Origin: Candidatus Methanomethylophilaceae archaeon
GTDB lineage: Archaea > Thermoplasmatota > Thermoplasmata > Methanomassiliicoccales > Methanomethylophilaceae
Reading direction: 5' to 3'
Assembly (NCBI GenBank): GCA_944320495.1
Contig: CALUHR010000001.1
Location: 1 to 64,000 of the forward strand
Length of the DNA stretch: 64,000 nucleotides
The notes beneath the pieces are model-generated. The model saw only the letters and a program-made list of their open reading frames with translations. It had not been told where the DNA came from and searched no databases. Below, piece by piece: positions 1 to 64,000 of the stretch. Made by a program: the position numbers and the translations under genes. The stretch's first letter is position 1, and the number at the start of each line of letters is the position of its first letter.

Positions 1-122
1 GGTTCTTCGCCGATCTGAGGGATGCCCTCGGTGTCGAAATCGATCTCGTATGTCAGGAATCCCTCCGTGATGACTTCAGCAGGGAGGTCCTCAGGGACAG
101 GAGGCTGCTCTATGAGGCGTGA
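1..122 (+). CDS. MNT-type nucleotidyltransferase antitoxin, C-terminal fragment (MntA-like)
   Basis: Only the last 40 or so codons are in the window; the 5' part lies upstream. The frame reads FFADLRDALGVEIDLV and ends RRLLYEA before TGA at 120-122. This resembles the C-terminal end of small MNT-family nucleotidyltransferases, where an acidic-hydrophobic-acidic strand (EIDLV) carries a conserved Asp. Family knowledge: MntA proteins AMPylate and neutralise the HepT ribonuclease encoded just downstream. The gene overlaps the likely HepT start (ATG at 112), the usual coupled arrangement. The assignment rests on this short tail plus the partner gene. Confidence 0.7.
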   Translation, partial: FFADLRDALGVEIDLVCQESLRDDFSREVLRDRRLLYEA

Positions 123-161
123 CATCGGAATCCTCCGTGACATCGTGAAGTACTGTGACAT

Positions 162-473
162 GTGAACGAGATCGTCGAGATGTTCGGCTCGGACGAGGAG
201 GACTTCTTGGACAACAAGGTGTACCAGACCTCCACCGCGTTCTCCATCCTGCAGATCGGAGAGCTCGTCAAGAGGCTCTCGCCGGAACTCAGGGATGAGT
301 TCGGCGAGGTGACCTGGAGCAAGATCGCCGGCATGCGCGACATGTTCGCGCACCAGTATCACAACGTGATCCCGGAACTGCAGTGGAAGACGATTACCGA
401 AAGGGTCCCTGCGCTTAGAGAGGCATGCCTGGAGATCATCGAGGTGCTCGAGTCCAGACATGAAGAAGACTGA
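162..473 (+). CDS. hepT: HepT-like (DUF86) toxin ribonuclease, probably frameshifted
   Basis: This 103-codon frame opens with GTG and carries RDMFAHQY, the RX4HXY signature of HepT/HEPN toxins, which cleave RNA and are held inactive by the MNT partner. The expected N-terminus is present but in another frame: ATG at 112 reads MRRDIGILRDIVKYCDM and then meets TGA at 163-165. Stepping back one base joins it to VNEIVEMFG, the normal continuation in this family. So either one base was lost (inactive gene or assembly error), a -1 frameshift operates, or translation restarts at the overlapping GTG. The natural gene span is 112-473. The RNase motif itself is intact. Confidence 0.7.
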   Translation: MNEIVEMFGSDEEDFLDNKVYQTSTAFSILQIGELVKRLSPELRDEFGEVTWSKIAGMRDMFAHQYHNVIPELQWKTITERVPALREACLEIIEVLESRHEED

Positions 474-474
474 T

Positions 475-954
475 TCATGCTATCGCCTCCGTTTCTCTTC
501 CAAATGCCTCCCTCTGTCTCCTGAGGAAGTATTCGTCTGGCTCCTCGAAGGGTCCGGCCATGACCAGGTCGTCGTCCATCGGGAGTCCGAGGTCGAGGGT
601 GCACAGGGTCAGCGGGCACATCCTGGAGAAGTCCACTATCGTCAGGTGCTCGTCTCTGAGCCTGGACTTGAACGATTGGAAGATGTTCCTGACGAGATCG
701 AAGTCCTCCGCGAAGACCACGACAGGATCGTCTCTGATGTATCTGATGTACGAGCCGGTGCAGTCGTGGTATCCGTCGAAGGTCCTGAGGATCCTGTGGC
801 ATTCCCTGCAGACGCGGATCTTGTACTGACGGTAGATTCCGAGGGTGCGGATGTTCCTCTTAGACACACCGCCCCAGTACCTGATCCTGAATTCCACCGC
901 GAGGGCTCTCATGGTCCACTGCTCCCAGTCGACCCCGGAGAGGTCCCCGACCAT
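475..954 (-). CDS. unknown 159-aa protein next to the Rep gene
   Basis: The frame starts with ATG at 954, 13 bases after the CGA that closes the Rep gene, and ends with TGA at 475, abutting the convergent hepT. I do not recognise the family. Visible features are a WEQWTMRALAVEF stretch near the start and a CRECHRILRTFDGYHDC cluster near residue 55 that could bind zinc. With the standard code this frame looks like the frameshifted C-terminus of Rep; with CGA as a stop it is a separate downstream gene. There is a purine-rich GGCAAGGGAAGG just before the ATG. No internal CGA was seen. It probably belongs to the same mobile element as Rep. Confidence 0.5.
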   Translation of the reverse strand: MVGDLSGVDWEQWTMRALAVEFRIRYWGGVSKRNIRTLGIYRQYKIRVCRECHRILRTFDGYHDCTGSYIRYIRDDPVVVFAEDFDLVRNIFQSFKSRLRDEHLTIVDFSRMCPLTLCTLDLGLPMDDDLVMAGPFEEPDEYFLRRQREAFGRETEAIA

Positions 955-967
955 CCTTCCCTTGCCT

Positions 968-1780
968 TCGCCCGTTCTCGTTGTAATCCTTCTCAGTGTA
1001 GGATGCACCTGGGGACTGGAGTCCGGGGACGAGCATGTCGAGGACCTTCAGGTCCCAGTCGATGTCGTCGGGGTCCTTCTCGGCCATGCCGAGGCCCATG
1101 TGCGTCGTGAGGTAGGCGGCGGTGTGCCTGATGCTCCTGATCCTCTCGCGGGCGTGGACCTTCTTGATGAGCCAACCGGGATTGGATTTCCTGAATGCTG
1201 TGGTGTCGATGCGGCCGTAGCAGAGGATGTGGAAGTGCGGGGAGAACTCCCACTCCGATTCTTTCTGACGCCAGGGATGGAATATCGTGACTCCGGCTGT
1301 GGCACCGAACGCGACCATGGAGTCGTCGACATGCCTGCAGAGGTCGTCGAACTCGGGCTTGGTCTGGCAGAGCCTCTTGATCAGTTTCTGCGGAGGTGAG
1401 ACCACCCAGTGGTCGATGTCACCCACGTGAATCCCTTTCTTCTCGCTGAGGACTATGTACGAAAGGAGCTGCTTCTCTATCTGGACGCCCCTCTTGAGAG
1501 CGGTGTCGTTCATGCACTTCGGACATCTGAGGCTCCAGCAATGCCTGCGCTTGCCCTTGCAGTGGTGCTCGGGACCGTCGGGACATGCGGAGTACACGAT
1601 GCCACCTGTAGGGGAGCGAATGAATCCGCATCCCTTCCTGTCGGGACGCGAGATGTCGGGGACCGGGCAGGGGTGACTCTCACAAAGGATTTCTCCGACA
1701 GATGGACGGTGAGTTCCAGTCTTTCGGCGAACGACACTCGACCCCTGTCCGTTTCTATGCAGGTCGGGGAGGCCTGACAT
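968..1780 (-). CDS. HUH-type rolling-circle replication initiator-like protein
   Basis: A 270-residue protein with a CPKC zinc-type motif near residue 90, a His-hydrophobic-His motif (HFHILCYG) near residue 185 and a YLTTHMG segment further on that matches the position of the catalytic Tyr in HUH endonucleases. Such proteins nick one strand to start rolling-circle replication of plasmids or viruses. ATG at 1780 is chosen because the zinc region starts well after it and sequence upstream looks non-coding. The first in-frame YGA is CGA at 968-970; the standard code would run on to 860 over the next gene. An isolated Rep beside a toxin-antitoxin pair suggests an integrated plasmid remnant or a small mobile element. 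Confidence 0.6.
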
Positions 1781-1934
1781 TTCCTCGGATCTGCAAGATT
1801 GGCGTGTATAGTTAGCAAAGACTCGGCACGATTCACCATGTGATATGCAATAAAAGAGAACGCCACCGGAGTCGCAGTCATAGTCGTGGCGGTCTTTCCG
1901 CCTCTCGGAGCGGTCGGTCATCCCGGCGCGGGCA

Positions 1935-3347
1935 TCACAGCTGTCCGGAGAGCATCCACGAGACCGAGGTGCTCACCCTCTGCAGCAGGGTGCGCGAATC
2001 GTACATCCCTATCGTGTACTCGGTGCATCTCTCGAGGTCCCTCAGGAACGCCGCGTCCATCTCCGCCCCGAGCTCCTCGGAGTAGATCATTGCGTTGCCC
2101 TCGAAGTTCAGCGACATGCTGCGGTCGTCGAAGTTCGCGGAGCCCACGGAGCACAGCCTCCCGTCGGCCACGACGGATTTGGAGTGGACGAACCCGTCAT
2201 GGTACTCGTAGACCCTCACGCCGCTACGCATGACCTCGTAGGCGTACTTCCTGTTGGACCAGTACACGAACGGGTGGTCGCCGACGTCCGGGATGATCAC
2301 CCTCACGTCCACGCCCCTCATGGCCGCCGCTCTGAGGGCCATGAGGCAGGCCTGGTTGGGATCGAAGTACGGCGTGTGGATGTACAGGGTCCTCTCGGCG
2401 TTCTCGACCATCATCAGGTACTGGAAGGCGATGGGGTTGTCCCTCCCGACGTCGGGCCCGCCCATGACGGCCTGCACGGGCGTGTTTCCCATCCCGCACG
2501 CCTTCGCATAGTATTTGGGGTCCGCCGTCAGGTCCTCCTTGCACGCATACTTCCAGTCGGACGAGAACCTGAAGCTCAGGGCATTGGTCGCGGACCCCTC
2601 GATGCGGACGGCCGTGTCCCTCCAGTGTCCGAACTCCCCCTTCCCTAGGTACTCCTCGCCTATGTTGAAGCCGCCTATGTACGAGATCCCCCCGTCTATG
2701 ACGGCGATCTTCCTGTGGTTCCTGTTGTTCTTCTTGGGGCTCAGAAGGCAGACCGCCGCGGAGTGGAACACCGCGACCTTCCCTCCCGCCTCCCTCAGGG
2801 CCCTCTTGCCCGATGCGCCGGTGTTGAACCCCAGGGCGTCCACCATCAGTCTGACCTCCACGCCCTCCGCGGCCTTCTGTGCCAGGAGGGACACGATCTC
2901 GTCGCCGAGGGGGTCCTTGCGTATTATGTAATATTCCAGGTGCACGAACCTCCTGGCGTTGCGGATGTCCTCCTTAAGGGAGTCGAACTTCTCGTTCCCG
3001 TCGGTGAAGAGGCGGACGTCGTTGTCGGAGGTGACGATGCCCGCGCCCGCGCGGTAGAGGGCATCGTCCAATCCCGCACATCCCTCCGGGACACCGGAGG
3101 GAGATCCGCTCACGTACTCCGGCGGTATTCCCGACCTCTCCACCGATCTGAAGGCGTGCTTGGCGTAGAACGTCTGGCCGAAGAACAGGTACAGGACGAA
3201 TCCGAAGACCGGTATGACCAGGAGGATGACCACCCAGAGAAGGGTCTTGGACGGGTCTCCGCGCTCGAGGAACAGCATCGAGACCAGGAGCACCAGGTCG
3301 CTCAGGTAGATCAGTGGGACTATGTTGTCCAGGATGGTTTCCAGCAC
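1935..3347 (-). CDS. cls: cardiolipin synthase (phospholipase D family)
   Basis: A 470-residue membrane enzyme. Two hydrophobic segments lie in the first 55 residues. Two HKD motifs follow: NHRKIAVIDGG near residue 215 and FVHSKSVVADG near residue 395, each followed by the G-x-x-N element (GGFN, GSANFDDRS). This is the standard architecture of bacterial-type cardiolipin synthases, which in archaea join two phosphoglycerol-headgroup lipids into a dimeric cardiolipin analogue. The Shine-Dalgarno is not obvious. It is divergently transcribed from the ClC gene. It ends with TGA. The length matches the family. Confidence 0.9.
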   Translation of the reverse strand: MLETILDNIVPLIYLSDLVLLVSMLFLERGDPSKTLLWVVILLVIPVFGFVLYLFFGQTFYAKHAFRSVERSGIPPEYVSGSPSGVPEGCAGLDDALYRAGAGIVTSDNDVRLFTDGNEKFDSLKEDIRNARRFVHLEYYIIRKDPLGDEIVSLLAQKAAEGVEVRLMVDALGFNTGASGKRALREAGGKVAVFHSAAVCLLSPKKNNRNHRKIAVIDGGISYIGGFNIGEEYLGKGEFGHWRDTAVRIEGSATNALSFRFSSDWKYACKEDLTADPKYYAKACGMGNTPVQAVMGGPDVGRDNPIAFQYLMMVENAERTLYIHTPYFDPNQACLMALRAAAMRGVDVRVIIPDVGDHPFVYWSNRKYAYEVMRSGVRVYEYHDGFVHSKSVVADGRLCSVGSANFDDRSMSLNFEGNAMIYSEELGAEMDAAFLRDLERCTEYTIGMYDSRTLLQRVSTSVSWMLSGQL

Positions 3348-3561
3348 GGGTGCCCATCACATCCTCGATATATCCAGATTGGGTCCGCCGGATGCATGGG
3401 AGGGCCCTCCGGACCGCCGTTCCCCCCGTCGCCCAGATGGGTCCAGGATGCGCAGGATGGCGATGACCGCCGTAACGGACATCAATATGATGTTCCGATG
3501 CTTCATCGGGGTTCGACTGGTTGCACAGAAAAACGCCGGACGGGCCCTGGAGGCGATTCGG

Positions 3562-4806
3562 ATGGACGGGGTGAGGGCGGTCAACAGGTTCGCGTTCATG
3601 CTGTCGGTCCTGATCACCGGGGCTATCGCAGGGGCGTTCGTCTGGCTGGTCCTCTTCGCGATGGACGCCGGCCTAGACATCATCTGGGATCGTCTGGCCT
3701 CGTGGTTCGGCAGGTTCTATCCGATACCGGTATGCATCGTCGGAGGCATCGTCATCGGGCTGTTCGCCAGAAGGTATGGTGACTATCCAGAGGACCTCCG
3801 CACCGTGATGGCCAAGGTGAAGCGCGACGGGCGCTACGACTACGACAAGATTGGCAGGATGTCCGTCGCCGCCGTACTGCCGCTCGTATTCGGCGGCTCC
3901 GTCGGACCGGAGGCCGGGCTAACGGGGGTCATAGCGGGCCTGTGCTCCTGGGCGGCGGACAGGATGAGGCGCTTCGGTTCCGATCTCCGCGAGCTGACGG
4001 AGGCAGGCGTCACAGCCACGATGTCCGCGCTCTTCGGCGCCCCTCTGTACGGATTCGCGGAGGGGATGAGCGACCGCCCGTCAGAAGCCCATGAGATGTC
4101 GAAGTGGATGCGCGCGACAGTATACATCATAGCCATCGCAGGCGCGCTCGGCGCCCTCGTGCTGCTGAACCGCTTCGTGGGGGGCGGGATGCCACTGCCG
4201 CATTACGAATGGGATTCCGTCGAGGCCGAGGAGCTGCTGTGGTTCGTGCCGATGATGCTCGTGGGCGCCCTGGCAGGATGGATGTTCCGCGTCCTGGATT
4301 CGTCCATGCATCTTCTCTCGGGGAGGATGGGCCGCAGGCCGGTGCTCAAACCGGTGATCGCCGGCACCGTCCTGGGCATCATCGGGGTCATCCTCCCGTT
4401 CACCATGTTCTCCGGTGAGGCCCAGGCGGAGGAGCTGGACGCCGTTTGGGCGGGGACGGGCGCGCTGGTGCTGCTGGCCACGGGGTTCGTTAAGATCGCC
4501 GTCACAGCGATGTGCGTCAACATGGGCTGGCGCGGGGGGCACTTCTTCCCCGTGATATTCGCAGGGATATCCATCGGATACGGCATGTCCCTTCTGACGG
4601 GGACGGACCCGGTGTTCTGCCTCTGCGTGGTCACCGCGGCGCTCGTCGGAGGGGTGATGCGCAAGCCCGTGATGGCCCTGCTTATGCTGTTCCTGTGCTT
4701 CCCCCTACTAGCGGCTATACCGATGCTGGTCGCCGCGTTCGTCGGGTCCCGCATACCGTTGCCGGGATGGGCATCGGATCATGATGGGGAAACGGACAGC
4801 TCGTGA
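3562..4806 (+). CDS. ClC-family chloride channel or H+/Cl- antiporter
   Basis: A 414-residue polytopic membrane protein. GGSVGPEAGL near residue 112 is the GxxxGPE selectivity-filter motif and GGHFFPVIFAG near residue 325 corresponds to the GxFxP motif of ClC proteins. The start at 3562 is chosen because GGAGG lies eight bases upstream and upstream codons overlap the divergent cls gene and are not hydrophobic. ClC proteins carry chloride (or fluoride or nitrate) across the membrane as channels or proton exchangers; which applies here cannot be read from the sequence. It ends with TGA. An eye scan found no in-frame CGA. Confidence 0.85.
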   Translation: MDGVRAVNRFAFMLSVLITGAIAGAFVWLVLFAMDAGLDIIWDRLASWFGRFYPIPVCIVGGIVIGLFARRYGDYPEDLRTVMAKVKRDGRYDYDKIGRMSVAAVLPLVFGGSVGPEAGLTGVIAGLCSWAADRMRRFGSDLRELTEAGVTATMSALFGAPLYGFAEGMSDRPSEAHEMSKWMRATVYIIAIAGALGALVLLNRFVGGGMPLPHYEWDSVEAEELLWFVPMMLVGALAGWMFRVLDSSMHLLSGRMGRRPVLKPVIAGTVLGIIGVILPFTMFSGEAQAEELDAVWAGTGALVLLATGFVKIAVTAMCVNMGWRGGHFFPVIFAGISIGYGMSLLTGTDPVFCLCVVTAALVGGVMRKPVMALLMLFLCFPLLAAIPMLVAAFVGSRIPLPGWASDHDGETDSS

Positions 4807-5109
4807 TCCCGCGGTACGGGGCCAATCATCCCGGGGAACCTCGCGGATGTCAATCCGGATCATCCATCCGGGAGCGGCTCTCCCACTTCGGGCATCGTCC
4901 GTCCGTGTTCGTATATATGATATTTGTTGAATCGCGACGGTGGCGCCGTCCCGTTTTGTTGATTGCCGCATCTTTCTGCAGATGATGGGGCTGATGGCGG
5001 TACATAACCGACTGTTTTTATTGTTGGATACATACTCCAATTGGTTTTTTTTATATCGGAAACATCGGTCATTCTTCATGACGGTCCGAATCCGTCTGGA
5101 TGGGATGGC
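4807..5109. promoter_or_regulatory. intergenic region with AT-rich promoter for the ABC operon
   Basis: No convincing gene is seen in these 303 bases. The right half is much richer in A+T than its surroundings. TTTTTTTTATATCGG at about 5045-5058 is the best TATA-like element and sits about 55 bases before the ATG at 5110, consistent with a short leader. A second T-rich patch lies at about 5013-5022. The left part, just after the ClC stop, shows only GC-rich sequence with no clear hairpin. Confidence 0.45.
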
Positions 5110-6060
5110 ATGAGAAAGCAGTTCGTGTGTCTGGCCGTGATATGCGTGATCGCTGTCGCGGCTTTCGTCAGCATCTCGATTTATCGCGAGGACGTGAGAT
5201 CCGACCTCGTACCGCTGAACGATTCCCTGGATGGGGGACTCTTCGGGAAGGTGGGGGCAACCATAGACGGCGAACCCTACGAGATTGCGGAGCTGTACTC
5301 GCAGATCAGTCCGGTCTACAGCGACGGGGATCATACCTACTGCGAACTCCTGATGATCGTCAACTCGAACGCCGAGGGGCGTCCGAGCTTCACGCTCTAC
5401 TACAGCTATTTCAGCGACTCTAATTCGCTCGTCCCAGAGGGTGCCCAGGCGTTGGCCGATGAGGGGTCATACCAGGTGTTCGAGTACACGGACGATCCCA
5501 GTGGGGACATCATCAGGTTCTACGTCTCCGACGAACGGATCCAGACCGTGGATGTGGTCGGTTCTTCGGTGCTGAAGGTCGGCGACGGGTTCAAGCCGCT
5601 GGACTACGACATGAGCGTCGATTACGGCGGTACCGTCACCAGCGTCAACCGTGTGATGGAGATGGACCCCACCCCCACGAAGGTCTACAGGATCGAGGGT
5701 CATGAGAACGGGGAGCGTCTCGAAGGTACGATAACGGTGAGATCCATCTCGTCGACGATCTTCCATGGGTACATCAACGAGTACGCCGAGGTCAGCATAG
5801 AGATCGAGGGTACCGAGCTTCCCGGATTCATCACGACGTTCTACTCCAGCCTGGGGGTGGACGGGTCGTTCTACAACAGCAATGCCAGTCTGGACATCTA
5901 CAGGGATGGGGTGTACGTGGAATCCGATTCGTCGGTCACTGTCGATGTCGACGACGGATGGGAAGTCGTCATGGAGGGCGTCGTCACGTACTACCAGCTC
6001 GACGAGAACCTCGGGATCGTCTCGGAGCGCACGATCGAGTTCGGATACGAGGTGATATGA
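5110..6060 (+). CDS. exported or membrane-anchored protein of unknown function, first gene of an ABC exporter operon
   Basis: A 316-residue protein with a short basic N-terminus (MRKQ) followed by about 20 hydrophobic residues, then a polar, Asp- and Tyr-rich domain with many short beta-prone segments. This looks like a signal anchor and an extracytoplasmic domain. I recognise no family. It ends at TGA one base before the ABC ATPase start, and the permease follows by overlap, so the three genes form one operon and the protein probably works with, or is cargo or sensor for, the transporter. ATG at 5110 is chosen because it places the signal anchor at the N-terminus. Confidence 0.6.
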   Translation: MRKQFVCLAVICVIAVAAFVSISIYREDVRSDLVPLNDSLDGGLFGKVGATIDGEPYEIAELYSQISPVYSDGDHTYCELLMIVNSNAEGRPSFTLYYSYFSDSNSLVPEGAQALADEGSYQVFEYTDDPSGDIIRFYVSDERIQTVDVVGSSVLKVGDGFKPLDYDMSVDYGGTVTSVNRVMEMDPTPTKVYRIEGHENGERLEGTITVRSISSTIFHGYINEYAEVSIEIEGTELPGFITTFYSSLGVDGSFYNSNASLDIYRDGVYVESDSSVTVDVDDGWEVVMEGVVTYYQLDENLGIVSERTIEFGYEVI

Positions 6061-6061
6061 C

Positions 6062-6985
6062 ATGCAGGGGATTCTCGAGGTGGAGGACGTCGTCAAGACG
6101 TTCCGGGGCCATGCCGCGGTGGACCATGCCTCCTTCTCCGTAGGGAAGGGCAGCTTCACCGCCCTGCTAGGGCCGAACGGATCGGGCAAGAGCACGACCC
6201 TCAAGATGTGCACCAACCTGTTGCAGCCCGATTCGGGCAGGATACTGATAGACGGGATCGATGTCTTCGAGGACACGGTGGCCGCGCTGTCGGGAGCCGG
6301 CTGCGTGATAGAGACCCCAGTGGTCTACCCGGATGTCAGTGGCAGGAGTTACCTGGAGCATCTGGGAAGGCTCTCGGGGATGTCCTCCGAGACCGCATCA
6401 TCGGAGGCCGAGCGCGTCCTGGGGATAGTGGGGATGTCCGATCGCTGTGACAGGAAGGTCGGATCCTACTCAAAGGGGATGCGGCAGAGGATCGTACTGG
6501 CCCAGTCTCTGATTGGCGATCCGTCGCTGATGATGATGGACGAGCCGACCTCTGGGCTGGACCCGCAGGGCAGCATGGAGTTCGGGGAGATCCTCAGACG
6601 TCTCAATCGCGAGGGCAAGACCATCCTGATGAGCTCGCACATGCTCCATGAGGTGGAGGGGCTGTGCGACAGCGTCGTGGTCATCGACCGCGGCAGGACG
6701 GTGGCCCAGGGCAGGATATCGGACATCACCAGGCTGTCCAGGATCACCGTCTCCGTGGTAGGCGAGGTGTCCGATGCCGCGCTGAGGTCTGTCTCCGAGA
6801 TGGAGGACGTCCTAGAGGCTTCCAAGATCGATGGGGGCCTGACGCTCAGGCTGGACGGAGGTGCCGACAGGCAGGCCGAACTGGTCAGGGACATGGTCTC
6901 CATGGGGCTTCGCGTGTACGCCGTAAGGAAGGAGGATCCGCTGGAGGAGGCGTTCATGCACATCACCGGAGGTGACGGCGAATGA
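6062..6985 (+). CDS. ABC transporter ATP-binding protein (ABC-2 exporter type)
   Basis: A 307-residue ATPase. Walker A is GPNGSGKST near residue 37, the signature YSKGMRQRI near residue 137, Walker B LMMMDEPTSGLDP near residue 157, and the switch His follows (SSHMLHE). The C-terminal 90 residues match the extension seen in CcmA/DrrA-like subunits. It powers the membrane subunit encoded next, whose ATG overlaps its TGA. The substrate is unknown; families of this type export drugs, peptides or lipids, or act on membrane processes. No in-frame CGA was found by eye. Confidence 0.9.
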   Translation: MQGILEVEDVVKTFRGHAAVDHASFSVGKGSFTALLGPNGSGKSTTLKMCTNLLQPDSGRILIDGIDVFEDTVAALSGAGCVIETPVVYPDVSGRSYLEHLGRLSGMSSETASSEAERVLGIVGMSDRCDRKVGSYSKGMRQRIVLAQSLIGDPSLMMMDEPTSGLDPQGSMEFGEILRRLNREGKTILMSSHMLHEVEGLCDSVVVIDRGRTVAQGRISDITRLSRITVSVVGEVSDAALRSVSEMEDVLEASKIDGGLTLRLDGGADRQAELVRDMVSMGLRVYAVRKEDPLEEAFMHITGGDGE

Positions 6986-7788
6986 ACGCCGTCGGATCCA
7001 TGAGGCAGGTCCTCGAGGTAACCCGTTTCGAGACGCTCAGGAAGGTTAAGAGCTGGAGACTTCTGTTCCCCTTGATATGCGCCGTCGCCGTATGTGCCCT
7101 GGCATTCGGCAACGGGAGCGGCGAGATGAGGGGCTATGCGGGCACGGAGTCCGCGTTGGCACTGCTCAGACCGTTCCTGGCATCCGCGCCCCTGATCGCG
7201 GCGATAGCCGCGACCGTGCTCTGCACGGAGACCCTCTCGGAGGAGTTCGAGAGGGGTTCCGGATACATCACGTTCACCAAGCCGGTCCGCAGGGAGACGG
7301 TCTTCGCTGGCAAGTTCCTATCGGGGTTCCTGGTGTCCCTGATCGTATTGGCAGTCTATTACGCCCTGACGTTCGCGATATGCGCCGCGTTGGCCGGCGA
7401 GGTGCCCGCAAGGGCGCTGGCGGCCGTCCCGCTGGCGGTGCTGTACCTGTTCGCGGTAACCGGGGTATGCATGCTCTTCAGCGCACTGGCACCCAAGGGC
7501 AGCATGGCGATGATGGCCGCCTTCCTGCTGATGGTGGTCCTGCAGATCTTCATGCAGAACGTGTCGTTCTCCACCGAGCCCTGGTACAGCCTGGGATACG
7601 AATGCGGGATCCTGGGCGACTATCCTCTTGGGAACCAGACCGAGTTCGATGTCGATGTGTTCGGCAACGCGAGGGCGGAAGACTATGTGCCAGACGTGAG
7701 CATCGCCTGCGTCGTCATGGCCGTGTACGCGCTCATCTCCACTGCGCTCGCCGTGACGGTGTTCAGGTACAGGAACATGAGATCCCGA
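6982..7788 (+). CDS. ABC-2 type transporter permease
   Basis: A 268-residue protein with about six hydrophobic segments (near residues 25-40, 65-82, 110-132, 145-165, 170-190 and 235-255), the layout of ABC-2 permeases. Near residue 90 it carries FERGSGYITFTKPVRRE, like the cytoplasmic loop of NosY-like permeases. The start overlaps the ATPase stop (ATGA). The end has two YGA codons in a row: CGA at 7786-7788 then TGA at 7789-7791. If CGA is not a stop, the protein has one more Arg. A hairpin terminator follows. Confidence 0.85.
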
Positions 7789-7852
7789 TGAGATCCCGGA
7801 CAGGGGGAGGGGGACGACTCCGGGCCGGCACCCCCTTCCCAAGAATGTTGTC

Positions 7853-7875
7853 GAGGGGGCTCAAGCCGCCCCCTC
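7853..7875. terminator. hairpin between convergent genes
   Basis: GAGGGGGC at 7853-7860 pairs with GCCCCCTC at 7868-7875 around a 7-base loop. It sits between the permease end and the convergent ferredoxin end, so it could serve both strands. Confidence 0.5.
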
Positions 7876-7880
7876 AGTGC

Positions 7881-8387
7881 TCAGGAGTTGAACCTCATGG
7901 TCCTGAGGAGCTCCCTTGCGGCCTCCACGGGGAACCCCTCCGGGGGATCCGTCACGAACGCCTCGAGCATCCTCCTGACCTCACCGCTCTGGGGGAGCAG
8001 GAACCCCGTCTCGCGGATGAGGTCCTCGCCCATCAGGCGGTCCGATCTGCGTACCGCGGACATGAGCGTCCTGAGGCCTGCGTCGTCCGTCGTCTCCGCC
8101 ACGTTCCTGGCGATGGCCTCCTGAACGGCCTTGCTCCTGGAGATCCCTCTCACGGCGTCGACGACCTTGGCGTCCTTGGGCTGCTGGTGCGGGTAGTCTA
8201 GGGGTATCATGCAGATGGCGGAGTTGGGACAGGACCTGGCGCAGTCTCCGCATCCGATGCATTTCTTGAAGTCGATCTGCCCGGTCTCGGTGTCCGTGGC
8301 CCCGGTGGGGCAGACGTAGAGGCACATGCAGTCCTTGGTGCAGATCCTGAGGTTCCTGGAGGCGATCATCCTCGGCATCTCAGGCAC
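7881..8387 (-). CDS. 2[4Fe-4S] ferredoxin-domain protein
   Basis: A 168-residue protein. Near residues 16-26 it has [12 protein letters not shown] and near residues 43-54 [12 protein letters not shown], the paired cysteine sets of a dicluster ferredoxin, though the first set is unusual (CxxxCxCxxxCP). The C-terminal 100 residues are helical and carry no cysteine; I do not recognise them. Its ATG overlaps the end of the double rubredoxin gene, so the two proteins are co-translated and may exchange electrons. It ends with TGA. Confidence 0.75.
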
Positions 8388-9054
8388 CTCCCTGGATCCT
8401 GAGGATCATGTGCCCGGGGACCTTGCAGACGGGGCAGACCTCCGGAGGGTCGTCCCCGATGTAGATGAACCCGCAGATGTCGCAGACGTAGACCCCGGTG
8501 TGCTCCAGGAACGACGGGTCCTTCCTGTACCTCTCGAGCAGGGTCCTCATGATGAGGGTGGCCTTCTCGCTCCAGGTGAGCACCCTCAGGGCGCCCCTGT
8601 CCGACATGAGGGCGGCCGTCCCCTTGGCGTCGTTATAGGCCATGAGGTCGGCGTTGATCATCCTGAGGAGGGTGTCGATCCCCTCGTTGTCCTCGGTCAC
8701 GGTCCTGGATTCGAAGTAGTCAGCGATCTGTCCGAACAGCTCGGCCTCGCGGGTGAGCTGCTGCACCCCGCATCCCCTCTTCAGGTTGGAGCAGAGGGCG
8801 CTCAGCTGTCCGGGCGTGAGCTCGCGGAGCTCGTCGGTCTCCCATCCGGATATCTCCGGGGCGGGGGCCTGGGCGGTGGGCGCGGCCTCCTGGACCGTCG
8901 GGGAGGATGGGGACTCCTCCTCGTCCATGGGTTCGAAGCCCTCTTTGCCCTCGCCGCAGACGGGGCAGCACCAGTCATCGGGGAGGTCGGAGAACTTAAC
9001 TCCCTCCTTCTCCTCGTCGTAGATGTATCCGCAGACGCCGCATCTGTATCTCAT
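8380..9054 (-). CDS. protein with rubredoxin domains at both ends
   Basis: A 224-residue protein. The N-terminus is a full rubredoxin (CGVCGYIYD and CCPVCGEG, residues 5-45). An Ala/Pro/Ser-rich linker covers about residues 48-72. A helical middle domain of about 110 residues contains a [21 protein letters not shown] segment in part. The C-terminus (about 188-218) is the shorter rubredoxin-like knuckle seen in rubrerythrins ([10 protein letters not shown] and CPVCKVP). Each knuckle should bind one iron. No di-iron EXXH pattern is evident in the middle. The context of ferredoxin and flavoproteins points to electron transfer, possibly in oxidative-stress defence of an anaerobe. Confidence 0.75.
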
Positions 9055-9142
9055 GGACGTGCCAGCGCATCGGCCCTTTTTATATTCGGATGCCTCCGGA
9101 TGGGGATTGTGAAGGTCCGTTCAGACCCGGCGCAGAGGATGC

Positions 9143-9781
9143 TCGCCGATCCCTGGATGCCAGCCTCCTCCCCGTCGAGTAGGCGTTCTCCAGGTCCTTC
9201 GGGAACTGCGTCCTCCTGACCTCGGCCTTGTGCTCCGCATCGAACCCTGCCGCCCTGTACTTCGAATAGTCGTCGAACTGCAGGGTGTCGCAGCAATGAT
9301 GGTGCTCCACCGTCCCTCCGAGCTTCATCAAAGGGAGCATGGTCCGCTCGTAGAGCTCGTCGTATCCGCGGTAGTCGGATGGGAGGTTCATCGTGAAGAA
9401 GAACGCGACGTCGGTGCGCTTGGGGTGTATTACCCGGGTCGCGTCGTCATAGGTCATCGTGACATATCCCAGACGCTCGAGGAAGTTCCTCATCATCCCG
9501 GTGACGTCACCGAAGTAGATCGGGGAGCCCAGCAGGAGGACGTCCGCATCGAGTGCCCCCTCGAGCACCGGTGTCAGACCGTCCCTGTGATAGCATCTGC
9601 AGTAGTCCGCGTTCCTCCTGCGACAGGCGAAGCAGCTGACGCAACCGGAGAAGTCCAGGTCCGCGAGATGGACCATCTCAGTATCCGCGCCCACGGATGC
9701 GGCGCCCTCGAGGGCCCTCTCCAGGAGCATATCGGTGTTCCAGCCCTTCCTCGGGCTTCCGTTGACGGCCATGACTTTCAT
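9143..9781 (-). CDS. NADPH-dependent FMN reductase / iron-sulfur flavoprotein-like protein 2
   Basis: A 212-residue flavodoxin-fold protein opening MKVMAVNGSPRKGWNTD, where SPRKGxNT is the FMN phosphate loop. CVSCFACRRRNADYCRC near residue 48 is the compact cysteine motif of iron-sulfur flavoproteins, and GSPIYFGDVTG near residue 88 is the second FMN loop. Its ATG lies nine bases after the CGA that ends flavoprotein 1. The first in-frame YGA is CGA at 9143-9145; in the standard code it would run to 9080 through a Ser/Pro-rich tail that looks non-coding. Confidence 0.8.
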
Positions 9782-9790
9782 AGCATCACA

Positions 9791-10333
9791 TCGGTGGCAG
9801 CTCTTCCCCATCTCGTATGCCTGCAGCATGAACGGAGTGCCAACCACGGTCCCCTTCTCGAAGACTCCGGTGGCCTCGACGGTCCCGCCTTCGACGGAAC
9901 CCTCCAGGCATTCCGCCAGGCCGCGCATGCAGTCGATGGCGCAGGAGGTGACATGGTCGTGGGTCTCGGCCCCGGCGGCGATGTAGTAGAACGTCTTGCC
10001 GCTGACGGCCTTCCAGCGGGCGTTGAACCTGTCGATGAGGGCCTTCAGCTGGGCGTCCACCGAGTAGAAGTACACCGGGCTGGCCAGCACGATTATGTCG
10101 GCGGCCTCCATCTTGGATATGATCTCGGGGACGTCGTCCCTGATGCAGCACTCTCCCCTGCCGTCCTTGCAGTGGTAGCAGGCGGTGCAGAAACCTATCC
10201 TCCTGTTCCTGAGGTTGATCTTCTCCACGTCATTGCCCGACTCAACTGCTCCGCGTACGAACTCGTCGCAGAGGAGGTCCGTGTTGCCTCCTTTGCGCGG
10301 GGACGCCGAAATCACAACTATCCTCTTGGACAT
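9791..10333 (-). CDS. NADPH-dependent FMN reductase / iron-sulfur flavoprotein-like protein 1
   Basis: A 180-residue flavodoxin-fold protein. It opens MSKRIVVISASPRKGGNTD (FMN phosphate loop), has CTACYHCKDGRGECCIRDD near residue 49 and ASPVYFYSVDAQLKALIDR near residue 84. GAGG precedes the ATG by about eight bases. The first in-frame YGA is CGA at 9791-9793, directly after SCH; the standard code fuses it to the next gene to give a 417-residue double protein. Two tandem separate genes fit the family's single-domain size better. Likely role: flavin-based two-electron transfer together with the rubredoxin and ferredoxin genes downstream. Confidence 0.8.
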
Positions 10334-10497
10334 GCCTGGTTCCTCTTGGTGTCCCGTATCGTCGGATGAGGGGATATCGGTTGCTGTGACTGCCGTCATG
10401 TCGCAGAATCTCGAACATACGCCTCGGTGATAGATGCGGGAGGATGCAAGGCGGATGGATATCCGCCTCATCCTGAGAAGGTGTGTTGGTGTTTGAT

Positions 10498-10525
10498 GAC
10501 CCGGACCCTGTGGAAGGTCCGGGTC
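10498..10525 (-). terminator. hairpin after the CorC-like gene
   Basis: GACCCGGACC at 10498-10507 pairs perfectly with GGTCCGGGTC at 10516-10525 around an 8-base loop, just past the TGA of the minus-strand CorC-like gene. Confidence 0.5.
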
Positions 10526-10533
10526 GGAGGGCC

Positions 10534-11790
10534 TCACTCCTCGGGAGGGGCCCTCTTGTCCATGACTCTGCACTCGTCGGCCATGTGGCCCTTGACGCTG
10601 ACGACGCTGAACTCGACGTCGTCCGCCATGACCCTGTCCCCGGTCGCCGGGGGCCTGCCGAGCCTGTGCATCAGGAATCCGGAGAGGGTGTTCTCCTCGT
10701 ATCCCTCGACGCTGAAGTCCCTCCCGAGGGCATCCATCAGATCATAGACGCTGGTGGCGCCGTTCACGGTGAAGGACCCGTCGGTGTTGGCGACGATGTC
10801 CTGGTGGATCTCGTCGCTCTCGTCCCAGATCTCTCCGACGAGTGCCTCGAGGACGTCCTCCAGGGTGATGATGCCTATGGTCCCGCCGTACGAGTCCAGG
10901 ACGACCGCCATGTGGGTCTTGGTCCTCTGGAAGTCGTTGAGCAGGTCGGATGCCCTGGTGGACTCCGGGACGTACTTGACCGTGGTCATGAGGTCCGTCA
11001 CGCCGCAGGGCATGCCCTTGCGCTTGGCGGTGAAGTACCTCTTGGCGGAGACCATGCCCACGATGTCGTCGATGGTGCCGTTGTACACGGGGTATCTGGA
11101 GAACTCCGTCTCCGTGACGAGGTCCGCGAGCTTCTCCGAGTCGGCATCCTTCGCGATGGCCACGATCTCGGTCCTGGGGACGCAGAGGTCGCCGACCATG
11201 ACGTCGTCGAACCTTATGGCGGACTTGATGAGCTCGCTCTCGCGGTCCTTCAGGACGCCGTCGTCCTCGCACTCGTCGATGAGGACCTCCAGCTCCTCGT
11301 CGCTCATGGCGGTGTTCTCGTCCTCGCCGATGGCCTTGGTGAGCTTGGTGAACAGCCAGGACACCGGGGAGAGGGCGCGAATCAGACCGTTGAACATGTT
11401 GGCGGTCTTGATGCACCACTTCTCGGGGCTCTTCTTGGCCACGGACTTGGGGATGATCTCGCAGAACGTCAGGGAGACCAGCGTCATCACGACGATGTTC
11501 ACCAGGCTTCCCAGGTCGCCGAACAGCGCGACGAACATGACCGTGGCGACGGTGCTCGAGGCGATGTTGACCACGTTCACACCGATTAGGTTGGTGGTGA
11601 GGAACTTGTCATAGTCCTCCAGCATCGTCAGCGCCTTCTCGGCCTTGGCGTTCCCATCGTTCGCCATCTTCTTGAGCCTGACACGGTTGGCGCCGGTGAA
11701 GGCCGTCTCCGTCAGGGAGAAGAAAGCGGAACAGATGACCAGTACAATGATGATTGAGGCGTAGATTATGGTCAGGCTGTCCATATCCAC
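10534..11790 (-). CDS. CNNM/CorC-HlyC family membrane protein with CBS pair
   Basis: A 418-residue protein. The N-terminal 150 residues are a DUF21 (CNNM transmembrane) domain with SAFFSLTETAFTGAN near residue 20 and a conserved GVNVVNIASS and EIIPKS segment. Residues about 195-310 form a CBS-domain pair (CVPRTEIVAI, VLDSYGGTIGIITLEDVLEALVGE), and the last 80 residues are the CorC/HlyC domain. Family members act in Mg2+ (or Na+-linked Mg2+) extrusion and sense nucleotides through the CBS pair. It ends with TGA and is followed by a strong hairpin. Confidence 0.88.
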   Translation of the reverse strand: MDMDSLTIIYASIIIVLVICSAFFSLTETAFTGANRVRLKKMANDGNAKAEKALTMLEDYDKFLTTNLIGVNVVNIASSTVATVMFVALFGDLGSLVNIVVMTLVSLTFCEIIPKSVAKKSPEKWCIKTANMFNGLIRALSPVSWLFTKLTKAIGEDENTAMSDEELEVLIDECEDDGVLKDRESELIKSAIRFDDVMVGDLCVPRTEIVAIAKDADSEKLADLVTETEFSRYPVYNGTIDDIVGMVSAKRYFTAKRKGMPCGVTDLMTTVKYVPESTRASDLLNDFQRTKTHMAVVLDSYGGTIGIITLEDVLEALVGEIWDESDEIHQDIVANTDGSFTVNGATSVYDLMDALGRDFSVEGYEENTLSGFLMHRLGRPPATGDRVMADDVEFSVVSVKGHMADECRVMDKRAPPEE

Positions 11791-11893
11791 GCACCGTTAT
11801 TGTCGGAATCAGATTCTGACATATGTTGTCGGTGGATTATCTATCGTTCCAACTATATGAATGTGTCTGATGACAGACACAGGGGGCTCGTAT

Positions 11894-13279
11894 TCAGTCC
11901 GAATGTGCGATATCGCTCATGTTCCCGTCCCCGAGCCTCCCGCGGAGCACCGAGAGGACGTACAGTCCGAACATCGCGACGATGCAGGTCCCGATGACCT
12001 CCCCCACGGTCACGCTCCACCAGATCCCGGTCAGGGTGGATCCTATCAGCACGCACACCGGGATACGGATGAAGTTGCGGAGGGAGGAGGCGAGCAGCGC
12101 CCACAGCCCCCTGCCGATGGACTGGAACATGCTGGATGTGAGGATCCCTATCGAGCAGAACGGCATCATCAGCAGTCCGATTCTGACGAAGCGGGTCATC
12201 TCCTCGGACAGGGCCACGGTGTCTCCGGAATACGTGAACAGGTAGACGAGCCAGGGGGCTGCGACCATGGCGACGGCGGCCAGGCACGCCATAGCCAGGA
12301 CGCTGTACTTCAGGCCGTACATGTACGTCGCCCTGATCTTCCTGTAGTTGCCCTGCCCGTACGCGGCCGCGCTTATGGGGACCAGGGCGGAACCGAAGGA
12401 TATGGACAGGATCATGACCAGGTCGAGTATCCTCCAGCCGGTCGTGTAGGTCGCCACTCCGTTGATGGGGTCCACGGCCTCGATCAGGATGTTCATTATC
12501 AGGGTGGAGATGGAGACGAGGATCATCTCGACGGATGCGGGTATGCCGACGCGGAGTATGTCCCAGTCGATGGCCCTGTCGAAGCGGAACCCCCTGAACG
12601 AGATCTTCACATAGGTGTCGCGGTGCATGTAGATGTAGACGGCCAGGAGGGACGCGACGACCATGCACAGGGCGCTGGCCACGGCGGCTCCCATGACGCC
12701 CATTCCGAGGCCGTAGATGAGCAGAGGGTCCATTACCATGTGGACGGCGACGCCGGCGATCTGGATGAGCATGGACATCTTCGCAGCGCCCTCGGACCTC
12801 AGCAGCGCGCTGAAGATGAAGCTCAGGAGATAGATCGGCGAGCAGACCATTATTGGGACGCCGTAGGCGAGGACCTCGTCGATGTACACGCCGGCACCGG
12901 CGGCCTCGAAGATCCCCTCCGGGAAGAGGGCGAAGACGATCGCGATGACGATTCCCACGAGCACCCCGATCACGAGCGTCTGGGATGCTACGCGTCCGGC
13001 ACCCTCCCTGTCCCCTATGCCGATGCGGCGCGCGATGGCCTGTGAAGCACCCACGCCGAGACCGTTCCCTATGCCGATGAGGATGAAGAAGAACGGGAAC
13101 ACCACGCCCGTGGCAGCGAGCGCGGCGGTCCCGACCCCGGACACCCATATGGCGTCGACGAGGTTGTTCAGGGACTGGACGAGCATGCCTATCGCTATGG
13201 GTACGACCATGGCGATGAGCGCCCTCTTCGGGTCGCCCAGGATGTTCCCCGTGTCCCTCGCTGGCTCGGTGTCGGTCAT
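11894..13279 (-). CDS. MATE family multidrug/sodium efflux transporter
   Basis: A 461-residue protein with about 12 hydrophobic segments in two similar halves. PKRALIAMVVPIAIGML near residue 17, NLVDAIWVSGVGTAALAATG near 44 and GIGNGLGVGASQAIARR near 72 are typical of MATE transporters, which expel cationic drugs or metabolites using Na+ or H+ gradients. It ends with TGA. It stands alone between CorC and TerB on the same strand. The substrate cannot be inferred. Confidence 0.9.
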   Translation of the reverse strand: MTDTEPARDTGNILGDPKRALIAMVVPIAIGMLVQSLNNLVDAIWVSGVGTAALAATGVVFPFFFILIGIGNGLGVGASQAIARRIGIGDREGAGRVASQTLVIGVLVGIVIAIVFALFPEGIFEAAGAGVYIDEVLAYGVPIMVCSPIYLLSFIFSALLRSEGAAKMSMLIQIAGVAVHMVMDPLLIYGLGMGVMGAAVASALCMVVASLLAVYIYMHRDTYVKISFRGFRFDRAIDWDILRVGIPASVEMILVSISTLIMNILIEAVDPINGVATYTTGWRILDLVMILSISFGSALVPISAAAYGQGNYRKIRATYMYGLKYSVLAMACLAAVAMVAAPWLVYLFTYSGDTVALSEEMTRFVRIGLLMMPFCSIGILTSSMFQSIGRGLWALLASSLRNFIRIPVCVLIGSTLTGIWWSVTVGEVIGTCIVAMFGLYVLSVLRGRLGDGNMSDIAHSD

Positions 13280-13346
13280 GAACCGGCCGTTGCGAGGTAT
13301 GATTTTAAGCTTATGGGTCTGAGGATGGTCCGGCAGGAGCCGCGGG

Positions 13347-13802
13347 TCACTCGATGAGGTTCCTGATCCAGTCCTTCTCCTCCTCGGTGACCTCGCCGTC
13401 GACGGCGCACACCATGAGGCAGAGGAGGACGATGTCGTCCTTGAGCTCGGGGCTGACCCTCCCGATGACGTCGATCATCTGGTCCATGGCCCTCTTGTAG
13501 TCCTTGGGCTTGTCCAGACCCTCGTCGTAGAACAGCCTCTGGGCGTCCTCGAAGGTCGTCTCCCTCTGCAGGATGAGGTCCAGGGACGGCTTCAGGAAGA
13601 GGTACTCCTTCTCCGTAAGTTCCCCGTCCGCCGCGACCGCGCAGAGTATGAAGTCCGCGAAAACGGAGACCCCGCTCAGACTGTCCTCCGTGATGCCGAT
13701 CAGCGCCTTGATGACGTCCGCGGACTTCTGGTTGACGATGTCGTTGAACGTGTCGTTGTCCATGTCCTCGAGTACCTGGCACAGGGCGTCGAAGTTGCTC
13801 AT
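13347..13802 (-). CDS. TerB-like acidic helical protein
   Basis: A 151-residue acidic, all-helical protein. Two related segments, AVAADGELTEKEYLFL near residue 53 and MVCAVDGEVTEEEKDWI near residue 130, match the D-G-x-hydrophobic-T/S-x-x-E pattern of TerB/DjlA-like domains, where the acidic residues can bind metal. Role unknown; TerB proteins are linked to stress and tellurite resistance or act as scaffolds. A T-rich TATTTAATATC stretch just upstream of the ATG (13818-13835 on the + strand) is the likely promoter. It ends with TGA. Confidence 0.65.
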   Translation of the reverse strand: MSNFDALCQVLEDMDNDTFNDIVNQKSADVIKALIGITEDSLSGVSVFADFILCAVAADGELTEKEYLFLKPSLDLILQRETTFEDAQRLFYDEGLDKPKDYKRAMDQMIDVIGRVSPELKDDIVLLCLMVCAVDGEVTEEEKDWIRNLIE

Positions 13803-13912
13803 GCTGACGGCGGAGATGTTTCATATTTAATATCTGTCCAAACGAAGCTTCGGTCTGCCACTAAGTGTCACGGAACCGCAGACCTCTTATCCGTGATGCC
13901 GTTCGGACGTCC

Positions 13913-14740
13913 ATGGCAGTCGCTCTCCGCATCATCAGGCTCACCCAGAGGATAGACGAGGGTGACTACGACGCTTATCTCCAGCTGAAAGCCCTGGCTA
14001 AGACCGATCCCGACGCCAGGCGCGTCCTCAAGACCGTCCGCGAACCCGCTAAGCCCGCATCCCGCACCGTTAAGGTCGCGCCGCAGCCCAAGGCGGATAC
14101 ACCTAAGCAGGTCGAGGAGAAGGCCAAGGGCGGCGACCAGGTCGCCATCGCGCAGCTCAGGAAGCGCGCCGAGTACGAGGACTCGGCCGCACAGAGCGCT
14201 CTGGGCATCGCCCTCATGAAGACGGATGCAGAGGAGGCGTGCAAATGGCTCATCCGCTCCTGGAAGGTACAGGAGTCCATGGACGCCCTCAGGAGGATGG
14301 CCGCATCCGGCGATGCGAAGGCCGCGGCCTTCGTGGAGGAGCATGCCGGCGACACCCCTTCGCCCAGGGCGAGGCGCGTGGCGGCGGAGGACCAGCCCGT
14401 AAGGGACGAGCTGGGCTACTACAAGCCGCCGACCCGTCACACGAAGCCGAGGATCGGCGACGTCTACCGCCTGAACGACGCGAAGCTCCAGACCGGGCAG
14501 AAGAACAGCATGGTGCTTATCAAGGAGATGAAGGGCGACTTCGTCACCACGTGGACGGTCACCCGCGAGCCCGGGAGGCACAAGGCCGTACTGCTGCTGG
14601 ACCCGTCACTGGCGGGATTCGCCAGCCCCAAAGTGTACGTCCTCACAGACGTGGACCGCGTCTTCAGGAAGGACAGCCTCGCGGAGTACCGCGGGAGCAT
14701 CAGCCCGAGGGACGTGAAGCAGTTCAACCTCTCGGCCTGA
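13913..14740 (+). CDS. unknown protein with helical repeats and a basic C-terminal domain
   Basis: A 275-residue protein I do not recognise. Residues 1-50 are helical. A Lys/Pro-rich linker follows (about 50-75). Residues about 78-140 resemble Sel1/TPR-like helical repeats (alternating Ala, Leu and short acidic turns). The last 100 residues begin GYYKPPTRHTKPRIGDVYRLND and look like a small beta-rich domain ending DVKQFNLSA. ATG at 13913 is preferred; a GTG 48 bases upstream is possible. It ends with TGA, followed by a GC-rich hairpin. Confidence 0.55.
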   Translation: MAVALRIIRLTQRIDEGDYDAYLQLKALAKTDPDARRVLKTVREPAKPASRTVKVAPQPKADTPKQVEEKAKGGDQVAIAQLRKRAEYEDSAAQSALGIALMKTDAEEACKWLIRSWKVQESMDALRRMAASGDAKAAAFVEEHAGDTPSPRARRVAAEDQPVRDELGYYKPPTRHTKPRIGDVYRLNDAKLQTGQKNSMVLIKEMKGDFVTTWTVTREPGRHKAVLLLDPSLAGFASPKVYVLTDVDRVFRKDSLAEYRGSISPRDVKQFNLSA

Positions 14741-14828
14741 AAGGGATCCCCGTCCTTCCGCTTCCTCTCGGAGGACGATCGGTCTGATTGAATAGGTCCC
14801 CGTCGGGACCGTCGTAGAATCATCAGGT

Positions 14829-14851
14829 GGGAGGGGAGGAGGCCCCCTCCC
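14829..14851. terminator. hairpin with T-run between convergent genes
   Basis: GGGAGGGG at 14829-14836 pairs with CCCCTCCC at 14844-14851, followed by GGGGTTTT. It lies between the unknown gene and the convergent glutamate dehydrogenase gene. Confidence 0.5.
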
Positions 14852-14862
14852 GGGGTTTTGGA

Positions 14863-16275
<1,413 letters not shown>

Positions 16276-16508
16276 AGCTTCGGTTCAAAACCGATATATT
16301 CGACATACATCTATTTAATTCTATACAATCAAAACATATATGCTAGGAATATTCTGAATTATAGATGTTTGAACATTTACAAAATGGCAAGCTTCCTGCT
16401 CGGATGAGCATCACTGGATGATAATCCGATCCACATGAGCATAACGTAGGGGATGTACGATACAAATGTCTGAAAGGACTCTGGGAAGGTCGGGGGCTCC
16501 CGCCACTG

Positions 16509-16651
16509 TCGGACCTTGTTGGCCTTGATGGCGCCTTCGGCCATGTCGAACTGCAGGTCGGCCATCATGAGGAGGTAGTCACGCCTCTCTTGCCGCAGGG
16601 GACCACACCGTAAGTGCGGGGGCCATCACTGGAATCGTGGATCTCGTGGCA
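16509..16651 (-). pseudogene. degenerate C-terminal gene remnant
   Basis: On the minus strand one frame reads RTYGVVPCGKRG and, after a one-base shift near 16583, the next reads RDYLLMMADLQFDMAEGAIK and ends KANKV at CGA (16509-16511). The two pieces together look like the C-terminal 45 residues of a protein, without start or body. I do not recognise the family. The next frame beyond the CGA shows no protein-like pattern, again consistent with CGA as the stop. It may be a decayed mobile-element gene. Confidence 0.3.
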
Positions 16652-16714
16652 TCCCTGATGTTTTTACGTCCCGCGGTTCCCAGGTGGTGGAGAAAGGATC
16701 GAAACGGTTTCGGA

Positions 16715-16737
16715 CGGGGGCGGGATGTCCGCCCCCG
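16715..16737 (-). terminator. carB terminator hairpin
   Basis: CGGGGGCGG at 16715-16723 pairs with CCGCCCCCG at 16729-16737 around a 5-base loop, immediately after the carB stop in the direction of transcription. Confidence 0.5.
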
Positions 16738-16743
16738 CCGTAA

Positions 16744-19700
16744 TCAGTTGACCAGGTTGTGGAACTCCTTCATGCTCCTGACGCTGAGCTTCTCGGAGCG
16801 GGCGACCTTGATCGATCCCACCGCCATCTCCGCGCCGGGCACGGTGGTGACGTACGGGATCTCCAGCTCGACCGCGAGCCTGCGCATGGTGTATCCGTCG
16901 CGGACGGCGCCGGACTTGAGCGAGGGGGTGTTGATGATCAGGTTGATGTCGCCGTCCCTCATCAGTCCGACCGCGTTGGGCTTCTGGTTCTCGTCGAGCC
17001 TGAACACGGGGACGGTCTCCACGCCGTGCTCCCTCAGGAACGTGGACGTCCCCTTGGTGGCGTATATGGTGAATCCCATCTCCTTGAGGTCCCTGGCCAC
17101 CTGGACGATCCTGGGCTTGTCCTGGTCGTTGACGGTGATGTAGACGCCGCCCTCGGTCGGGAGCTTGTTGCCCGCGGCCACCTGGGCCTTGTAGCAGGCC
17201 GTGTGGAAGTCCTCGTCGATTCCCATGACCTCCCCGGTGGACTTCATCTCCGGCGTGAGGATGGAGTCGACGCCGGGCAGCTTGAGGAACGGGAAGACGG
17301 ACTCCTTGACGGCGTAGTGGTCGATGGACCTGTATCCCTTGAGGCCGAAGTCCTTCAGGGTCTTGCCGAGCATGACCTTGACGCCCACCTTGGCGAGCGG
17401 TATTCCGGTGGCCTTGGAGATGAAGGGGACGGTCCTGGACGCGCGGGGGTTGGCCTCGATCATGTAGATCTCGTCGTCCTTCACCGCGAGCTGGAGGTTC
17501 ATCAGTCCCTTGATGTGCAGGGCGAGGGCGACCTTGTCCGCGATGGCGACGATCTCCTCGATCACCTTGGGCTTCAGGGTGAACGGCGGGAGGACCATGG
17601 TGGCGTCCCCGGAGTGGCATCCGGCGTACTCCACGTGCTCCATGATGCCGCCGACGTACACGTCGGTGCCGTCGCAGACGCAGTCCACGTCGATCTCGGT
17701 GGCCTCGGTGAGGTACTTGTCGATGAGGATCGGGTGGTTCCTGGAGACCTTCACGGCGGTGTCGACGTAGGTCTTCAGCTCCTCGGTGGAGTAGACGATC
17801 TCCATCGCCCTGCCTCCGAGGACGTAGGACGGGCGCACGAGGACGGGGTATCCGATGTCCTCGGCGATGGCCTTGGCCTCCTCGAAGGAATACCCGGTCC
17901 CGGACTTCGGCTGCTTGATGCCGAGCTCGTCCATGAGCTTGGAGAACCTGCGGCGGTCCTCGGCGACGTCCATGTCGTCGGGGGTGGTGCCCAGGATCCT
18001 CGTCTTCGTGCCCTTCAGGGACCTCTCCAGGTCCACGGCGAGGTTGACGGAGGTCTGTCCGCCGTACTGGCAGATGACGCCGTCGGCGTCCTCGGACTCG
18101 ATGACGTTCAGCACGTCCTCCAGGGTCAGGGGCTCGAAGTAGAGCCTGTCGGAGATGTCGTAGTCGGTGGAAACGGTCTCGGGGTTGTTGTTGATGATGA
18201 CGGCGTCGACCCCCTCCTCCTGCAGCGCCATGACTCCGTGGACGCAGCAGTAGTCGAACTCGATCCCCTGTCCGATCCTGATGGGTCCGCCTCCGACGAT
18301 GACGACCTTCTTCTTGCCCTCCTCGGGCTTGGCCTCGGACCTGTGGCCGTAGGTTGAGTAGAAGTAGGGGGTCTGCGCCTCGAACTCGGCGGCGCAAGTG
18401 TCGACCATCTTGTAGACGGGGACGATGTCCTCGGACTTGCGCATGGCGCGCACGTCCTGCTGGTGGATGCCGCAGATGTCCGCGATGGTCTCGTCGGAGA
18501 ATCCCATCCTCTTGGCCTCCCTGAGAACCTCGGGGGTGAGCCCCTCGGCGAGGCGCTTCTCCATCTTGACGACGTTGAGCAGCTTCCTGACGAAGAAGAT
18601 GTCCCATTTGGCGAGATCGGCGACCTCCTCGGGGCTCCATCCCTTCCTGAGGGCCTCTGCCATGACGAAGATGCGCTTGTCGGTGGCGTTGACCAGCTCC
18701 TCGCGGATCTCGTCGTCGGTGACCTCGACGCGGTCGAGTCCCTTGACACCGATCTCCAGGGACCTGAGTCCCTTGAGCAGGGCCTCCTCGAAGGTCCTGC
18801 CGATGGACATGACCTCCCCGGTGGACTTCATCTGGGTGCCGAGGTGGCGGTCGACGGTGCGGAACTTGTCGAAGGGCCAGCGCGGGATCTTGATGACCAC
18901 GTAGTCGATGGACGGCTCGAACGCCGCGCAGGTGGTGCCGGTGATCCTGTTGGGGATCTCGTCGAGGGTGTATCCGACGGCGATCTTGGTGGCGACCCTG
19001 GCGATCGGGTATCCGGTCGCCTTGGAGGCGAGGGCGGAGGACCTGGACACACGGGGGTTGACCTCGATGAGCCTGTAGTCCCCGTTGGCGGGGTTGAACG
19101 CGAACTGGACGTTGCATCCTCCCTCGATGTTGAGGGCGCGGATGACCTTGAGGGCGGCGGTCCTGAGGCGCTGGTGGTCGGTGTCGGAGAGGGTCAGGCA
19201 GGGCGCGACGACGATGGACTCGCCGGTGTGGATGCCCATGGCGTCCAGGTTCTCCATGTTGCAGATGATGATGCAGTTGTCGTTGGAGTCCCTCATGACC
19301 TCGTACTCGTACTCCTTCCATCCGAGGACGGACTCCTCGATGAGGACCTGGTGGATCCTGGAGTAGGCGAGTCCGCGGGCGCAGATCTCCTCCAGCTCCT
19401 CCTCGTTGTGGGCGATTCCTCCGCCGGTGCCTCCCAGGGTGTAGGCGGGGCGCACGAGGACGGGGTATCTGCCGATGATCTTGACGGCCTCCTTGGCCTC
19501 CTCGATGGTGTTGACCGAGCGGGAGACGGGGACGGGCTCCCCGATCCTCTCCATGGTCTCCTTGAACAGCTCCCTGTCCTCGGACATGGCGATTGCATCG
19601 GGCTGGGTCCCAACGAGGGAGCATCCGAGCCTCTCGAGCTCTCCGGAGTCGGCGAGCTCCGAGCAGATGTTCAGGGCGGTCTGGCCGCCCATTCCGGACA

Positions 19701-19953
19701 GCACGCCGTCGACCCCCTCCCTCTCTATGATCTTGGCGATGTTGGCGGCCTCGAGCGGCTCGATGTAGACGCTGTCGGCGGTGTCGGTGTCGGTCTGGAT
19801 GGTGGCGGGGTTCGAGTTGACCAGGACGGTTCTGTACCCCTCCTCCTTCAGGGAGCGGCAGGCCTGCGTTCCGGAGAAGTCGAACTCGGCGGCCTGGCCG
19901 ATGACGATGGGTCCGGACCCGATCACCATGAGCTTCTTGTAATCCTTCCTCAT
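16744..19953 (-). CDS. carB: carbamoyl-phosphate synthase large subunit
   Basis: A 1069-residue enzyme that makes carbamoyl phosphate from bicarbonate, ATP and ammonia delivered by CarA, for arginine and pyrimidine synthesis. It has the two homologous ATP-grasp halves (MVIGSGPIVIGQAAEFDFSG at residue 9 and VIVGGGPIRIGQGIEFDYC near 550; YPVLVRPAYTLGGTGGG near 165 and YPVLVRPSYVLGG near 705) and the C-terminal MGS-like regulatory domain (about 930-1060). Its ATG overlaps the carA stop. It ends with TGA. By eye all 1069 codons lack CGA although Arg is abundant, which is strong support for the code proposal. Confidence 0.97.
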   Translation of the reverse strand: MRKDYKKLMVIGSGPIVIGQAAEFDFSGTQACRSLKEEGYRTVLVNSNPATIQTDTDTADSVYIEPLEAANIAKIIEREGVDGVLSGMGGQTALNICSELADSGELERLGCSLVGTQPDAIAMSEDRELFKETMERIGEPVPVSRSVNTIEEAKEAVKIIGRYPVLVRPAYTLGGTGGGIAHNEEELEEICARGLAYSRIHQVLIEESVLGWKEYEYEVMRDSNDNCIIICNMENLDAMGIHTGESIVVAPCLTLSDTDHQRLRTAALKVIRALNIEGGCNVQFAFNPANGDYRLIEVNPRVSRSSALASKATGYPIARVATKIAVGYTLDEIPNRITGTTCAAFEPSIDYVVIKIPRWPFDKFRTVDRHLGTQMKSTGEVMSIGRTFEEALLKGLRSLEIGVKGLDRVEVTDDEIREELVNATDKRIFVMAEALRKGWSPEEVADLAKWDIFFVRKLLNVVKMEKRLAEGLTPEVLREAKRMGFSDETIADICGIHQQDVRAMRKSEDIVPVYKMVDTCAAEFEAQTPYFYSTYGHRSEAKPEEGKKKVVIVGGGPIRIGQGIEFDYCCVHGVMALQEEGVDAVIINNNPETVSTDYDISDRLYFEPLTLEDVLNVIESEDADGVICQYGGQTSVNLAVDLERSLKGTKTRILGTTPDDMDVAEDRRRFSKLMDELGIKQPKSGTGYSFEEAKAIAEDIGYPVLVRPSYVLGGRAMEIVYSTEELKTYVDTAVKVSRNHPILIDKYLTEATEIDVDCVCDGTDVYVGGIMEHVEYAGCHSGDATMVLPPFTLKPKVIEEIVAIADKVALALHIKGLMNLQLAVKDDEIYMIEANPRASRTVPFISKATGIPLAKVGVKVMLGKTLKDFGLKGYRSIDHYAVKESVFPFLKLPGVDSILTPEMKSTGEVMGIDEDFHTACYKAQVAAGNKLPTEGGVYITVNDQDKPRIVQVARDLKEMGFTIYATKGTSTFLREHGVETVPVFRLDENQKPNAVGLMRDGDINLIINTPSLKSGAVRDGYTMRRLAVELEIPYVTTVPGAEMAVGSIKVARSEKLSVRSMKEFHNLVN

Positions 19954-21035
19954 AGTTTCCCCTCCCTGATCATCCTGCCGAACCAATCGAACAGGTAAGA
20001 GGTGTCGCAGGGCCCGGGCGAGGCCTCGGGATGGTACTGGGACGTGAAGATGGGCAGGTTCTTGTGGACGACGCCCTCGACCGACCCGTCGTTGACGTTC
20101 TTCTGGTTGACGACGAGGTCGGTGCCGTCGAGGCTGTGCTCGTCGACGGCGAATCCGTGGTTCTGGGATGTGATGTAGACGCGGTTGTCGCATTTCACCG
20201 GCTGGTTGCATCCCCTGTGGCCGAACTTGAGCTTGTAGGTGGAGCCGCCCATGGCGATGCCGATGAGCTGACTGCCGAAGCAGATCCCGAACATCGGGAG
20301 CTGGCCGGCCAGGTCGGACACGGTCCTTACGGTGGTCTTGAGGATGTCCGGATGGGACGGGTCCCCCGGTCCGTTGGATATGAGGACTCCCTTCACTCCG
20401 GACTCGACGATAACGTCGGCGGGGGTGTCGTACGGGAACGTGACCACGTTGAACCTGGCGTTCAGGTCCCTCTGGATCCCGGACTTGGTGCCGCAGTCGA
20501 TCAGACCGACGGTGATGTCCTTGCCGTTGTCCCTGGACGAGATCTCTTTGCACGAGACCTCACTGACCAGGTTGCTCTCGGACGGGGCGGGCATCCTCTG
20601 GAGCCTCTTGATCGTCTCCTCCAGACCCTCGGCGTCCGTGGTGATGGCGCCCTTTACGGTGCCGCCGGTACGGATCTTGATGACCAGCTCCCTGGTGTCG
20701 ATGCCGGAGATGCCGGGTATGCCGTAGAACTTCAGGAAGTCGTCGATGGTCCTGCTGCCGTACATCGGGGACGGCTCCTTGCAGTATTCCCTGACCACGA
20801 GACCCCTGGTGTGGATCGCCTTTGACTGATAGTATTCCTCGGCAACGCCGTAGTTGCCGATGAGCGGATATGTCATGACGAGGATCTGTCCACGGAACGA
20901 CGGGTCGGTCAGGCTCTCCTGGTAACCGCACATGCCGGTCGTGAAAACTACCTCTCCGTCCGTCTCGCATTCCGCGCCGAACGTCTCCCCTTCGAAAACG
21001 GTCCCGTCCTCCAGGACCAAGTATCCCTTTGCCAT
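19950..21035 (-). CDS. carA: carbamoyl-phosphate synthase small (glutamine amidotransferase) subunit
   Basis: A 361-residue class I glutamine amidotransferase. MAKGYLVLEDGTVFEGETFG is the CarA N-terminal domain; the nucleophile Cys lies in MFGICFGSQLIG near residue 255 and the catalytic His/Glu in SQYHPEASPGP near residue 340. It releases ammonia from glutamine for CarB. The start at 21035 is set by family alignment. TGA overlaps the carB ATG (CTATGAGG). No in-frame CGA was found. The gene is divergent from pelota. Confidence 0.95.
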   Translation of the reverse strand: MAKGYLVLEDGTVFEGETFGAECETDGEVVFTTGMCGYQESLTDPSFRGQILVMTYPLIGNYGVAEEYYQSKAIHTRGLVVREYCKEPSPMYGSRTIDDFLKFYGIPGISGIDTRELVIKIRTGGTVKGAITTDAEGLEETIKRLQRMPAPSESNLVSEVSCKEISSRDNGKDITVGLIDCGTKSGIQRDLNARFNVVTFPYDTPADVIVESGVKGVLISNGPGDPSHPDILKTTVRTVSDLAGQLPMFGICFGSQLIGIAMGGSTYKLKFGHRGCNQPVKCDNRVYITSQNHGFAVDEHSLDGTDLVVNQKNVNDGSVEGVVHKNLPIFTSQYHPEASPGPCDTSYLFDWFGRMIREGKL

Positions 21036-21186
21036 CGGGGATTTCTCAGATTTGAGGACCGTATATAATGTCTCCGAACGGGTCATGACACCCCGCTCGG
21101 AAGGTTGTCGGATAGGCGACATAACCGGGTCCGGGCGCTCCCGGGCGGGCGACACCTCTTTAGGCCCGGCGGGATATGGGCGGCCC

Positions 21187-22227
21187 ATGCGCATCCTGGG
21201 CGAGGACCGTGGGTCCGGCAGCGTGAAGGTCCTCATCGAGACCGACGAGGACATCTGGCACCTCTACAACGTGATCGAGGTCGGGGATCTCGTGACCGCA
21301 TCCACCACACGCAGGGAGGAGAAGTCGGCCGACAAGATCCGTGCCGAGAGGGCGGAGAAGAAGAGGATGACCCTCGGGGTCCGCATGGAGAAGATCGAGT
21401 TCTCCGAGGAGGACCTCCGCCTCAAGCTGCTCGGCACCATCGAGACTGGCCCCCAGGACATCGGCCAGCACCACACGCTCATCCTGGAGACGGGCGATTC
21501 CCTGACGATCGCGAAGACGCACTGGAGGGAGACACAGCTGGAGCGTCTCCAGCGCGCCGTCTCGGATTCGAAGAAGCCGAGGATCGTGTTCGTGTCCCTC
21601 GACCAGGACGAGGCGACGATAGCCGTCCTCAGGCAGTTCGGCCTGAAGGAGGTCGTCACCATAAGGTCCGGGAGGTCCGGCAAGCAGTACGCGGAGAAGC
21701 CCTCCGCCGACGGCTACCACGCGGAGATAGCGGCGAAGCTGGCGCCGCTTATGGAGCCCAACATGCCGCTGGTGCTCCTCGGCCCCGGGTTCGAGAAGGA
21801 GACCCTCTCGGAGGACCTGAAGAAGGCGGATCCGTCCGCGTTCGGCAGGATGTACGTCTACCACACCGGTCAGTGCGGGATGGCGGGGATCAACGAGCTC
21901 CTCAAGGGGGGCATGGGCGCCGACGTCCTCAGGGACTCCGCGGTCGGAACGGAGATCGAGGCCGTGGAGAGGCTGATGGCCGAGATATCCAAACCCAACG
22001 GCCTGGGGACCTACGGGACCCAGGAGGTGATGGACGCCGCCATGGCCGGAGCGGTCGACACGCTGCTGGTGCTCGACTCCAAGGTCCGCGAGCAGGACAT
22101 GGACGACGTGGTCCGCGCCGTGGAGTCCCAGAAGGGCAGCGTCATCGTGGTCTCGGGGCAGCACGACGGCGGTCGCGCCCTCGCATCCCTGGGGGGCATG
22201 GGAGCCATCCTCAGGTACCGTCTCCGA
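21187..22227 (+). CDS. pelA: aPelota (Dom34) ribosome-rescue factor, ending in CGA
   Basis: A 346-residue protein. Residues 1-130 are the Sm-like pelota N-domain (MRILGEDRGSGSVKV, GDLVTASTTRREE); the central and C-terminal domains are eRF1-like, with RMYVYHTGQCGMAGINELL and the C-terminal GGMGAILRYRL. Pelota binds stalled ribosomes and, with a GTPase and ABCE1, splits them. The family normally ends a residue or two after ILRY-R. Here the codon at that place is CGA (22225-22227) and no standard stop follows; the standard code fuses pelota to the synthase gene and gives 772 residues. A TATA-like box lies between them, so two genes are far more likely. Confidence 0.9.
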
Positions 22228-22240
22228 CGTCTCGCCGAGC

Positions 22241-22248
22241 TTATATAT
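22241..22248 (+). promoter_or_regulatory. TATA-like element between pelota and the synthase gene
   Basis: TTATATAT lies 14 bases past the pelota CGA and about 50 bases before the first ATG of the next gene; a second AT-rich run (TTTATATGG) starts at 22255. A promoter here argues that the open frame joining the genes is not coding. Confidence 0.45.
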
Positions 22249-22293
22249 CGCGCATTTATATGGCGGGTCAGCGAAGGCCGTGCCAATGCGGGC

Positions 22294-23502
22294 ATGGACC
22301 ATTCGGATGGGATGCATATGAAGACCAAGAGCGAGGTAGTAGAACGTCTGAACGCCCCCCTCTGCATCTGCGACTCCACCCTCGGAGCCGGAGAGCAGGC
22401 CGCCGGTGTGGTGTTCTCGAACATCGAGAAATACAGGATCGCGCAGCACCTGGACAACGCCGGCGTCCCCCAGCTGGAGGTCGGGAACCCGATGGTGGGT
22501 ACCGAGGAGAAGACCGCCGTGAAGCACATCGCCCACATGGGGCTCAGTGCATCCGTCATGTCCACCAACAGGGCGGACATCGCGGACATCAACGCCAGCA
22601 TCGAGTGCGACGTGGACGCCGTCTCCATCTCGCTCCCCACCTCCCAGCTCCAGATGGCCGAGATCCTCGGCAAGGACTCCAACTGGGTGCTCGACAAGGT
22701 CTTCGAGGCCGCTTCGTACGCCGCGCAGCACGGCCTCTACATCTGCTGTGTCGCGGAGGACGCCTCCAGGGCCGACCTCGGTTTCCTCATAGAATACGCC
22801 AAGGCCGCCAAGGACGCCGGCGCCGACAGGTTCGGCTACGCGGACAGCATAGGCGTCGAGGATCCCTTCACCTGCAACGAGCGCATCAGGATGCTCAAGC
22901 AGATCTCCGGAATGGACGTGGAGATCATCACCCGCAACGACTTCGGCATGGCCACCGCGAACACCGTCGCCGCCGTCAAGGCAGGGGCCAGGTTCGCCAG
23001 GGTCACCGCGATGGGAATCGGCCCCAGGGCCGGATGTGCCCCGCTGGAGGAGGTCGTCATGGCCTCCAAGCACGTCCTCGGAATGGACACCGGCGTGGAC
23101 ACCGCCAAGCTCCGCCCAGTCGCCGAGTCCGTGTCCGTAGCCTCAGGCATCTCCATCTGGCCCAGCAAGCCCATCATAGGATCCAAGTGCTTCGCCCAGG
23201 AGACCGGGTTCGTCAACAACCCCGCCGTCACGGAGCCCTACGACCCCGCAGAGGTCGGAACCGAGAGGTCCCTGGTCATCGGAAAGCACTCCGTCAGGAA
23301 TACCATCGTCGCCGCCATGAGCGACATGGGCATCGAGATCAGCAGGAACGATGCGGAGAACCTCCTCGTCCTCGTGAGGAAGGCCTCCTCCCAGATGCAC
23401 CGCTGCCTCAACCAGAGCGAGCTGTTCCTGCTCTACGAGGATATGATGTCCGGCAACAACACCTTCGACGACGTCCCCGTCCAGGACGCATCAGTCCAGT
23501 GA
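22294..23502 (+). CDS. NifV/AksA-like DRE-TIM synthase homologue lacking metal-site residues
   Basis: A 402-residue protein of the homocitrate/isopropylmalate synthase superfamily: KYRIAQHLDNAGVPQLEVG, VAEDASRADLGFLIEYAKAA, NDFGMATANTVAAVKAGA and the C-terminal GKHSVRNTI region align clearly. Family enzymes condense acetyl-CoA with 2-oxoacids. Key residues are missing: LRDGEQ is LGAGEQ here, losing the catalytic Arg and metal-ligand Asp, and HxHND is ITRND, losing both metal-ligand His. The fold is otherwise intact and there is no sign of decay. So it is probably not an ordinary synthase. ATGs at 22312 and 22318 are alternative starts. It ends with TGA. Confidence 0.8.
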   Translation: MDHSDGMHMKTKSEVVERLNAPLCICDSTLGAGEQAAGVVFSNIEKYRIAQHLDNAGVPQLEVGNPMVGTEEKTAVKHIAHMGLSASVMSTNRADIADINASIECDVDAVSISLPTSQLQMAEILGKDSNWVLDKVFEAASYAAQHGLYICCVAEDASRADLGFLIEYAKAAKDAGADRFGYADSIGVEDPFTCNERIRMLKQISGMDVEIITRNDFGMATANTVAAVKAGARFARVTAMGIGPRAGCAPLEEVVMASKHVLGMDTGVDTAKLRPVAESVSVASGISIWPSKPIIGSKCFAQETGFVNNPAVTEPYDPAEVGTERSLVIGKHSVRNTIVAAMSDMGIEISRNDAENLLVLVRKASSQMHRCLNQSELFLLYEDMMSGNNTFDDVPVQDASVQ

Positions 23503-23509
23503 AACCTCT

Positions 23510-23527
23510 CCGGCCCTCCGGGGCCGG
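23510..23527 (+). terminator. hairpin after the synthase-like gene
   Basis: CCGGCCC at 23510-23516 pairs with GGGCCGG at 23521-23527 around a 4-base loop, eight bases past the TGA. Confidence 0.5.
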
Positions 23528-23614
23528 AATTATGCTATTCCTCATGTTCTAAGGTATTAATATCTAATCAGATACCATCAACAATATAAACCGAACCCGA
23601 AGGTCTGGCGGTCC

Positions 23615-23995
23615 ATGACCATCCTGAGGGTAAGCGAACTTATCGAATGCAAGCACATGACGAGCATACTCGCCTGTCTGTACATGCGCGGATCCATGGG
23701 CAAGAGCGAGATCTACGACACGATCTCCAACAGCCCCAACATGGCACTGAAGCTCCGCATCCTCTCCGATGAGGGGCTGGTGGAGTCGAACCAGGTGGGG
23801 AGGCGCACCGAGTACAGTCTGACCGAGAAGGGGAGCTCCGTCGCGGAGAAGCTCTGCGGGCTGGAGGAGCTCGTCTACGGGAGGGTCGGGGACCTGAACC
23901 ACCTGGAGGAGGGGACAATCCATCTGGACGGGGACGTCCCCGACGAGACCCGCGACTGGTTCGAGGACCGCAGGAGGGGCTGTTGTCCCCTGCGA
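23615..23995 (+). CDS. winged-helix transcriptional regulator, ending in CGA
   Basis: A 126-residue protein. Residues about 15-75 form a winged helix-turn-helix: ILACLYMRGSMGKSEIYDTI, ALKLRILSDEGLVESNQVG, then a wing RRTEYSLTEKG. The tail is acidic. Such small regulators bind operators as dimers. An AT-rich TTAATATCTAATCAG stretch at about 23555-23570 is the likely promoter. The first in-frame YGA is CGA at 23993-23995, directly abutting the TGA of the convergent paaK gene at 23996. In the standard code the frame runs on to 24955, 960 bases antisense to paaK, which is implausible. Confidence 0.75.
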
Positions 23996-25297
23996 TCACT
24001 CGTAGCTCCTGTTGTCGGTGACGTGGTTCGCCTTGCCCTCGAACCTCTCCAGGGTCCCGGGCAGCTCGAGCCTGACGTCCGCCTTGATGTTGAGGACGCT
24101 CTTCAGACGGGCCGAGAGGGTCTTGGACATCTCGGCCAGCTTGTTCATGTCCTCGGTGAGGTACTCCTCGTTGAGCTCGACCCTGACGGTCATGGCGTCC
24201 ATGTAGTTGGCGTTCTCCAGGGTGATGTGGTAGAACGGGGAGAGGAACGGCAGCTCGCCGATGACGCTCTCGATCTGGGACGGGAACACGTTGACCCCGC
24301 GGACCACGAGCATGTCGTCGGTCCTTCCCGAGATCCTCGAGAGACGAGGGTGGGTCCTGCCGCAGGCGCACTTCTCCCAGGTGATCGAGGAGATGTCCCC
24401 CATTCTGTAACGGATCAGGGGGAACGCCTCCTTCTGGAGCATGGTGACGACGATCTGTCCCTTCTCGCCCTCGGCGCAGGGCTCGTCGTTCTCGTCGAGG
24501 ATCTCGACGTAGGCCAGGTCGGCCCAGACGTGGATGCCCTGCTGCTCGGAGCATTCGAGGAACATGGGTCCGGACATCTCGCTGGCCCCGTAGCAGTTGT
24601 GGACGCGGACGCCGGTCCTGTCCTGGAGCTTCCTCCTCATGCTCTCGGACCAGGGCTCGCCGCCGGCGATGGCCAGCTTGACCTTGGTGTCCCTGCGGAT
24701 GTCGACGCCGATCTTGTCGCAGACGTCGGCGATGTGGAACATGTAGGAGGGCGTCCCGGCCCAGGCGGTCACGGGGAGGTCCTGCATGAGCTGGATCTGC
24801 CTCTCGGTGTTCCCGGTGCTTATGGGCAGGACGGTGGCGCCGATCCTCTCCGCACCGTAGTGGACCCCGAGCCCTCCGGTGAAGAGGCCGTATCCGTGGA
24901 AGTTCTGGAGCATGTCCTTCTTGGTCATGCCGAAGGAGGTCATGCCCCTGGCTAGGGACTCGGTCCAGTTGTCCAGGTCCTTCTGTGTGTATCCGACGAC
25001 GGTCGGTCTGCCGGTGGTGCCAGACGAGACGTGGATCCTGGTGATGTCGTCGTAGGGGACGGTGAACAGCTTGTCCGGGTAGTTGTCCCTCAGGTCGGAC
25101 TTGCGCATGAACGGGACCTTGCGGAAGGCCTCGAAGCTGTCGATGTCCTCGGGGAGTACGCCGGCCTCGCGCATCCTGTCGTGGAAGAACGGGGACTTGT
25201 CATACATCTCGCGCACCTTGGCCTTGAGCAGGCTGAGCTGGAGCTTCTCCAGTTCCTCGCGCGGCATAGTCTCGATCCTCTCGTTCCAGAACGCCAT
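23996..25297 (-). CDS. paaK: phenylacetate-CoA ligase-like AMP-forming ligase 2
   Basis: A 433-residue member of the adenylate-forming family. HVSSGTTGRPTVVGYT near residue 88 is the P-loop-like motif, NCYGASEMSGP near 235 the aromatic core motif, and KCACGRTHPRLSRISGRTDDMLVVRG near 305-330 is typical of PaaK. It activates aryl acids (phenylacetate, indoleacetate or similar) to CoA thioesters; in archaea it is often tied to aromatic amino-acid 2-oxoacid metabolism. The first ligase, the ACT gene and the SelB-like gene lie upstream on the same strand; a hairpin at 25388 separates it from them. Confidence 0.9.
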   Translation of the reverse strand: MAFWNERIETMPREELEKLQLSLLKAKVREMYDKSPFFHDRMREAGVLPEDIDSFEAFRKVPFMRKSDLRDNYPDKLFTVPYDDITRIHVSSGTTGRPTVVGYTQKDLDNWTESLARGMTSFGMTKKDMLQNFHGYGLFTGGLGVHYGAERIGATVLPISTGNTERQIQLMQDLPVTAWAGTPSYMFHIADVCDKIGVDIRRDTKVKLAIAGGEPWSESMRRKLQDRTGVRVHNCYGASEMSGPMFLECSEQQGIHVWADLAYVEILDENDEPCAEGEKGQIVVTMLQKEAFPLIRYRMGDISSITWEKCACGRTHPRLSRISGRTDDMLVVRGVNVFPSQIESVIGELPFLSPFYHITLENANYMDAMTVRVELNEEYLTEDMNKLAEMSKTLSARLKSVLNIKADVRLELPGTLERFEGKANHVTDNRSYE

Positions 25298-25387
25298 TTC
25301 CGTACCCTCTGCTATGTGCTATCATCTAGCACGGTTGGTCGCAGTTATGCATGCCCGTATATAAGGAGTGCGATGAGAAAGGAAATA

Positions 25388-25403
25388 CTCCCCAGGAGGG
25401 GAG
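25388..25403 (-). terminator. short hairpin after the SelB-like gene
   Basis: CTCCCC at 25388-25393 pairs with GGGGAG at 25398-25403 around AGGA. It lies just past the SelB-like gene stop on the minus strand, before the paaK promoter region. Confidence 0.4.
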
Positions 25404-25413
25404 GAAGTGTTTT

Positions 25414-26376
25414 TCACTCGAGGGTGGCGGAGCCCGCGACGCGGAGCTTCCCGCCCTCGAGGTACATGATTGTGGCCTTGTCACCGGGCCTGTGGATGAT
25501 GTCCGACTCGAGCTCGAGGACGACGGAGGCGGACCTGAAGTCGCCGTCGCCGTCGACGGAGGCCACCCTGCAGGGGACCATCTGCATCCAGTGGCCGATG
25601 TGGAGCACCATGCCCTCCTTCAGGGGGCTGGGCCAGTACTTGACGAGGGAGATCTTGCCCTCGATCTTCCTAGACATCTTCACGGACGGGTCGGTAGTGA
25701 CGACGAATCCCCTGTCGAGCTCGTCGGACTCGATGCCACGGAGGGCTAGTCCGACGTGGTCGCCCTTGACACCGAAGTCCGCGTCGAGGTCGTGCTTCTG
25801 GATGGACTTGAGGGTGACTTCGCGCCTGATCGGGAACACGGTCATCTTGTCGTGCTTCCTGAACCATCCGTCGATGACGGATCCGAGGACCACGGTGCCG
25901 ACGCCGCGAACGTTGAAGTGGCTGTCCACGGGGCACGAGCCGCAGGTCCCGTCGCTGGGCTGCCTGCCGTCCGCCTTCGCCATGGCGATGAGCTCCTCGC
26001 GCAGCTTGATGGGGTCCTCGTCCCTGAACTCGTAGTTCTCCAGGCAGGTGCCCGCCAGCAGGGGCTTGAGCTGCTCCGGCTGGATGTAGTTGCGGAGGAC
26101 GATCCATCCCTTGTCGATGCCGAGGCTGTCCGTCATGACGATGGTCTCGCCCAGGAAGGAGTCGATGCTGTCCACGACGAGGATGGCGAACTCGGACATC
26201 GCCACCGAGTAGAACAGGGACGAGAGCTTCTCGGGGTACTTGGAGGGCTCGATCAGGGTGAAGGAGTCGGTCCCGGACTTGTAGTCGTAGAAGGTCATGT
26301 CGGTGACGGTTCCCTTCTTTCCGACCTCGCCGGCGAGGCCCTTGGCGCCGATGACGGCCACGTTCAGGTTGCCCAT
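25414..26376 (-). CDS. SelB/EF-Tu-like protein with degenerate GTPase domain (aSelB-like)
   Basis: A 320-residue protein. The N-terminal 150 residues keep the order of a translational GTPase domain but lack the P-loop: where GHVDHGKT is expected the sequence is IGAKGLAGEVGKKGT. The middle and C-terminal parts are EF-Tu domain 2/3-like (FNVRGVGTVVLGSVIDG, LKSIQKHDLDADFGVKGDHVGLALRG). Such SelB-like proteins without selenocysteine machinery are known from scattered archaea, function unsettled. It likely cannot hydrolyse GTP. It is three bases downstream of the ACT gene, in one operon with paaK. In a genome with unusual stops a factor of this family is notable. It ends with TGA. Confidence 0.75.
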   Translation of the reverse strand: MGNLNVAVIGAKGLAGEVGKKGTVTDMTFYDYKSGTDSFTLIEPSKYPEKLSSLFYSVAMSEFAILVVDSIDSFLGETIVMTDSLGIDKGWIVLRNYIQPEQLKPLLAGTCLENYEFRDEDPIKLREELIAMAKADGRQPSDGTCGSCPVDSHFNVRGVGTVVLGSVIDGWFRKHDKMTVFPIRREVTLKSIQKHDLDADFGVKGDHVGLALRGIESDELDRGFVVTTDPSVKMSRKIEGKISLVKYWPSPLKEGMVLHIGHWMQMVPCRVASVDGDGDFRSASVVLELESDIIHRPGDKATIMYLEGGKLRVAGSATLE

Positions 26377-26378
26377 GT

Positions 26379-26807
26379 TCAGATCTCCGCGTCGTCGAGG
26401 AGTCTGATGCCCGCCTTCTCGAGGATGTCGACGGCCTTCTCGGTGTCGTCGACGCGAACGAAGAGCACGCTGTCGCTCACTCCGGTGTAGAAGTAGCCGT
26501 ACTCGATGTTGACGCCGGCGTTGCCGAGTACGTCGGCGGCCTCGAAGAAGGAGTCCGCCGCGTCGGTGACCGCGATGGCGATGATGTCCGTCTTGCGGAT
26601 GATGATGCCCTTCTCCCTCAGCTTCTCGAAGGAGTCGTCGGGGTTCTCGACGATGGCCCTCAGGATGCCGAACTCGGCGGATTCCGCGAGGTTGAACGCC
26701 CTCACCCTGATGCCCACGGACTTGATTATCTTGCAGACGTTGGCCAGACGGCCAGGCTCGTTGTTCACGAAAATCGAAAGCTGGGTAATGATCTTGCTCT
26801 CATCCAT
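26379..26807 (-). CDS. tandem ACT-domain protein
   Basis: A 142-residue protein of two ACT domains: residues 8-70 (LSIFVNNEPGRLANVCKIIK) and 75-135 (IIAIAVTDAADSFFEAADVLGNAGVNIEYGYFY in part). The N-E-P-G-R-L and N-A-G-V-N-I-E turns are those that bind amino acids in ACT dimers. It starts one base before the paaK stop region and is followed three bases later by the SelB-like gene. In archaea ACT proteins commonly sit beside paaK, probably sensing aromatic or branched amino acids. Ends with TGA. Confidence 0.85.
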   Translation of the reverse strand: MDESKIITQLSIFVNNEPGRLANVCKIIKSVGIRVRAFNLAESAEFGILRAIVENPDDSFEKLREKGIIIRKTDIIAIAVTDAADSFFEAADVLGNAGVNIEYGYFYTGVSDSVLFVRVDDTEKAVDILEKAGIRLLDDAEI

Positions 26808-28106
26808 TCAAATCACCCTTGTGTCGACGACCCTCTTGGCCTTGCCCTCGAACCTCGGCAGCTCGCCGGGAGCCTTGAGTTCCACCTTGGCATAGATGTT
26901 CAGGTACTTCTTCAGCTCGGCCTCGATCTTCGCCCTGAGCTGGGCCATCTGGGCCATGTTGTCGCTGAAGGCCTCCGGACGGATCTCGACCTGGACGGTC
27001 ATCTCGTCCAGGGCACCCTCTCTGGAGACGTAGATCATGTACTGCTGACCGACCTCGGGGATGCGCATGAGCGTGTACTCGATCTGGGACGGGAACACGT
27101 TGATTCCGCGGACGATGAGCATGTCGTCGGACCTTCCGGAGATCCTCCCGATGCGGGGGGACGTGCGTCCGCAGGCGCACTCGTCCTCCATGAGGTAGGA
27201 GATGTCGCGGATCCTGTAGCGGATCATGGGCATGGCCTCCTTCTGGAGCATGGTGACGACCATCTCTCCCTTGTCGCCGTTCTCGACGGGTTCCCCGGAG
27301 TCGGGGTCGACGATCTCGACGAGCATGATGTCGCCGGCGACGTGGATCCCGTTCCTCTCGGTGCACTCGGTGAACATGGGTCCGGCCTGCTCGGAGGTGC
27401 CGTAGATGTCGTAGGCCTCGATGCCCATCTCGTCATGGATGAACTTGCGCATGCTCTCGGACCAGGGCTCGGCTCCGAGCAGTCCCTTGCGGAGCTTGGT
27501 GTCGTTCTTGATGCTGACGCCCATGGAGTTGGCGACGTCGTTGAGGTGGATCAGGTAGGACGGGGTGCACGCGATGGCGGTGACGCCGAGGTCCTGGATG
27601 AGCTCTACCTGCCTCTGGGTGTTACCGGTGCTGGAGGGCAGGACGGTCGCCCCGACCTTCTCGCCGCCGTAGTGGGCGCCGAGACCGCCGGTGAACAGGC
27701 CGTAGCCGTAGGAGACCTGGAGGACGTCCCCAGGTCCGATGCCGACGGAGGTCATGGAGCGGGCGAGGGCCTCGGTCCAGTAGTCCAGGTCGTTCTGGGT
27801 GTATCCGACCAGCGTGGGCTTCCCGGTGGTCCCTGAGGAGACGTGGTACCTCACGATCTCGTTCTTCGGGACGGTGAAGAGCTTGTCCGGGTAGTTGTCG
27901 CGCAGGTCCTGCTTGTACATGAACGGGAGCTTGCGGATGTCCGCCAGACAGGTGATGTCGTCGGGGTGGACCTTGTTCTCGACCATGCGGTCGTGGTAGA
28001 ACTTGTTGAAGGAATAGAGGTTGTATACCAGCTGTTTGAGCTCGCGGTACTGAAGCTTCTTGAGCTCCTCCACGGGCATGCATTCGATTCTGGGGTTCCA
28101 GTACAT
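26808..28106 (-). CDS. paaK: phenylacetate-CoA ligase-like AMP-forming ligase 1
   Basis: A 432-residue paralogue of the ligase at 23996-25297. It carries YHVSSGTTGKPTLVGYTQ near residue 87, YDIYGTSEQAGPMF near 235 and ECACGRTSPRIGRISGRSDDML near 305. First gene of the run paaK-ACT-SelB-like. Role as for the second copy: activation of aryl or related carboxylates as CoA esters. The two copies differ clearly in sequence, so substrates may differ. Its TGA touches the ACT gene start. Confidence 0.9.
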   Translation of the reverse strand: MYWNPRIECMPVEELKKLQYRELKQLVYNLYSFNKFYHDRMVENKVHPDDITCLADIRKLPFMYKQDLRDNYPDKLFTVPKNEIVRYHVSSGTTGKPTLVGYTQNDLDYWTEALARSMTSVGIGPGDVLQVSYGYGLFTGGLGAHYGGEKVGATVLPSSTGNTQRQVELIQDLGVTAIACTPSYLIHLNDVANSMGVSIKNDTKLRKGLLGAEPWSESMRKFIHDEMGIEAYDIYGTSEQAGPMFTECTERNGIHVAGDIMLVEIVDPDSGEPVENGDKGEMVVTMLQKEAMPMIRYRIRDISYLMEDECACGRTSPRIGRISGRSDDMLIVRGINVFPSQIEYTLMRIPEVGQQYMIYVSREGALDEMTVQVEIRPEAFSDNMAQMAQLRAKIEAELKKYLNIYAKVELKAPGELPRFEGKAKRVVDTRVI

Positions 28107-28178
28107 GTTCGCCCTCTGGGATTATACGGGCTCGATGCGCAGACACTACTAAAAAGATACTATCGCGATGGAGGGTGC

Positions 28179-28757
28179 ATGGGACAGCAGGACGTCTGGG
28201 ACTCGTTCTACCGCTCCAACGGCCGGGCGTGGAGGGGCAACTGCAGGATGCCGGACCCGCTGGGAGGCGGGGGCGACGCCCTCGACCTGGGGTGCGGGAG
28301 CGGCAAGAGCGTGTCCACGCTGATCGACATGGGCTACAGGGCGGTCGGCCTCGACTTCTCGGATGAGGCCGTGTCCATGTGCAGGGAGAGGTTCGGCGGG
28401 GCGGCGGAGTTCGTCTCCGGCGATGTGCTGGCACTGCCGTTCGATGACGGTTCCTTCGACTATGTGACGGCTGTCCATGTGCTCGAGCACCTGACCGACG
28501 AGGCTCTCCGTACGGCTGCGGGGGAGATCGCGAGGGTCCTGCGCCCGGGCGGATACGCCTTCGTCAGGGACTTCGCCCCGGGGGACCTGAGATCGGAATC
28601 CAGGGAGGGGTCCGACATCAGGTACATTCACCGCACCCCCGAGGAGCTGGTCTCAGCGTTCGGGGACGTGGAGGTCGTGTCGGCTGGTGTCGTGGAGGAG
28701 AAGACGCGGTTCGGGGCGGTCCGCCGCCGTTCCGAGGTCCTCCTGAGACGCAGGCGA
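28179..28757 (+). CDS. SAM-dependent methyltransferase, ending in CGA
   Basis: A 192-residue class I methyltransferase: ALDLGCGSGKSV near residue 30 (motif I), GLDFSDEAVSMC near 53, SGDVLALPFDDGSFDYVTAVHVLEHL near 78-103 and VLRPGGYAFV near 123. It is of the small UbiE/BioC-like type; the substrate is unknown. The first in-frame YGA is CGA at 28755-28757, after LLRRR. The standard code would fuse it through a TATA-like stretch to the zinc-ribbon membrane protein. ATG at 28168 (out of frame) is rejected. Confidence 0.8.
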
Positions 28758-28808
28758 TGCTTCCCCGGTCATCGAAGCCTATATGTTGTCGGGCCCAATC
28801 GGCCGTTT

Positions 28809-29165
28809 ATGAAGTGCCCCCGTTGTGGTCACGAGAATCCGGATGAGGTCCTCTTCTGCGAGGAGTGCGACTGGAGGGTCGACGTCCCTTACATACCGGA
28901 GAAGAAGCGCAATCCAGTGCATTTCGCAGGCGCGACGATCGTCCTGGGACTCATCGCCGCGGTGTGCGCGTTCATGAGCGGAACCGAGCTCGTGGCACTG
29001 GCCGTCGGAGCCATCGCCCTCATCCTGGGAGGATACTCCATGGGCGTCGCCAGACTAGTCGAGACCGACAAGACCCAGCTGTGCCTCGCCATCTCAGGTG
29101 TCGGTATGATCCTCGGGGTCCTCGGATTCCTCATCGGCTTCGCGTCCTTCGTGGGAGCGATGTGA
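28809..29165 (+). CDS. zinc-ribbon membrane protein
   Basis: A 118-residue protein. MKCPRCGHENPDEVLFCEEC at the N-terminus is a zinc ribbon (CPRC...CEEC). Three hydrophobic segments follow (about residues 40-58, 60-78 and 92-115). I know of no specific function; such zinc-ribbon small membrane proteins are frequent in this kind of archaeon. TATATG at 28781-28786 lies about 25 bases before the ATG, so the mRNA may be leaderless. Its TGA overlaps the next ATG (GTGATGG). Confidence 0.65.
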   Translation: MKCPRCGHENPDEVLFCEECDWRVDVPYIPEKKRNPVHFAGATIVLGLIAAVCAFMSGTELVALAVGAIALILGGYSMGVARLVETDKTQLCLAISGVGMILGVLGFLIGFASFVGAM

Positions 29166-29686
29166 TGGCAGTCTACCGCGGGAAGTACATACTCGAGGGT
29201 CTCGGAAGCATAAGCCCCGAGATGGAGCACAACCTCGACATCGCCTACGACATCTGCATGTCCTACAAGGGGGACTTCCCCTGCGAGATGTGCGGGAGGT
29301 GCTGCCACCAGCCCCACATAGTCGTGAGGCCGGAGGAGATCGACCGCGTCTCCACGGCCGCGGGCATCCCCCTTCCCGTCTTCATGACCGAGTACCTGGT
29401 ACGCATGCCGGACGGAAGGTTCCTGTTCAGGAAGACCGATCCGTGCGCGTTCCTAGGGAAGGACAACAGGTGCACCATCTGGAAGGACCGTCCTCAGATC
29501 TGCGACGACTTCCCCTACGCGGTCTCGATGTTCATGAGCCGCGTGTATCTCGCGCTCACGAATCCTGACGCGGACATCATGTCCCTCATATCCTACATGG
29601 ATGACGAGTGGCCGTGCACTCGCGTCATCAAGGCGGACATAGCCTCCAAGATAGAGGCGGCCCGCAAGGACGTCGTCGTCCAGCGA
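29165..29686 (+). CDS. YkgJ-family cysteine-cluster protein, ending in CGA
   Basis: A 173-residue protein with the CxxCGRCC cluster (CEMCGRCCHQPHIVV near residue 40), DPCAFLGKDNRCTIWKDRPQICDDFP near 95-120 in parts, typical of YkgJ/Fe-S or zinc-binding proteins thought to act as oxidases or metal chelators. Start ATG overlaps the previous stop. The first in-frame YGA is CGA at 29684-29686; the standard code extends it to 29767, deep into the convergent hydrolase gene. With CGA the two genes overlap by only 11 bases. Confidence 0.75.
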
Positions 29687-30461
29687 TCGGGTGCTCCGAG
29701 AAGAAGCCGAGCAGCTCGTCCGCGTACGCGTCGAACGGTATGCCATGGCCCTGTCCCTCCAGGATGATCATCCTGCTGTCGGGGATGCGATCCGCCACCT
29801 TGATCCCCTGCTCGCAGGGGACCATGATGTCCTCGTCGCCGTGGATGAGCAGTGTCGGTGCGGTTATTCCGAGGTCCGGCTCGCCGGAATCGTTGTCGCC
29901 GATGGCGTCCAGCTGCAGGAGGAGACCGTGCGGGTCCAGGGGCTCACGCGGCAACGGTGCGTCCCTCCCCTCGGCCTCGAACCTCCTGAACGTGGACTCG
30001 GTCAGGCAGAACGCGTTTATCGACCTGAACAGGCACTCCATAGGGGCCCTCCCGTCCAGGACCATGCCGATCATCCCCCTCAGGACGTAATCCGATCTGG
30101 CCGGTCTCTGGAGATAGGTCCCCACGAGGGTCAGGTCGGCGACCCTGTCGGGATGCCTGCAGGCGAGCTTTCTCGCTATGTGGGATCCCATGGACCAACC
30201 CACCACATGCGCCTTCCCGATCCCGAGTTCGTCCATGACGGCGACGGCGTCGTCCGCCATGTCGGCCATCGAGAAGGGTCCGTCGTACACGGTGTCGCCC
30301 ACCCCGCGATTGTCCATCGTCACGCAGAGGCACCCATCGAGCAGAGGAGGTATCCTCCTCCAGTAGGAACCGGCGGCTCCGAACCCGGCCAGTAGGATGA
30401 CGGGCTCCCCGTCACCGGAGGTCTCGTAGCATATCCTGGCCCCGACGGATTCGGCGAACAT
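29676..30461 (-). CDS. alpha/beta hydrolase, ending in tandem CGA CGA
   Basis: A 261-residue alpha/beta-hydrolase. VILLAGFGAAGSYWRRI near residue 20 supplies the oxyanion hole, GWSMGS near 95 holds the nucleophile Ser, HGDEDIMVP near 208 the Asp, and GQGHGIPF near 238 the His. It probably acts as an esterase or C-C hydrolase; substrate unknown. The frame meets two CGA codons in a row at 29676-29678 and 29673-29675, right where family members end (FFSEH plus a few residues). The standard code would run on to 29628 inside the convergent YkgJ gene. Confidence 0.8.
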
Positions 30462-30532
30462 GAAGCCGTCATGTCCGCATCCGCCTTAAACCAACGCGTA
30501 GCATAATTATCGTGGTAGGCGATTCCGCGTGC

Positions 30533-31771
30533 ATGTCCGAGTCCAAGAAGAGGATCCTTCTGATGGTCCTCGACGGTGCCGGTGACCGCGCCTGTCCCGA
30601 ACTCAGGGGTCTCACCCCGTTGCAGCACGTCAGGACGCCGAACCTGGACTGGTTCGTCGAGCACGGGATCGCCGGGCTCTGCGATCCCATATCGCCCGGG
30701 GTGCGCGCCGGCAGCGACACCGCCCATCTCTCCATCCTGGGGTATGACGCCCGGGCCGTGTACACCGGCAGGGGTCCTTTCGAGGCCATCGGGGCGGGTG
30801 TGGACATACAGCCCGGCGATGTGGCGTTCAGATGTAACTTCGCCACCGTCAACAGCGACATGGAGATCCTGGACCGCAGGGCAGGCAGGATAAGGGAGCC
30901 TGAGACGGAACAGCTCGCCGAGGCGCTGGACGGCATAGAGATAGACGGGATCGAGTGCTCGGTCCACGCCGGAACGGAGCACAGGGCGGTGCTCGTCCTG
31001 AGGGGGGACGGGCTTTCGCCCGATGTCACGGACTGCGATCCGGGGGAGGACTCCCATCTGCTCAGGTGTGAGCCGCTCACCGAGGAGGCGCAACTCACCG
31101 CGGACGTCGTCAACGGATTCCTGGACGAGGCCTACGAGAGGCTAAGGTCTCACACCGTCAACAGGAAGAGGTCCGCCGCCGGCCTCCCTCCGGCCAACAT
31201 TCTGGTCCCCCGTGGGGCTGGCGGATATCCCGACATCGAGTCGTTCCAGGAGAAGTACGGCATCAGCGCAACCTGCGTTGCCGGTGTCGGTCTCGTCAAG
31301 GGCATATGCAAGGTCTGCGGACTGGACGTCTATCCGCTCCCGCCAGTCTGCGACGGGGGCATGGACTCTGATCTCATCATGAAGATGGAGGGAGTCCTCG
31401 AAGCTCTCGAGGAGTACGATTTCGTCCTGATGAACATCAAGGCCCCGGACGTGGCGGGGCATGACGGCGACGCCAAGGCGAAGAGCGAGGTCATCAAGCG
31501 TATAGACGCGGCGGTGGGATTCTTCCGTTCCAGGATGCCTGAGGACCTGGTCGTCGTGATTACCTGCGACCACTGCACCCCGTGCTCGCTCCAGGACCAT
31601 AGTGGCGATCCGGTGCCCATAGCGTTCTACACCCAGGGCATGATCTGGGACGATGCCGGGGAGTTCAGCGAGACCGGATGCTCCAGGGGCATGGTCGGGA
31701 GGATCAGGGCGACAGACATCATCCCGATCTGCATGGACCTGGCAAACCGCACGTCGAAGTTCGGATCGTGA
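30533..31771 (+). CDS. apgM: 2,3-bisphosphoglycerate-independent phosphoglycerate mutase, archaeal type
   Basis: A 412-residue alkaline-phosphatase-superfamily enzyme interconverting 3- and 2-phosphoglycerate. LLMVLDGAGDRACPEL near residue 10 has the metal Asp, GSDTAHLSILGYD near 62 the catalytic Ser/Thr region, NIKAPDVAGHDGD near 305 and TCDHCTPCSLQDHSGDPVP near 345 the metal His/Asp residues. Length fits ApgM (about 410). A GTG 21 bases upstream is an alternative start. Ends with TGA at 31769-31771, six bases over the CGA end of the convergent pilin-like gene. An AT-rich patch at 30503-30510 may be the promoter. Confidence 0.93.
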   Translation: MSESKKRILLMVLDGAGDRACPELRGLTPLQHVRTPNLDWFVEHGIAGLCDPISPGVRAGSDTAHLSILGYDARAVYTGRGPFEAIGAGVDIQPGDVAFRCNFATVNSDMEILDRRAGRIREPETEQLAEALDGIEIDGIECSVHAGTEHRAVLVLRGDGLSPDVTDCDPGEDSHLLRCEPLTEEAQLTADVVNGFLDEAYERLRSHTVNRKRSAAGLPPANILVPRGAGGYPDIESFQEKYGISATCVAGVGLVKGICKVCGLDVYPLPPVCDGGMDSDLIMKMEGVLEALEEYDFVLMNIKAPDVAGHDGDAKAKSEVIKRIDAAVGFFRSRMPEDLVVVITCDHCTPCSLQDHSGDPVPIAFYTQGMIWDDAGEFSETGCSRGMVGRIRATDIIPICMDLANRTSKFGS

Positions 31772-32218
31772 GCACAGGCCCAGTTGTACCGTGAGGCTAC
31801 CTCCTGTGGTGACCGGGACCGTCAGTCCCGCCGAGATGTCCGGTGTTCCGTAACCGTCCCCGATGCTCGTCCCCAGGACGTCACCGGATGGTGCCGAGAA
31901 CGACAGATCCAGCAGATACGGTCTCCCCTTGCAGAAAGCATCCAGAGACTCCTCGAGATATTCCAGCGCCTCGCCCTTTCCCGTGACCAGGGACAGAGCC
32001 GCCATGTCGGACAGGCGGACCAGCGTGTCGTCCCCCTCCGACATGTCCGACATGCGGACCTTGGAGGACATCACGTCCTCCAGGAACCCGTAGGCGTCCC
32101 TGTCGTCATCCGCACCGGTGTCCGCGACCTGGGTGACCACGGAGGCCGCGATCATTATGACGAAGATGAACAGCATGGCGTCGACCATGGCGACGAATCC
32201 GCGGTCGCTCGTGCGCAC
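31766..32218 (-). CDS. pilin-like / TadE-type membrane protein B, ending in CGA
   Basis: A 150-residue protein. The N-terminus RTSDRGFVAMVDAMLFIFVI has a short polar leader and a long hydrophobic helix as in type IV pilins or TadE/F pseudopilins. The rest is an exported domain. GTG at 32218 is chosen because it overlaps the end of the preceding gene; ATG at 32188 is an alternative. The first in-frame YGA is CGA at 31766-31768, next to the apgM stop on the other strand. The standard code would run 630 bases antisense into apgM. Likely partner of the secretion ATPase at 35286. Confidence 0.65.
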
Positions 32219-32616
32219 AGGACCACCTCGAACACCGCGAGCACCTCCCTGCCGCCGTCGCACCCTATCACGGACGTGACCGACCTCGACCACGGCGAGC
32301 CGTCGGTGGACCCGATCACGAAGGGCCCCGTCGCCTCGCAGAACCCCCCGGGCACGGTCACTGTGACGGAGGCGCCGGAAAGGCCCCTGGACCCCAGATA
32401 CCTCTCGATATAATCCTGAAACGCGGGGATAAACTCCCCGTCGACGATCTCTCCCGTGATTCTGTCGGGATCAAGCCCCTCGGTGGGGTCCGACGTGATA
32501 CCTGCCGCGCCGACCGCCAGTCCGAGGAATGCCGTCAGCACGAGGATGACGGCCATCGCGGCTATCATCGACTCCAGGAATCCCATGTCGCCCCTGTCGT
32601 CCGCATACATGGTCAC
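32209..32616 (-). CDS. pilin-like / TadE-type membrane protein A, ending in CGA
   Basis: A 135-residue protein whose N-terminus MTMYADDRGDMGFLESMIAA leads into about 22 hydrophobic residues, the pattern of prepilins (short charged leader ending in Gly, then a Glu-containing hydrophobic helix). The C-terminal part is a small soluble domain. The first in-frame YGA is CGA at 32209-32211; the frame-B gene starts at the overlapping GTG 32218, giving tight translational coupling. In the standard code it would continue to 32155. It probably belongs with the Tad-like genes 2.7 kb downstream on the other strand. Confidence 0.65.
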
Positions 32617-32672
32617 ATGTGCGTCGGACCGGACATATAACCCTGAGCCGCTGCGTCAGTACTGCACCATCG

Positions 32673-34586
32673 TCATTCCTGGCGCAGGCCCCTCTTGTAG
32701 AGGCCTTGGGTGAAAGTCCCGCCGCACATCTCCAGGATCTTCTCCCTTAGCTTGGGGTCCTGGTCCCTGGAGTACCTCGCCACGGCCTTCGCGAGAGCCG
32801 GAGGCCTCTTCCTCACATCGATGCCCACGGAGGACACACCGGACCTGCCGAGCTCCGAGATGTCGTCGAGGAGGAACAGGTCCACGGAGTTCAGGACGCG
32901 GGCGAACCCGCGGGAGTCGCGGTACACCGGGAACGACGCGCCCATGTCGTCAGTGATGGCCCCCGTCTCGATCCCCGGATCGCGGGTGTACATGAGCTCC
33001 GTCCTTCCGAAGGCCATGACCTCCGTCCTGGCGGGGTAGCGCGCCACGAGGTCGGACACCTCGTTCCTGGAGAGCTCCACTGAAAGCGTGGCCTGGTAGA
33101 CGTCGCCGGGGAACAGCGAGTTGAAGGCGTTCATGGATGCCGCCGTGTATATCCTGGACCCCTTGGCGGACGCGAACTGCGACGGGTTCGCGATCATGAC
33201 GGATCCCTCCGCCTTGCACTCGTCCCTGCTGTCGAACCTCGGCAGGATGGTGACGAACTCCCTGCCGGCGGCCTCGCACGCTTCGCGGGCCTCGGTCAGG
33301 TGCGGGCCCCATTCGAAGTAGATCCTGTCGGCGTATGGCAGGACCGCGTCCAGCACCTTCATCCCGCTGACGTAGAACGACCTGTCCGGGACGGAGTCCC
33401 TGTGCGGGTTCCTGGCGGGGACGGTGCCCTCAACCTTCGGCCTCTGGGTGCTCCCGTTGAGCCTGGGGGCTCCGCCGATGAGGTTCTTGACCTCGTCTAT
33501 GCGAGGGTCATAGGTGCGGTAGATGTCGTAGGTTCCGTCGGGGATCTTGAACGGCACGGTGATGGGGTCGAGGGTTCCGACCTTGAACCCGCCGACCTTC
33601 TCGTCCCCTCTGAATATCGATATGCCGTCCTTCCTGCCGATGGGGTCCCTGAAGTCCACGGGCGTGAGGCGCTGGGCTCTGATCTCCGCGGTCCCTAGGC
33701 GGAACCCGCGATTGTCCGGGTAGAGCGGCTGGACGGGCGACACGACGCCGTCCAGGTATCCTGTGGACGTCCCGCGGTTGAACACGGTGCGCAGGAGTCC
33801 GAGGGCCTCCTCGTACTCCTCCCCGCGGTCCCCGTCCTCAGCGAGCGAGTAGACCTTGGCGGAGAGGTAGGCGTACGCCGGTGAGCGCATCCTCCCCTCG
33901 ATCTTCAGAGAATCGACGCCGATGTCCCTCAGGGCCTCTATGCGGTCGGCCCCGAACAGGTCGGCGCAACTCAGCAGGTATCCGGAAGATCCCTTTGTCT
34001 CGTATCTCTTCCGGCACGGCTGCGCGCAGGATCCGCGGTTGCCGCTCCTGCCGCCCATGAAGCTGGACATGAGGCATCCGCCAGACATGCAGTAGCAGAG
34101 CGCCCCCTGGATGAACACCTCCGTCTCAATCGGGGAGTCGGGGACGATGCCGGCGAGCTCCTCCAGCGTGAGCTCCCTGGCGAGGACGGCGCGGTCGAGC
34201 CCCTGCTCTGCGCACCACTCCAGCCCCCTGAGGGAATGGATCTGCATCTGCGTGGAGGCGTGCTTCGGGATGTCTATCTCGGAGACGGCCCTCAGGAGTC
34301 CGAGGTCCTGTACGAGCACCGCGTCCGCGTCTATGTCCCTCAGGAACCTGACGAACGAGACGGCCTCGTCCATCTCCCTGTTCAGTATCGACGTGTTAAC
34401 GGCGACATGCACCTTGACGTGGCGGTCGTGGGCGTAGCCTATTGCCCCCTCGAGCTCGCGATCGGTGAAATTCCCCGCGAACGCACGGGCGCCGAAGCTC
34501 TTGCCCGCCAGATAAACGGCGTCGCATCCGCCCTTAATCGCTGCTGCCAGTCCTTCCGGGTTGCCTGCCGGCGAAAGTATCTCCAC
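32673..34586 (-). CDS. peptidase U32 family protein
   Basis: A 637-residue protein. VEILSPAGNPEGLAAAIKGG at the start, GRSGNRGSCAQPCRKRYE near 160-175 and SLKIEGRMRSPAYAY near 205 are the U32 signatures; the Cys-rich CYCMSGGCLMSS region near 150 and the C-terminal extension (about 350-635) also fit. Family members include collagenase-like proteins and tRNA hydroxylases (TrhP) or ubiquinone-hydroxylation factors; which applies here is open. Start GTG at 34586 is chosen because of GGGGGA upstream and the family start; the open frame further upstream contains CGA. Confidence 0.85.
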   Translation of the reverse strand: MEILSPAGNPEGLAAAIKGGCDAVYLAGKSFGARAFAGNFTDRELEGAIGYAHDRHVKVHVAVNTSILNREMDEAVSFVRFLRDIDADAVLVQDLGLLRAVSEIDIPKHASTQMQIHSLRGLEWCAEQGLDRAVLARELTLEELAGIVPDSPIETEVFIQGALCYCMSGGCLMSSFMGGRSGNRGSCAQPCRKRYETKGSSGYLLSCADLFGADRIEALRDIGVDSLKIEGRMRSPAYAYLSAKVYSLAEDGDRGEEYEEALGLLRTVFNRGTSTGYLDGVVSPVQPLYPDNRGFRLGTAEIRAQRLTPVDFRDPIGRKDGISIFRGDEKVGGFKVGTLDPITVPFKIPDGTYDIYRTYDPRIDEVKNLIGGAPRLNGSTQRPKVEGTVPARNPHRDSVPDRSFYVSGMKVLDAVLPYADRIYFEWGPHLTEAREACEAAGREFVTILPRFDSRDECKAEGSVMIANPSQFASAKGSRIYTAASMNAFNSLFPGDVYQATLSVELSRNEVSDLVARYPARTEVMAFGRTELMYTRDPGIETGAITDDMGASFPVYRDSRGFARVLNSVDLFLLDDISELGRSGVSSVGIDVRKRPPALAKAVARYSRDQDPKLREKILEMCGGTFTQGLYKRGLRQE

Positions 34587-34776
34587 GCCACCCAATCCCC
34601 CGCCGATATAATGGTTGTTGTGGCGCTGGCCGTCGTCTCGTATCCTCTGACGGTCCGAGAGGGCTGCCGATTTGTATCGCAGAGGGTTCGTCATATTGTT
34701 CAACTTATCTAAGAACGTGCATTAATACTTGCACTGACGGTCTCCGATTATAATCTTGGACGAGGAACCGCGCCCC

Positions 34777-35289
34777 ATGGAATCCAAATTCGGATTGGAC
34801 AGGCTGTTCGGGCATTCGGAGGAGCCCCCTCCGGCAGAGGTCTGCGACGACCTCCTGACGATTGACTGCAGGGGATGCGGGTACGCACCCGTCCCCGGGT
34901 CCAGGGAGTGCCTTGGATGCATGGTGGAGAGGATGAGCGCCGTAGGCGGCGCGGACAGGCTGATCCTCCGCACCGGGAGGGACACCGAGATATCCGGCAG
35001 GGCGGGCATGGCCGTCAGGGAGGCGGCTTCGCTTAGGCGTTGGTCGATGCCCCAGGAGCCTCCCAAGGGGCGCTGCAGGGCATGTCCGGTGTCTAGGCAT
35101 GGGATCCTCTCCCGCGCGTGGGAGCGCTTCCCGGAGGGCATGACGGACGGTCTGGCGGAGGAGGCTCTGTCGCAGGTCCCGGAGAGGGACGGGTGCAGGG
35201 AGTGTGTGGAATCCACCGTTCGCGCCCTCGCGCAGCTGGACGAGGGCATGGCGGAGATCCTCTCCAAGATGACTGGTGGTCTGCCATGA
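34777..35289 (+). CDS. cysteine-rich protein of unknown function, first gene of the Tad-like operon
   Basis: A 170-residue protein opening MESKFGLDRLFG. It has CRGCGYAPVPGSRECLGC near residue 35, RCRACPVS near 100 and a further DGCRECVES near 136, so up to eight cysteines that could hold zinc or Fe-S. No family recognised. Its TGA overlaps the ATG of the secretion ATPase, so it is probably a dedicated partner of that system. An ATG seven codons upstream is possible. Confidence 0.6.
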   Translation: MESKFGLDRLFGHSEEPPPAEVCDDLLTIDCRGCGYAPVPGSRECLGCMVERMSAVGGADRLILRTGRDTEISGRAGMAVREAASLRRWSMPQEPPKGRCRACPVSRHGILSRAWERFPEGMTDGLAEEALSQVPERDGCRECVESTVRALAQLDEGMAEILSKMTGGLP

Positions 35290-37043
35290 AACTGCGCCTG
35301 CCGCCGTTCGCGACCATCATCCGCCCGTCGCCGGAGGACGATTTCGTCATCCCAGGGACCAAGGGCGGGGGACAAAACCCGCCCGGGAGACCTCCGTCCG
35401 CGCTCCAGAGGGCAGGGGGCAGCCCCTCGGCGTTCTCCGAGGCCTTCACGGTGCTCATGGGGGAGAACGTTCGCACCAAACCGTCATACACGGACTGCTG
35501 GATAGCATCGGTCCCCGAGCTCCGCCCGATCGCGTCGTACATGACAGACATGGGCTCCGTCCTCATCGGGCTGTCAGAGGGCGGTGAGACCGTGTACTCC
35601 GTCACACCGAGGGAGTACGCGTACCCCGATCCGCTAAACGCGGTGGTGATGGACGTCATCGACGGGATCCGCGACGTGTACAGGGACGGCGGTGGGAGTC
35701 TGGACCGCGACACGGTCATGGGCATGACCCGCTCGGTCCTGACAGATAGGTGGGACGACCTGGAGAGGGCGTGCGGGGGCGGGGACGTGGAGTCGGTCAT
35801 GAGGGACGTCTGCGCCATTGCGTACCGCCATTCCGTCGGCGCGGGGATATTCGAGGTCCTGCTGGCCGACCGCCACATCGAGGACATCTATGTGGACGCA
35901 CCTTGCAGCATGAACCGCATCCACGTCACGGTGAACGGGATCAACGGTCTGAACTCCCACATCAGATGCTCCACCAATCTGATGGCGGAGGAGCGCGAGG
36001 TATCCAACCTCCTGAACATCCTGAAGAGGGACAGTGGCCTTCGCTTCTGCAGGTCCTGCCCCGTCCTTGAGACGGATATGCGCGGGTTCGACGCGAGGGC
36101 GACCGTGGTGGGCTACCCGCTCAGCCCCAGGGGGAACGCGATTGCCATCAGGAAGCACTCCGTACGCCCGTGGACCCTTTCCCGTTTGATCGCCAACGGC
36201 ACCGTCAGCCCGAGGGCAGCCGGCATCCTCTCGTTCATAGTCAACAGCAGGGCGACCGTCCTGATATGCGGGGCGCGCGGGGCAGGCAAGAGCGCCCTCC
36301 TCAGCGCCCTGATGTTCGAGTTCCCGCTGAGCCAGAGGATACTCACCATCGAGGACACCCTGGAGCTGCCTGGAGACCACATGAGGAGGATGGGCTACAA
36401 GGTGCAGACCATGCTGGTGGACGACCGCATCCAGGGGTCCGTCTCATCCCGCTCCGACGAGGCGTTGCGCGTGTCCCTGAGGCTGGGGGAGTCGGCGATA
36501 GTCATGGGGGAGGTCCGCGGGGAGGAGGCCAGGACGCTCTATCAGAGCATGCGCGCGGGCCGCGCCGGGAGCGCGATCATGGGCACGGTGCACGGCGACT
36601 CCGCCGCATCCGTCTACCAGAGGATGGTCTTCGACATGGGCATCCCACCCGAGGCGTTCGGCGCCACGGACATACTGGTGACCCTCGGGACGGTGAGGGA
36701 CAGGCGCACGGGGAACCTCATCCGCAGGGTTAACGAGCTGGTGGCCACCGGTACATCCCCGGGAGAATTCCTGGATGTCTCAGGGGTGGACGGGCTTCTC
36801 GCATCGCCGTTCGCAGAGAGGGCCCTGTCCTCCCTTCAATTGGGCCGCAGGGACGTCGTGAAGGAGATCAGGGCGAGGTCGATGATGCGCTCGTATCTGG
36901 CGTCCCTCGGCACCGAGGACGAGGGGTTCCTGGGACCGGAATGGGTCCTGGCGTCGAACGAGATCCTCGCCGGAATGCCCCAGTCGGCTTCCGCGGAGGA
37001 AGCCCTGGCCGTGCTGAAGGGGAGGACCGGTAGGGATGACCGA
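35286..37043 (+). CDS. type II/IV secretion ATPase (TadA/ArlI/PilT family), ending in CGA
   Basis: A 585-residue ATPase. After a divergent N-terminal domain (1-210), Walker A is CGARGAGKSALLSAL near residue 328, the Asp box ILTIEDTLELP near 352, Walker B IVMGEVRGEEARTLY near 405 and the His box ATVHGD-like GTVHGDSAASVYQRM near 435. It drives pilus assembly or protein secretion. The first in-frame YGA is CGA at 37041-37043, eight bases into the next gene whose ATG is at 37036. The standard code would extend it to 37169 in frame with the next gene's leader. No internal CGA was seen. Confidence 0.9.
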
Positions 37044-38424
37044 TCCGAGGAGGCTGACCAACGAGGGCCCGACGGTCGTCGGGCTGATGACCTCCGTCAT
37101 AGAGTCGGGGGGATCCCTGGATACGGCGGCCAGGGCGGTGTCCGAGGAGGGGCCGAGACTCTCCGCTGAGCTGTTCTCCGGAGCCGTGAGGCTCACGGAC
37201 ACCAAGGGCTCCGTCGGAATCTCTCAGGCGCTATCCGAATCGCTTTCCGTTCTGCCGGAGTCCGCTTCGGGCTACAGGCAGGCGATGCTGCTGTGCATCT
37301 CCGCATCCGAGGCGGCCGAACCGCAGGAGAGGCTCAGGATCCTCAAGGAGGCTTCCGATGTGGCCCTGGACGCCGTGCGCATCATTGGGGAGAAGTACGC
37401 CGCAGGCCTCTCCACGCCGTGCATGGCGGTCTTCGGCCTGGGGATAATGGCACCTATGATCCTGATGTCCATACTGCCGATCATGGGCCTCGGCGGGATG
37501 TTCGCTGAGATGCCGGTGGACAGCGGCACGATGCTCATGGCGACTCTGGTCCTGATCCCGGCGGCGATTCTCTGCCTGGCGTACTGGCTGCGCCAATCGA
37601 ACCCGTTCCTGGAGCGTTCGGGGAGTCCCCGCGACGCGGTGTGCGCACTACCACTCCTCACAGCAATCCCGCTCTATCTGGCGATGATGTCCCTGCGCAC
37701 GGGGGCCGTGGAGGCCCTGATTCTCTCGATCGCCCCGTCCGCGGTGGCCTGTCTGATAATGATGTTCGACGGCCGCAGGGCGGACCAGGCCAGGGCCAGG
37801 TCCGAGAAGGGGCTGAGGGACTGCGTCTTCGAGCTTGGCAACTCCCTGCTGGGAGGAGACAACTTCGAGACCGTGGCCGTGGAGGCTGTGTCGTCCAGGG
37901 TCGAGTGCAGGGATGTGGGCACTGCGCTCAGCAGGGAACTCGACCTGTGCAGGGGAGATGTCCGCGGTGCGATCAGGAGATCGGTGGGACCGGTATCGCC
38001 CGAGGTCTCCAGGACCCTCTGCGACATCCAGCACTGCTCCGAGAAGGACACCGAGGACGCGGGGAGGTTGGCCATCGCCGTGGGGAGGCAGTACCAGAAC
38101 ACGTCCAACATCAGGAACGAGCTGGGCCTGAAGCTCAAGGGGATGACCGACATGATGGTGGGCACGGCGATGCTGTTCGCCCCGATGGTCCTCGGGATGA
38201 GCACATCGATGCTCGGGCCGCTAAGCGAGATATCCGGATACGCCGGCCTTGAGGGCACGGAGGTGGTGCTGGCCGTGTATCTCGTAGAGCTCTGCGCGAT
38301 CATCGCCGTGCTCACGTCGAGCCTGGGGGACGGCGATGGCATCAGGGGGATGGTGTGGAGGTTCTGTCTCTCGTGTCCGATCGCCCTGGTCGTGTTCTGG
38401 TTCTGCATCGGGGTCCAGCTCCGA
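37036..38424 (+). CDS. TadC/ArlJ-like type II secretion membrane platform protein, ending in CGA
   Basis: A 462-residue protein with hydrophobic segments near residues 138-160, 165-188, 205-245, 378-398, 410-430 and 440-460, and two similar cytosolic regions (residues 10-110 and 250-370) with the T2SSF-like pattern of a platform protein (FETVAVEAVSSR). It anchors the ATPase and pilins in the membrane. Start ATG at 37036 overlaps the ATPase end. The first in-frame YGA is CGA at 38422-38424 after GVQL; TAA follows two codons later. No internal CGA. Confidence 0.85.
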
Positions 38425-38456
38425 AGGTGTTAACCCAGGGGAGGGGATGCGAGGGT

Positions 38457-38960
38457 ATGGACGGCAGGACCAGACTGTTGGTGGCGGGATGCATCGCATC
38501 TGGGGTGGTACTCGCCCTGATGTTCCTGTCGCCCCTCCTATCCCCCTACGGTCTCTTCAGGGGGCTTGACGGGTCCCCCGGATTCATAGACGGAGGCTGG
38601 GAGGGCGGAGGCCCGGCCAGTCTGGCGTATCTGCTGGGGGATCTCGTCTGTCATCAGGAGGAGGCCAGGAGCCTGATCCTGAACGGCTCCCAGATGCCCG
38701 TCTGCGCGAGGGACACCGGGATCCTCATAGGTCTCACGATCGGTTTCGCCGCATGTCTGCCCATCGGCAACAGGCTGGCGGACAGGCGCATCGCGGCCCT
38801 GGGCGTGGTGCTCGTAGCGGTCATGGCGGTCGAGTGGCTTGTGGAGACGACGGGCTTCGATTCGCAGGCCTGCAGGCTCATCTCTGGGGTTTCTGCCGGG
38901 GTCGGTGCGAGCCTATTTCTGGCTTGGATGCTATATAGGCAGGATGACCGGGGAGAGCGA
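38457..38960 (+). CDS. DUF2085-like membrane protein, ending in CGA
   Basis: A 167-residue protein. Hydrophobic segments at about 10-30, 90-108, 112-135 and 145-160. DLVCHQEEARS near residue 62 and MPVCARDTGILIG near 80 match the CHQ...CxR pattern of DUF2085 membrane proteins. Function unknown. GAGGG lies five bases before the ATG. The first in-frame YGA is CGA at 38958-38960, overlapping the next gene's ATG at 38944 by 17 bases. In the standard code it would continue to 39422. Confidence 0.7.
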
Positions 38961-39666
38961 CGCGGGTATCGACTGGGAGTACGGCAGGGCCGCCTCCGAT
39001 GCGGTGGAGTGGCTCCTGAAGGAGGGATTCCTGAAAGAGGACGACTGCTCCATGAACGTCGCCTGCGGTCGCGGCGGATTCGCCGTTCCGATGAGCAGGG
39101 CGGTCCGTGTGCTGGTCTGCATGGACAGCAGCAGGGACTCCCTCGACATAACCGGTCAGCGCTGCGCCGGGGGATGTCGCACCGAGCTCTTTCAGCAGGA
39201 CTGGCGCTCCTACGTCCCCGCCAGGGGGAGGTACGACTCATGTGTCATGTCGCCGTCGTACCTGTGCTTCAACATGGAGGCCATACGCAGGATCGAGACA
39301 GTCTCCAAAAGGGGATGCGCCGTGGTCTTCCCGCTAGAGTTCGACTACCGCAGGCTCCGGAAGGGATTCCTCCAGAGTCTCGGCGTCGATGCGGGCTTCC
39401 TGTCGATGCCGGAGTTCCCTGACCCGCGCCCGTTCGCCGTCTGGCTGTCGGAGAAGGGCAGGAACATGGAGACGCGTCGCTTCCAGTCCACAGTGGAGTG
39501 TCCCGACGAGGTCTTCAGGACGGCGATCGTCCGCGATTCCGTCCTTCACGGGGCCGACGAGGCCGCCGCAGCCTCCATGGCCGACAGATACGTCTCGAAG
39601 GTCAGCAGGGGCGGTGCGGTCAAGTACAAGTTCTCCGCCAACGTCGTTGCCTGGAACATGGTGCGA
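38944..39666 (+). CDS. methyltransferase-like protein of unknown specificity, ending in CGA
   Basis: A 240-residue protein. MNVACGRGGFAVPMSRAVRV near residue 40 resembles a class I methyltransferase motif I (acidic, G-x-G), CMDSSRDSLDI follows at the motif II position, and YDSCVMSPSYLCFNMEAIRRI near 100 fits motif IV. Substrate unknown. It overlaps the DUF2085 gene and closes the Tad-like run. The first in-frame YGA is CGA at 39664-39666 after VAWNMV; TAA comes seven codons later. It could also be a corrinoid or lipid-modifying enzyme of this group. Confidence 0.55.
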
Positions 39667-39852
39667 TCAAGTTCGGATCGTGGATAAGGGTGAGACGAGC
39701 AGGCACGAAGTCCTGACGCCGGCCCGGCATGGTTGAAAGTTGAGGCACGCGGGTCTGTCTAAAGATGCGTGTATGTCGCACGGGTCTTACTGGCTACTCG
39801 TCTCGACACGCCGTATCGGGACGTATTGAAAAAGCCTTCGGAGAGGTTTGTC

Positions 39853-39873
39853 GGGAGGGGTGTTGCCCCTCCC
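39853..39873. terminator. hairpin before the nrdJ stop
   Basis: GGGAGGGG at 39853-39860 pairs with CCCCTCCC at 39866-39873 around a 5-base loop, between the convergent methyltransferase-like and nrdJ genes. The rest of the gap 39667-39880 shows nothing definite. Confidence 0.5.
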
Positions 39874-39880
39874 ATGAGAT

Positions 39881-42118
39881 TCACTCGCACTTGGTCCATC
39901 CGCAGGACTTGCAGACGTTGCAGCCGCCCTGGAACTCGAGCTCCGCCCCGCACTTGGGGCAGGGGTTCTTGATCTCCCTGACGGGTGTCTCCTCCGGTGC
40001 CTCCTCGGGGATCCCGCGGATCTGGGTCTGCATCTCGTTGTACATGTCCATCAGCGCCCAGCCGACGGCCATGGGGCAGCAGGATCCGAGGGAGGTGTCC
40101 CTCTTGGTGTGGGTCCTGACCACGTAGGATGGGCAGGAGCCGCAGGACTTGAGCTGGTCGACGATCTTGTCGATGCTGCATCCGGACCTGGCGGCCAGGG
40201 AGATCATTCTGGACAGTCCGACCATGAAGTTGTTGCATCCGCCGGTGGATCCCTTGTTGAGGTAGGCCTCCTTGAGCTCGCCGGTGTCGGGGTCGAAGAA
40301 CGCGGTGCAGTGCAGGCTGCCGCATCCGGTCATCAGCTTCCTCTTCTTGCCGACGACGTTGTTGCTGACCTCCTCGACGGCCCCGCGCTTCTCCTCCTTG
40401 ACGGCGGGTGCGGGCGCAGGTTCGGGGGCCTTGTCCTTGGTTGAGAGGATGCCGAGGCGCTTGCAGCCGTCGCGGAAGACGGTGACACCCTTGCATCCGG
40501 ACTCCCATGCGAGCATGTAGATGTTGTAGACGTCCTTCTCGGGGAAGTCCTCGGGGAGATTGACGGTGGAGCTGATCGACGCGTCGATGTGCTTCTGCCA
40601 GGTGGCCTGCATCCCGATCCTGTTCTTGTAGTCAAGGTTCTGGGCGGTGACGAAGTATCCGGGGAGCTGCTCCTCGGTCGTCACGTCGGGGTGCCTGTCC
40701 ATGTAGGACTGCACGATGGGGGTGTAGACCTTGTAGTACTCGTCGTGGTCCGAGAGGGAGGTGGTCCTCCTCTCGTACGAGATGGCGAAGATCGGCTCGA
40801 TGCCGCCGGAGATGCCCAGCATGGTCGAGAGCGTCCCGGTGGGGGCGATGGTGAGGAGCTGGGAGTTCCTGAGTCCGTACTCGGCGACCAGGGCGCGGGT
40901 CTCGTCGGAGGCGTTCTCCTTGAAGAAGGGAGATTCGAGGATCTGCTCGGGGACGCACTTGGCGAACATGCCCTTGTCCCTGGCCAGGACGGCGGACTCG
41001 TTGAGGGCGGTGTCCATCATGAGCCTTCCGAGCTTGTCGCAGAAGTCGACGGCCTCGGGGGATCCGTAGGTGTAGCCGAGCATGATCAGCATGTCGGCGA
41101 GTCCCATGATGCCCAGCCCGATCTGCCTCCAGTTGCTGACGGACTCCTTCTGCTCCTGCAGGGGGTGCAGCGGGAGCCCCTCCTCCAGCACGTCGTTCAG
41201 GGCGCGGACGCAGATGCGGACCGACTCGATGAAGTCCTCGGACTGGAACTTCCCGTCTCTTACGAAGGCGGCCAGGTTCATGCTTCCGAGGAGGCAGCTG
41301 CCTCCGGCCGGGAGCGGCTCCTCGGCGCAGGGGTTGGTTCCGGCGTAGGAGTAGTCGGGGAACTCGGAGAGGAGGTTCCAGGAAGAGATCCTGTCCCAGA
41401 ACAGGCATCCGGGCTCTCCGTAGTCCCAGTTGTTGTAGCATAGCCTCTCGAAGAACGCGTTGGCGTCGAGCTCCTTCTCGATGTGCTGGTTGCTCTCGGG
41501 GCGGTCGAACCACTGGATGAACTTCCTCCTGTCCCTGACGCAGTTCATGAACTCGTCGGTCACGCGGATGGACATGTTGGCCTTGGTGACCCTCTCGAGG
41601 TCGGTCTTGACGGACATGAACTCCTCGAGGTCGGGGTGCTCGCACGACATGGTGAGCATCAGCGCGCCGCGCCTACCGTGCTGGCCGATGAGGCCGGTGA
41701 CCATGGAGAAGAGGTCGGTGAAGGACACAGCACCGGAGGTCTCCGAGGCGGTGTTGTTGATCCTGGCTCCCCTGGGGGCGAGCTTGGAGATGTCGATTCC
41801 GCATCCTCCGCCGTAGCTGAAGGTGCGGGCGAGCCTCCCGGCGGTCTCGAAGATGGACTCGATGGAGTCCTCGGGCGGACTGAGCACGTAGCAGTTGGAA
41901 TATGTGACCTTGAGCCCACCCTTGTAGAGGCCCCTGTTGGCGAGGATCCTACCTCCGAAGAGGAACTTCTTCTCGGCGATCAGCCTGCGGAGGTCCTGGT
42001 CCCCGTTGCTGACCCTGTCGAGCCACTCGTCGAAGGTCTCCCCGTCGTGGCAGTACTTCTTGTTCCAAATGTCTATTCCAAGCTGATTGTCGCTTCCAAG
42101 CCAATCCTCGATCTGCAC
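39881..42118 (-). CDS. nrdJ: adenosylcobalamin-dependent (class II) ribonucleotide reductase
   Basis: A 745-residue enzyme reducing ribonucleotides to deoxyribonucleotides using a B12 radical. CYVLSPPEDSIESIFETAG near residue 70 holds the first active-site Cys, NPCAEEPLPAGGSCLLGSMN near 255 the N-x-C-x-E active site, and APTGTLSTMLGISGGIEP near 430 the phosphate loop. The C-terminus has CPKCGAELEFQGGCNVCKSC, a zinc-ribbon tail replacing the redox CxxC. Start GTG at 42118 with GGGGGGAG upstream and QIEDWLG as first residues. Ends with TGA. No in-frame CGA. Confidence 0.95.
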   Translation of the reverse strand: MQIEDWLGSDNQLGIDIWNKKYCHDGETFDEWLDRVSNGDQDLRRLIAEKKFLFGGRILANRGLYKGGLKVTYSNCYVLSPPEDSIESIFETAGRLARTFSYGGGCGIDISKLAPRGARINNTASETSGAVSFTDLFSMVTGLIGQHGRRGALMLTMSCEHPDLEEFMSVKTDLERVTKANMSIRVTDEFMNCVRDRRKFIQWFDRPESNQHIEKELDANAFFERLCYNNWDYGEPGCLFWDRISSWNLLSEFPDYSYAGTNPCAEEPLPAGGSCLLGSMNLAAFVRDGKFQSEDFIESVRICVRALNDVLEEGLPLHPLQEQKESVSNWRQIGLGIMGLADMLIMLGYTYGSPEAVDFCDKLGRLMMDTALNESAVLARDKGMFAKCVPEQILESPFFKENASDETRALVAEYGLRNSQLLTIAPTGTLSTMLGISGGIEPIFAISYERRTTSLSDHDEYYKVYTPIVQSYMDRHPDVTTEEQLPGYFVTAQNLDYKNRIGMQATWQKHIDASISSTVNLPEDFPEKDVYNIYMLAWESGCKGVTVFRDGCKRLGILSTKDKAPEPAPAPAVKEEKRGAVEEVSNNVVGKKRKLMTGCGSLHCTAFFDPDTGELKEAYLNKGSTGGCNNFMVGLSRMISLAARSGCSIDKIVDQLKSCGSCPSYVVRTHTKRDTSLGSCCPMAVGWALMDMYNEMQTQIRGIPEEAPEETPVREIKNPCPKCGAELEFQGGCNVCKSCGWTKCE

Positions 42119-42346
42119 TTCTCTCCCCCCGATGATTCCTCTCTTTTCGTTCGAGCCCAAGGTAACTTTTCCCCCTATTAAGGTCCAACGTGGATTATGC
42201 ATCCATCCATTATAAATTGGTGTGCAGATGTCGACAATGGACTGTTCTTTGTTAAGCTATGAGCTAGATTATTCCATAAATGTCTGAAATCAGACGATTT
42301 TCGGCGGAAACAAGGCGATAGAGGAGGGGGAGGGACCCCCATCCCG

Positions 42347-43846
42347 TCACTGGCCGGGGCTCTGGCTCTTCCTGAGCAGCTCCATCTTGTCGGAGTAGTA
42401 GGACGGACTCATGTCCATATGGTGGACATGGGGGTTCTCGAACCTCTGCTCCTCCTCCCATATCTCCTCGGAGAGCTGCCTCCTCACATGGGCGCGGATG
42501 TCCCCGAGGGGGACGAAGGGCGCGACGCGCTCCCCCTTGGACACAACCTTCCTGAGAAGGGGCTTCGCGGTGCAATCCGTGAGCACGACGTCCTTCCAGG
42601 GACGTACGGTGTCGATGCACCTGTACGGTTCGGAGAGGTCCACCTCCTCGTAGTCGTGGGTTATCAGGTCGGCGGTGGCATGGCCGGTGGAGTCGTACAC
42701 CCTGTACACGGCCTTCCTGCCTGGGTTTGTGATCTTCTCGACGGTCTCCGAGACCTTGATTTTCGGCACGACGGTGCCGTCGCGCTCCAGCGCTGCGATC
42801 TTGTAGACGCCTCCGAACACCGGGTCGCTGCTGGAAGTGATGAGCCTCTCGCCCACCCCGAATGCGTCGATGCATCCGCCCTGGTCTATGATCGAGCTGA
42901 TGGAATGCTCATCGAGGCTGTTGGACGCGACGATCCTGCAGTCCTCCAGGCCGGCGGCGTCGAGCATCCTGCGCACCTCCTTGGTTAGATAGGCGAGGTC
43001 GCCGGAGTCCAGGCGGACCCCCTTGAGCCTCCTGCCCATGGGTTCCAGGACCTCCTTCGCGCAGCGTATGGCGTTGGGGGTCCCGGATCTGAGCACATCG
43101 TAGGTGTCGATCAGCAGGATGGTGTCGTCCGGGTACAGTCTGGCGTAGCTCTCGAAGGCCTCGTACTCCGAGCGGTGGTACATGACCCAGCTGTGGGCCA
43201 TGGTACCCGTGATGGGTATGCCGAACATCTTGCCGGCGAGGACGGTGGCGCTGCCGGACGCCCCGCCGATATAGGCGGCCCTGGCTCCGTAGACGGCGGC
43301 ATCCATGTTGTGCGCCCTGCGGGCGCCGAAGTCGGAGACGCCCCTGCCCCTGGCCGCCCTGACGATGCGGGCGGTCTTGGTGGCGATGAGCGACTGATGG
43401 TTGAACTGCGCGAGGATGGCGGTCTCTATCATCTGCGCGTCTATCATCGGGGCGGTGACGGTGATCACCGGCTCACCGGGATAGATGACGGTGCCCTCGT
43501 CGAAGGCGCAGACGTCTCCCCTGAAGCGGAAGCCCCTCAGGAACTCGAGGAACCTCTCGTCGAACATCCCCAGCGAGTTGAGGTAGTCTATGTCGTCATC
43601 GTCGAAGTGCATCTCCGTGATGAACTCGACGATCTGTTCCAGGCCGGCGAAAACAGCGTAGCCTCCCCCGTCCGGGACCCTGCGGAAGTACACATCGAAG
43701 GTGGCGATGTCGTCGCATCCCTCGATGAAGTATCCGTTGGACATAGTCAGTTCATACAGGTCCATCACCATGGACAGGTTGCGTCTGTCTCCCATGCTCA
43801 TGAGAACGCTCTCCGCTCGCCGCCCCATCGTCGCATCGTAGTTCAT
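42347..43846 (-). CDS. pncB: nicotinate phosphoribosyltransferase
   Basis: A 499-residue NAPRTase. LYELTMSNGYFIEGCDDIATFD in parts near residue 30, FNHQSLIATKTARIVRAARG near 155, DFGARRAHNMDAAVYGARAA near 180, GTMAHSWVMYH near 212 and RLDSGDL near 285 mark the family. It makes nicotinate mononucleotide from nicotinate and PRPP for NAD salvage. The C-terminal 90 residues extend beyond the core. Its start overlaps the alcohol dehydrogenase stop (ATGA), so the two are co-transcribed. Ends with TGA. Confidence 0.92.
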   Translation of the reverse strand: MNYDATMGRRAESVLMSMGDRRNLSMVMDLYELTMSNGYFIEGCDDIATFDVYFRRVPDGGGYAVFAGLEQIVEFITEMHFDDDDIDYLNSLGMFDERFLEFLRGFRFRGDVCAFDEGTVIYPGEPVITVTAPMIDAQMIETAILAQFNHQSLIATKTARIVRAARGRGVSDFGARRAHNMDAAVYGARAAYIGGASGSATVLAGKMFGIPITGTMAHSWVMYHRSEYEAFESYARLYPDDTILLIDTYDVLRSGTPNAIRCAKEVLEPMGRRLKGVRLDSGDLAYLTKEVRRMLDAAGLEDCRIVASNSLDEHSISSIIDQGGCIDAFGVGERLITSSSDPVFGGVYKIAALERDGTVVPKIKVSETVEKITNPGRKAVYRVYDSTGHATADLITHDYEEVDLSEPYRCIDTVRPWKDVVLTDCTAKPLLRKVVSKGERVAPFVPLGDIRAHVRRQLSEEIWEEEQRFENPHVHHMDMSPSYYSDKMELLRKSQSPGQ

Positions 43847-44901
43847 TCTTTTGGGGCCGGATCCATCACCAGGGCGACCTTCATGATCCCGTCGCCGCGC
43901 TCGGAGAAGAGGTCGTAGGCCTCCATCGCCCTGCTGAATGGGAACCTGTGCGTGATCAGGCAGGACGCGTCCACTCTTCCCGCGGCGATGAGTTCCATAA
44001 TCTCGCCGCAGTGGCATCCGTCCACGCCCCCGGTCTTGAAGGTGAGGTTCTTGCCGTACATGTCGGGGAGCGGCAGTGTCTGGGTCTCCTCGTACATCGC
44101 CACGACAACGACGACGGCGTTCGGTCTCGCGATCCGCCAGGCGGTCTGCAGAGTGTCCCTGCCCCCGGCGACCTCAAGGACAACGTCTGCCCCGCGGCCG
44201 TCCGTCAACCCCTCGATGACCGTGCGCGGGTCCTCCGTTGCTGGGTCGATGTGGATGTCGCCGATGCCGTGCCTCCTCGCGAATACGAGGCGGAACGGGT
44301 CGGTGTCGATCAGGACGATCTTCGCAGGGTTGCGCAGGGCGGCCATCATGGCGCAGCACAGTCCCGTCGGTCCAGCGCCTATGATCGCCACCACGTCGCC
44401 CTCCGAGATGCCGCCGATGTCAACCGCCCAATATCCCGTGGAGAGGAGGTCCCCGGTCAGGAGGGCCCTCTCGTCGGAGACGCCGTCGGGGATCCGAGTG
44501 AGGCAGTTGTCCGCGTAGGGTACGCGCGCGTACTCCGCCTGTCCCCCGTCGATCCTGCAGCCCAGGGCCCATCCGCCCTTGGGGTCCGTGCAGTTGTTCA
44601 CCCAGCCATGCCTGCAGAAGAAGCAGTCCCCACAATAGGTCTCGCAGTTCACCGCGACCCTGTCCCCCGGCCTTATGCCATGCACATCCTCCCCGACATC
44701 GGTCACGACGCCGACGAACTCGTGGCCTACGGCGATGCCCGGGACGGCCCTGGGCACGGCCCCGGCGCGTATGTGCAGGTCGCTGGTGCAGATCGCAGCC
44801 ATGGTCACCCTGACGATCGCGTCCCTCGGGTCTTGGATACAGGGTTCCGGCTTCTCGGTGATGCGGAAATCGCCCTTTCCGACGTAGGTTACCGCCTTCA
44901 T
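43843..44901 (-). CDS. zinc-dependent alcohol dehydrogenase family protein
   Basis: A 352-residue MDR enzyme. ICTSDLHIRAG near residue 38 has the catalytic zinc Cys, GHEFVGVVTDVGEDV near 60 the zinc His/Glu, CGDCFFCRHGWVNNC near 92 the structural-zinc cysteines, and GAGPTGLCCAMMAAL near 172 the NAD(P) fold. It oxidises or reduces an alcohol or polyol. On the minus strand GGATATAGG at about 44920-44928 is a TATA-like box some 20-25 bases before the ATG. Followed directly by pncB. Confidence 0.9.
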   Translation of the reverse strand: MKAVTYVGKGDFRITEKPEPCIQDPRDAIVRVTMAAICTSDLHIRAGAVPRAVPGIAVGHEFVGVVTDVGEDVHGIRPGDRVAVNCETYCGDCFFCRHGWVNNCTDPKGGWALGCRIDGGQAEYARVPYADNCLTRIPDGVSDERALLTGDLLSTGYWAVDIGGISEGDVVAIIGAGPTGLCCAMMAALRNPAKIVLIDTDPFRLVFARRHGIGDIHIDPATEDPRTVIEGLTDGRGADVVLEVAGGRDTLQTAWRIARPNAVVVVVAMYEETQTLPLPDMYGKNLTFKTGGVDGCHCGEIMELIAAGRVDASCLITHRFPFSRAMEAYDLFSERGDGIMKVALVMDPAPKE

Positions 44902-44959
44902 GCCCCCTGGATGAGGAGGACCCTATATCCATCCAGCGGACCGGATCGGGGCGGAAGTA

Positions 44960-44971
44960 CTGTTATATAGA
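44960..44971 (+). promoter_or_regulatory. TATA-like box upstream of psmB
   Basis: TGTTATATAGAGG lies about 80 bases before the proteasome beta ATG, in the divergent gap shared with the alcohol dehydrogenase promoter. A T-run near 45012-45017 could be a second element. Confidence 0.4.
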
Positions 44972-45044
44972 GGTCCATCCTTCCCAATTGACAGCACGGT
45001 CGAGGACGGTGCCTTTTTCCATCACTCGATGAGGAGATTGACCA

Positions 45045-45677
45045 ATGACTGAGGACACTCTTAAGACTGGCACGACCACAATAGGGCTCAAGCTGAAGGA
45101 CGGAGTCATACTGGCCTCCGACCAGAGGGCCACGATGAGCAACCTCATCGCCCACAGCCATGTCCAGAAGGTCTACAGGCTCTCGGACAACATCGGCATG
45201 ACCATCGCCGGGGTAGTCGGGGACGCCCAGCTCATGGTCCGCTACATGCAGAGCGAGATCTCCATCTACACGATGAAGAAGGGAGCACCCATGTCCGTCA
45301 CCGCGGCCGCCACCCTCATCGCCAGCGTCATCCGTCAGGGATTCTATCTCGGACTCATCGTCGGAGGATATGACAGGACCGGAGGGCACATCTTCAGCAT
45401 CGACGGCGCCGGAGGATACATCGAGGACAACTACTGCTCCGTCGGATCCGGCTCCCTCTTCGCCCTCGGCGCGCTCGAGTCCAACTTCAAGGAGGGCATG
45501 ACCAAGGAGGAGGGCATCGATGTTGCCATCACCGCCCTCAACTCCGCCAGGAGGAGGGACAACTGCACCGGAGACGGCATGCTCATCTCCTACATCGGCC
45601 CGGACGGCTACGAGGAGATCCCACGCGACAGGATCGTCTCCCGCTGCGAGGAGCTCGGGTTCAACTTCCCCAACTGA
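45045..45677 (+). CDS. psmB: 20S proteasome beta subunit
   Basis: A 210-residue protein. A short propeptide (about 8 residues) precedes GTTTIGLKLKDGVILASD, so the catalytic Thr is residue 9. ASDQRATMSNLIA, GVVGDAQLMVRYM, and YCSVGSGSLFALGALES are typical. Forms the proteolytic rings of the archaeal proteasome. ATGA... start is preceded by GAGGAG at about -14. Ends with TGA. A gap of 71 bases with poly-T leads to aCPSF1. Confidence 0.95.
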   Translation: MTEDTLKTGTTTIGLKLKDGVILASDQRATMSNLIAHSHVQKVYRLSDNIGMTIAGVVGDAQLMVRYMQSEISIYTMKKGAPMSVTAAATLIASVIRQGFYLGLIVGGYDRTGGHIFSIDGAGGYIEDNYCSVGSGSLFALGALESNFKEGMTKEEGIDVAITALNSARRRDNCTGDGMLISYIGPDGYEEIPRDRIVSRCEELGFNFPN

Positions 45678-45748
45678 GATTCATCACAAACCCCTTCCCA
45701 AAACCGATTTTCTACTCTCTTCAATCAAGATAGCAAGCAGGTCATCAC

Positions 45749-47653
45749 ATGAATGTCGACAGACTTTTCGACTCCCTGAGGGAGGAGGTGAGACGCGCGA
45801 TGCCCCCGGACGTAAGCATCAAGGACATCAAGTTCGAGGGGCCGCTGGTGGTCGTGTACACGGACGAGTACGAGAAGCTCTCCGCCAACGACTCGGTCGC
45901 CAGGACAGTGGCGCAGACGATACACCGCAGGGTGGACATACGCCCCGACCCCGCCGGACTAGAGGACCCGGCGAAGGTCGAGGAGATGATCCGCTCCATG
46001 ATTCCCGAGAAGGCGGACATCTTCGACATCAACTTCCTTGAGGAGACCGGGGAGGCCCTGGTCGAGGCGATCAACCCGTCAGAGGTGGTCGGGAAGGAGG
46101 GCAAGCTGCTGGCCGACCTGCGCAAGCAGTCCGGATGGAACGTCAAGGTCATCCGCGCCCCGCCGATACCGTCCAAGACCGTCTCCGACGTGAGGGGGTA
46201 CCTGAGGGTCAACCACGAGGAGCGCCAGGAGATGCTGACATCGGTCGCCAGGCGCATCGCCAGGCCGAAGCTCGAGGGGGAGCAGTGGGTCCGTGTCACC
46301 GCCATGGGCGGATTCAGGCAGGTCGGACGCTCCGCGTCCCTCCTGACCACCCGTGAGAGCAAGATCCTCATCGACTGCGGTCTCGACCCGTCCTCGGACA
46401 ACACGCCATACTTCGGCATCCCGGAGGCCCAGCCTCTGGCGGACATCGATGCCGTCGTCATCACCCATGCCCATCTGGACCACTGCGGCACCCTTCCGGC
46501 GCTGTTCAAGTACGGTTACAGGGGGCCCGTGTACTGCACGCCGCCCACCAGGGACCTCATGGCGCTGCTCCAGTTGGACAACATCAAGCTGGGGTTCGGG
46601 GAGAACAAGAAGACCCCCTACGAGGCGCAGCACGTCAGGCAGGAGATCCTGCACACGATCACGCTCAAGTACAACGAGGTCACCGACATCGCTCCGGATG
46701 TGCGCCTCACCTTCTACAACGCCGGACACATCCTCGGTTCCGCCATCGCCCACTTCCACATCGGCGAGGGCCTGCACAACGTGGCCTTCTCCGGCGATAC
46801 CAAGTACGAGAAGACCTGGCTGTTCAATCCCGCGAACACGAGGTTCCCCAGGCTCGAGACCCTGGTCATGGAGTCCACCTACGGAGGCCACAACGACATG
46901 CAGCCCTCCAGGGCGGATGCGTCCGAGCAGCTAGGTCAGTACCTGCAGCAGGCCGTCGAGCACGGCGGCAAGGTGCTGATCCCCGTCTTCGCCGTCGGAA
47001 GGTCCCAGGAGGTCATGCTGGTCATCGAGGAGCTCATCCGCACCGGCAAGATCCCCAAGATGACCGTGTGGCTCGACGGTATGATCTGGGAGGCCACAGC
47101 CATCCACACCGCGTACCCCGAGTACCTCAACAGCCAACTCAGGACCCAGATATTCCAGCAGAACAACAACCCGTTCCTGTCCCCCATCTTCAAGAGGGTC
47201 GAGACGGCCGACATGAGAGAGGAGATCTGCCACTCGCCCGACCCGTGCATCGTGCTCGCCACGAGCGGTATGATGTCCGGCGGACCGGTCATGGAGTACT
47301 TCCGCGAGTGGGCGGACGACGAGAGGAACTGGCTGCTCTTCGTAGGTTACCAGTCCGAGGGGAGCATCGGCCGCACCATCCAGAGGGGCAGGCCGGAGAT
47401 CACCCTCAACATGCGCGGCAAGCCGATCACCCTGAAGATCAAGATGCAGAGGGAGACGGTGGACGGATTCTCCGGACACTCGGACAGGAAGCAGCTCATG
47501 CGCTACATATCGTCCCTCGACCCGAAGCCGGACAGGATCATCATCGGGCACGGCGACGACCGCAAGTGCACGGACCTGGCGTCCTCGATCTACAAGAAGT
47601 ACGGCATCGAGACCAAGGCCCCGCAGAACCTCGAGACCATCAGGCTCAGGTGA
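45749..47653 (+). CDS. archaeal CPSF-type KH/beta-CASP ribonuclease (aCPSF1)
   Basis: A 634-residue RNase. Residues 1-170 hold two KH-like domains; the metallo-beta-lactamase domain begins near 180 with VTAMGGFRQVGRSA and has THAHLDHCGTLP near 240; the beta-CASP part includes TLVMESTYGG near 370 and PVFAVGRSQE near 410; GFSGHSDRKQLM near 572 closes the site. In archaea this enzyme cuts 3' ends and terminates transcription. It ends with TGA and is followed by a strong hairpin. No internal CGA. Confidence 0.95.
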   Translation: MNVDRLFDSLREEVRRAMPPDVSIKDIKFEGPLVVVYTDEYEKLSANDSVARTVAQTIHRRVDIRPDPAGLEDPAKVEEMIRSMIPEKADIFDINFLEETGEALVEAINPSEVVGKEGKLLADLRKQSGWNVKVIRAPPIPSKTVSDVRGYLRVNHEERQEMLTSVARRIARPKLEGEQWVRVTAMGGFRQVGRSASLLTTRESKILIDCGLDPSSDNTPYFGIPEAQPLADIDAVVITHAHLDHCGTLPALFKYGYRGPVYCTPPTRDLMALLQLDNIKLGFGENKKTPYEAQHVRQEILHTITLKYNEVTDIAPDVRLTFYNAGHILGSAIAHFHIGEGLHNVAFSGDTKYEKTWLFNPANTRFPRLETLVMESTYGGHNDMQPSRADASEQLGQYLQQAVEHGGKVLIPVFAVGRSQEVMLVIEELIRTGKIPKMTVWLDGMIWEATAIHTAYPEYLNSQLRTQIFQQNNNPFLSPIFKRVETADMREEICHSPDPCIVLATSGMMSGGPVMEYFREWADDERNWLLFVGYQSEGSIGRTIQRGRPEITLNMRGKPITLKIKMQRETVDGFSGHSDRKQLMRYISSLDPKPDRIIIGHGDDRKCTDLASSIYKKYGIETKAPQNLETIRLR

Positions 47654-47666
47654 AAAACATCCCCAT

Positions 47667-47689
47667 CCCCCGGCGGATCCTGCCGGGGG
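47667..47689. terminator. hairpin between aCPSF1 and the surface protein
   Basis: CCCCCGGC at 47667-47674 pairs with GCCGGGGG at 47682-47689 around a 7-base loop, between convergent genes. Confidence 0.5.
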
Positions 47690-47734
47690 ACGGTTCTCAA
47701 GAAGTTTCGGAGGGACGGCGGTGCCGCCCCGGAC

Positions 47735-50605
47735 TCAGGCGTTCCTGCGACGTACGACCACGACGGCGGCTATCGCTATCACCGCTATGACCGCTATCGC
47801 GATGCCGACGATCAGCACGGTGTCGATGCCCCCGTCCTCGGTACCGGTCTCGGTCAGCGTGAAGGACGAGATCATGTCGGCGCCGGTTGTGGTGAAGGAT
47901 GTGACCCCGTCGGAGACGGTTACGTCGAAGGGGTAGCCGAAGCCGTCGGAGCCGTATCCGTCCACATCCCATTCGCCGTTCAGGGTGATCGAGGCGTCCA
48001 GGTAGGTCTGGGACCCCTCCTCGTCCAGCGTGGATGCGTACATGGCGTACAGCGGGGCATCCACCCAGGTCATGTAGTCGGGCACGCTGTCGTTGCGCTC
48101 CAGCTCGAACCATACCGGACCTGCGGGGATGTCCGCCAGCGCGACGGTCACGCTCCCGATGTCGTTTCTGACGGTCAGGTGCGTCGTCGGACCGGTCCTC
48201 GCGTTCGTGAGCGAGGAGGCGTCGGCCAGATAGAACACGGAGTCGGAGCCGATGTCCACCTTCAGTACGGAGCCTTCCTGGGCGAAGTCGTAGGACGGCA
48301 CCCATACATCGGTCAGGGTCTCGTCGGCGTGGACGTGGTATTCGGTGCCTGCCGGATAGTAGTAGAATCCGCCGAACCATCCGGCGAACGTCATCCCCTC
48401 CGATTCGGACGAGGGCTCCACCGCTATGGTCTGACCGAACTCGTAGGTGGATGTGACTCCGCCGATGGTGACCTCGAAGGACGGCATGGACTGGTTCACG
48501 ATGACGTATCTGTCCCCATGCCCGAGGTCGGTGACGGTGGCGGAGCCGTCGTCGTTGAGTTCGTACGGCATCCCGCTGAGGTACGGGTTGTAGGGCTCGA
48601 TGATGTACTGTGCGCCGAAGCCCAGTCCGTGCTGGCAGGGCACCATGGTCACGGATACGACCTCGGAATCCACAATCTCCACGGTGGCGTCGATGTAGCT
48701 CCAGCTCGGGAAGTAGTACTCGCGATCGGCGATGATCGAGTCGTCGGTTCCGCTGCAGAAGATGGCGGTCCCGTTCACGCTCCCGCCCCCTATCTCCACG
48801 AAGTCCACGTGGCTGTCCTCGAAGGTCACGCTGACGTCTTCCGGCACGTAGAGTTCGGTCGATGCGAAGGTCAGGTAGTTGGAGATGTCGTTGCCTCCGT
48901 GGTCGAGGGCGTAGACCAGATCGCCGGAGACCACCGATGCGCCGGAGAACACGAGATCCGATCCTTCGATGTAGCTCATGGTGCCTTCGATGCTCTCGAG
49001 GTCCGCACGGTAGGTGTCGACGTTGAAGTCGGTCATGGCGGAGCCCTCGGCGGTCATTCCCGTGAGGGTCTCGGTCACTCCGAAGTTGCTTCCCCCGTTG
49101 TAGACGGTCATCGATCCGATCTCGATGGACTGCCCGTCGGAGCCGGAAACCGCCCTCAGATCGGAGATCTCGTAGGATGCGTTCCTGTGGAACTCGTCCG
49201 TGATGGATATCCGCCCCTCGGCCATGAGGGATCCGATCTCAATGAGGGTCTCGGCGCCCGTCTCCGAGGAGGAGGTCTGCACGTGCACTCCGCTGATCCT
49301 CACGGCGGACATGACGGCCTCCTCGTTCCAGGAGGATCCGGTCGCCGAACCCAGCGAGACGGCGAGGTCCACATCGCCGGCGGATGCGCTGATGTCAGCT
49401 GAGATGTCGGAGAGTGCGAACTCCCCACCCATGGAACCGGTCTCGGCGGTGAGGTCGGACTTCACGGAGGCCGACGGTAGGTCGATGTTCAGGGCGAGGT
49501 CTGCGGCCGTCTGATCGGCGGAGATGCTGATCCTCGCACCGATCTCTGCGCCGGTGGCATCGAACTCGAAGGATAGCGACTGTTCGGCCGTAGTCTGGTG
49601 GATTGTCGCCGAGACCGATCCCACGGAAACGCCGAAGGTCTCGCCTTCGAGGTCTCCTCCGATCGTCATGGACCCGTCCTTTCCCTGGAGCAGGTCGAAC
49701 TCGGTTCTGATGTCATCCGCACTGATGTCCATCGAGAAGTATTCGGTCTCGTACGAGAGCGAGACGGAACCAACCGAAACGGATGCGGGAATAGCCGTGC
49801 CATCATCGGATTGGGCGAGTCCGAATTCGACCCTGACATCCTCTGTGGATGCTGCCCCGATCCCTGGGATGGACATGGACAGCGACGCCGCGGAGATGAA
49901 TGCGGGGCCGTCCCCGGAGATGTCCGTCATGGACATGGCGCCGGTGGCCAGGTCGGCGGTCATGCGGATCTCTGCTCTCATATCGGTGCAGTCCGAGCTC
50001 AGGCTGGAGAATGGGAATTGGATCTCGGGGTACAGTGCCGATATGACCGATGTCGGCAGGGTGCCGGCGGATTCGGGTATATCGATGAGGACGGACACCT
50101 CGAAAGAGGTCTCGGTGATCGACACCCTGCCGTCCATCTCCTTGGAAGGGCCTCCGACGGTGACGCCGTCGAACATCGTGATCCTCCCGCCGTCGCTGAT
50201 GTCCATCGAGACGATCATGTCAGCGGGGTCCGTCAGGTCTATGACGAGGTCAAAGGTGCCATCGAATCCGACATCTGTCCTGTCCGCCACCAGATAGGGG
50301 GTGGCCATGTACCATACCGTGGATCCGGGCATGAGCACTATGGTGCCGTCGCCCGATACGCTGGTGCTACCGTTGACGAGGAGGGATGACCCGGTCTCGA
50401 AGGTCATGGTGGCCCCATCCGCGAATGTCACGTTCTTTCCTGAGAGATCGAAGGTCTCCAGGGCCCCGAAGCTCCGGTCGCCGGAGACCTCGTAAGGCTC
50501 CAGATCCCCCGTCGCCGCTTCGCACCCATCCTCGGCCAGGATGGCCACGCCGGCGAAGGCGATTACGACTGCCAGCATGGCAGTCAGCGCTATTCTTCTG
50601 TCCAT
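47735..50605 (-). CDS. large secreted surface protein with C-terminal anchor
   Basis: A 956-residue protein. A signal peptide (MDRRIALTAMLAVVIAFAGV and on to about residue 30) is followed by 750 residues very rich in Ser, Thr, Ala, Asp and Glu, with many short repeats of an amphipathic beta pattern (FALSDISADISAS-like). Near 775-810 is an InlB-type B-repeat (TFAGWFGGFYYYPAGTEYHV). The C-terminus has a hydrophobic helix of about 23 residues and VVRRRNA, a membrane anchor. Likely adhesin or S-layer-like protein. AAGGTGAT lies just before the ATG. Low Cys and Lys, high acidic content. Ends with TGA. Confidence 0.7.
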   Translation of the reverse strand: MDRRIALTAMLAVVIAFAGVAILAEDGCEAATGDLEPYEVSGDRSFGALETFDLSGKNVTFADGATMTFETGSSLLVNGSTSVSGDGTIVLMPGSTVWYMATPYLVADRTDVGFDGTFDLVIDLTDPADMIVSMDISDGGRITMFDGVTVGGPSKEMDGRVSITETSFEVSVLIDIPESAGTLPTSVISALYPEIQFPFSSLSSDCTDMRAEIRMTADLATGAMSMTDISGDGPAFISAASLSMSIPGIGAASTEDVRVEFGLAQSDDGTAIPASVSVGSVSLSYETEYFSMDISADDIRTEFDLLQGKDGSMTIGGDLEGETFGVSVGSVSATIHQTTAEQSLSFEFDATGAEIGARISISADQTAADLALNIDLPSASVKSDLTAETGSMGGEFALSDISADISASAGDVDLAVSLGSATGSSWNEEAVMSAVRISGVHVQTSSSETGAETLIEIGSLMAEGRISITDEFHRNASYEISDLRAVSGSDGQSIEIGSMTVYNGGSNFGVTETLTGMTAEGSAMTDFNVDTYRADLESIEGTMSYIEGSDLVFSGASVVSGDLVYALDHGGNDISNYLTFASTELYVPEDVSVTFEDSHVDFVEIGGGSVNGTAIFCSGTDDSIIADREYYFPSWSYIDATVEIVDSEVVSVTMVPCQHGLGFGAQYIIEPYNPYLSGMPYELNDDGSATVTDLGHGDRYVIVNQSMPSFEVTIGGVTSTYEFGQTIAVEPSSESEGMTFAGWFGGFYYYPAGTEYHVHADETLTDVWVPSYDFAQEGSVLKVDIGSDSVFYLADASSLTNARTGPTTHLTVRNDIGSVTVALADIPAGPVWFELERNDSVPDYMTWVDAPLYAMYASTLDEEGSQTYLDASITLNGEWDVDGYGSDGFGYPFDVTVSDGVTSFTTTGADMISSFTLTETGTEDGGIDTVLIVGIAIAVIAVIAIAAVVVVRRRNA

Positions 50606-50736
50606 GAAATATCACCTTGCGGAATCCGTCGGGATACTGCAGAAATCGTATCGACGGGAATGCATTTAACAGGTATGTAAAGAGAATGGGCAGAGGTACT
50701 GATAGAAGGAGTGGGAAGAGGGATAGAATATGGAAT

Positions 50737-50756
50737 GGGCCCGCCGTAGCGGACCC
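50737..50756. terminator. imperfect hairpin after the rubrerythrin gene
   Basis: GGGCCCGC at 50737-50744 can pair with GCGGACCC at 50749-50756 with one mismatch around a 4-base loop, past the rubrerythrin stop. Confidence 0.35.
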
Positions 50757-50771
50757 TTGAGTTTTAGAGAA

Positions 50772-51311
50772 TCACCAGTTGGTGGCCCTGACCTCGAAGA
50801 AAGACTGGGCGTGCTTGCACACCGGGCAGACCTGGGGCGCGGTCTCTCCGACGTGGATGTATCCGCAGTTGCGGCATTTCCACATGACGACCTGGTCCTT
50901 CTTGAAGACCATTCCGCCCTCGAGGTTCTTCAGGAGGTCGTTGTACCTGGCCTCGTGGGTCTTCTCGATTCCGCCGACGGCCTCGAACAGGGCGGCGATC
51001 TCGTCGAATCCCTCCTCCCTCGCGGTCTTCGCGAAGTCGGCGTACATGGTGGTCCACTCGTAGTTCTCGCCGGCGGCGGCGTCCTTCAGGTTCTCGACGG
51101 TCTTGGGGACCTTGTTGTCGTGGAGGGCCTTGAACCACAGCTTGGCGTGCTCCTTCTCGTTCTCGGCGGTCTCGAGGAAGATGTCGGCGATCTGCTCGTA
51201 TCCCTCTTTCTTGGCCTGGGAGGCGTAGTAGGTGTATTTGTTCCTGGCCATGGACTCGCCAGCGAAGGCGGCGTTCAGGTTGGCTTCTGTTTTGGATCCT
51301 TTGAGTTCCAT
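50772..51311 (-). CDS. rbr: rubrerythrin
   Basis: A 179-residue protein. The four-helix di-iron domain holds [20 protein letters not shown] near 20, [14 protein letters not shown] near 48 and [22 protein letters not shown] near 95-115 (Glu and His ligands). The C-terminal rubredoxin-like domain has [20 protein letters not shown] near 145. It reduces peroxide in anaerobes. The electron donor may be the rubredoxin proteins at 8.4-10.3 kb. Ends with TGA. Confidence 0.95.
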
Positions 51312-51415
51312 AATATCCTCGGATAGGGGGATGGACGCCGACGATTAATAAGTTAACGGCGTTAGGACGACCTAAGACAAAGATATGCATTGCTGACCTC
51401 ACGATATGTGGGATA

Positions 51416-52042
51416 TCGGTGCCTGAGCTTGTCCTTCCACGACCTCTTCAGATTGCCGTCCTTGTCGAACTTGGTCCTCATCAGCTTGTCGTAGTTGCTC
51501 CGGATCTTCGGGTCGGCCGGCTTGATCTCCATCAGCAGCTCCAGCTCCGCCTTCGCCTTCCGATAGTCCTTGAGATCGTTCAGGAGCAGGACCGCGTAGT
51601 TCTGATGGTAGACGTAGTTGGACGGATCCGTGGCGATAGCCTTCTCGTAGAATTCGCCCGCCCTCCTGAAGTCAGTTATCTGGTTGCGGAGGAATCTGGC
51701 ATACTCGTTGTACAGGTCGCCAGAGGGACAGAGTTCCACAAGTCTTTTGAAGAGCTCGTCGGTCTCCTTGTTGTTCCTCTTGTCGCGGGCGAGGACCGAG
51801 ACCTTCGCCTTCATGGCATCGGTGTTGACGGGGTCCAGATCCAGGATGACGTCCAGCTGCATCAGCCCGTAGCTGACGTCCTGGAGGTCCCTGATGGCGA
51901 TCTCCGCGAGGACCAGCCTGGGCTTGGTGTTGTGCGGGTCTGTGGCCAGATACGCCTCCAGCGTGTTAGCGGCTCCCGTGGGGTTGCCGCTGGACGCCTG
52001 GTTCCTCGCCTTGGTGATGGCCTCGAATGCCGGATCGCTCAT
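51416..52042 (-). CDS. TPR-like repeat protein, ending in CGA
   Basis: A 208-residue helical protein with tandem 34-residue-type repeats: NPTGAANTLEAYLATDPHN near 20, LMQLDVILDLDPVNTDAM near 65, EFYEKAIATDPSNYVYHQNYA near 130 and ELELLMEIKPADPKI near 165 show the A/G-Y-A-P spacing of TPRs. It probably mediates protein contacts. The first in-frame YGA is CGA at 51416-51418 after KLRH; TAA follows 14 codons later at 51362. The convergent gap to rubrerythrin is AT-rich. Confidence 0.65.
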
Positions 52043-52130
52043 GACACCCCGAGCGGTGACCTGTTTATAATGGGTTTATCGGAAGCCTCGTCGGAGTCGG
52101 GATCGACCGTTCGAAGGTCTCTTAACCGCG

Positions 52131-52541
52131 ATGGCGGTTGTACGGTCGATGGGAGCTCGCAAGGCGGCCGTTTCGTTCCTGGCCGGGATGCTGATGACCG
52201 TGCTACTGGTGGTCATCATACCGGTCATAGTCGATGAGTACATCCAGGAGTGGATACGGGAGGCGGTCGGGGACACCGGACTTGCCTTCTTGACATCCGA
52301 TGTCATAGTGACCATACTCATCTGGGTCGTCATCCTGGGATTCATGATAGTCCTCGGGGCCGGAGGCATACTCAGACGCTTCGGCATTTTCGGGATCCTC
52401 GGCCTGATCTTCGCCTATTGGATCATGGGCGATGTGACGGATGCTGTCCTGCCGCTGCTGATCCTCGTGGCGATGCTTGTCGTCTCATGGGTGCGCGATG
52501 TCAGGAGGAGGAAGAGGGATGGTACCCTCAAAACCAGATGA
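52131..52541 (+). CDS. small polytopic membrane protein
   Basis: A 136-residue protein with four hydrophobic stretches (about residues 13-33, 55-78, 82-97, 104-120) and a basic tail VRDVRRRKRDG. Unknown family. It is divergent from the TPR gene with a gap of 88 bases. ATG at 52131 is used; the ATG at 52150 (MGARKAAV) is an alternative start with a hydrophobic onset. Ends with TGA. Confidence 0.5.
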   Translation: MAVVRSMGARKAAVSFLAGMLMTVLLVVIIPVIVDEYIQEWIREAVGDTGLAFLTSDVIVTILIWVVILGFMIVLGAGGILRRFGIFGILGLIFAYWIMGDVTDAVLPLLILVAMLVVSWVRDVRRRKRDGTLKTR

Positions 52542-52692
52542 TGAGGTCTCAACGAACATCAACACCGTTAATCTGGGCAGTTAGTTTTAAATATAAGATG
52601 AAAATGCCCATTACAGGGAAGCCCGACGTCCGTAGCCCGTCAGTCGTTTTCCTCCTTTACCCGACACGGAACCATTTACTGGCGACGGCTCT

Positions 52693-52703
52693 CCCCCCCC
52701 CCC
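52693..52703. repeat. homopolymer run of 11 C
   Basis: Eleven consecutive C residues lie in the gap (52542-52774) upstream of the N-acetyltransferase gene. This gap otherwise has AT-rich sequence near 52585-52600 and no recognised gene. Confidence 0.6.
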
Positions 52704-52774
52704 TTCTTGTCCAACAACATCTGATGTCTGAGATCGGACGCATCCATCTTTAATCCGCATCCTCATGACGGGTC

Positions 52775-53614
52775 GTGGATCGCAGTTCCATCGATCGTTC
52801 GGATTCATCCGGTAGGAAGGAGCCGGATGAGGGCAGGAGTTTCGATGTCGATGCATATCTGGCTCGCATCGGGATGCCCCGTCCCTCCGAGCCGGATCTC
52901 GGATACGCCGACTCCCTGGTCCTCTCGCATCAGTGCTCGGTCCCATTCGAGAATCTGGACTGCTACGACCTTGGGAAGGTCCCGGACACATCGATGGGAG
53001 CCGTGTTCGCGAAGGTCGTCCGCGATCATCGCGGCGGGTACTGCTTCGAGATCAACAAGCTGTTCTCCCGTCTGCTCTCGGAATGCGGATACAGGGCGTG
53101 GCCGATATCCTGCAGCGTCCTTCACGGCAGCGACCATGCGGAGATGATGCTTCATCGCGCCACGCTGGTCGAGATCGACGGCTCTGTCTACTACTGCGAT
53201 GTCGGCATCGGAGGTCCGCAGCCTGCCGGGCTTGTCCCCCTGGACGGATCCAGGACCCTTCTAGGAGAGCACTATTCCGTCGAGAGGGACGATGGGCCCT
53301 GGTGCTATCTGGTCCGCCATCGCGACGACGGCACATGTGCCAGATTGGTCGCGTTCCTCGACTTCCCCGTGCCGGATGGGTTCTTCGTTCCATTCAACCA
53401 CTACTGCTCCACCAGCGCGGATTCCAAGTTCACCAGGAGGCGCATCGTCAACATGCGCACGCATCGCGGCAGCCTGTCCCTCGTGGGCGGGACACTGACC
53501 GAGCGTTGCGACGGGAGGACCACCGTGACGGAATACGATCGCTGCGAGGATCTGGCAATGATGCTCCGCGAGAAGTTCGGGATAGAGGTCCAGCCGTCCG
53601 ATCTGAGGGTGCGA
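52775..53614 (+). CDS. nat: arylamine N-acetyltransferase family protein, ending in CGA
   Basis: A 279-residue enzyme. After a short Ser/Asp-rich leader, FDVDAYLARIGMPRPSEPDL and SVPFENLDCYDLGKV begin the NAT domain; RGGYCFEINKLF near residue 88 holds the catalytic Cys, HRATLVEIDGSVYYCDVGIGG near 128-148 in parts the His/Asp region. It moves an acetyl group from acetyl-CoA to arylamines or hydrazines. GTG at 52775 is the start. The first in-frame YGA is CGA at 53612-53614, 11 bases before the stop of the convergent membrane protein; the standard code would overlap it by over 100 bases. Confidence 0.85.
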
Positions 53615-53624
53615 TCCCCTTCGG

Positions 53625-54764
53625 TCATTCCTTCCCATTCCTCTTCCTCTCGAATCCTTCGCATATCATCCTGCGATCGGTGTTCTCGAAGTTGTTGGCG
53701 TAGAGGAATCCGTACATCACCGATGTGACCAGCAGCGGGATGAGGAACGAGAGGTAGTTGACGATGATGCGCTCCACATCGTTGCCCAGGTACACGGACA
53801 GCAGGAACATCATCATGAACGCACCCAGCGTGGCGAAGGTGGTGAAGAGCCTGTGCTTGGCACCCTCCCACAGGTAGTAGTCCCTCGGGGCGTCGGAGGT
53901 CACCCTGGCGCCGACGCAGCGGACGATCTGCCACGGGAGTATGAGGGCCGGTGTGAACATGGACAGCATGAGGGTGATGGAGAGCATCGTCTTCCAGTCC
54001 ATGACCTCCAGGAAGTACGGGTTGACGAAGAGATAGGACGAGACCAGGAGCCCGAGCATGAACAGATAGGTGGAGATGCTCACCGCCCTGCCGAGGTCGA
54101 ATGCATGCTCCCCCCTCGGATCCAGTTCGATGCTTCTGATATCGATGATGTCCGGGACCATGAAGAAGCGCTCGGCCTTCCCGCGTTTCCCTTCCTTGGC
54201 ATGGGATGCCATGGACGAGAAGACGTTCGGCATGTAGATGCGCAGGTAGGACGAGATCACGCTGGTCACTCCGATGGAGGTGAAGAGCACGACCGCGTAG
54301 GTGGCCAGGAAGCAAACAATCTCCCTGGTGAGCCCGTGGAGCTCTATCCCGATTGCCCCGAGCATGTCCGACACGGCGACCAGGAACGAGAAGTCCCCGA
54401 ATATCGCGCCGCACACCCACAGAAGCAGAGAGAGAGCGGCGGCGAACAGGATGATCACCCAGCCGGGGAAGACGCCCTTGGACATCATCAGGCTGCAGGG
54501 GACGCCCAGTATCGCGAAGCAGAACACGAACGACAGGCACAGGAGCTCTATGAGTCCCGGGATGGTGAACTCGCCGAGATAGATCGCGGCCGCCAGCCAT
54601 ATGAGCAGGGCGACCACGACGAAGTACGGGAATCCGCGGGCGATCTTCGTCTCGCCGCTGGCTATGCGGGGCTCGCCGTCCCCGTCGCGCCCCATGCCCT
54701 CGGCCGCGGCGTCGAGCCTGTCGGCGAATCCGTCGACCGCGCTGTCGATCCTGTCCCTCTTCAC
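53625..54764 (-). CDS. polytopic membrane protein of unknown function
   Basis: A 379-residue protein. The first 40 residues are acidic and cytosolic; about ten hydrophobic segments follow (first near 45-62, 72-90 and 97-118). A loop near 195-220 (HAKEGKRGKAERFFMVPDI) is charged. I do not recognise a family. Divergent from the HMG-CoA reductase gene with a 62-base gap that carries TTTAAAAAGG. Ends with TGA. Confidence 0.55.
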   Translation of the reverse strand: MKRDRIDSAVDGFADRLDAAAEGMGRDGDGEPRIASGETKIARGFPYFVVVALLIWLAAAIYLGEFTIPGLIELLCLSFVFCFAILGVPCSLMMSKGVFPGWVIILFAAALSLLLWVCGAIFGDFSFLVAVSDMLGAIGIELHGLTREIVCFLATYAVVLFTSIGVTSVISSYLRIYMPNVFSSMASHAKEGKRGKAERFFMVPDIIDIRSIELDPRGEHAFDLGRAVSISTYLFMLGLLVSSYLFVNPYFLEVMDWKTMLSITLMLSMFTPALILPWQIVRCVGARVTSDAPRDYYLWEGAKHRLFTTFATLGAFMMMFLLSVYLGNDVERIIVNYLSFLIPLLVTSVMYGFLYANNFENTDRRMICEGFERKRNGKE

Positions 54765-54826
54765 GGCGAGAAGATTGCTGTCTCATTTAAAAAGGGTCTG
54801 ATACCTTTTTATCAGATGTCACTGCG
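54765..54826. promoter_or_regulatory. divergent promoter region for the membrane protein and hmgA
   Basis: CATTTAAAAAGG at about 54784-54794 and ACCTTTTTATCAG at about 54801-54813 are TATA-like; the second lies about 20 bases before the HMG-CoA reductase ATG, consistent with a leaderless mRNA. Confidence 0.4.
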
Positions 54827-55993
54827 ATGCGGGTACTCATGGCCGAGCAGAGCGGACTGAAGAATCGCGGACACACAGTCGCAGACATGGAGGAGAGGCG
54901 CGCGGCCGCCGAGGCCTTCACCGGAGCGACACTCGAGGAGATAGCCAGAGGGGGCATGGACCCCGAGACGGCGTCCAAGAACATCGAGAACATGATCGGG
55001 ACGACCCAGATTCCGCTCGGCTATGCCGGACCGGTCGACATCCACGGAGGGTACGCCCAGGGCAGGTTCCTCATCCCGCTCGCGACCACCGAGGGCGCGC
55101 TCATCGCATCGATCTCCCGCGGCATGTCGGTCATCAACGACGGCGGAGGGGTGAGCGTCGCCGTCTTCCAGGATGCCATGACGAGGGCGCCCGTGTTCCG
55201 CGTCGAGGGCGTCGAGCATGCTACCAGGGTCATGCAGTGGGTCGACACCCACCACGAGGAGATCGATTACGCCGTGTCCACCACGACCTCTCATGGGAAG
55301 CTCGTGAGGATCGAGATGTTCCCGTCCGGCAGGAGCCTGTACATGCGCCTGTCCTTCCAGACCGGGGACGCCATGGGGATGAACATGGCCACCATAGCCA
55401 GCGAGGCCGTCTGCAGGCTGGTCGAGACAGAGACCGGGGCCACGCTCGTCTCGGTCTCCGGGAACATGTGCTCGGACAAGAAGCCCGCCGCCATCAACAT
55501 GATCGAGGGTCGCGGGAAGACCGTGGTCGCAGAGGCCCGCATACCCAGGGAGGTCGTCGAAGGGCGCCTCCACGCCACGTCCGAGGCGATCGTCGAGACC
55601 AACTACCGCAAGAACCTGGTCGGCAGCAGCATGGCCGGCACGATGGGCGCCAACGCCCATGCGGCCAACATGGTCGCCGCGCTGTACATAGCGACCGGTC
55701 AGGACCCGGCGCAGGTCGTGGGCGGGAGCATGGCCATCACCACCTGCGAGGACATCGACGGCGACCTCTACATCGCCGTGCGCATGCCCGCGGTCGAGGT
55801 CGGCACCGTCGGCGGCGGGACCAGGCTCCCCTGCCAGAGGGAGGCCCTCTCCATGATCGGGTGCGTCGGCGAGGGCAAGGCGAGGAAGCTGGCCGAGATC
55901 GTGGCCACCACCGTCCTCGCGGGCGAGCTCTCGACGCTCGCGGCGCAGGCCGCGGGTCAGCTCGGCGCCGCACATGCCCGTCTGGGCCGCTGA
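54827..55993 (+). CDS. hmgA: HMG-CoA reductase
   Basis: A 388-residue archaeal enzyme making mevalonate for isoprenoid lipids. IENMIGTTQIPLGYAGP near residue 48 has the catalytic Glu, SGNMCSDKKPAAIN near 215 the Lys, GQDPAQVVGG near 290 the Asp, and GGGTRLPCQREALSMIG near 330 the cofactor region. Length matches the family (about 400). ATG at 54839 is an alternative. Ends with TGA. Confidence 0.95.
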   Translation: MRVLMAEQSGLKNRGHTVADMEERRAAAEAFTGATLEEIARGGMDPETASKNIENMIGTTQIPLGYAGPVDIHGGYAQGRFLIPLATTEGALIASISRGMSVINDGGGVSVAVFQDAMTRAPVFRVEGVEHATRVMQWVDTHHEEIDYAVSTTTSHGKLVRIEMFPSGRSLYMRLSFQTGDAMGMNMATIASEAVCRLVETETGATLVSVSGNMCSDKKPAAINMIEGRGKTVVAEARIPREVVEGRLHATSEAIVETNYRKNLVGSSMAGTMGANAHAANMVAALYIATGQDPAQVVGGSMAITTCEDIDGDLYIAVRMPAVEVGTVGGGTRLPCQREALSMIGCVGEGKARKLAEIVATTVLAGELSTLAAQAAGQLGAAHARLGR

Positions 55994-56044
55994 GGCTCGC
56001 GCGCGTGCGCGTCCATTTATAGGGCATCCCCGTTCCGCGTAAGC

Positions 56045-57703
56045 ATGCCAGTCATAAACTTCAGGTACAGCGACCTGTGCTCGATGCTCGGGGAGGAGGT
56101 ACCGGAGCAGACGCTCGTAGACAGGATCCCGATGATCGGGGCCGACATGGGGGACACCGAGGGCGGTTCCGACGAGATGTCTGTGGAGTTCTTCCCGGAC
56201 CGTCCCGACATGTACAGCGTCGAGGGTGTAGCCAGGGCCATGAGGGCCTTCCTCGACATCGAGCCCGGGATGAAGACCTACCCCGTGGGGGAATCGGACA
56301 TCGAGGTCACCATCGACCGGAGCGTCAAGGAGGTCCGTCCGTACTTCCTCTGCGGGATCGTACGCGGCGTCGACGTCACCGACGAGCTCCTGAAGTCCAT
56401 GATGGAGACGCAGGAGAAGCTCCACATCACCATCGGCAGGAAGAGGAGCAAGCTGGCAATCGGCATCCACGACCTCTCCAAGGTCAAACCACCGTTCATC
56501 TACAGGCTCGCCGAGCCCCACTCCATCCGCTTCGTCCCCCTCGCCATGGACGAGGAGATGGACATGGCCGAGATCCTCGAGAGGAATGAGAAGGGCAGGG
56601 AGTACAACAAGCTCCTGGAGGGGATGTCCGAGTACCCCGTCATCCTCGATTCCGAGGGGCAGGTCCTTTCGTTCCCGCCCATCATCAACGGCCGTCTCAC
56701 CACCGTGACGGTCGGCAGGCACGACCTCTTCATCGATGTCACCGGAAACGACGCAAAGGCCGTCAAGGGCGCCCTGGACATCGTCGCTTGCGCTCTCGCC
56801 GAGCGTGGCGGGAAGATCGAGTCCGTGATCATGCACGAAGGGGACGCCACGTTCAGGTCCCCAGACCTCACCCCCACCGTCAGGAGGATCTCCGCATCCG
56901 CCTGCGACAGGTTCCTGGGCAAGGACATCGGCCCGGAGGGCACCGTCGAATGCCTCCGCAGGATGGGCATGGACGCCGTCGCCGAGGGAGACGAGGTCAC
57001 CGTGACCATCCCGCCAGTCAGACTGGACATCATGCACGACGTGGACATCTACGAGGATGTCGCCACCGGATACGGCTTCGAGAGGTTCGGGGGATCGTAC
57101 ACTGTCACCCAGACCCCTGGTGCCCTGCTTCCGGAGACCGCGTTCTCCGAGTCGCTGAGGGACATCCTCGTCGGTCTCGGGTTCACCGAGGTCAACACCC
57201 TCACCCTGAGCAACCAGAGGGAGGAGTTCGAAATCCCCGGATTCCCGGAGGTCGATGTCGTGCGCGTCCTCAACCCGATCACCGAGGACCACACATGCCT
57301 CAGGGCGTACCTCGCCCCCAGCCTCGTCAGGATCCTCAGGCACAACAAGCACCGCGACCTGCCCCAGAGGATCTTCGAGGTCGGATACGTAGTCAGGGAC
57401 CAGCTCACCCAGCTCCGCCTCTGCGCCATGGCCACAGCGTCCAAGGTCCCCTTCACCGAGGTCAAGTCCTGGACCGAGTCCATCCTCCGCGAGGCCGGCG
57501 TCGAATACACGCTCGAACCCTGCGAGTACCCCACATTCGTCCGCGGGAGGGGCGCCCAGGTGATCTCAGGAGGGAAGGTCATCGGCATGTTCGGCGAGAT
57601 GTCCCCGAAGGTCGTCGTCGACTACGGCATAACCCATCCCATCGGATTCTGCGAGCTGGATCTGGAGCCCATCATCGCCGGGAAGAGCGACACCCTGTTC
57701 TGA
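56045..57703 (+). CDS. pheT: phenylalanyl-tRNA synthetase beta subunit
   Basis: A 552-residue archaeal-type PheT. MPVINFRYSDLCSMLG at the start, FFPDRPDMYSVEGVARAM near 55-72, PPIINGRLTTVTVGRHDLF near 218-236 and PVRLDIMHDVDIYEDVATGYG near 325-345 are conserved. With PheS (not in the window) it charges tRNA-Phe. TTTATAG about 30 bases upstream suggests a leaderless mRNA. Ends with TGA. No CGA among its codons. Confidence 0.95.
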   Translation: MPVINFRYSDLCSMLGEEVPEQTLVDRIPMIGADMGDTEGGSDEMSVEFFPDRPDMYSVEGVARAMRAFLDIEPGMKTYPVGESDIEVTIDRSVKEVRPYFLCGIVRGVDVTDELLKSMMETQEKLHITIGRKRSKLAIGIHDLSKVKPPFIYRLAEPHSIRFVPLAMDEEMDMAEILERNEKGREYNKLLEGMSEYPVILDSEGQVLSFPPIINGRLTTVTVGRHDLFIDVTGNDAKAVKGALDIVACALAERGGKIESVIMHEGDATFRSPDLTPTVRRISASACDRFLGKDIGPEGTVECLRRMGMDAVAEGDEVTVTIPPVRLDIMHDVDIYEDVATGYGFERFGGSYTVTQTPGALLPETAFSESLRDILVGLGFTEVNTLTLSNQREEFEIPGFPEVDVVRVLNPITEDHTCLRAYLAPSLVRILRHNKHRDLPQRIFEVGYVVRDQLTQLRLCAMATASKVPFTEVKSWTESILREAGVEYTLEPCEYPTFVRGRGAQVISGGKVIGMFGEMSPKVVVDYGITHPIGFCELDLEPIIAGKSDTLF

Positions 57704-57713
57704 GGCGCATCCC

Positions 57714-58187
57714 ATGGAAGTCGGCGACAGGTTCCCGGAGTTCAGGCTCAGGGACGAGAACGGCGAGGAGCTGGACAGCTCGTCGCTGGAGGGCATAAGG
57801 TACGTGATCTACTTCTATCCGAAGGACAACACGCCCGGATGCACCAAGGAGGCCGAGGAGTTCAGCGCCAGCATCGGGCAGTTCCTGATGCGCAACATCC
57901 CTGTGATAGGTGTGAGCAAGGACTCCGTCGAATCCCATCGGAAGTTCATCGACAAGCACCAGCTCAGGGTGAAGCTCCTCAGCGATCCCGACCACGAGCT
58001 GATGGAGAAGGTCGGCGCCTGGGGCACCAAGGTCTCCTACGGCAAGGAGACCGTCGGCACCATCAGGTCGACCTTCCTGGTCGGCAGGGACGGGACCGTC
58101 GAGGCCGTCTGGCGCAACGTCAAGGTCAACGGGCATGTGGACAAGGTCCTCGCATGCGCCGTGTCCTGTTCGAAATCGAAGAGCTGA
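57714..58187 (+). CDS. bcp: peroxiredoxin, Bcp/PrxQ type
   Basis: A 157-residue thiol peroxidase. YPKDNTPGCTKEAEEF near residue 38 holds the peroxidatic Cys; the resolving Cys of PrxQ (five residues later) is absent, so it may be a 1-Cys form. FLVGRDGTVEAVWRNVKVNG is the family C-terminal part. It starts 11 bases after pheT and ends with TGA at 58185-58187. The convergent etfA ends in CGA at 58176-58178, so the two overlap by 12 bases. Confidence 0.92.
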   Translation: MEVGDRFPEFRLRDENGEELDSSSLEGIRYVIYFYPKDNTPGCTKEAEEFSASIGQFLMRNIPVIGVSKDSVESHRKFIDKHQLRVKLLSDPDHELMEKVGAWGTKVSYGKETVGTIRSTFLVGRDGTVEAVWRNVKVNGHVDKVLACAVSCSKSKS

Positions 58188-59237
58188 ATCCAGGCTCCTC
58201 AGGACCTCTCCGGCATCCGCCAGGAGGCTGAGGTCCGCGAAACCGTGTATGGGGGCGTCGGGATCGCTGTTGACGGCGATGATCCTGCGCGCCCCCGTCA
58301 TGCCAACCCTGTGCTGTACGGCGCCGGATATCCCGAACGCGATGTAGAGGTCGGGGGACACGATCCTCCCGGACATGCCGACCTGACGGGAGCGGGGCAT
58401 CCATCCCCTCTCGACCAGGGCGCGGGAGCAGCACACGGCCCCTCCCATCTTCTTCGCCACGGATTCCGCCACATCGATCAGGCCCCTGTCGCGTATGCCG
58501 TCGCCGAGCGCGATGAGCACACGGGCGTCCTCGATCCCGTGATCGGCATCGATCCGCTCGTCCGATACGATGTCCTTCACGGAATCGCCCGGGTACTGCC
58601 AGTAGATCGCCGTGCCCTTCCTGTCCTCCCTCTCCGGCATCCCGAAGGCGCCCGGACGGACCGTGGCGACCTGCGGATACCCCACATACCTGATGTCGGC
58701 CATCAGGGAGCCTCCGAAGGCGGGTCTCGTCGCGACAAGGTCGCGTCCGTCGGCACCGAGGCCGGTGCAGTCCGCGGTGATCCCCGAGCCGATGGATGCG
58801 GCCACACGAGGCGCCAGCTCCCTTCCGAAGGGGGTGGCCGAGAACAGGACGATCGCAGGTTCGATCCTCGCGATGACGGCGGAGATGCATTCCGCATACG
58901 CCTCGGGCATGTAGGTCTCGAGTCTGGCGTCCCTGACGTGGTAGATCGTGTCCACGCCGTATCCGAACGCATCGGGATACATTCCCTTGACCTCCGGTCC
59001 GCCGAACACCACTCCGAAGACGCGGCCGACACCGAGCGAGCGGGCCGCGCCGATGAGCTCCGCGGAGTGGTCCGCGAGCCTGACGCCCTCCCCGGAGCCC
59101 GTAGTCTCCAGATGGACCAGGATGCCGTCAGCCACGGACTGGTTGATGTCGTAGCGCTTGAGCATGCCGGGCGGGAGCCTGTCGGGGTCGTCCCCTCCGC
59201 CGCACGTGGAGCATGAGCCCCCTTCGCATCCGCTCAT
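58176..59237 (-). CDS. etfA: electron transfer flavoprotein alpha subunit with N-terminal Cys motif, ending in CGA
   Basis: A 353-residue protein. The C-terminal FAD domain is clear: WMPRSRQVGMSGRIVSPDLY near 248 and GISGAVQHRVGMTGARRIIAVN near 275 are EtfA signatures, then DPDAPIHGFADLSLLADAGEV. The N-terminus carries CEGGSCSTCGGG (Cys 4, 9, 12), an Fe-S-like motif not in ordinary EtfA. The first in-frame YGA is CGA at 58176-58178 after SLDSAL; the standard code would extend it antisense through all of bcp to 57672. ATGA overlap with etfB. Confidence 0.85.
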
Positions 59238-60007
59238 CTGGATCCAGCCTCCCTGATGATTATGTCGGCGGCCTTGGACGGATCGGTGATCTCGACCATC
59301 ATGTTCCTCCTGGCGGACTGCACGGTCCTGGTGGATGCTATCCTGGTGAGCGATCCCTTCAGTCCGACCGAGTACAGGCCGAGGCCGACGTCTATGCGAT
59401 TGAGTATGTGCGGCTCGTGCCCCCTCGCCCTCAGGTACCCATCGGCGTTGGGGATGGAACCGTTGGGGTCCACGTTGCCGAACGCAACCACGGACCCCTT
59501 CGGGACCCTGGCGGTCCTCGTGAAGGTGCCGTAGTCCTGAACCGCGACGAAGCCATCGCCTTCCCTTGACAGCTCGGTCACGTATGCGAACTGCTGAACG
59601 TCCATGAGCGCTGCGAACTCGAAGGGCACCTGGCCCGTCTCGCCGTCGATGGCGCGCCCTCCGAAGACGTAGAGGCAGGCGTCGCAGGCGTATCTGCCGG
59701 CGTATGCGGCGAGCGTCCTGGAAGTTGCCCACGTGTCGGCACCGGCGAAGTCCCTGTCCGATATGAGGAAGGAGTCGTCCGCTCCGAGTTCGATGCAGCG
59801 TCTGAGCGCATCTGCGGCCTGCATGGGCCCCATCGTGACCGCGACGACCTCGTCGTCATCACCCCTGATGCGGAGGGTCCTGAGGAGCGCAAGCTCGGAA
59901 TAGGGGTCTAGTATGCTCGGGACGCCCGCTCTGACGAGCGAGCCGTCTTCGTCCACGGTGACGGACATCGTGTCGGGGACCTGCTTCACGAAGACGACGA
60001 ACCTCAT
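59234..60007 (-). CDS. etfB: electron transfer flavoprotein beta subunit
   Basis: A 257-residue EtfB. MRFVVFVKQVPDTMSVTVDE at the start, DPYSELALLRTLRIRGDDDE near 33, VTMGPMQAADALRRCIELGADD near 55-77 in parts, and the ALxDG-like QVPFEFAALMDVQQ near 130 are the family pattern. Holds AMP or FAD as the partner of EtfA. Overlaps glcD upstream and etfA downstream by ATGA, so the three are co-translated. Ends with TGA. Confidence 0.92.
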   Translation of the reverse strand: MRFVVFVKQVPDTMSVTVDEDGSLVRAGVPSILDPYSELALLRTLRIRGDDDEVVAVTMGPMQAADALRRCIELGADDSFLISDRDFAGADTWATSRTLAAYAGRYACDACLYVFGGRAIDGETGQVPFEFAALMDVQQFAYVTELSREGDGFVAVQDYGTFTRTARVPKGSVVAFGNVDPNGSIPNADGYLRARGHEPHILNRIDVGLGLYSVGLKGSLTRIASTRTVQSARRNMMVEITDPSKAADIIIREAGSR

Positions 60008-61557
60008 CTCCTCTCCTCCAGGATGTTACCGGGGCACAGGATGCCCTTGGGATCGATCACGCTCTTGACGCATCTTAGCTCCTCGATCCCCTCGTCGCCG
60101 TACATCATGCGCATGTACTCGCGCTTGATCTTGCCTATCCCATGCTCCGCGCTGGGGGACCCGCCGAGCTCGACCGCCTTCCTCGCGAACTCCGCGTAAA
60201 CGGCCTTGGCCTTCTCGAAGTCGTCCATCGACTTCAGTATGATCTCCACGTGCGGGTGGTTGTTCCCCAGGTGTCCGAATACGACGTATTCGAGGCCGGC
60301 CTCCTCGAGTTTCTTCCTGTAGAACGACATCATCTCGTCGGCGCGGTCGTCGGGCACCGCCATGTCCGTCCCCATCTTGTGGATGCCCGGCATGGTCCCT
60401 TTAAGCGAGGCGACGTACTCGAAGATGGACCTCGGTATGGCATGGCGCATGTCCCTCATGCGCCCCTGGTCCTCGCGACCCCTGCCGCACCAGATCATGG
60501 ATGCGTCGCCACCGTGTGCCTCCGCCATGCGGCAGACGGCCTCGATGCGGGAGTCCTCAGTACCGTCGGCGGCCACGTCGAGGAAGACGGCCGCCCCGGC
60601 ACAATCGGGCAGGTCCGGGATCCTTATCGCCGCCGGGTCGTCGGTCCTCACGCGGCGGATCAGGTCGAGTGACCCGCCGTCCATGTACTCCAGGAACTCG
60701 GGACCGATCCCATCATCGGCGCGGATGTCGCGTATCATGCCGAGAGCATCCGCATCAGAAGGCAGGAACGCTATGAGCGAAACTGTCGGGTGCCACGGCG
60801 CCAGATAGACATCGGCCTCTGCGATGATTCCGAAGATCCCCTCGGACCCCACGAACAGGTCCACGAGGTCCATGTCCTTTCCGAACCTCGGGCCCATCGC
60901 GCTCTTGACGTTGTCGTTGTAGGTGTATCTGGGCACATCGAAGGAGTAGAGCTCCCTGCCGGCGGGGAATGTCATGCGCCATCCGTCGGCGCATATGTCC
61001 CCGCGGGTGATGTCCAGCCCCTGTCCGTCCGGCAGGACCATGTAGAGCCTTCTCACCCAGTCCCTCGTGGGGCCGTACTTGAACGTCCTCGGTCCCGAGG
61101 AGTTGCAGGCTATGTTCCCTCCGATGGAGCCGTCCAGCTCCGTCGGGTCTATGGGATAGAGCCACGGGACCAGCTCCGATCTGAGCGATTCGATGGCCCC
61201 GGGCGTGATGTCCGCAAGGTCATCGAAGTCCCTGCGCTCCAGCAGGGAGTTCATCTCGCGGACGGTGGTGCATGGGAGCACCCTGACGAAGTACCCCCTC
61301 TCGTCCCTGCCGATGCCGATGACGCCGGTCATGCGCTCGAGCGAGAGCACGTAGCCGTCGGTGGGCACGCATCCTCCGCACACCCCTGTGCGCATGGCGC
61401 TGACGGTCATGCGGTTGCCCTTGGAGTGGTTGATCCTCATGGCCTCCCTGAGCTCGGCCTCGTCGTTCGGAAGGACGACGTAGTCGGCGCGGCCGGTCAT
61501 CTTCGATTCATCCGTGAGGTACTTGGACCCCTGGCGGATCTGCCTCCTGTCGAACAT
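60004..61557 (-). CDS. glcD: FAD-linked oxidase (GlcD/D-lactate dehydrogenase family)
   Basis: A 517-residue flavoprotein. VLSLERMTGVIGI near residue 70, GSIGGNIACNSSGPRTFKYG near 143 (FAD-binding type 4) and GSEGIFGIIAEAD near 233 are family marks; the C-terminal cap has GHLGNNHPHVEII near 430 and PSAEHGIGKIKREYMRMMYG near 470. It oxidises a 2-hydroxy acid (lactate or similar). Together with EtfBA immediately downstream it resembles the Ldh-Etf modules that couple lactate oxidation to NAD by flavin-based electron confurcation. Ends with TGA. Confidence 0.88.
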   Translation of the reverse strand: MFDRRQIRQGSKYLTDESKMTGRADYVVLPNDEAELREAMRINHSKGNRMTVSAMRTGVCGGCVPTDGYVLSLERMTGVIGIGRDERGYFVRVLPCTTVREMNSLLERRDFDDLADITPGAIESLRSELVPWLYPIDPTELDGSIGGNIACNSSGPRTFKYGPTRDWVRRLYMVLPDGQGLDITRGDICADGWRMTFPAGRELYSFDVPRYTYNDNVKSAMGPRFGKDMDLVDLFVGSEGIFGIIAEADVYLAPWHPTVSLIAFLPSDADALGMIRDIRADDGIGPEFLEYMDGGSLDLIRRVRTDDPAAIRIPDLPDCAGAAVFLDVAADGTEDSRIEAVCRMAEAHGGDASMIWCGRGREDQGRMRDMRHAIPRSIFEYVASLKGTMPGIHKMGTDMAVPDDRADEMMSFYRKKLEEAGLEYVVFGHLGNNHPHVEIILKSMDDFEKAKAVYAEFARKAVELGGSPSAEHGIGKIKREYMRMMYGDEGIEELRCVKSVIDPKGILCPGNILEERR

Positions 61558-61558
61558 C

Positions 61559-62506
61559 TCATCCCTCCCAGATGCGGGGTATCATCGCCGCGGTGATGGC
61601 CTGCTCCGTAAGCCCGAGACGGTCCAGAAGCCCGTGGCTGAGCATTCCGACCGCGCCCTGGCGCTTGCCTATCCCCTCGCCGCCGTAGAGCTCCCTGACG
61701 GCGTCGCCGACGGTCCTTCCGGATCTGACCAGGGACGCTATGTCGTCCGGGTAGCGGAACCCGGAACCCTGGCCGTAGGTTATCCTCCCGTCCGAGCTGA
61801 CGACGGCGCAGTGCTGAATGTCGTACAGGCCATCCGGGAACTCGAAGACGCCCGCCTCTATCCCGACGGCCATCCCGTGGTTGCCGAGGGCGTTCCTCGC
61901 ACGGTTCTCCGCCCCGAGGCGCGTCTCCCCCTCGAAGGGCTGCTGCGGCACGCCGCCCTGGACGTCAACAGCGGTGATCCGCACATCGCCGTATATGCGC
62001 TCCATGACGTTGCGGACGGCCTCCACCTTCACGGGGTTGAGAGACCCGACGGCGATGTCTGGGACATCCCTCCTGCCGGTGCGGCCGTATTCGCCGCGGA
62101 GGATGGCGGAAGCGCTGATCTTGGACCCGTCGTCGGCGTCCACAAGGGGGACAACGGACAGCTCCAGCGGACGCACCCCTCTGGAGGCGCGCTCCTCGTT
62201 GAGCATCCTGCCGTTCCCGAGGGTCTCATCGGAGACCACTAGGACGTCTGCGGAGTCCATAATCTCCCTCGGGCCGTACATGTCGTCGATGACGAACAGC
62301 TCGTATCCGCCCAGCTGGTCGAGGAACGCTTTTAGCTCGCGCTCACGGACCTCAAGCGGCACGTACACGGGCCTCCCTGATGCGGCCATGCGGTCCGACG
62401 TTATCCCCACGAGGACCCTGTCACCGACCTCGAAGGCCCTCCTCAGGAGGGCGGCGTGGCCGTCATGCAGGACGTCGAAGGTCCCTGCGACAGCGGAAGT
62501 CCTCAT
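61559..62506 (-). CDS. coaD: pantetheine-phosphate adenylyltransferase fused to DUF84 (YjjX-like) NTPase
   Basis: A 315-residue fusion. Residues 1-150 are archaeal CoaD: GTFDVLHDGHAALLRRAF with the HxGH-type motif and VSDETLGNGRMLNEERASRG. Residues about 150-315 are a DUF84 inosine/xanthosine triphosphatase (VGSLNPVKVEAVRNVMERI and QPFEGETRLGAENRARNAL). The first half makes dephospho-CoA, the second removes aberrant purine triphosphates. No CGA or other YGA lies at the junction, so unlike the other cases here this is a true fusion. It overlaps the zinc-ribbon gene (ATGA). Ends with TGA. Confidence 0.88.
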   Translation of the reverse strand: MRTSAVAGTFDVLHDGHAALLRRAFEVGDRVLVGITSDRMAASGRPVYVPLEVRERELKAFLDQLGGYELFVIDDMYGPREIMDSADVLVVSDETLGNGRMLNEERASRGVRPLELSVVPLVDADDGSKISASAILRGEYGRTGRRDVPDIAVGSLNPVKVEAVRNVMERIYGDVRITAVDVQGGVPQQPFEGETRLGAENRARNALGNHGMAVGIEAGVFEFPDGLYDIQHCAVVSSDGRITYGQGSGFRYPDDIASLVRSGRTVGDAVRELYGGEGIGKRQGAVGMLSHGLLDRLGLTEQAITAAMIPRIWEG

Positions 62507-62706
62507 ATCGTGATCACTACGCAGACAACGACGACGGCCACGAGCGCGACCCAGATCAGCATGAGCTTCCTGAGCTTCCCCTTGACCTCGCCCCTGGCCG
62601 TTTCCTCGCACTCGGGGGAGCAGAAGTTCCCCTTGCCGACGAACGCCTTCCCGCACTTCTCGCAGTGGCGGTGCTGCGGTATCCTCTCTACTGTTGGCTC
62701 TGTCAT
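62503..62706 (-). CDS. small zinc-ribbon membrane protein (DUF2116-like)
   Basis: A 67-residue protein. HCEKCGKAFVGKGNFCSPEC is a zinc ribbon; residues about 48-66 are a single membrane helix ending VVITI. This is the DUF2116 pattern of small archaeal membrane proteins of unknown role. It overlaps trmY upstream and coaD downstream by ATGA. Confidence 0.75.
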   Translation of the reverse strand: MTEPTVERIPQHRHCEKCGKAFVGKGNFCSPECEETARGEVKGKLRKLMLIWVALVAVVVVCVVITI

Positions 62707-63299
62707 GATGATGCCTCTCTGCGGTCCATCTCGTTGTGCACGACCACTATGCAGTGGTTGGCGTGCAGGCTCTTGGGACCCAGGTTGATCCTGTCAGGAT
62801 CGTGTGATTCGAAAATGCGCTCCTCTTCCTCGGTGGGGTCCCTGTCGTCGCCCATGACGAACACTGGGTTCTCGGGGAACTCGTATCCCCTGCAGTCGGT
62901 CCCGTCCTCCCTGAGGTAGATTAGCTTGCTGTCGCGGGTCAGCTCTTCGAGGACCTGCTCCAGGGACCTGCGCACGACGCTGACGCCGGGCGAGGCCAGG
63001 ACCTCGCGGTCCTCGAGAGGCTTCATGAGGGCGTTGCGGATCAGCGATGCGGTGCTCCTCTCGTCCGGGTTGAGGTATCTGACGGTCTCCCCTCTGAATA
63101 TGACCGTCTTGGGGGCATCGTCGCCCCCTTCCAGGACCAGGTAGACCTCCACATCCCTGCGGATGCCGTGACTCAGGAACAGGGATGCGTTGACGCATCT
63201 CACCAGGATGTCGAGCCTACCGGCCCCTCCCGCTATGTCGTCCAGCTTGAAGTCCCCGGTTGTGGAGGCACGATGGCCGATGACGACGAATCTCTTCAT
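62703..63299 (-). CDS. trmY: tRNA pseudouridine-54 N1-methyltransferase
   Basis: A 198-residue SPOUT methyltransferase. MKRFVVIGHRASTTGDFKLD at the start, GGAGRLDILVRCVNASLFLS near 25-44, VFVMGDDRDPTEEEE near 147 (the knot loop that binds SAM) and SLHANHCIVVVHNEMDRR at the end match archaeal TrmY (DUF358). It methylates pseudouridine 54 of the T-arm. Between SRP54 and the zinc-ribbon gene. Ends with TGA. Confidence 0.93.
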   Translation of the reverse strand: MKRFVVIGHRASTTGDFKLDDIAGGAGRLDILVRCVNASLFLSHGIRRDVEVYLVLEGGDDAPKTVIFRGETVRYLNPDERSTASLIRNALMKPLEDREVLASPGVSVVRRSLEQVLEELTRDSKLIYLREDGTDCRGYEFPENPVFVMGDDRDPTEEEERIFESHDPDRINLGPKSLHANHCIVVVHNEMDRREASS

Positions 63300-63303
63300 C
63301 GGA

Positions 63304-64000
63304 TCACTGGAGGTCCTTGATGCTGTCGAGATCGATTCCGCCCATCTGCTTCATCATCATCTTGCGCATCTTGCGGTCCTTGCCGAACCTCTCCATCGTG
63401 TTCTTGGTGGTGTTGTATTGCTTGAGAAGCTCGCGCACGTCGTGGACGGAGACGCCTGCGCCGGCGGCGATCCTCTCCACGCGCTTCGATTTGATGATCT
63501 CGGGGTTCTCCTTTTCCTGGGGGGTCATGGAGTCCATGATCACGCGGAAGACCTCGAGCTTCTTCTGGGAGGCCTCGTAGTCGATCTTGTCCTCGTATCC
63601 GCTCATCCCTGGGAGCATGCTCATGAGCTTCTGGAGGGTCCCCATCTTGCCGACGGCCTTCATCTGATAGTACATGTCGTTCAGATTGAACTTGCCCTTG
63701 GCGAGGCTCTTGGAGATCTGCTCGATCATCTCGTCGTCGCCCATCTCCTCGGTGGCGGTAGCGATGAGCGTGCCTATGTCGCCCATGCCGAGCAGGCGGC
63801 CGATGAACTTCTTGGCGTCGAAGGGCTCGAGGTCGCGTATGTGTTCCCCCACTCCGAGGAACACGATCCTCGCCTTGGTCTTGGACATGGCGGAGATGGC
63901 GCCACCTCCCTTGGCGGTTCCGTCCATCTTCGTCAGGATGACCCCCGTGACGCCGACGGCGTTGTGGAAGGCCTCAGCCTGGGGTCCGGCCTGCTGACCC
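63304..64000 (-). CDS. srp54: signal recognition particle 54 kDa protein (C-terminal part)
   Basis: Only the C-terminal 231 residues are in the window; the gene starts beyond 64000. TGVILTKMDGTAKGGGAIS is G4 and the end of the GTPase domain; FLGVGEHIRDLEPFDAKKFIG closes it. The M domain follows, with MKAVGKMGTLQKLMSMLPGM and the RNA-binding SKRVERIAAGAGVSVHDVRELL. SRP54 binds signal peptides and 7S RNA. Ends DSIKDLQ with TGA, three bases before the trmY ATG. Confidence 0.95.
   Translation of the reverse strand, partial: GQQAGPQAEAFHNAVGVTGVILTKMDGTAKGGGAISAMSKTKARIVFLGVGEHIRDLEPFDAKKFIGRLLGMGDIGTLIATATEEMGDDEMIEQISKSLAKGKFNLNDMYYQMKAVGKMGTLQKLMSMLPGMSGYEDKIDYEASQKKLEVFRVIMDSMTPQEKENPEIIKSKRVERIAAGAGVSVHDVRELLKQYNTTKNTMERFGKDRKMRKMMMKQMGGIDLDSIKDLQ

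Follow-up and report, generated by a model that had tools for sequence, protein, structure and literature searches.

The codon CGA specifies arginine almost everywhere else in life, and changes of the genetic code in which a stop codon acquires a sense meaning are familiar. The reverse change, from sense to stop, was, according to PMC12574857, formerly known only from organelles, and it involves UUA and UCA in the plastids of peDinoflagellates and UCA and UCG in algal mitochondria (PMC12574857, PMC6821328); the plastid study itself, from 2025, describes its case as the first outside mitochondria (PMC12574857). In these reports, the sense codon concerned is confined to gene ends defined by homologues, termination is ascribed to a pre-existing release factor, and for the algal mitochondria the disappearance of the codon is named as the main drive of reassignment (PMC12574857, PMC6821328). 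Codons of the CGN family have also been found to change meaning by means of Codetta, which reports CGA and CGG read as Trp in Absconditabacteria and CGG read as Gln or Trp in Firmicutes (PMC8629427).

The case described here comes from an archaeal genome (G000), of which one stretch of 64,000 nucleotides, referred to as the window, was analysed. It shares with the organelle cases both the confinement of a sense codon to homologue-defined gene ends and the attribution of termination to a pre-existing release factor, but those concern organelle genomes and the bacterial-type factors RF1/RF2, whereas here the codon is CGA and the genome is that of a cell, an archaeon of about 62% GC in which no class I release factor other than aRF1 was found. 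As in the Codetta cases, a CGN arginine codon would have changed its meaning once it was rare, with tRNA-Arg(UCG) being pivotal to the argument; unlike the present case, those are sense-to-sense changes in low-GC genomes (PMC8629427). Because Codetta is unable to detect sense-to-stop changes, as stated in PMC9825746, such a screen would have missed a CGA stop. If CGA is indeed a stop in these genomes, as comparison of their sequences makes very likely, this would be the first sense-to-stop change known in a cellular, as distinct from an organelle, genome.

An initial annotation of the window had claimed that the natural ends of eighteen genes carry an in-frame CGA in place of TAA, TAG or TGA. 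Direct readout confirmed CGA at 18 of 18 triplets on the expected strand (Table 1), and a gene caller told that CGA is a stop ended 17 genes of the window at this codon, all of them among these eighteen, missing only the site at 38958-38960. The span of 50-960 bases first given for the run-on under the standard code was too narrow at both ends, the next in-frame standard stop lying 1 to 425 codons away. The sites at 7786, 38422 and 39664 prove little alone, since a standard stop is found only 1, 3 and 7 codons downstream of them. Under the standard code, pelota is fused to the gene that follows it, and the two FMN reductase-like genes, which are paralogues with 9791-10399 directly upstream of 9143-9781, are likewise fused as a pair. 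Homologues were compared from other genomes, among them G008, G014, G042 and G043, the last of which is SIG8; the pelota genes of relatives end in TGA, TAA or TAG within a few codons of the same place, or, in G008 and SIG8, in CGA. For the genes 32209-32616 and 51416-52042, no relative was present among the sampled sequences.

Table 1. CGA triplets at the ends of genes in the window. Distance, codons from the CGA to the next in-frame standard stop. Offsets in the last column are in codons relative to the end of the window gene.
Gene	Gene coordinates	CGA triplet	Strand	Distance	Remarks and ends in relatives
No Pfam match	968-1597	968..970	-	36	G042 gene, 54% identical: CGA, +4
ABC-2 transporter	6982-7788	7786..7788	+	1	TGA is the very next codon
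FMN reductase-like	9143-9781	9143..9145	-	21
FMN reductase-like	9791-10399	9791..9793	-	237
Pelota	21187..22227	22225-22227	+	425	CGA follows ...LRYRL
HxlR-like regulator	23615-23995	23993..23995	+	320	G008 copy: CGA
Methyltransferase	27843-28757	28755..28757	+	136	G008 copy: CGA; TGA in L085 (+2) and L101 (+21); TAA in L203/L095 (+1), L092 (-1) and L186 (+9)
Alpha/beta hydrolase	29676-30461	29676..29678	-	16	G008 copy: CGA
CxxCxxCC-domain	29081-29686	29684..29686	+	27	G008 copy: CGA; SIG8 orthologue (75%): TAA, +2
No Pfam match	31766-32218	31766..31768	-	208	G008 copy: CGA
No Pfam match	32209-32616	32209..32211	-	18
Type II/IV secretion ATPase (TadA-like)	35286-37043	37041..37043	+	42	SIG8 counterpart (55%): TGA, -3
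No Pfam match (TadC-like in the initial annotation)	37036-38424	38422..38424	+	3	SIG8 counterpart (51%): CGA, same place
DUF2085	38355-38960	38958..38960	+	154	Domain extends to residue 187 of 201
Methyltransferase-like	38944-39666	39664..39666	+	7
TPR-repeat	51416-52042	51416..51418	-	18
N-acetyltransferase-like (Acetyltransf_2)	52775-53614	53612..53614	+	38	Domain extends to residue 273 of 279
Electron transfer flavoprotein alpha	58176-59237	58176..58178	-	168	SIG8 counterpart (59%): CGA, -2

In G000, with 48% of the genome sampled, 190 of the 777 called genes end in CGA, and such ends are found on 9 of 9 contigs sampled, where they make up 14-33% of the ends per contig. The low counts of CGA-ended genes in G014 (16 of 326) and G042 (8 of 338) mean little by themselves, since the forced caller still ends 10 of 75 genes at CGA in eight loci of outgroups, which read it as sense. 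Of 16 loci of 6-21 kb surrounding pelota in the genus, 10 lacked a CGA end. Within 10 codons after the terminal CGA, G014 has a standard stop in 67% of cases, compared with 28% for TGA, and hence CGA may stop translation imperfectly in this species, with a second stop as a safeguard.

The placement of codons was also assessed by a boundary test, which distinguishes codons at a coding-to-noncoding boundary (end) from those between two coding stretches (interior). Over 852,644 bases of G000, the end:interior counts were 227:3 for CGA, 534:32 for TGA, 362:3497 for CGC and 816:5610 for AGG; one of the three interior CGA codons is that of aRF1 and the other two appear to mark junctions between genes. 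When the model was trained blind to this codon, its counts were 197:5, and the same blind treatment of other codons gave 163:261 for CGG, 13:14 for TTA, 30:176 for CTA, 162:506 for AGA, 27:63 for CAA, 83:430 for ACA and 69:250 for CCA. The outgroup loci yielded 14:41 for CGA. Six interior-looking CGA codons of SIG8 look by eye like gene junctions (for example, proB-like and GINS-like starts follow), and for an interior-looking CGA of G042 (L220:3749) no homologue was present among the sampled sequences.

The view that CGA is merely a rare arginine codon here, with the genes being true fusions, or that its terminal occurrences result from T-to-C assembly errors or contamination, is already contradicted by these observations. 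CGA is rare in many genomes and MAG assemblies carry errors, and this view is also favoured by the presence of a tRNA-Arg(UCG) and by the outgroup genes that forced calling ends at CGA. However, the signal recurs in the separately deposited assemblies CASFYI01 and SUTA01 and, in a weaker form, in the single-contig G014; it extends to every contig sampled and is matched by tRNA lesions, and the seven codons that were treated alike behave otherwise. We accord this explanation virtually no probability.

The CGA-ended genes were compared with their best matches of at least 50% identity in the sampled stretches of other genomes. Those of G000 were co-terminal with the match in 16 of 18 cases for G014, 19 of 19 for G042 and 14 of 17 for G043; the G043 genes were co-terminal in 14 of 14 (G014) and 19 of 19 (G042) cases, and the G014 genes in 5 of 6 (G000) and 2 of 3 (G042). 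The co-terminal stop opposite the terminal CGA is mostly TGA or TAA. Among the CGA ends of G042, only one has the standard stop of its homologue nearly co-located (L222, TAG, 2 codons off), and for a second the homologue L217, at 42% identity, has TGA 6 codons off. On these comparisons, CGA stands at gene ends where homologues stop in G000 and SIG8, while for G042 the evidence is thin.

Inside genes, CGA was counted in homology-aligned conserved genes of four genomes (29,320-58,695 aligned codons per genome), each occurrence being sorted by frame. At aligned arginine positions, in-frame interior CGA and other arginine codons numbered 1 versus 2,420 in G000, 2 versus 1,955 in G014, 2 versus 1,495 in G042 and 0 versus 1,209 in G043. 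The other aligned CGA triplets were antisense or in another frame (13 and 10, respectively, in G000; 18 and 5 in G014, with 1 more outside called genes; 4 and 2 in G043), those of G042 being 8, all antisense. The in-frame exceptions belong to two genes only, aRF1 and eL18. The initial annotation had held that CGA at conserved internal arginine positions of many proteins would speak against a stop; such codons do occur, but in the aligned sequence they are limited to these two genes. Its central claim, that CGA acts as a stop, is upheld by the boundary test, the gene ends, co-termination, the depletion in interiors and the codon controls. With roughly one in four of the called G000 genes ending in CGA and hardly any CGA inside genes, the codon very likely serves as a stop. 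The comparisons argue strongly for this use in the species that are rich in CGA, and their support for it in the other basal clade is thin.

Loss of tRNA-Arg(UCG) had been put forward as part of one route to such a change. This does not apply to G000, which retains the gene (L040:18317-18390) in a form whose anticodon arm is altered, but it does apply to SIG8, in which the hypE-orf165-apt neighbourhood is intact and the tRNA is missing from it. The gene was found in 27 of 31 genus genomes, G000 included, and in 27 of 27 the anticodon arm carries a lesion, consisting of a 31-39 mismatch in 19 and of C33 in place of U33 in 8, as against 0 of 9 outgroups. Among the distinct tRNAs of G000, U33 is present in 43 of 43 and positions 31-39 are paired in 42 of 43, Arg(UCG) being the sole exception. 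On the tree, which includes 24 of the 27 tRNA-bearing genomes, these separate into two clades according to lesion type. It is not in itself rare for the anticodon stem to have one unpaired position: 4 of 5 positions are paired in 3 of 9 outgroup Arg(UCG) and in most of the Arg(GCG) copies listed, although the unpaired one is never 31-39. G013, G016 and G017 likewise yielded no tRNA-Arg(UCG), but these genomes either lack hypE or show rearrangement around it, and SIG8 is therefore the single clear case of loss. The cognate tRNA has thus been lost in SIG8 and, to judge from the nature of the lesions, was probably disabled in all 27 genomes where it was found. Because G000 and 26 other genomes retain it, and in-frame CGA stands at conserved arginines of two genes, CGA is not purely a stop in the tRNA-bearing genomes.

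The base that follows the codon bears upon how CGA might be read. In G000, T follows 107 of 190 terminal CGA codons (56%), compared with 23% for CGA overall (p 7e-23) and 29% for TGA at gene ends (p 2e-11). The existence of this context at +4, together with the fact that CGA and UGA differ only by C/U and that relatives often have TGA where the terminal CGA stands, would be in keeping with C-to-U editing of the terminal CGA in mRNA, the actual stop then being UGA. Editing alone, however, leaves unexplained the loss of CGA from gene interiors, the tRNA arm changes in two clades and the tRNA loss in SIG8; if applied to every CGA, it would also hit aRF1 and eL18, and it is not needed to account for the data. 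We consider it highly improbable. The preference at +4 would also fit competition at a slow codon, and in view of the altered or absent tRNA-Arg(UCG) one might suppose that CGA merely stalls the ribosomes, which are then rescued without termination by aRF1. Against this, 75 of the 194 called genes of SIG8 end in CGA, aRF1 and pelota among them, and rescue at so many would be costly; the CGA ends coincide with the ends of relatives, as true stops do, and archaeal Pelota is not known to release the peptide. Stalling is accordingly regarded as very unlikely.

The explanation that we favour, with a probability of roughly 0.86, is that CGA is read as a stop, as predicted through an ordinary aRF1 that competes with a weakened tRNA-Arg(UCG). 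In this competition, aRF1 would hydrolyse peptidyl-tRNA at CGA, and the anticodon-arm lesions would slow the tRNA. The earlier suggestion of an aRF1 that reads YGA remains the likeliest mechanism, but NIKS and YxCxxxF show no change, and such a reading is not obviously accounted for by any substitution; none was found that tracks with CGA use. The residues nearly fixed in the genus (D17, which is A17 in SIG8, A76, Q164, V250, I270 and H338) fall in the alignment outside NIKS, the E55 equivalent and YxCxxxF, which we take to be the functional motifs of aRF1, and G28S, in the GTS-like loop, occurs only in G000 and G008. A bacterial-type release factor (PF00472), such as might have been acquired from elsewhere, was not detected in the four genomes searched.

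The bacterial gene for release factor 2, prfB, is autoregulated by means of an in-frame UGA and a +1 frameshift. The aRF1 gene resembles it in that the codon which its product would read also occurs early and in frame within the gene: 26 of 27 genus genes have CGA as codon 78, SIG8 being the lone exception, compared with 1 of 30 outgroups, and the simplest account is therefore that this CGA arose at the base of the genus. It differs from prfB in that the factor is aRF1, the frame stays open through the CGA to the normal end, and escape would be by tRNA read-through and not by a +1 frameshift; hence aRF1 does not belong with the prfB-type frameshift genes, even if its mode of action may be similar. 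Excess aRF1 would stop its own translation at codon 78, and read-through by the weakened tRNA would produce the full-length factor, so that the CGA inside aRF1 probably limits the synthesis of aRF1. It could instead be a passive relic of a site that is hard to change, with CGA still serving as a stop. The eL18 gene indicates that CGA can be held by another constraint, as its codon 30 is CGA in 28 of 28 outgroups; further, the other aRF1 arginine codons 50, 186 and 189 are as invariant as codon 78, and synonymous conservation is not unusual near it. Synonymous conservation revealed no RNA element around the interior CGA of aRF1 or eL18, but in eL18 codons 28-31 are conserved across the order. 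However, the codon-78 CGA has been kept although it is the sole CGA in the aRF1 genes that carry it, and it sits in the gene of the very factor that would read CGA. We therefore consider a passive relic unlikely, while taking it as a serious alternative to autoregulation. Codon 30 of eL18 was also considered as a second regulatory stop of the genus and rejected, since the outgroups share its CGA; this inherited codon is probably a second reason to keep tRNA-Arg(UCG).

Taken jointly, a reading to which we attach fair though lesser confidence is that the genus is in the midst of a change of code. CGA would be a stop by the action of aRF1 against a crippled tRNA-Arg(UCG), best as the four-base CGAU, and aRF1 would police itself through the CGA that its gene acquired at the base of the genus, in what would be the first code of the sense-to-stop kind in a cellular genome. 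The end point would be represented by SIG8, in which aRF1 codon 78 is CGC and eL18 codon 30 is CGT: both internal CGA codons have given way to other arginine codons, the tRNA and the CGA of aRF1 may have been dropped together, and CGA would be a plain stop.

The genus consists of archaea related to gut methane producers, and under the standard code many of their genes come out fused to a neighbour or extended past their ends. If CGA is a stop, the change has taken place in a cell whose genes number well above a thousand, and a large genome can thus pass through an ambiguous stage. The genus seems to hold the stages of this passage, with few CGA stops and an altered tRNA, with many and an altered tRNA, and with many and no tRNA. 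How codons change their meaning would thereby become directly testable, and the question is raised of how aRF1 can tolerate C as the first base of the codon.

CGA serves as a stop codon in the genome containing the window (G000; 1.77 Mb in 14 contigs, 90.6% complete) with very high likelihood, and the claim of the initial annotation is upheld by a boundary test, by gene calls and by co-termination with relatives. In the boundary test, a codon-usage model was applied to every codon in every frame, comparing the 40 codons before with the 40 after; ends have coding sequence before and non-coding sequence after, whereas interior codons have coding sequence on both sides. Over 852,644 bases of G000, CGA was scored as an end 227 times and as interior three times, which is as stop-like as TGA (534:32). 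One of the three interior triplets lies in the aRF1 gene and two resemble gene-gene junctions. With a model trained blind to CGA the ratio was 197:5, and none of seven other codons given identical treatment showed a similar pattern. Our gene caller, which allows CGA as a stop, gave 777 genes, ending in TGA (551), CGA (190), TAA (26) or TAG (10), and the CGA share was 14–33% per contig across nine contigs. TAG is thus rare as an end; pyrrolysine is known from this archaeal order and may explain this scarcity. Co-termination was scored for the best match of at least 50% identity among the stretches sampled, with ends at most 12 residues apart, the majority of CGA-ended genes having no match there. 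The CGA-ended genes of G000 were co-terminal in 16/18 pairs with the relative G014 (each of these 16 partners having TGA or TAA as its stop), in 19/19 with G042 (18 in TGA or TAA) and in 14/17 with G043, hereafter SIG8 (seven in TGA or TAA and seven in CGA).

In the window, on a contig of 85,696 bases, CGA is present at all 18 triplets proposed as gene ends. When these genes were read up to their CGA, 14 of the 18 had a Pfam match, and every match finished at or ahead of the terminal CGA. The G000 pelota gene finishes ...LRYRL-CGA, and the pelota genes of relatives, except G008 and SIG8, end at most a few codons away, in TGA, TAA or TAG. Specific loci are collected below.

Genes, loci and sites with their positions and observed features
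Feature	Location	Observation
pelota	window	eRF1_3 to residue 346 of 346 (Pfam, read up to CGA)
N-acetyltransferase-like gene	window	Acetyltransf_2 to residue 273 of 279 (Pfam, read up to CGA)
electron transfer flavoprotein alpha gene	window	ETF_alpha to residue 313 of 353 (Pfam, read up to CGA)
FMN reductase-like paralogues	window:9143-10399	tandem pair; one 497-residue protein under the standard code
CGA triplet of G042	L220:3749	coding signal on both sides, no homologue among sampled stretches; a gene junction, or else a third CGA inside a gene
aRF1 residue 28, GTS-like loop	L052/L116, L115	Ser replaces conserved Gly in G000 and G008 alone
eL18 codon 30	L175:13850, L281-L302, L345-L372	ATC TGG CGA GA kept across the order; CGA in 46/50 genomes
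C33 tRNA-Arg(UCG) of one clade	L279, L315-L318, L322, L336, L337	odd for a tRNA still required to read one or two codons
CGA gene ends around pelota		G008 6/14, SIG8 9/21, G001 3/14
CGA gene ends around pelota		G006 2/10, G041 1/12, G010 1/8

A literature search by title or abstract opening found no report of CGA as a stop, with preprints and most subscription papers beyond its reach, and an earlier report elsewhere is possible. PMC12574857 (2025) presents plastid UYA stops as the first case beyond mitochondria of a sense codon becoming a stop, and PMC6821328 has UCA/UCG in algal mitochondria as its subject. According to PMC9825746, sense-to-stop changes are undetectable by Codetta; changes of CGA/CGG to Trp or Gln are reported in PMC8629427, and the word aRF1 is absent from an archaeal recoding review (PMC8211752).

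Within conserved genes, CGA is nearly absent. Among 58,695 G000 codons aligned within relatives' proteins, one in-frame CGA was found vs. 2,420 Arg positions filled by other Arg codons; the homology-aligned interior counts were 2 vs. 1,955 in G014, 2 vs. 1,495 in G042, and 0 vs. 1,209 in SIG8. In outgroup loci, beyond the genus, CGA is an ordinary Arg codon (227/4,157 Arg codons of called genes). The aligned exceptions are limited to two sites, codon 78 of aRF1 and codon 30 of ribosomal protein eL18, the G000 eL18 gene lying outside the sampled stretches and being examined separately (L286).

At the eL18 site, CGA is present in 18/22 genus genomes (CGT in G001, G044, G045, and SIG8) and in 28/28 outgroups; it is not a new device of the genus but old, inherited and otherwise constrained. 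As other Arg codons would serve, an overlapping constraint on DNA or mRNA seems likely. This CGA may be one reason why tRNA-Arg(UCG) was retained, although G001, G044, and G045 retain the tRNA with a different codon there. This site is a caution against over-reading interior CGA codons.

The suggested loss of tRNA-Arg(UCG) is not borne out for G000, where the gene is present, but it holds for SIG8. This tRNA could be confirmed in 27/31 genus genomes. U33 is nearly universal in tRNAs, and among the 43 distinct intron-free tRNAs of G000 it was found in all 43, and the 31–39 pair in 42; the sole exception is tRNA-Arg(UCG), with A opposite A. Of the 27 genus copies, 19 carry a 31–39 mismatch and the other eight C33, whereas all nine outgroup copies have U33 and the 31–39 pair (one other stem pair is missing in 3/9). 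These lesions split into two clades in a tree of aRF1 and pelota holding 24 of the 27 (the C33 clade supported at 1.00, the mismatch clade at 0.98), with SIG8 and G016 inside the mismatch clade. Judged from sequence, both lesions would weaken decoding. In SIG8 (a single genome, 87% complete) the loss is based upon an intact neighborhood rather than mere absence: hypE adjoins the tRNA in 32/36 genus and outgroup loci, and SIG8 keeps the order hypE, a 165-residue gene and apt, with the tRNA missing from the gap. In a covariance-model search that scored 150 candidates per genome, its second-best match reached 53.7 bits vs. 69 to 99 for confirmed copies. As its aRF1 codon 78 is CGC (the only genome of 27 lacking CGA there) and its eL18 codon 30 is CGT, both the tRNA and its last known needs are gone. 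The SIG8 aRF1 gene itself terminates in CGA.

No class I release factor other than aRF1 was detected in G000 (the other of two PF03463 matches is pelota), and PF00472 was absent on search of four genomes. Its NIKS and YxCxxxF recognition motifs, where a YGA-reading change had been envisaged, are unchanged; therefore aRF1 may have had some CGA activity all along, the change having come from the tRNA side. Codon 78 is CGA in 26/27 genus aRF1 genes vs. 1/30 outgroups, the remaining outgroups having CGT, CGC, AGG, AGA, or CGG. Over their aligned part, these 26 genes (of which two are incomplete) hold no second CGA, vs. a CGA somewhere in 27/30 outgroup genes. Surplus aRF1 would stop its own synthesis at codon 78, and under shortage the weak tRNA would read through; such feedback is likely, and is the simplest use of this CGA because aRF1 would be the CGA-reading factor. 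The best-supported mechanism pits aRF1, as the terminating factor, against a weakened tRNA.

The base following a terminal CGA is T in 107/190 G000 genes, vs. 23% for all CGA triplets and 29% for terminal TGA, an excess partly explained by overlapping starts (CGATG 19% vs. TGATG 7%). The corresponding counts were 11/16 in G014 (p 1e-4 vs. all CGA), 32/75 in SIG8 (p 0.002) and 5/8 in G042 (p 0.12). The weaker skew of SIG8 than of G000, a difference that is not firm (p = 0.056), is expected if T aids aRF1 against the tRNA. The interior CGA is followed by C in aRF1 and by G in eL18.

With the same caller, CGA ended 75/194 genes in sampled stretches of SIG8 (the highest share among the four genomes), 16/326 in G014, and 8/338 in G042. 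In 6–21 kb around pelota, compared across genus genomes and eight outgroup loci, no CGA end was found in G021, G015, G016, G020, G023, G009, G012, G013, G019, or G018. Low counts carry no evidential weight alone, because the caller forced to a CGA stop placed 10/75 gene ends there in the eight outgroup loci, which read CGA as sense. The case for G014 is carried by its boundary test (21:2, both interior triplets being those of aRF1 and eL18) and by co-termination with G000 (5/6 CGA-ended genes). For G042, where CGA is scarce everywhere and the boundary test gave 7:3, the case is thin. The eight called ends comprise one aRF1 fragment ahead of its interior CGA; three ends with a homologue finishing at most three codons away in CGA (L222 additionally one in TAG); one whose homologue has TGA six codons away; and three lacking any homologue among the sampled stretches. 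In our reading, CGA is avoided throughout the genus, and some species use it heavily as a stop.
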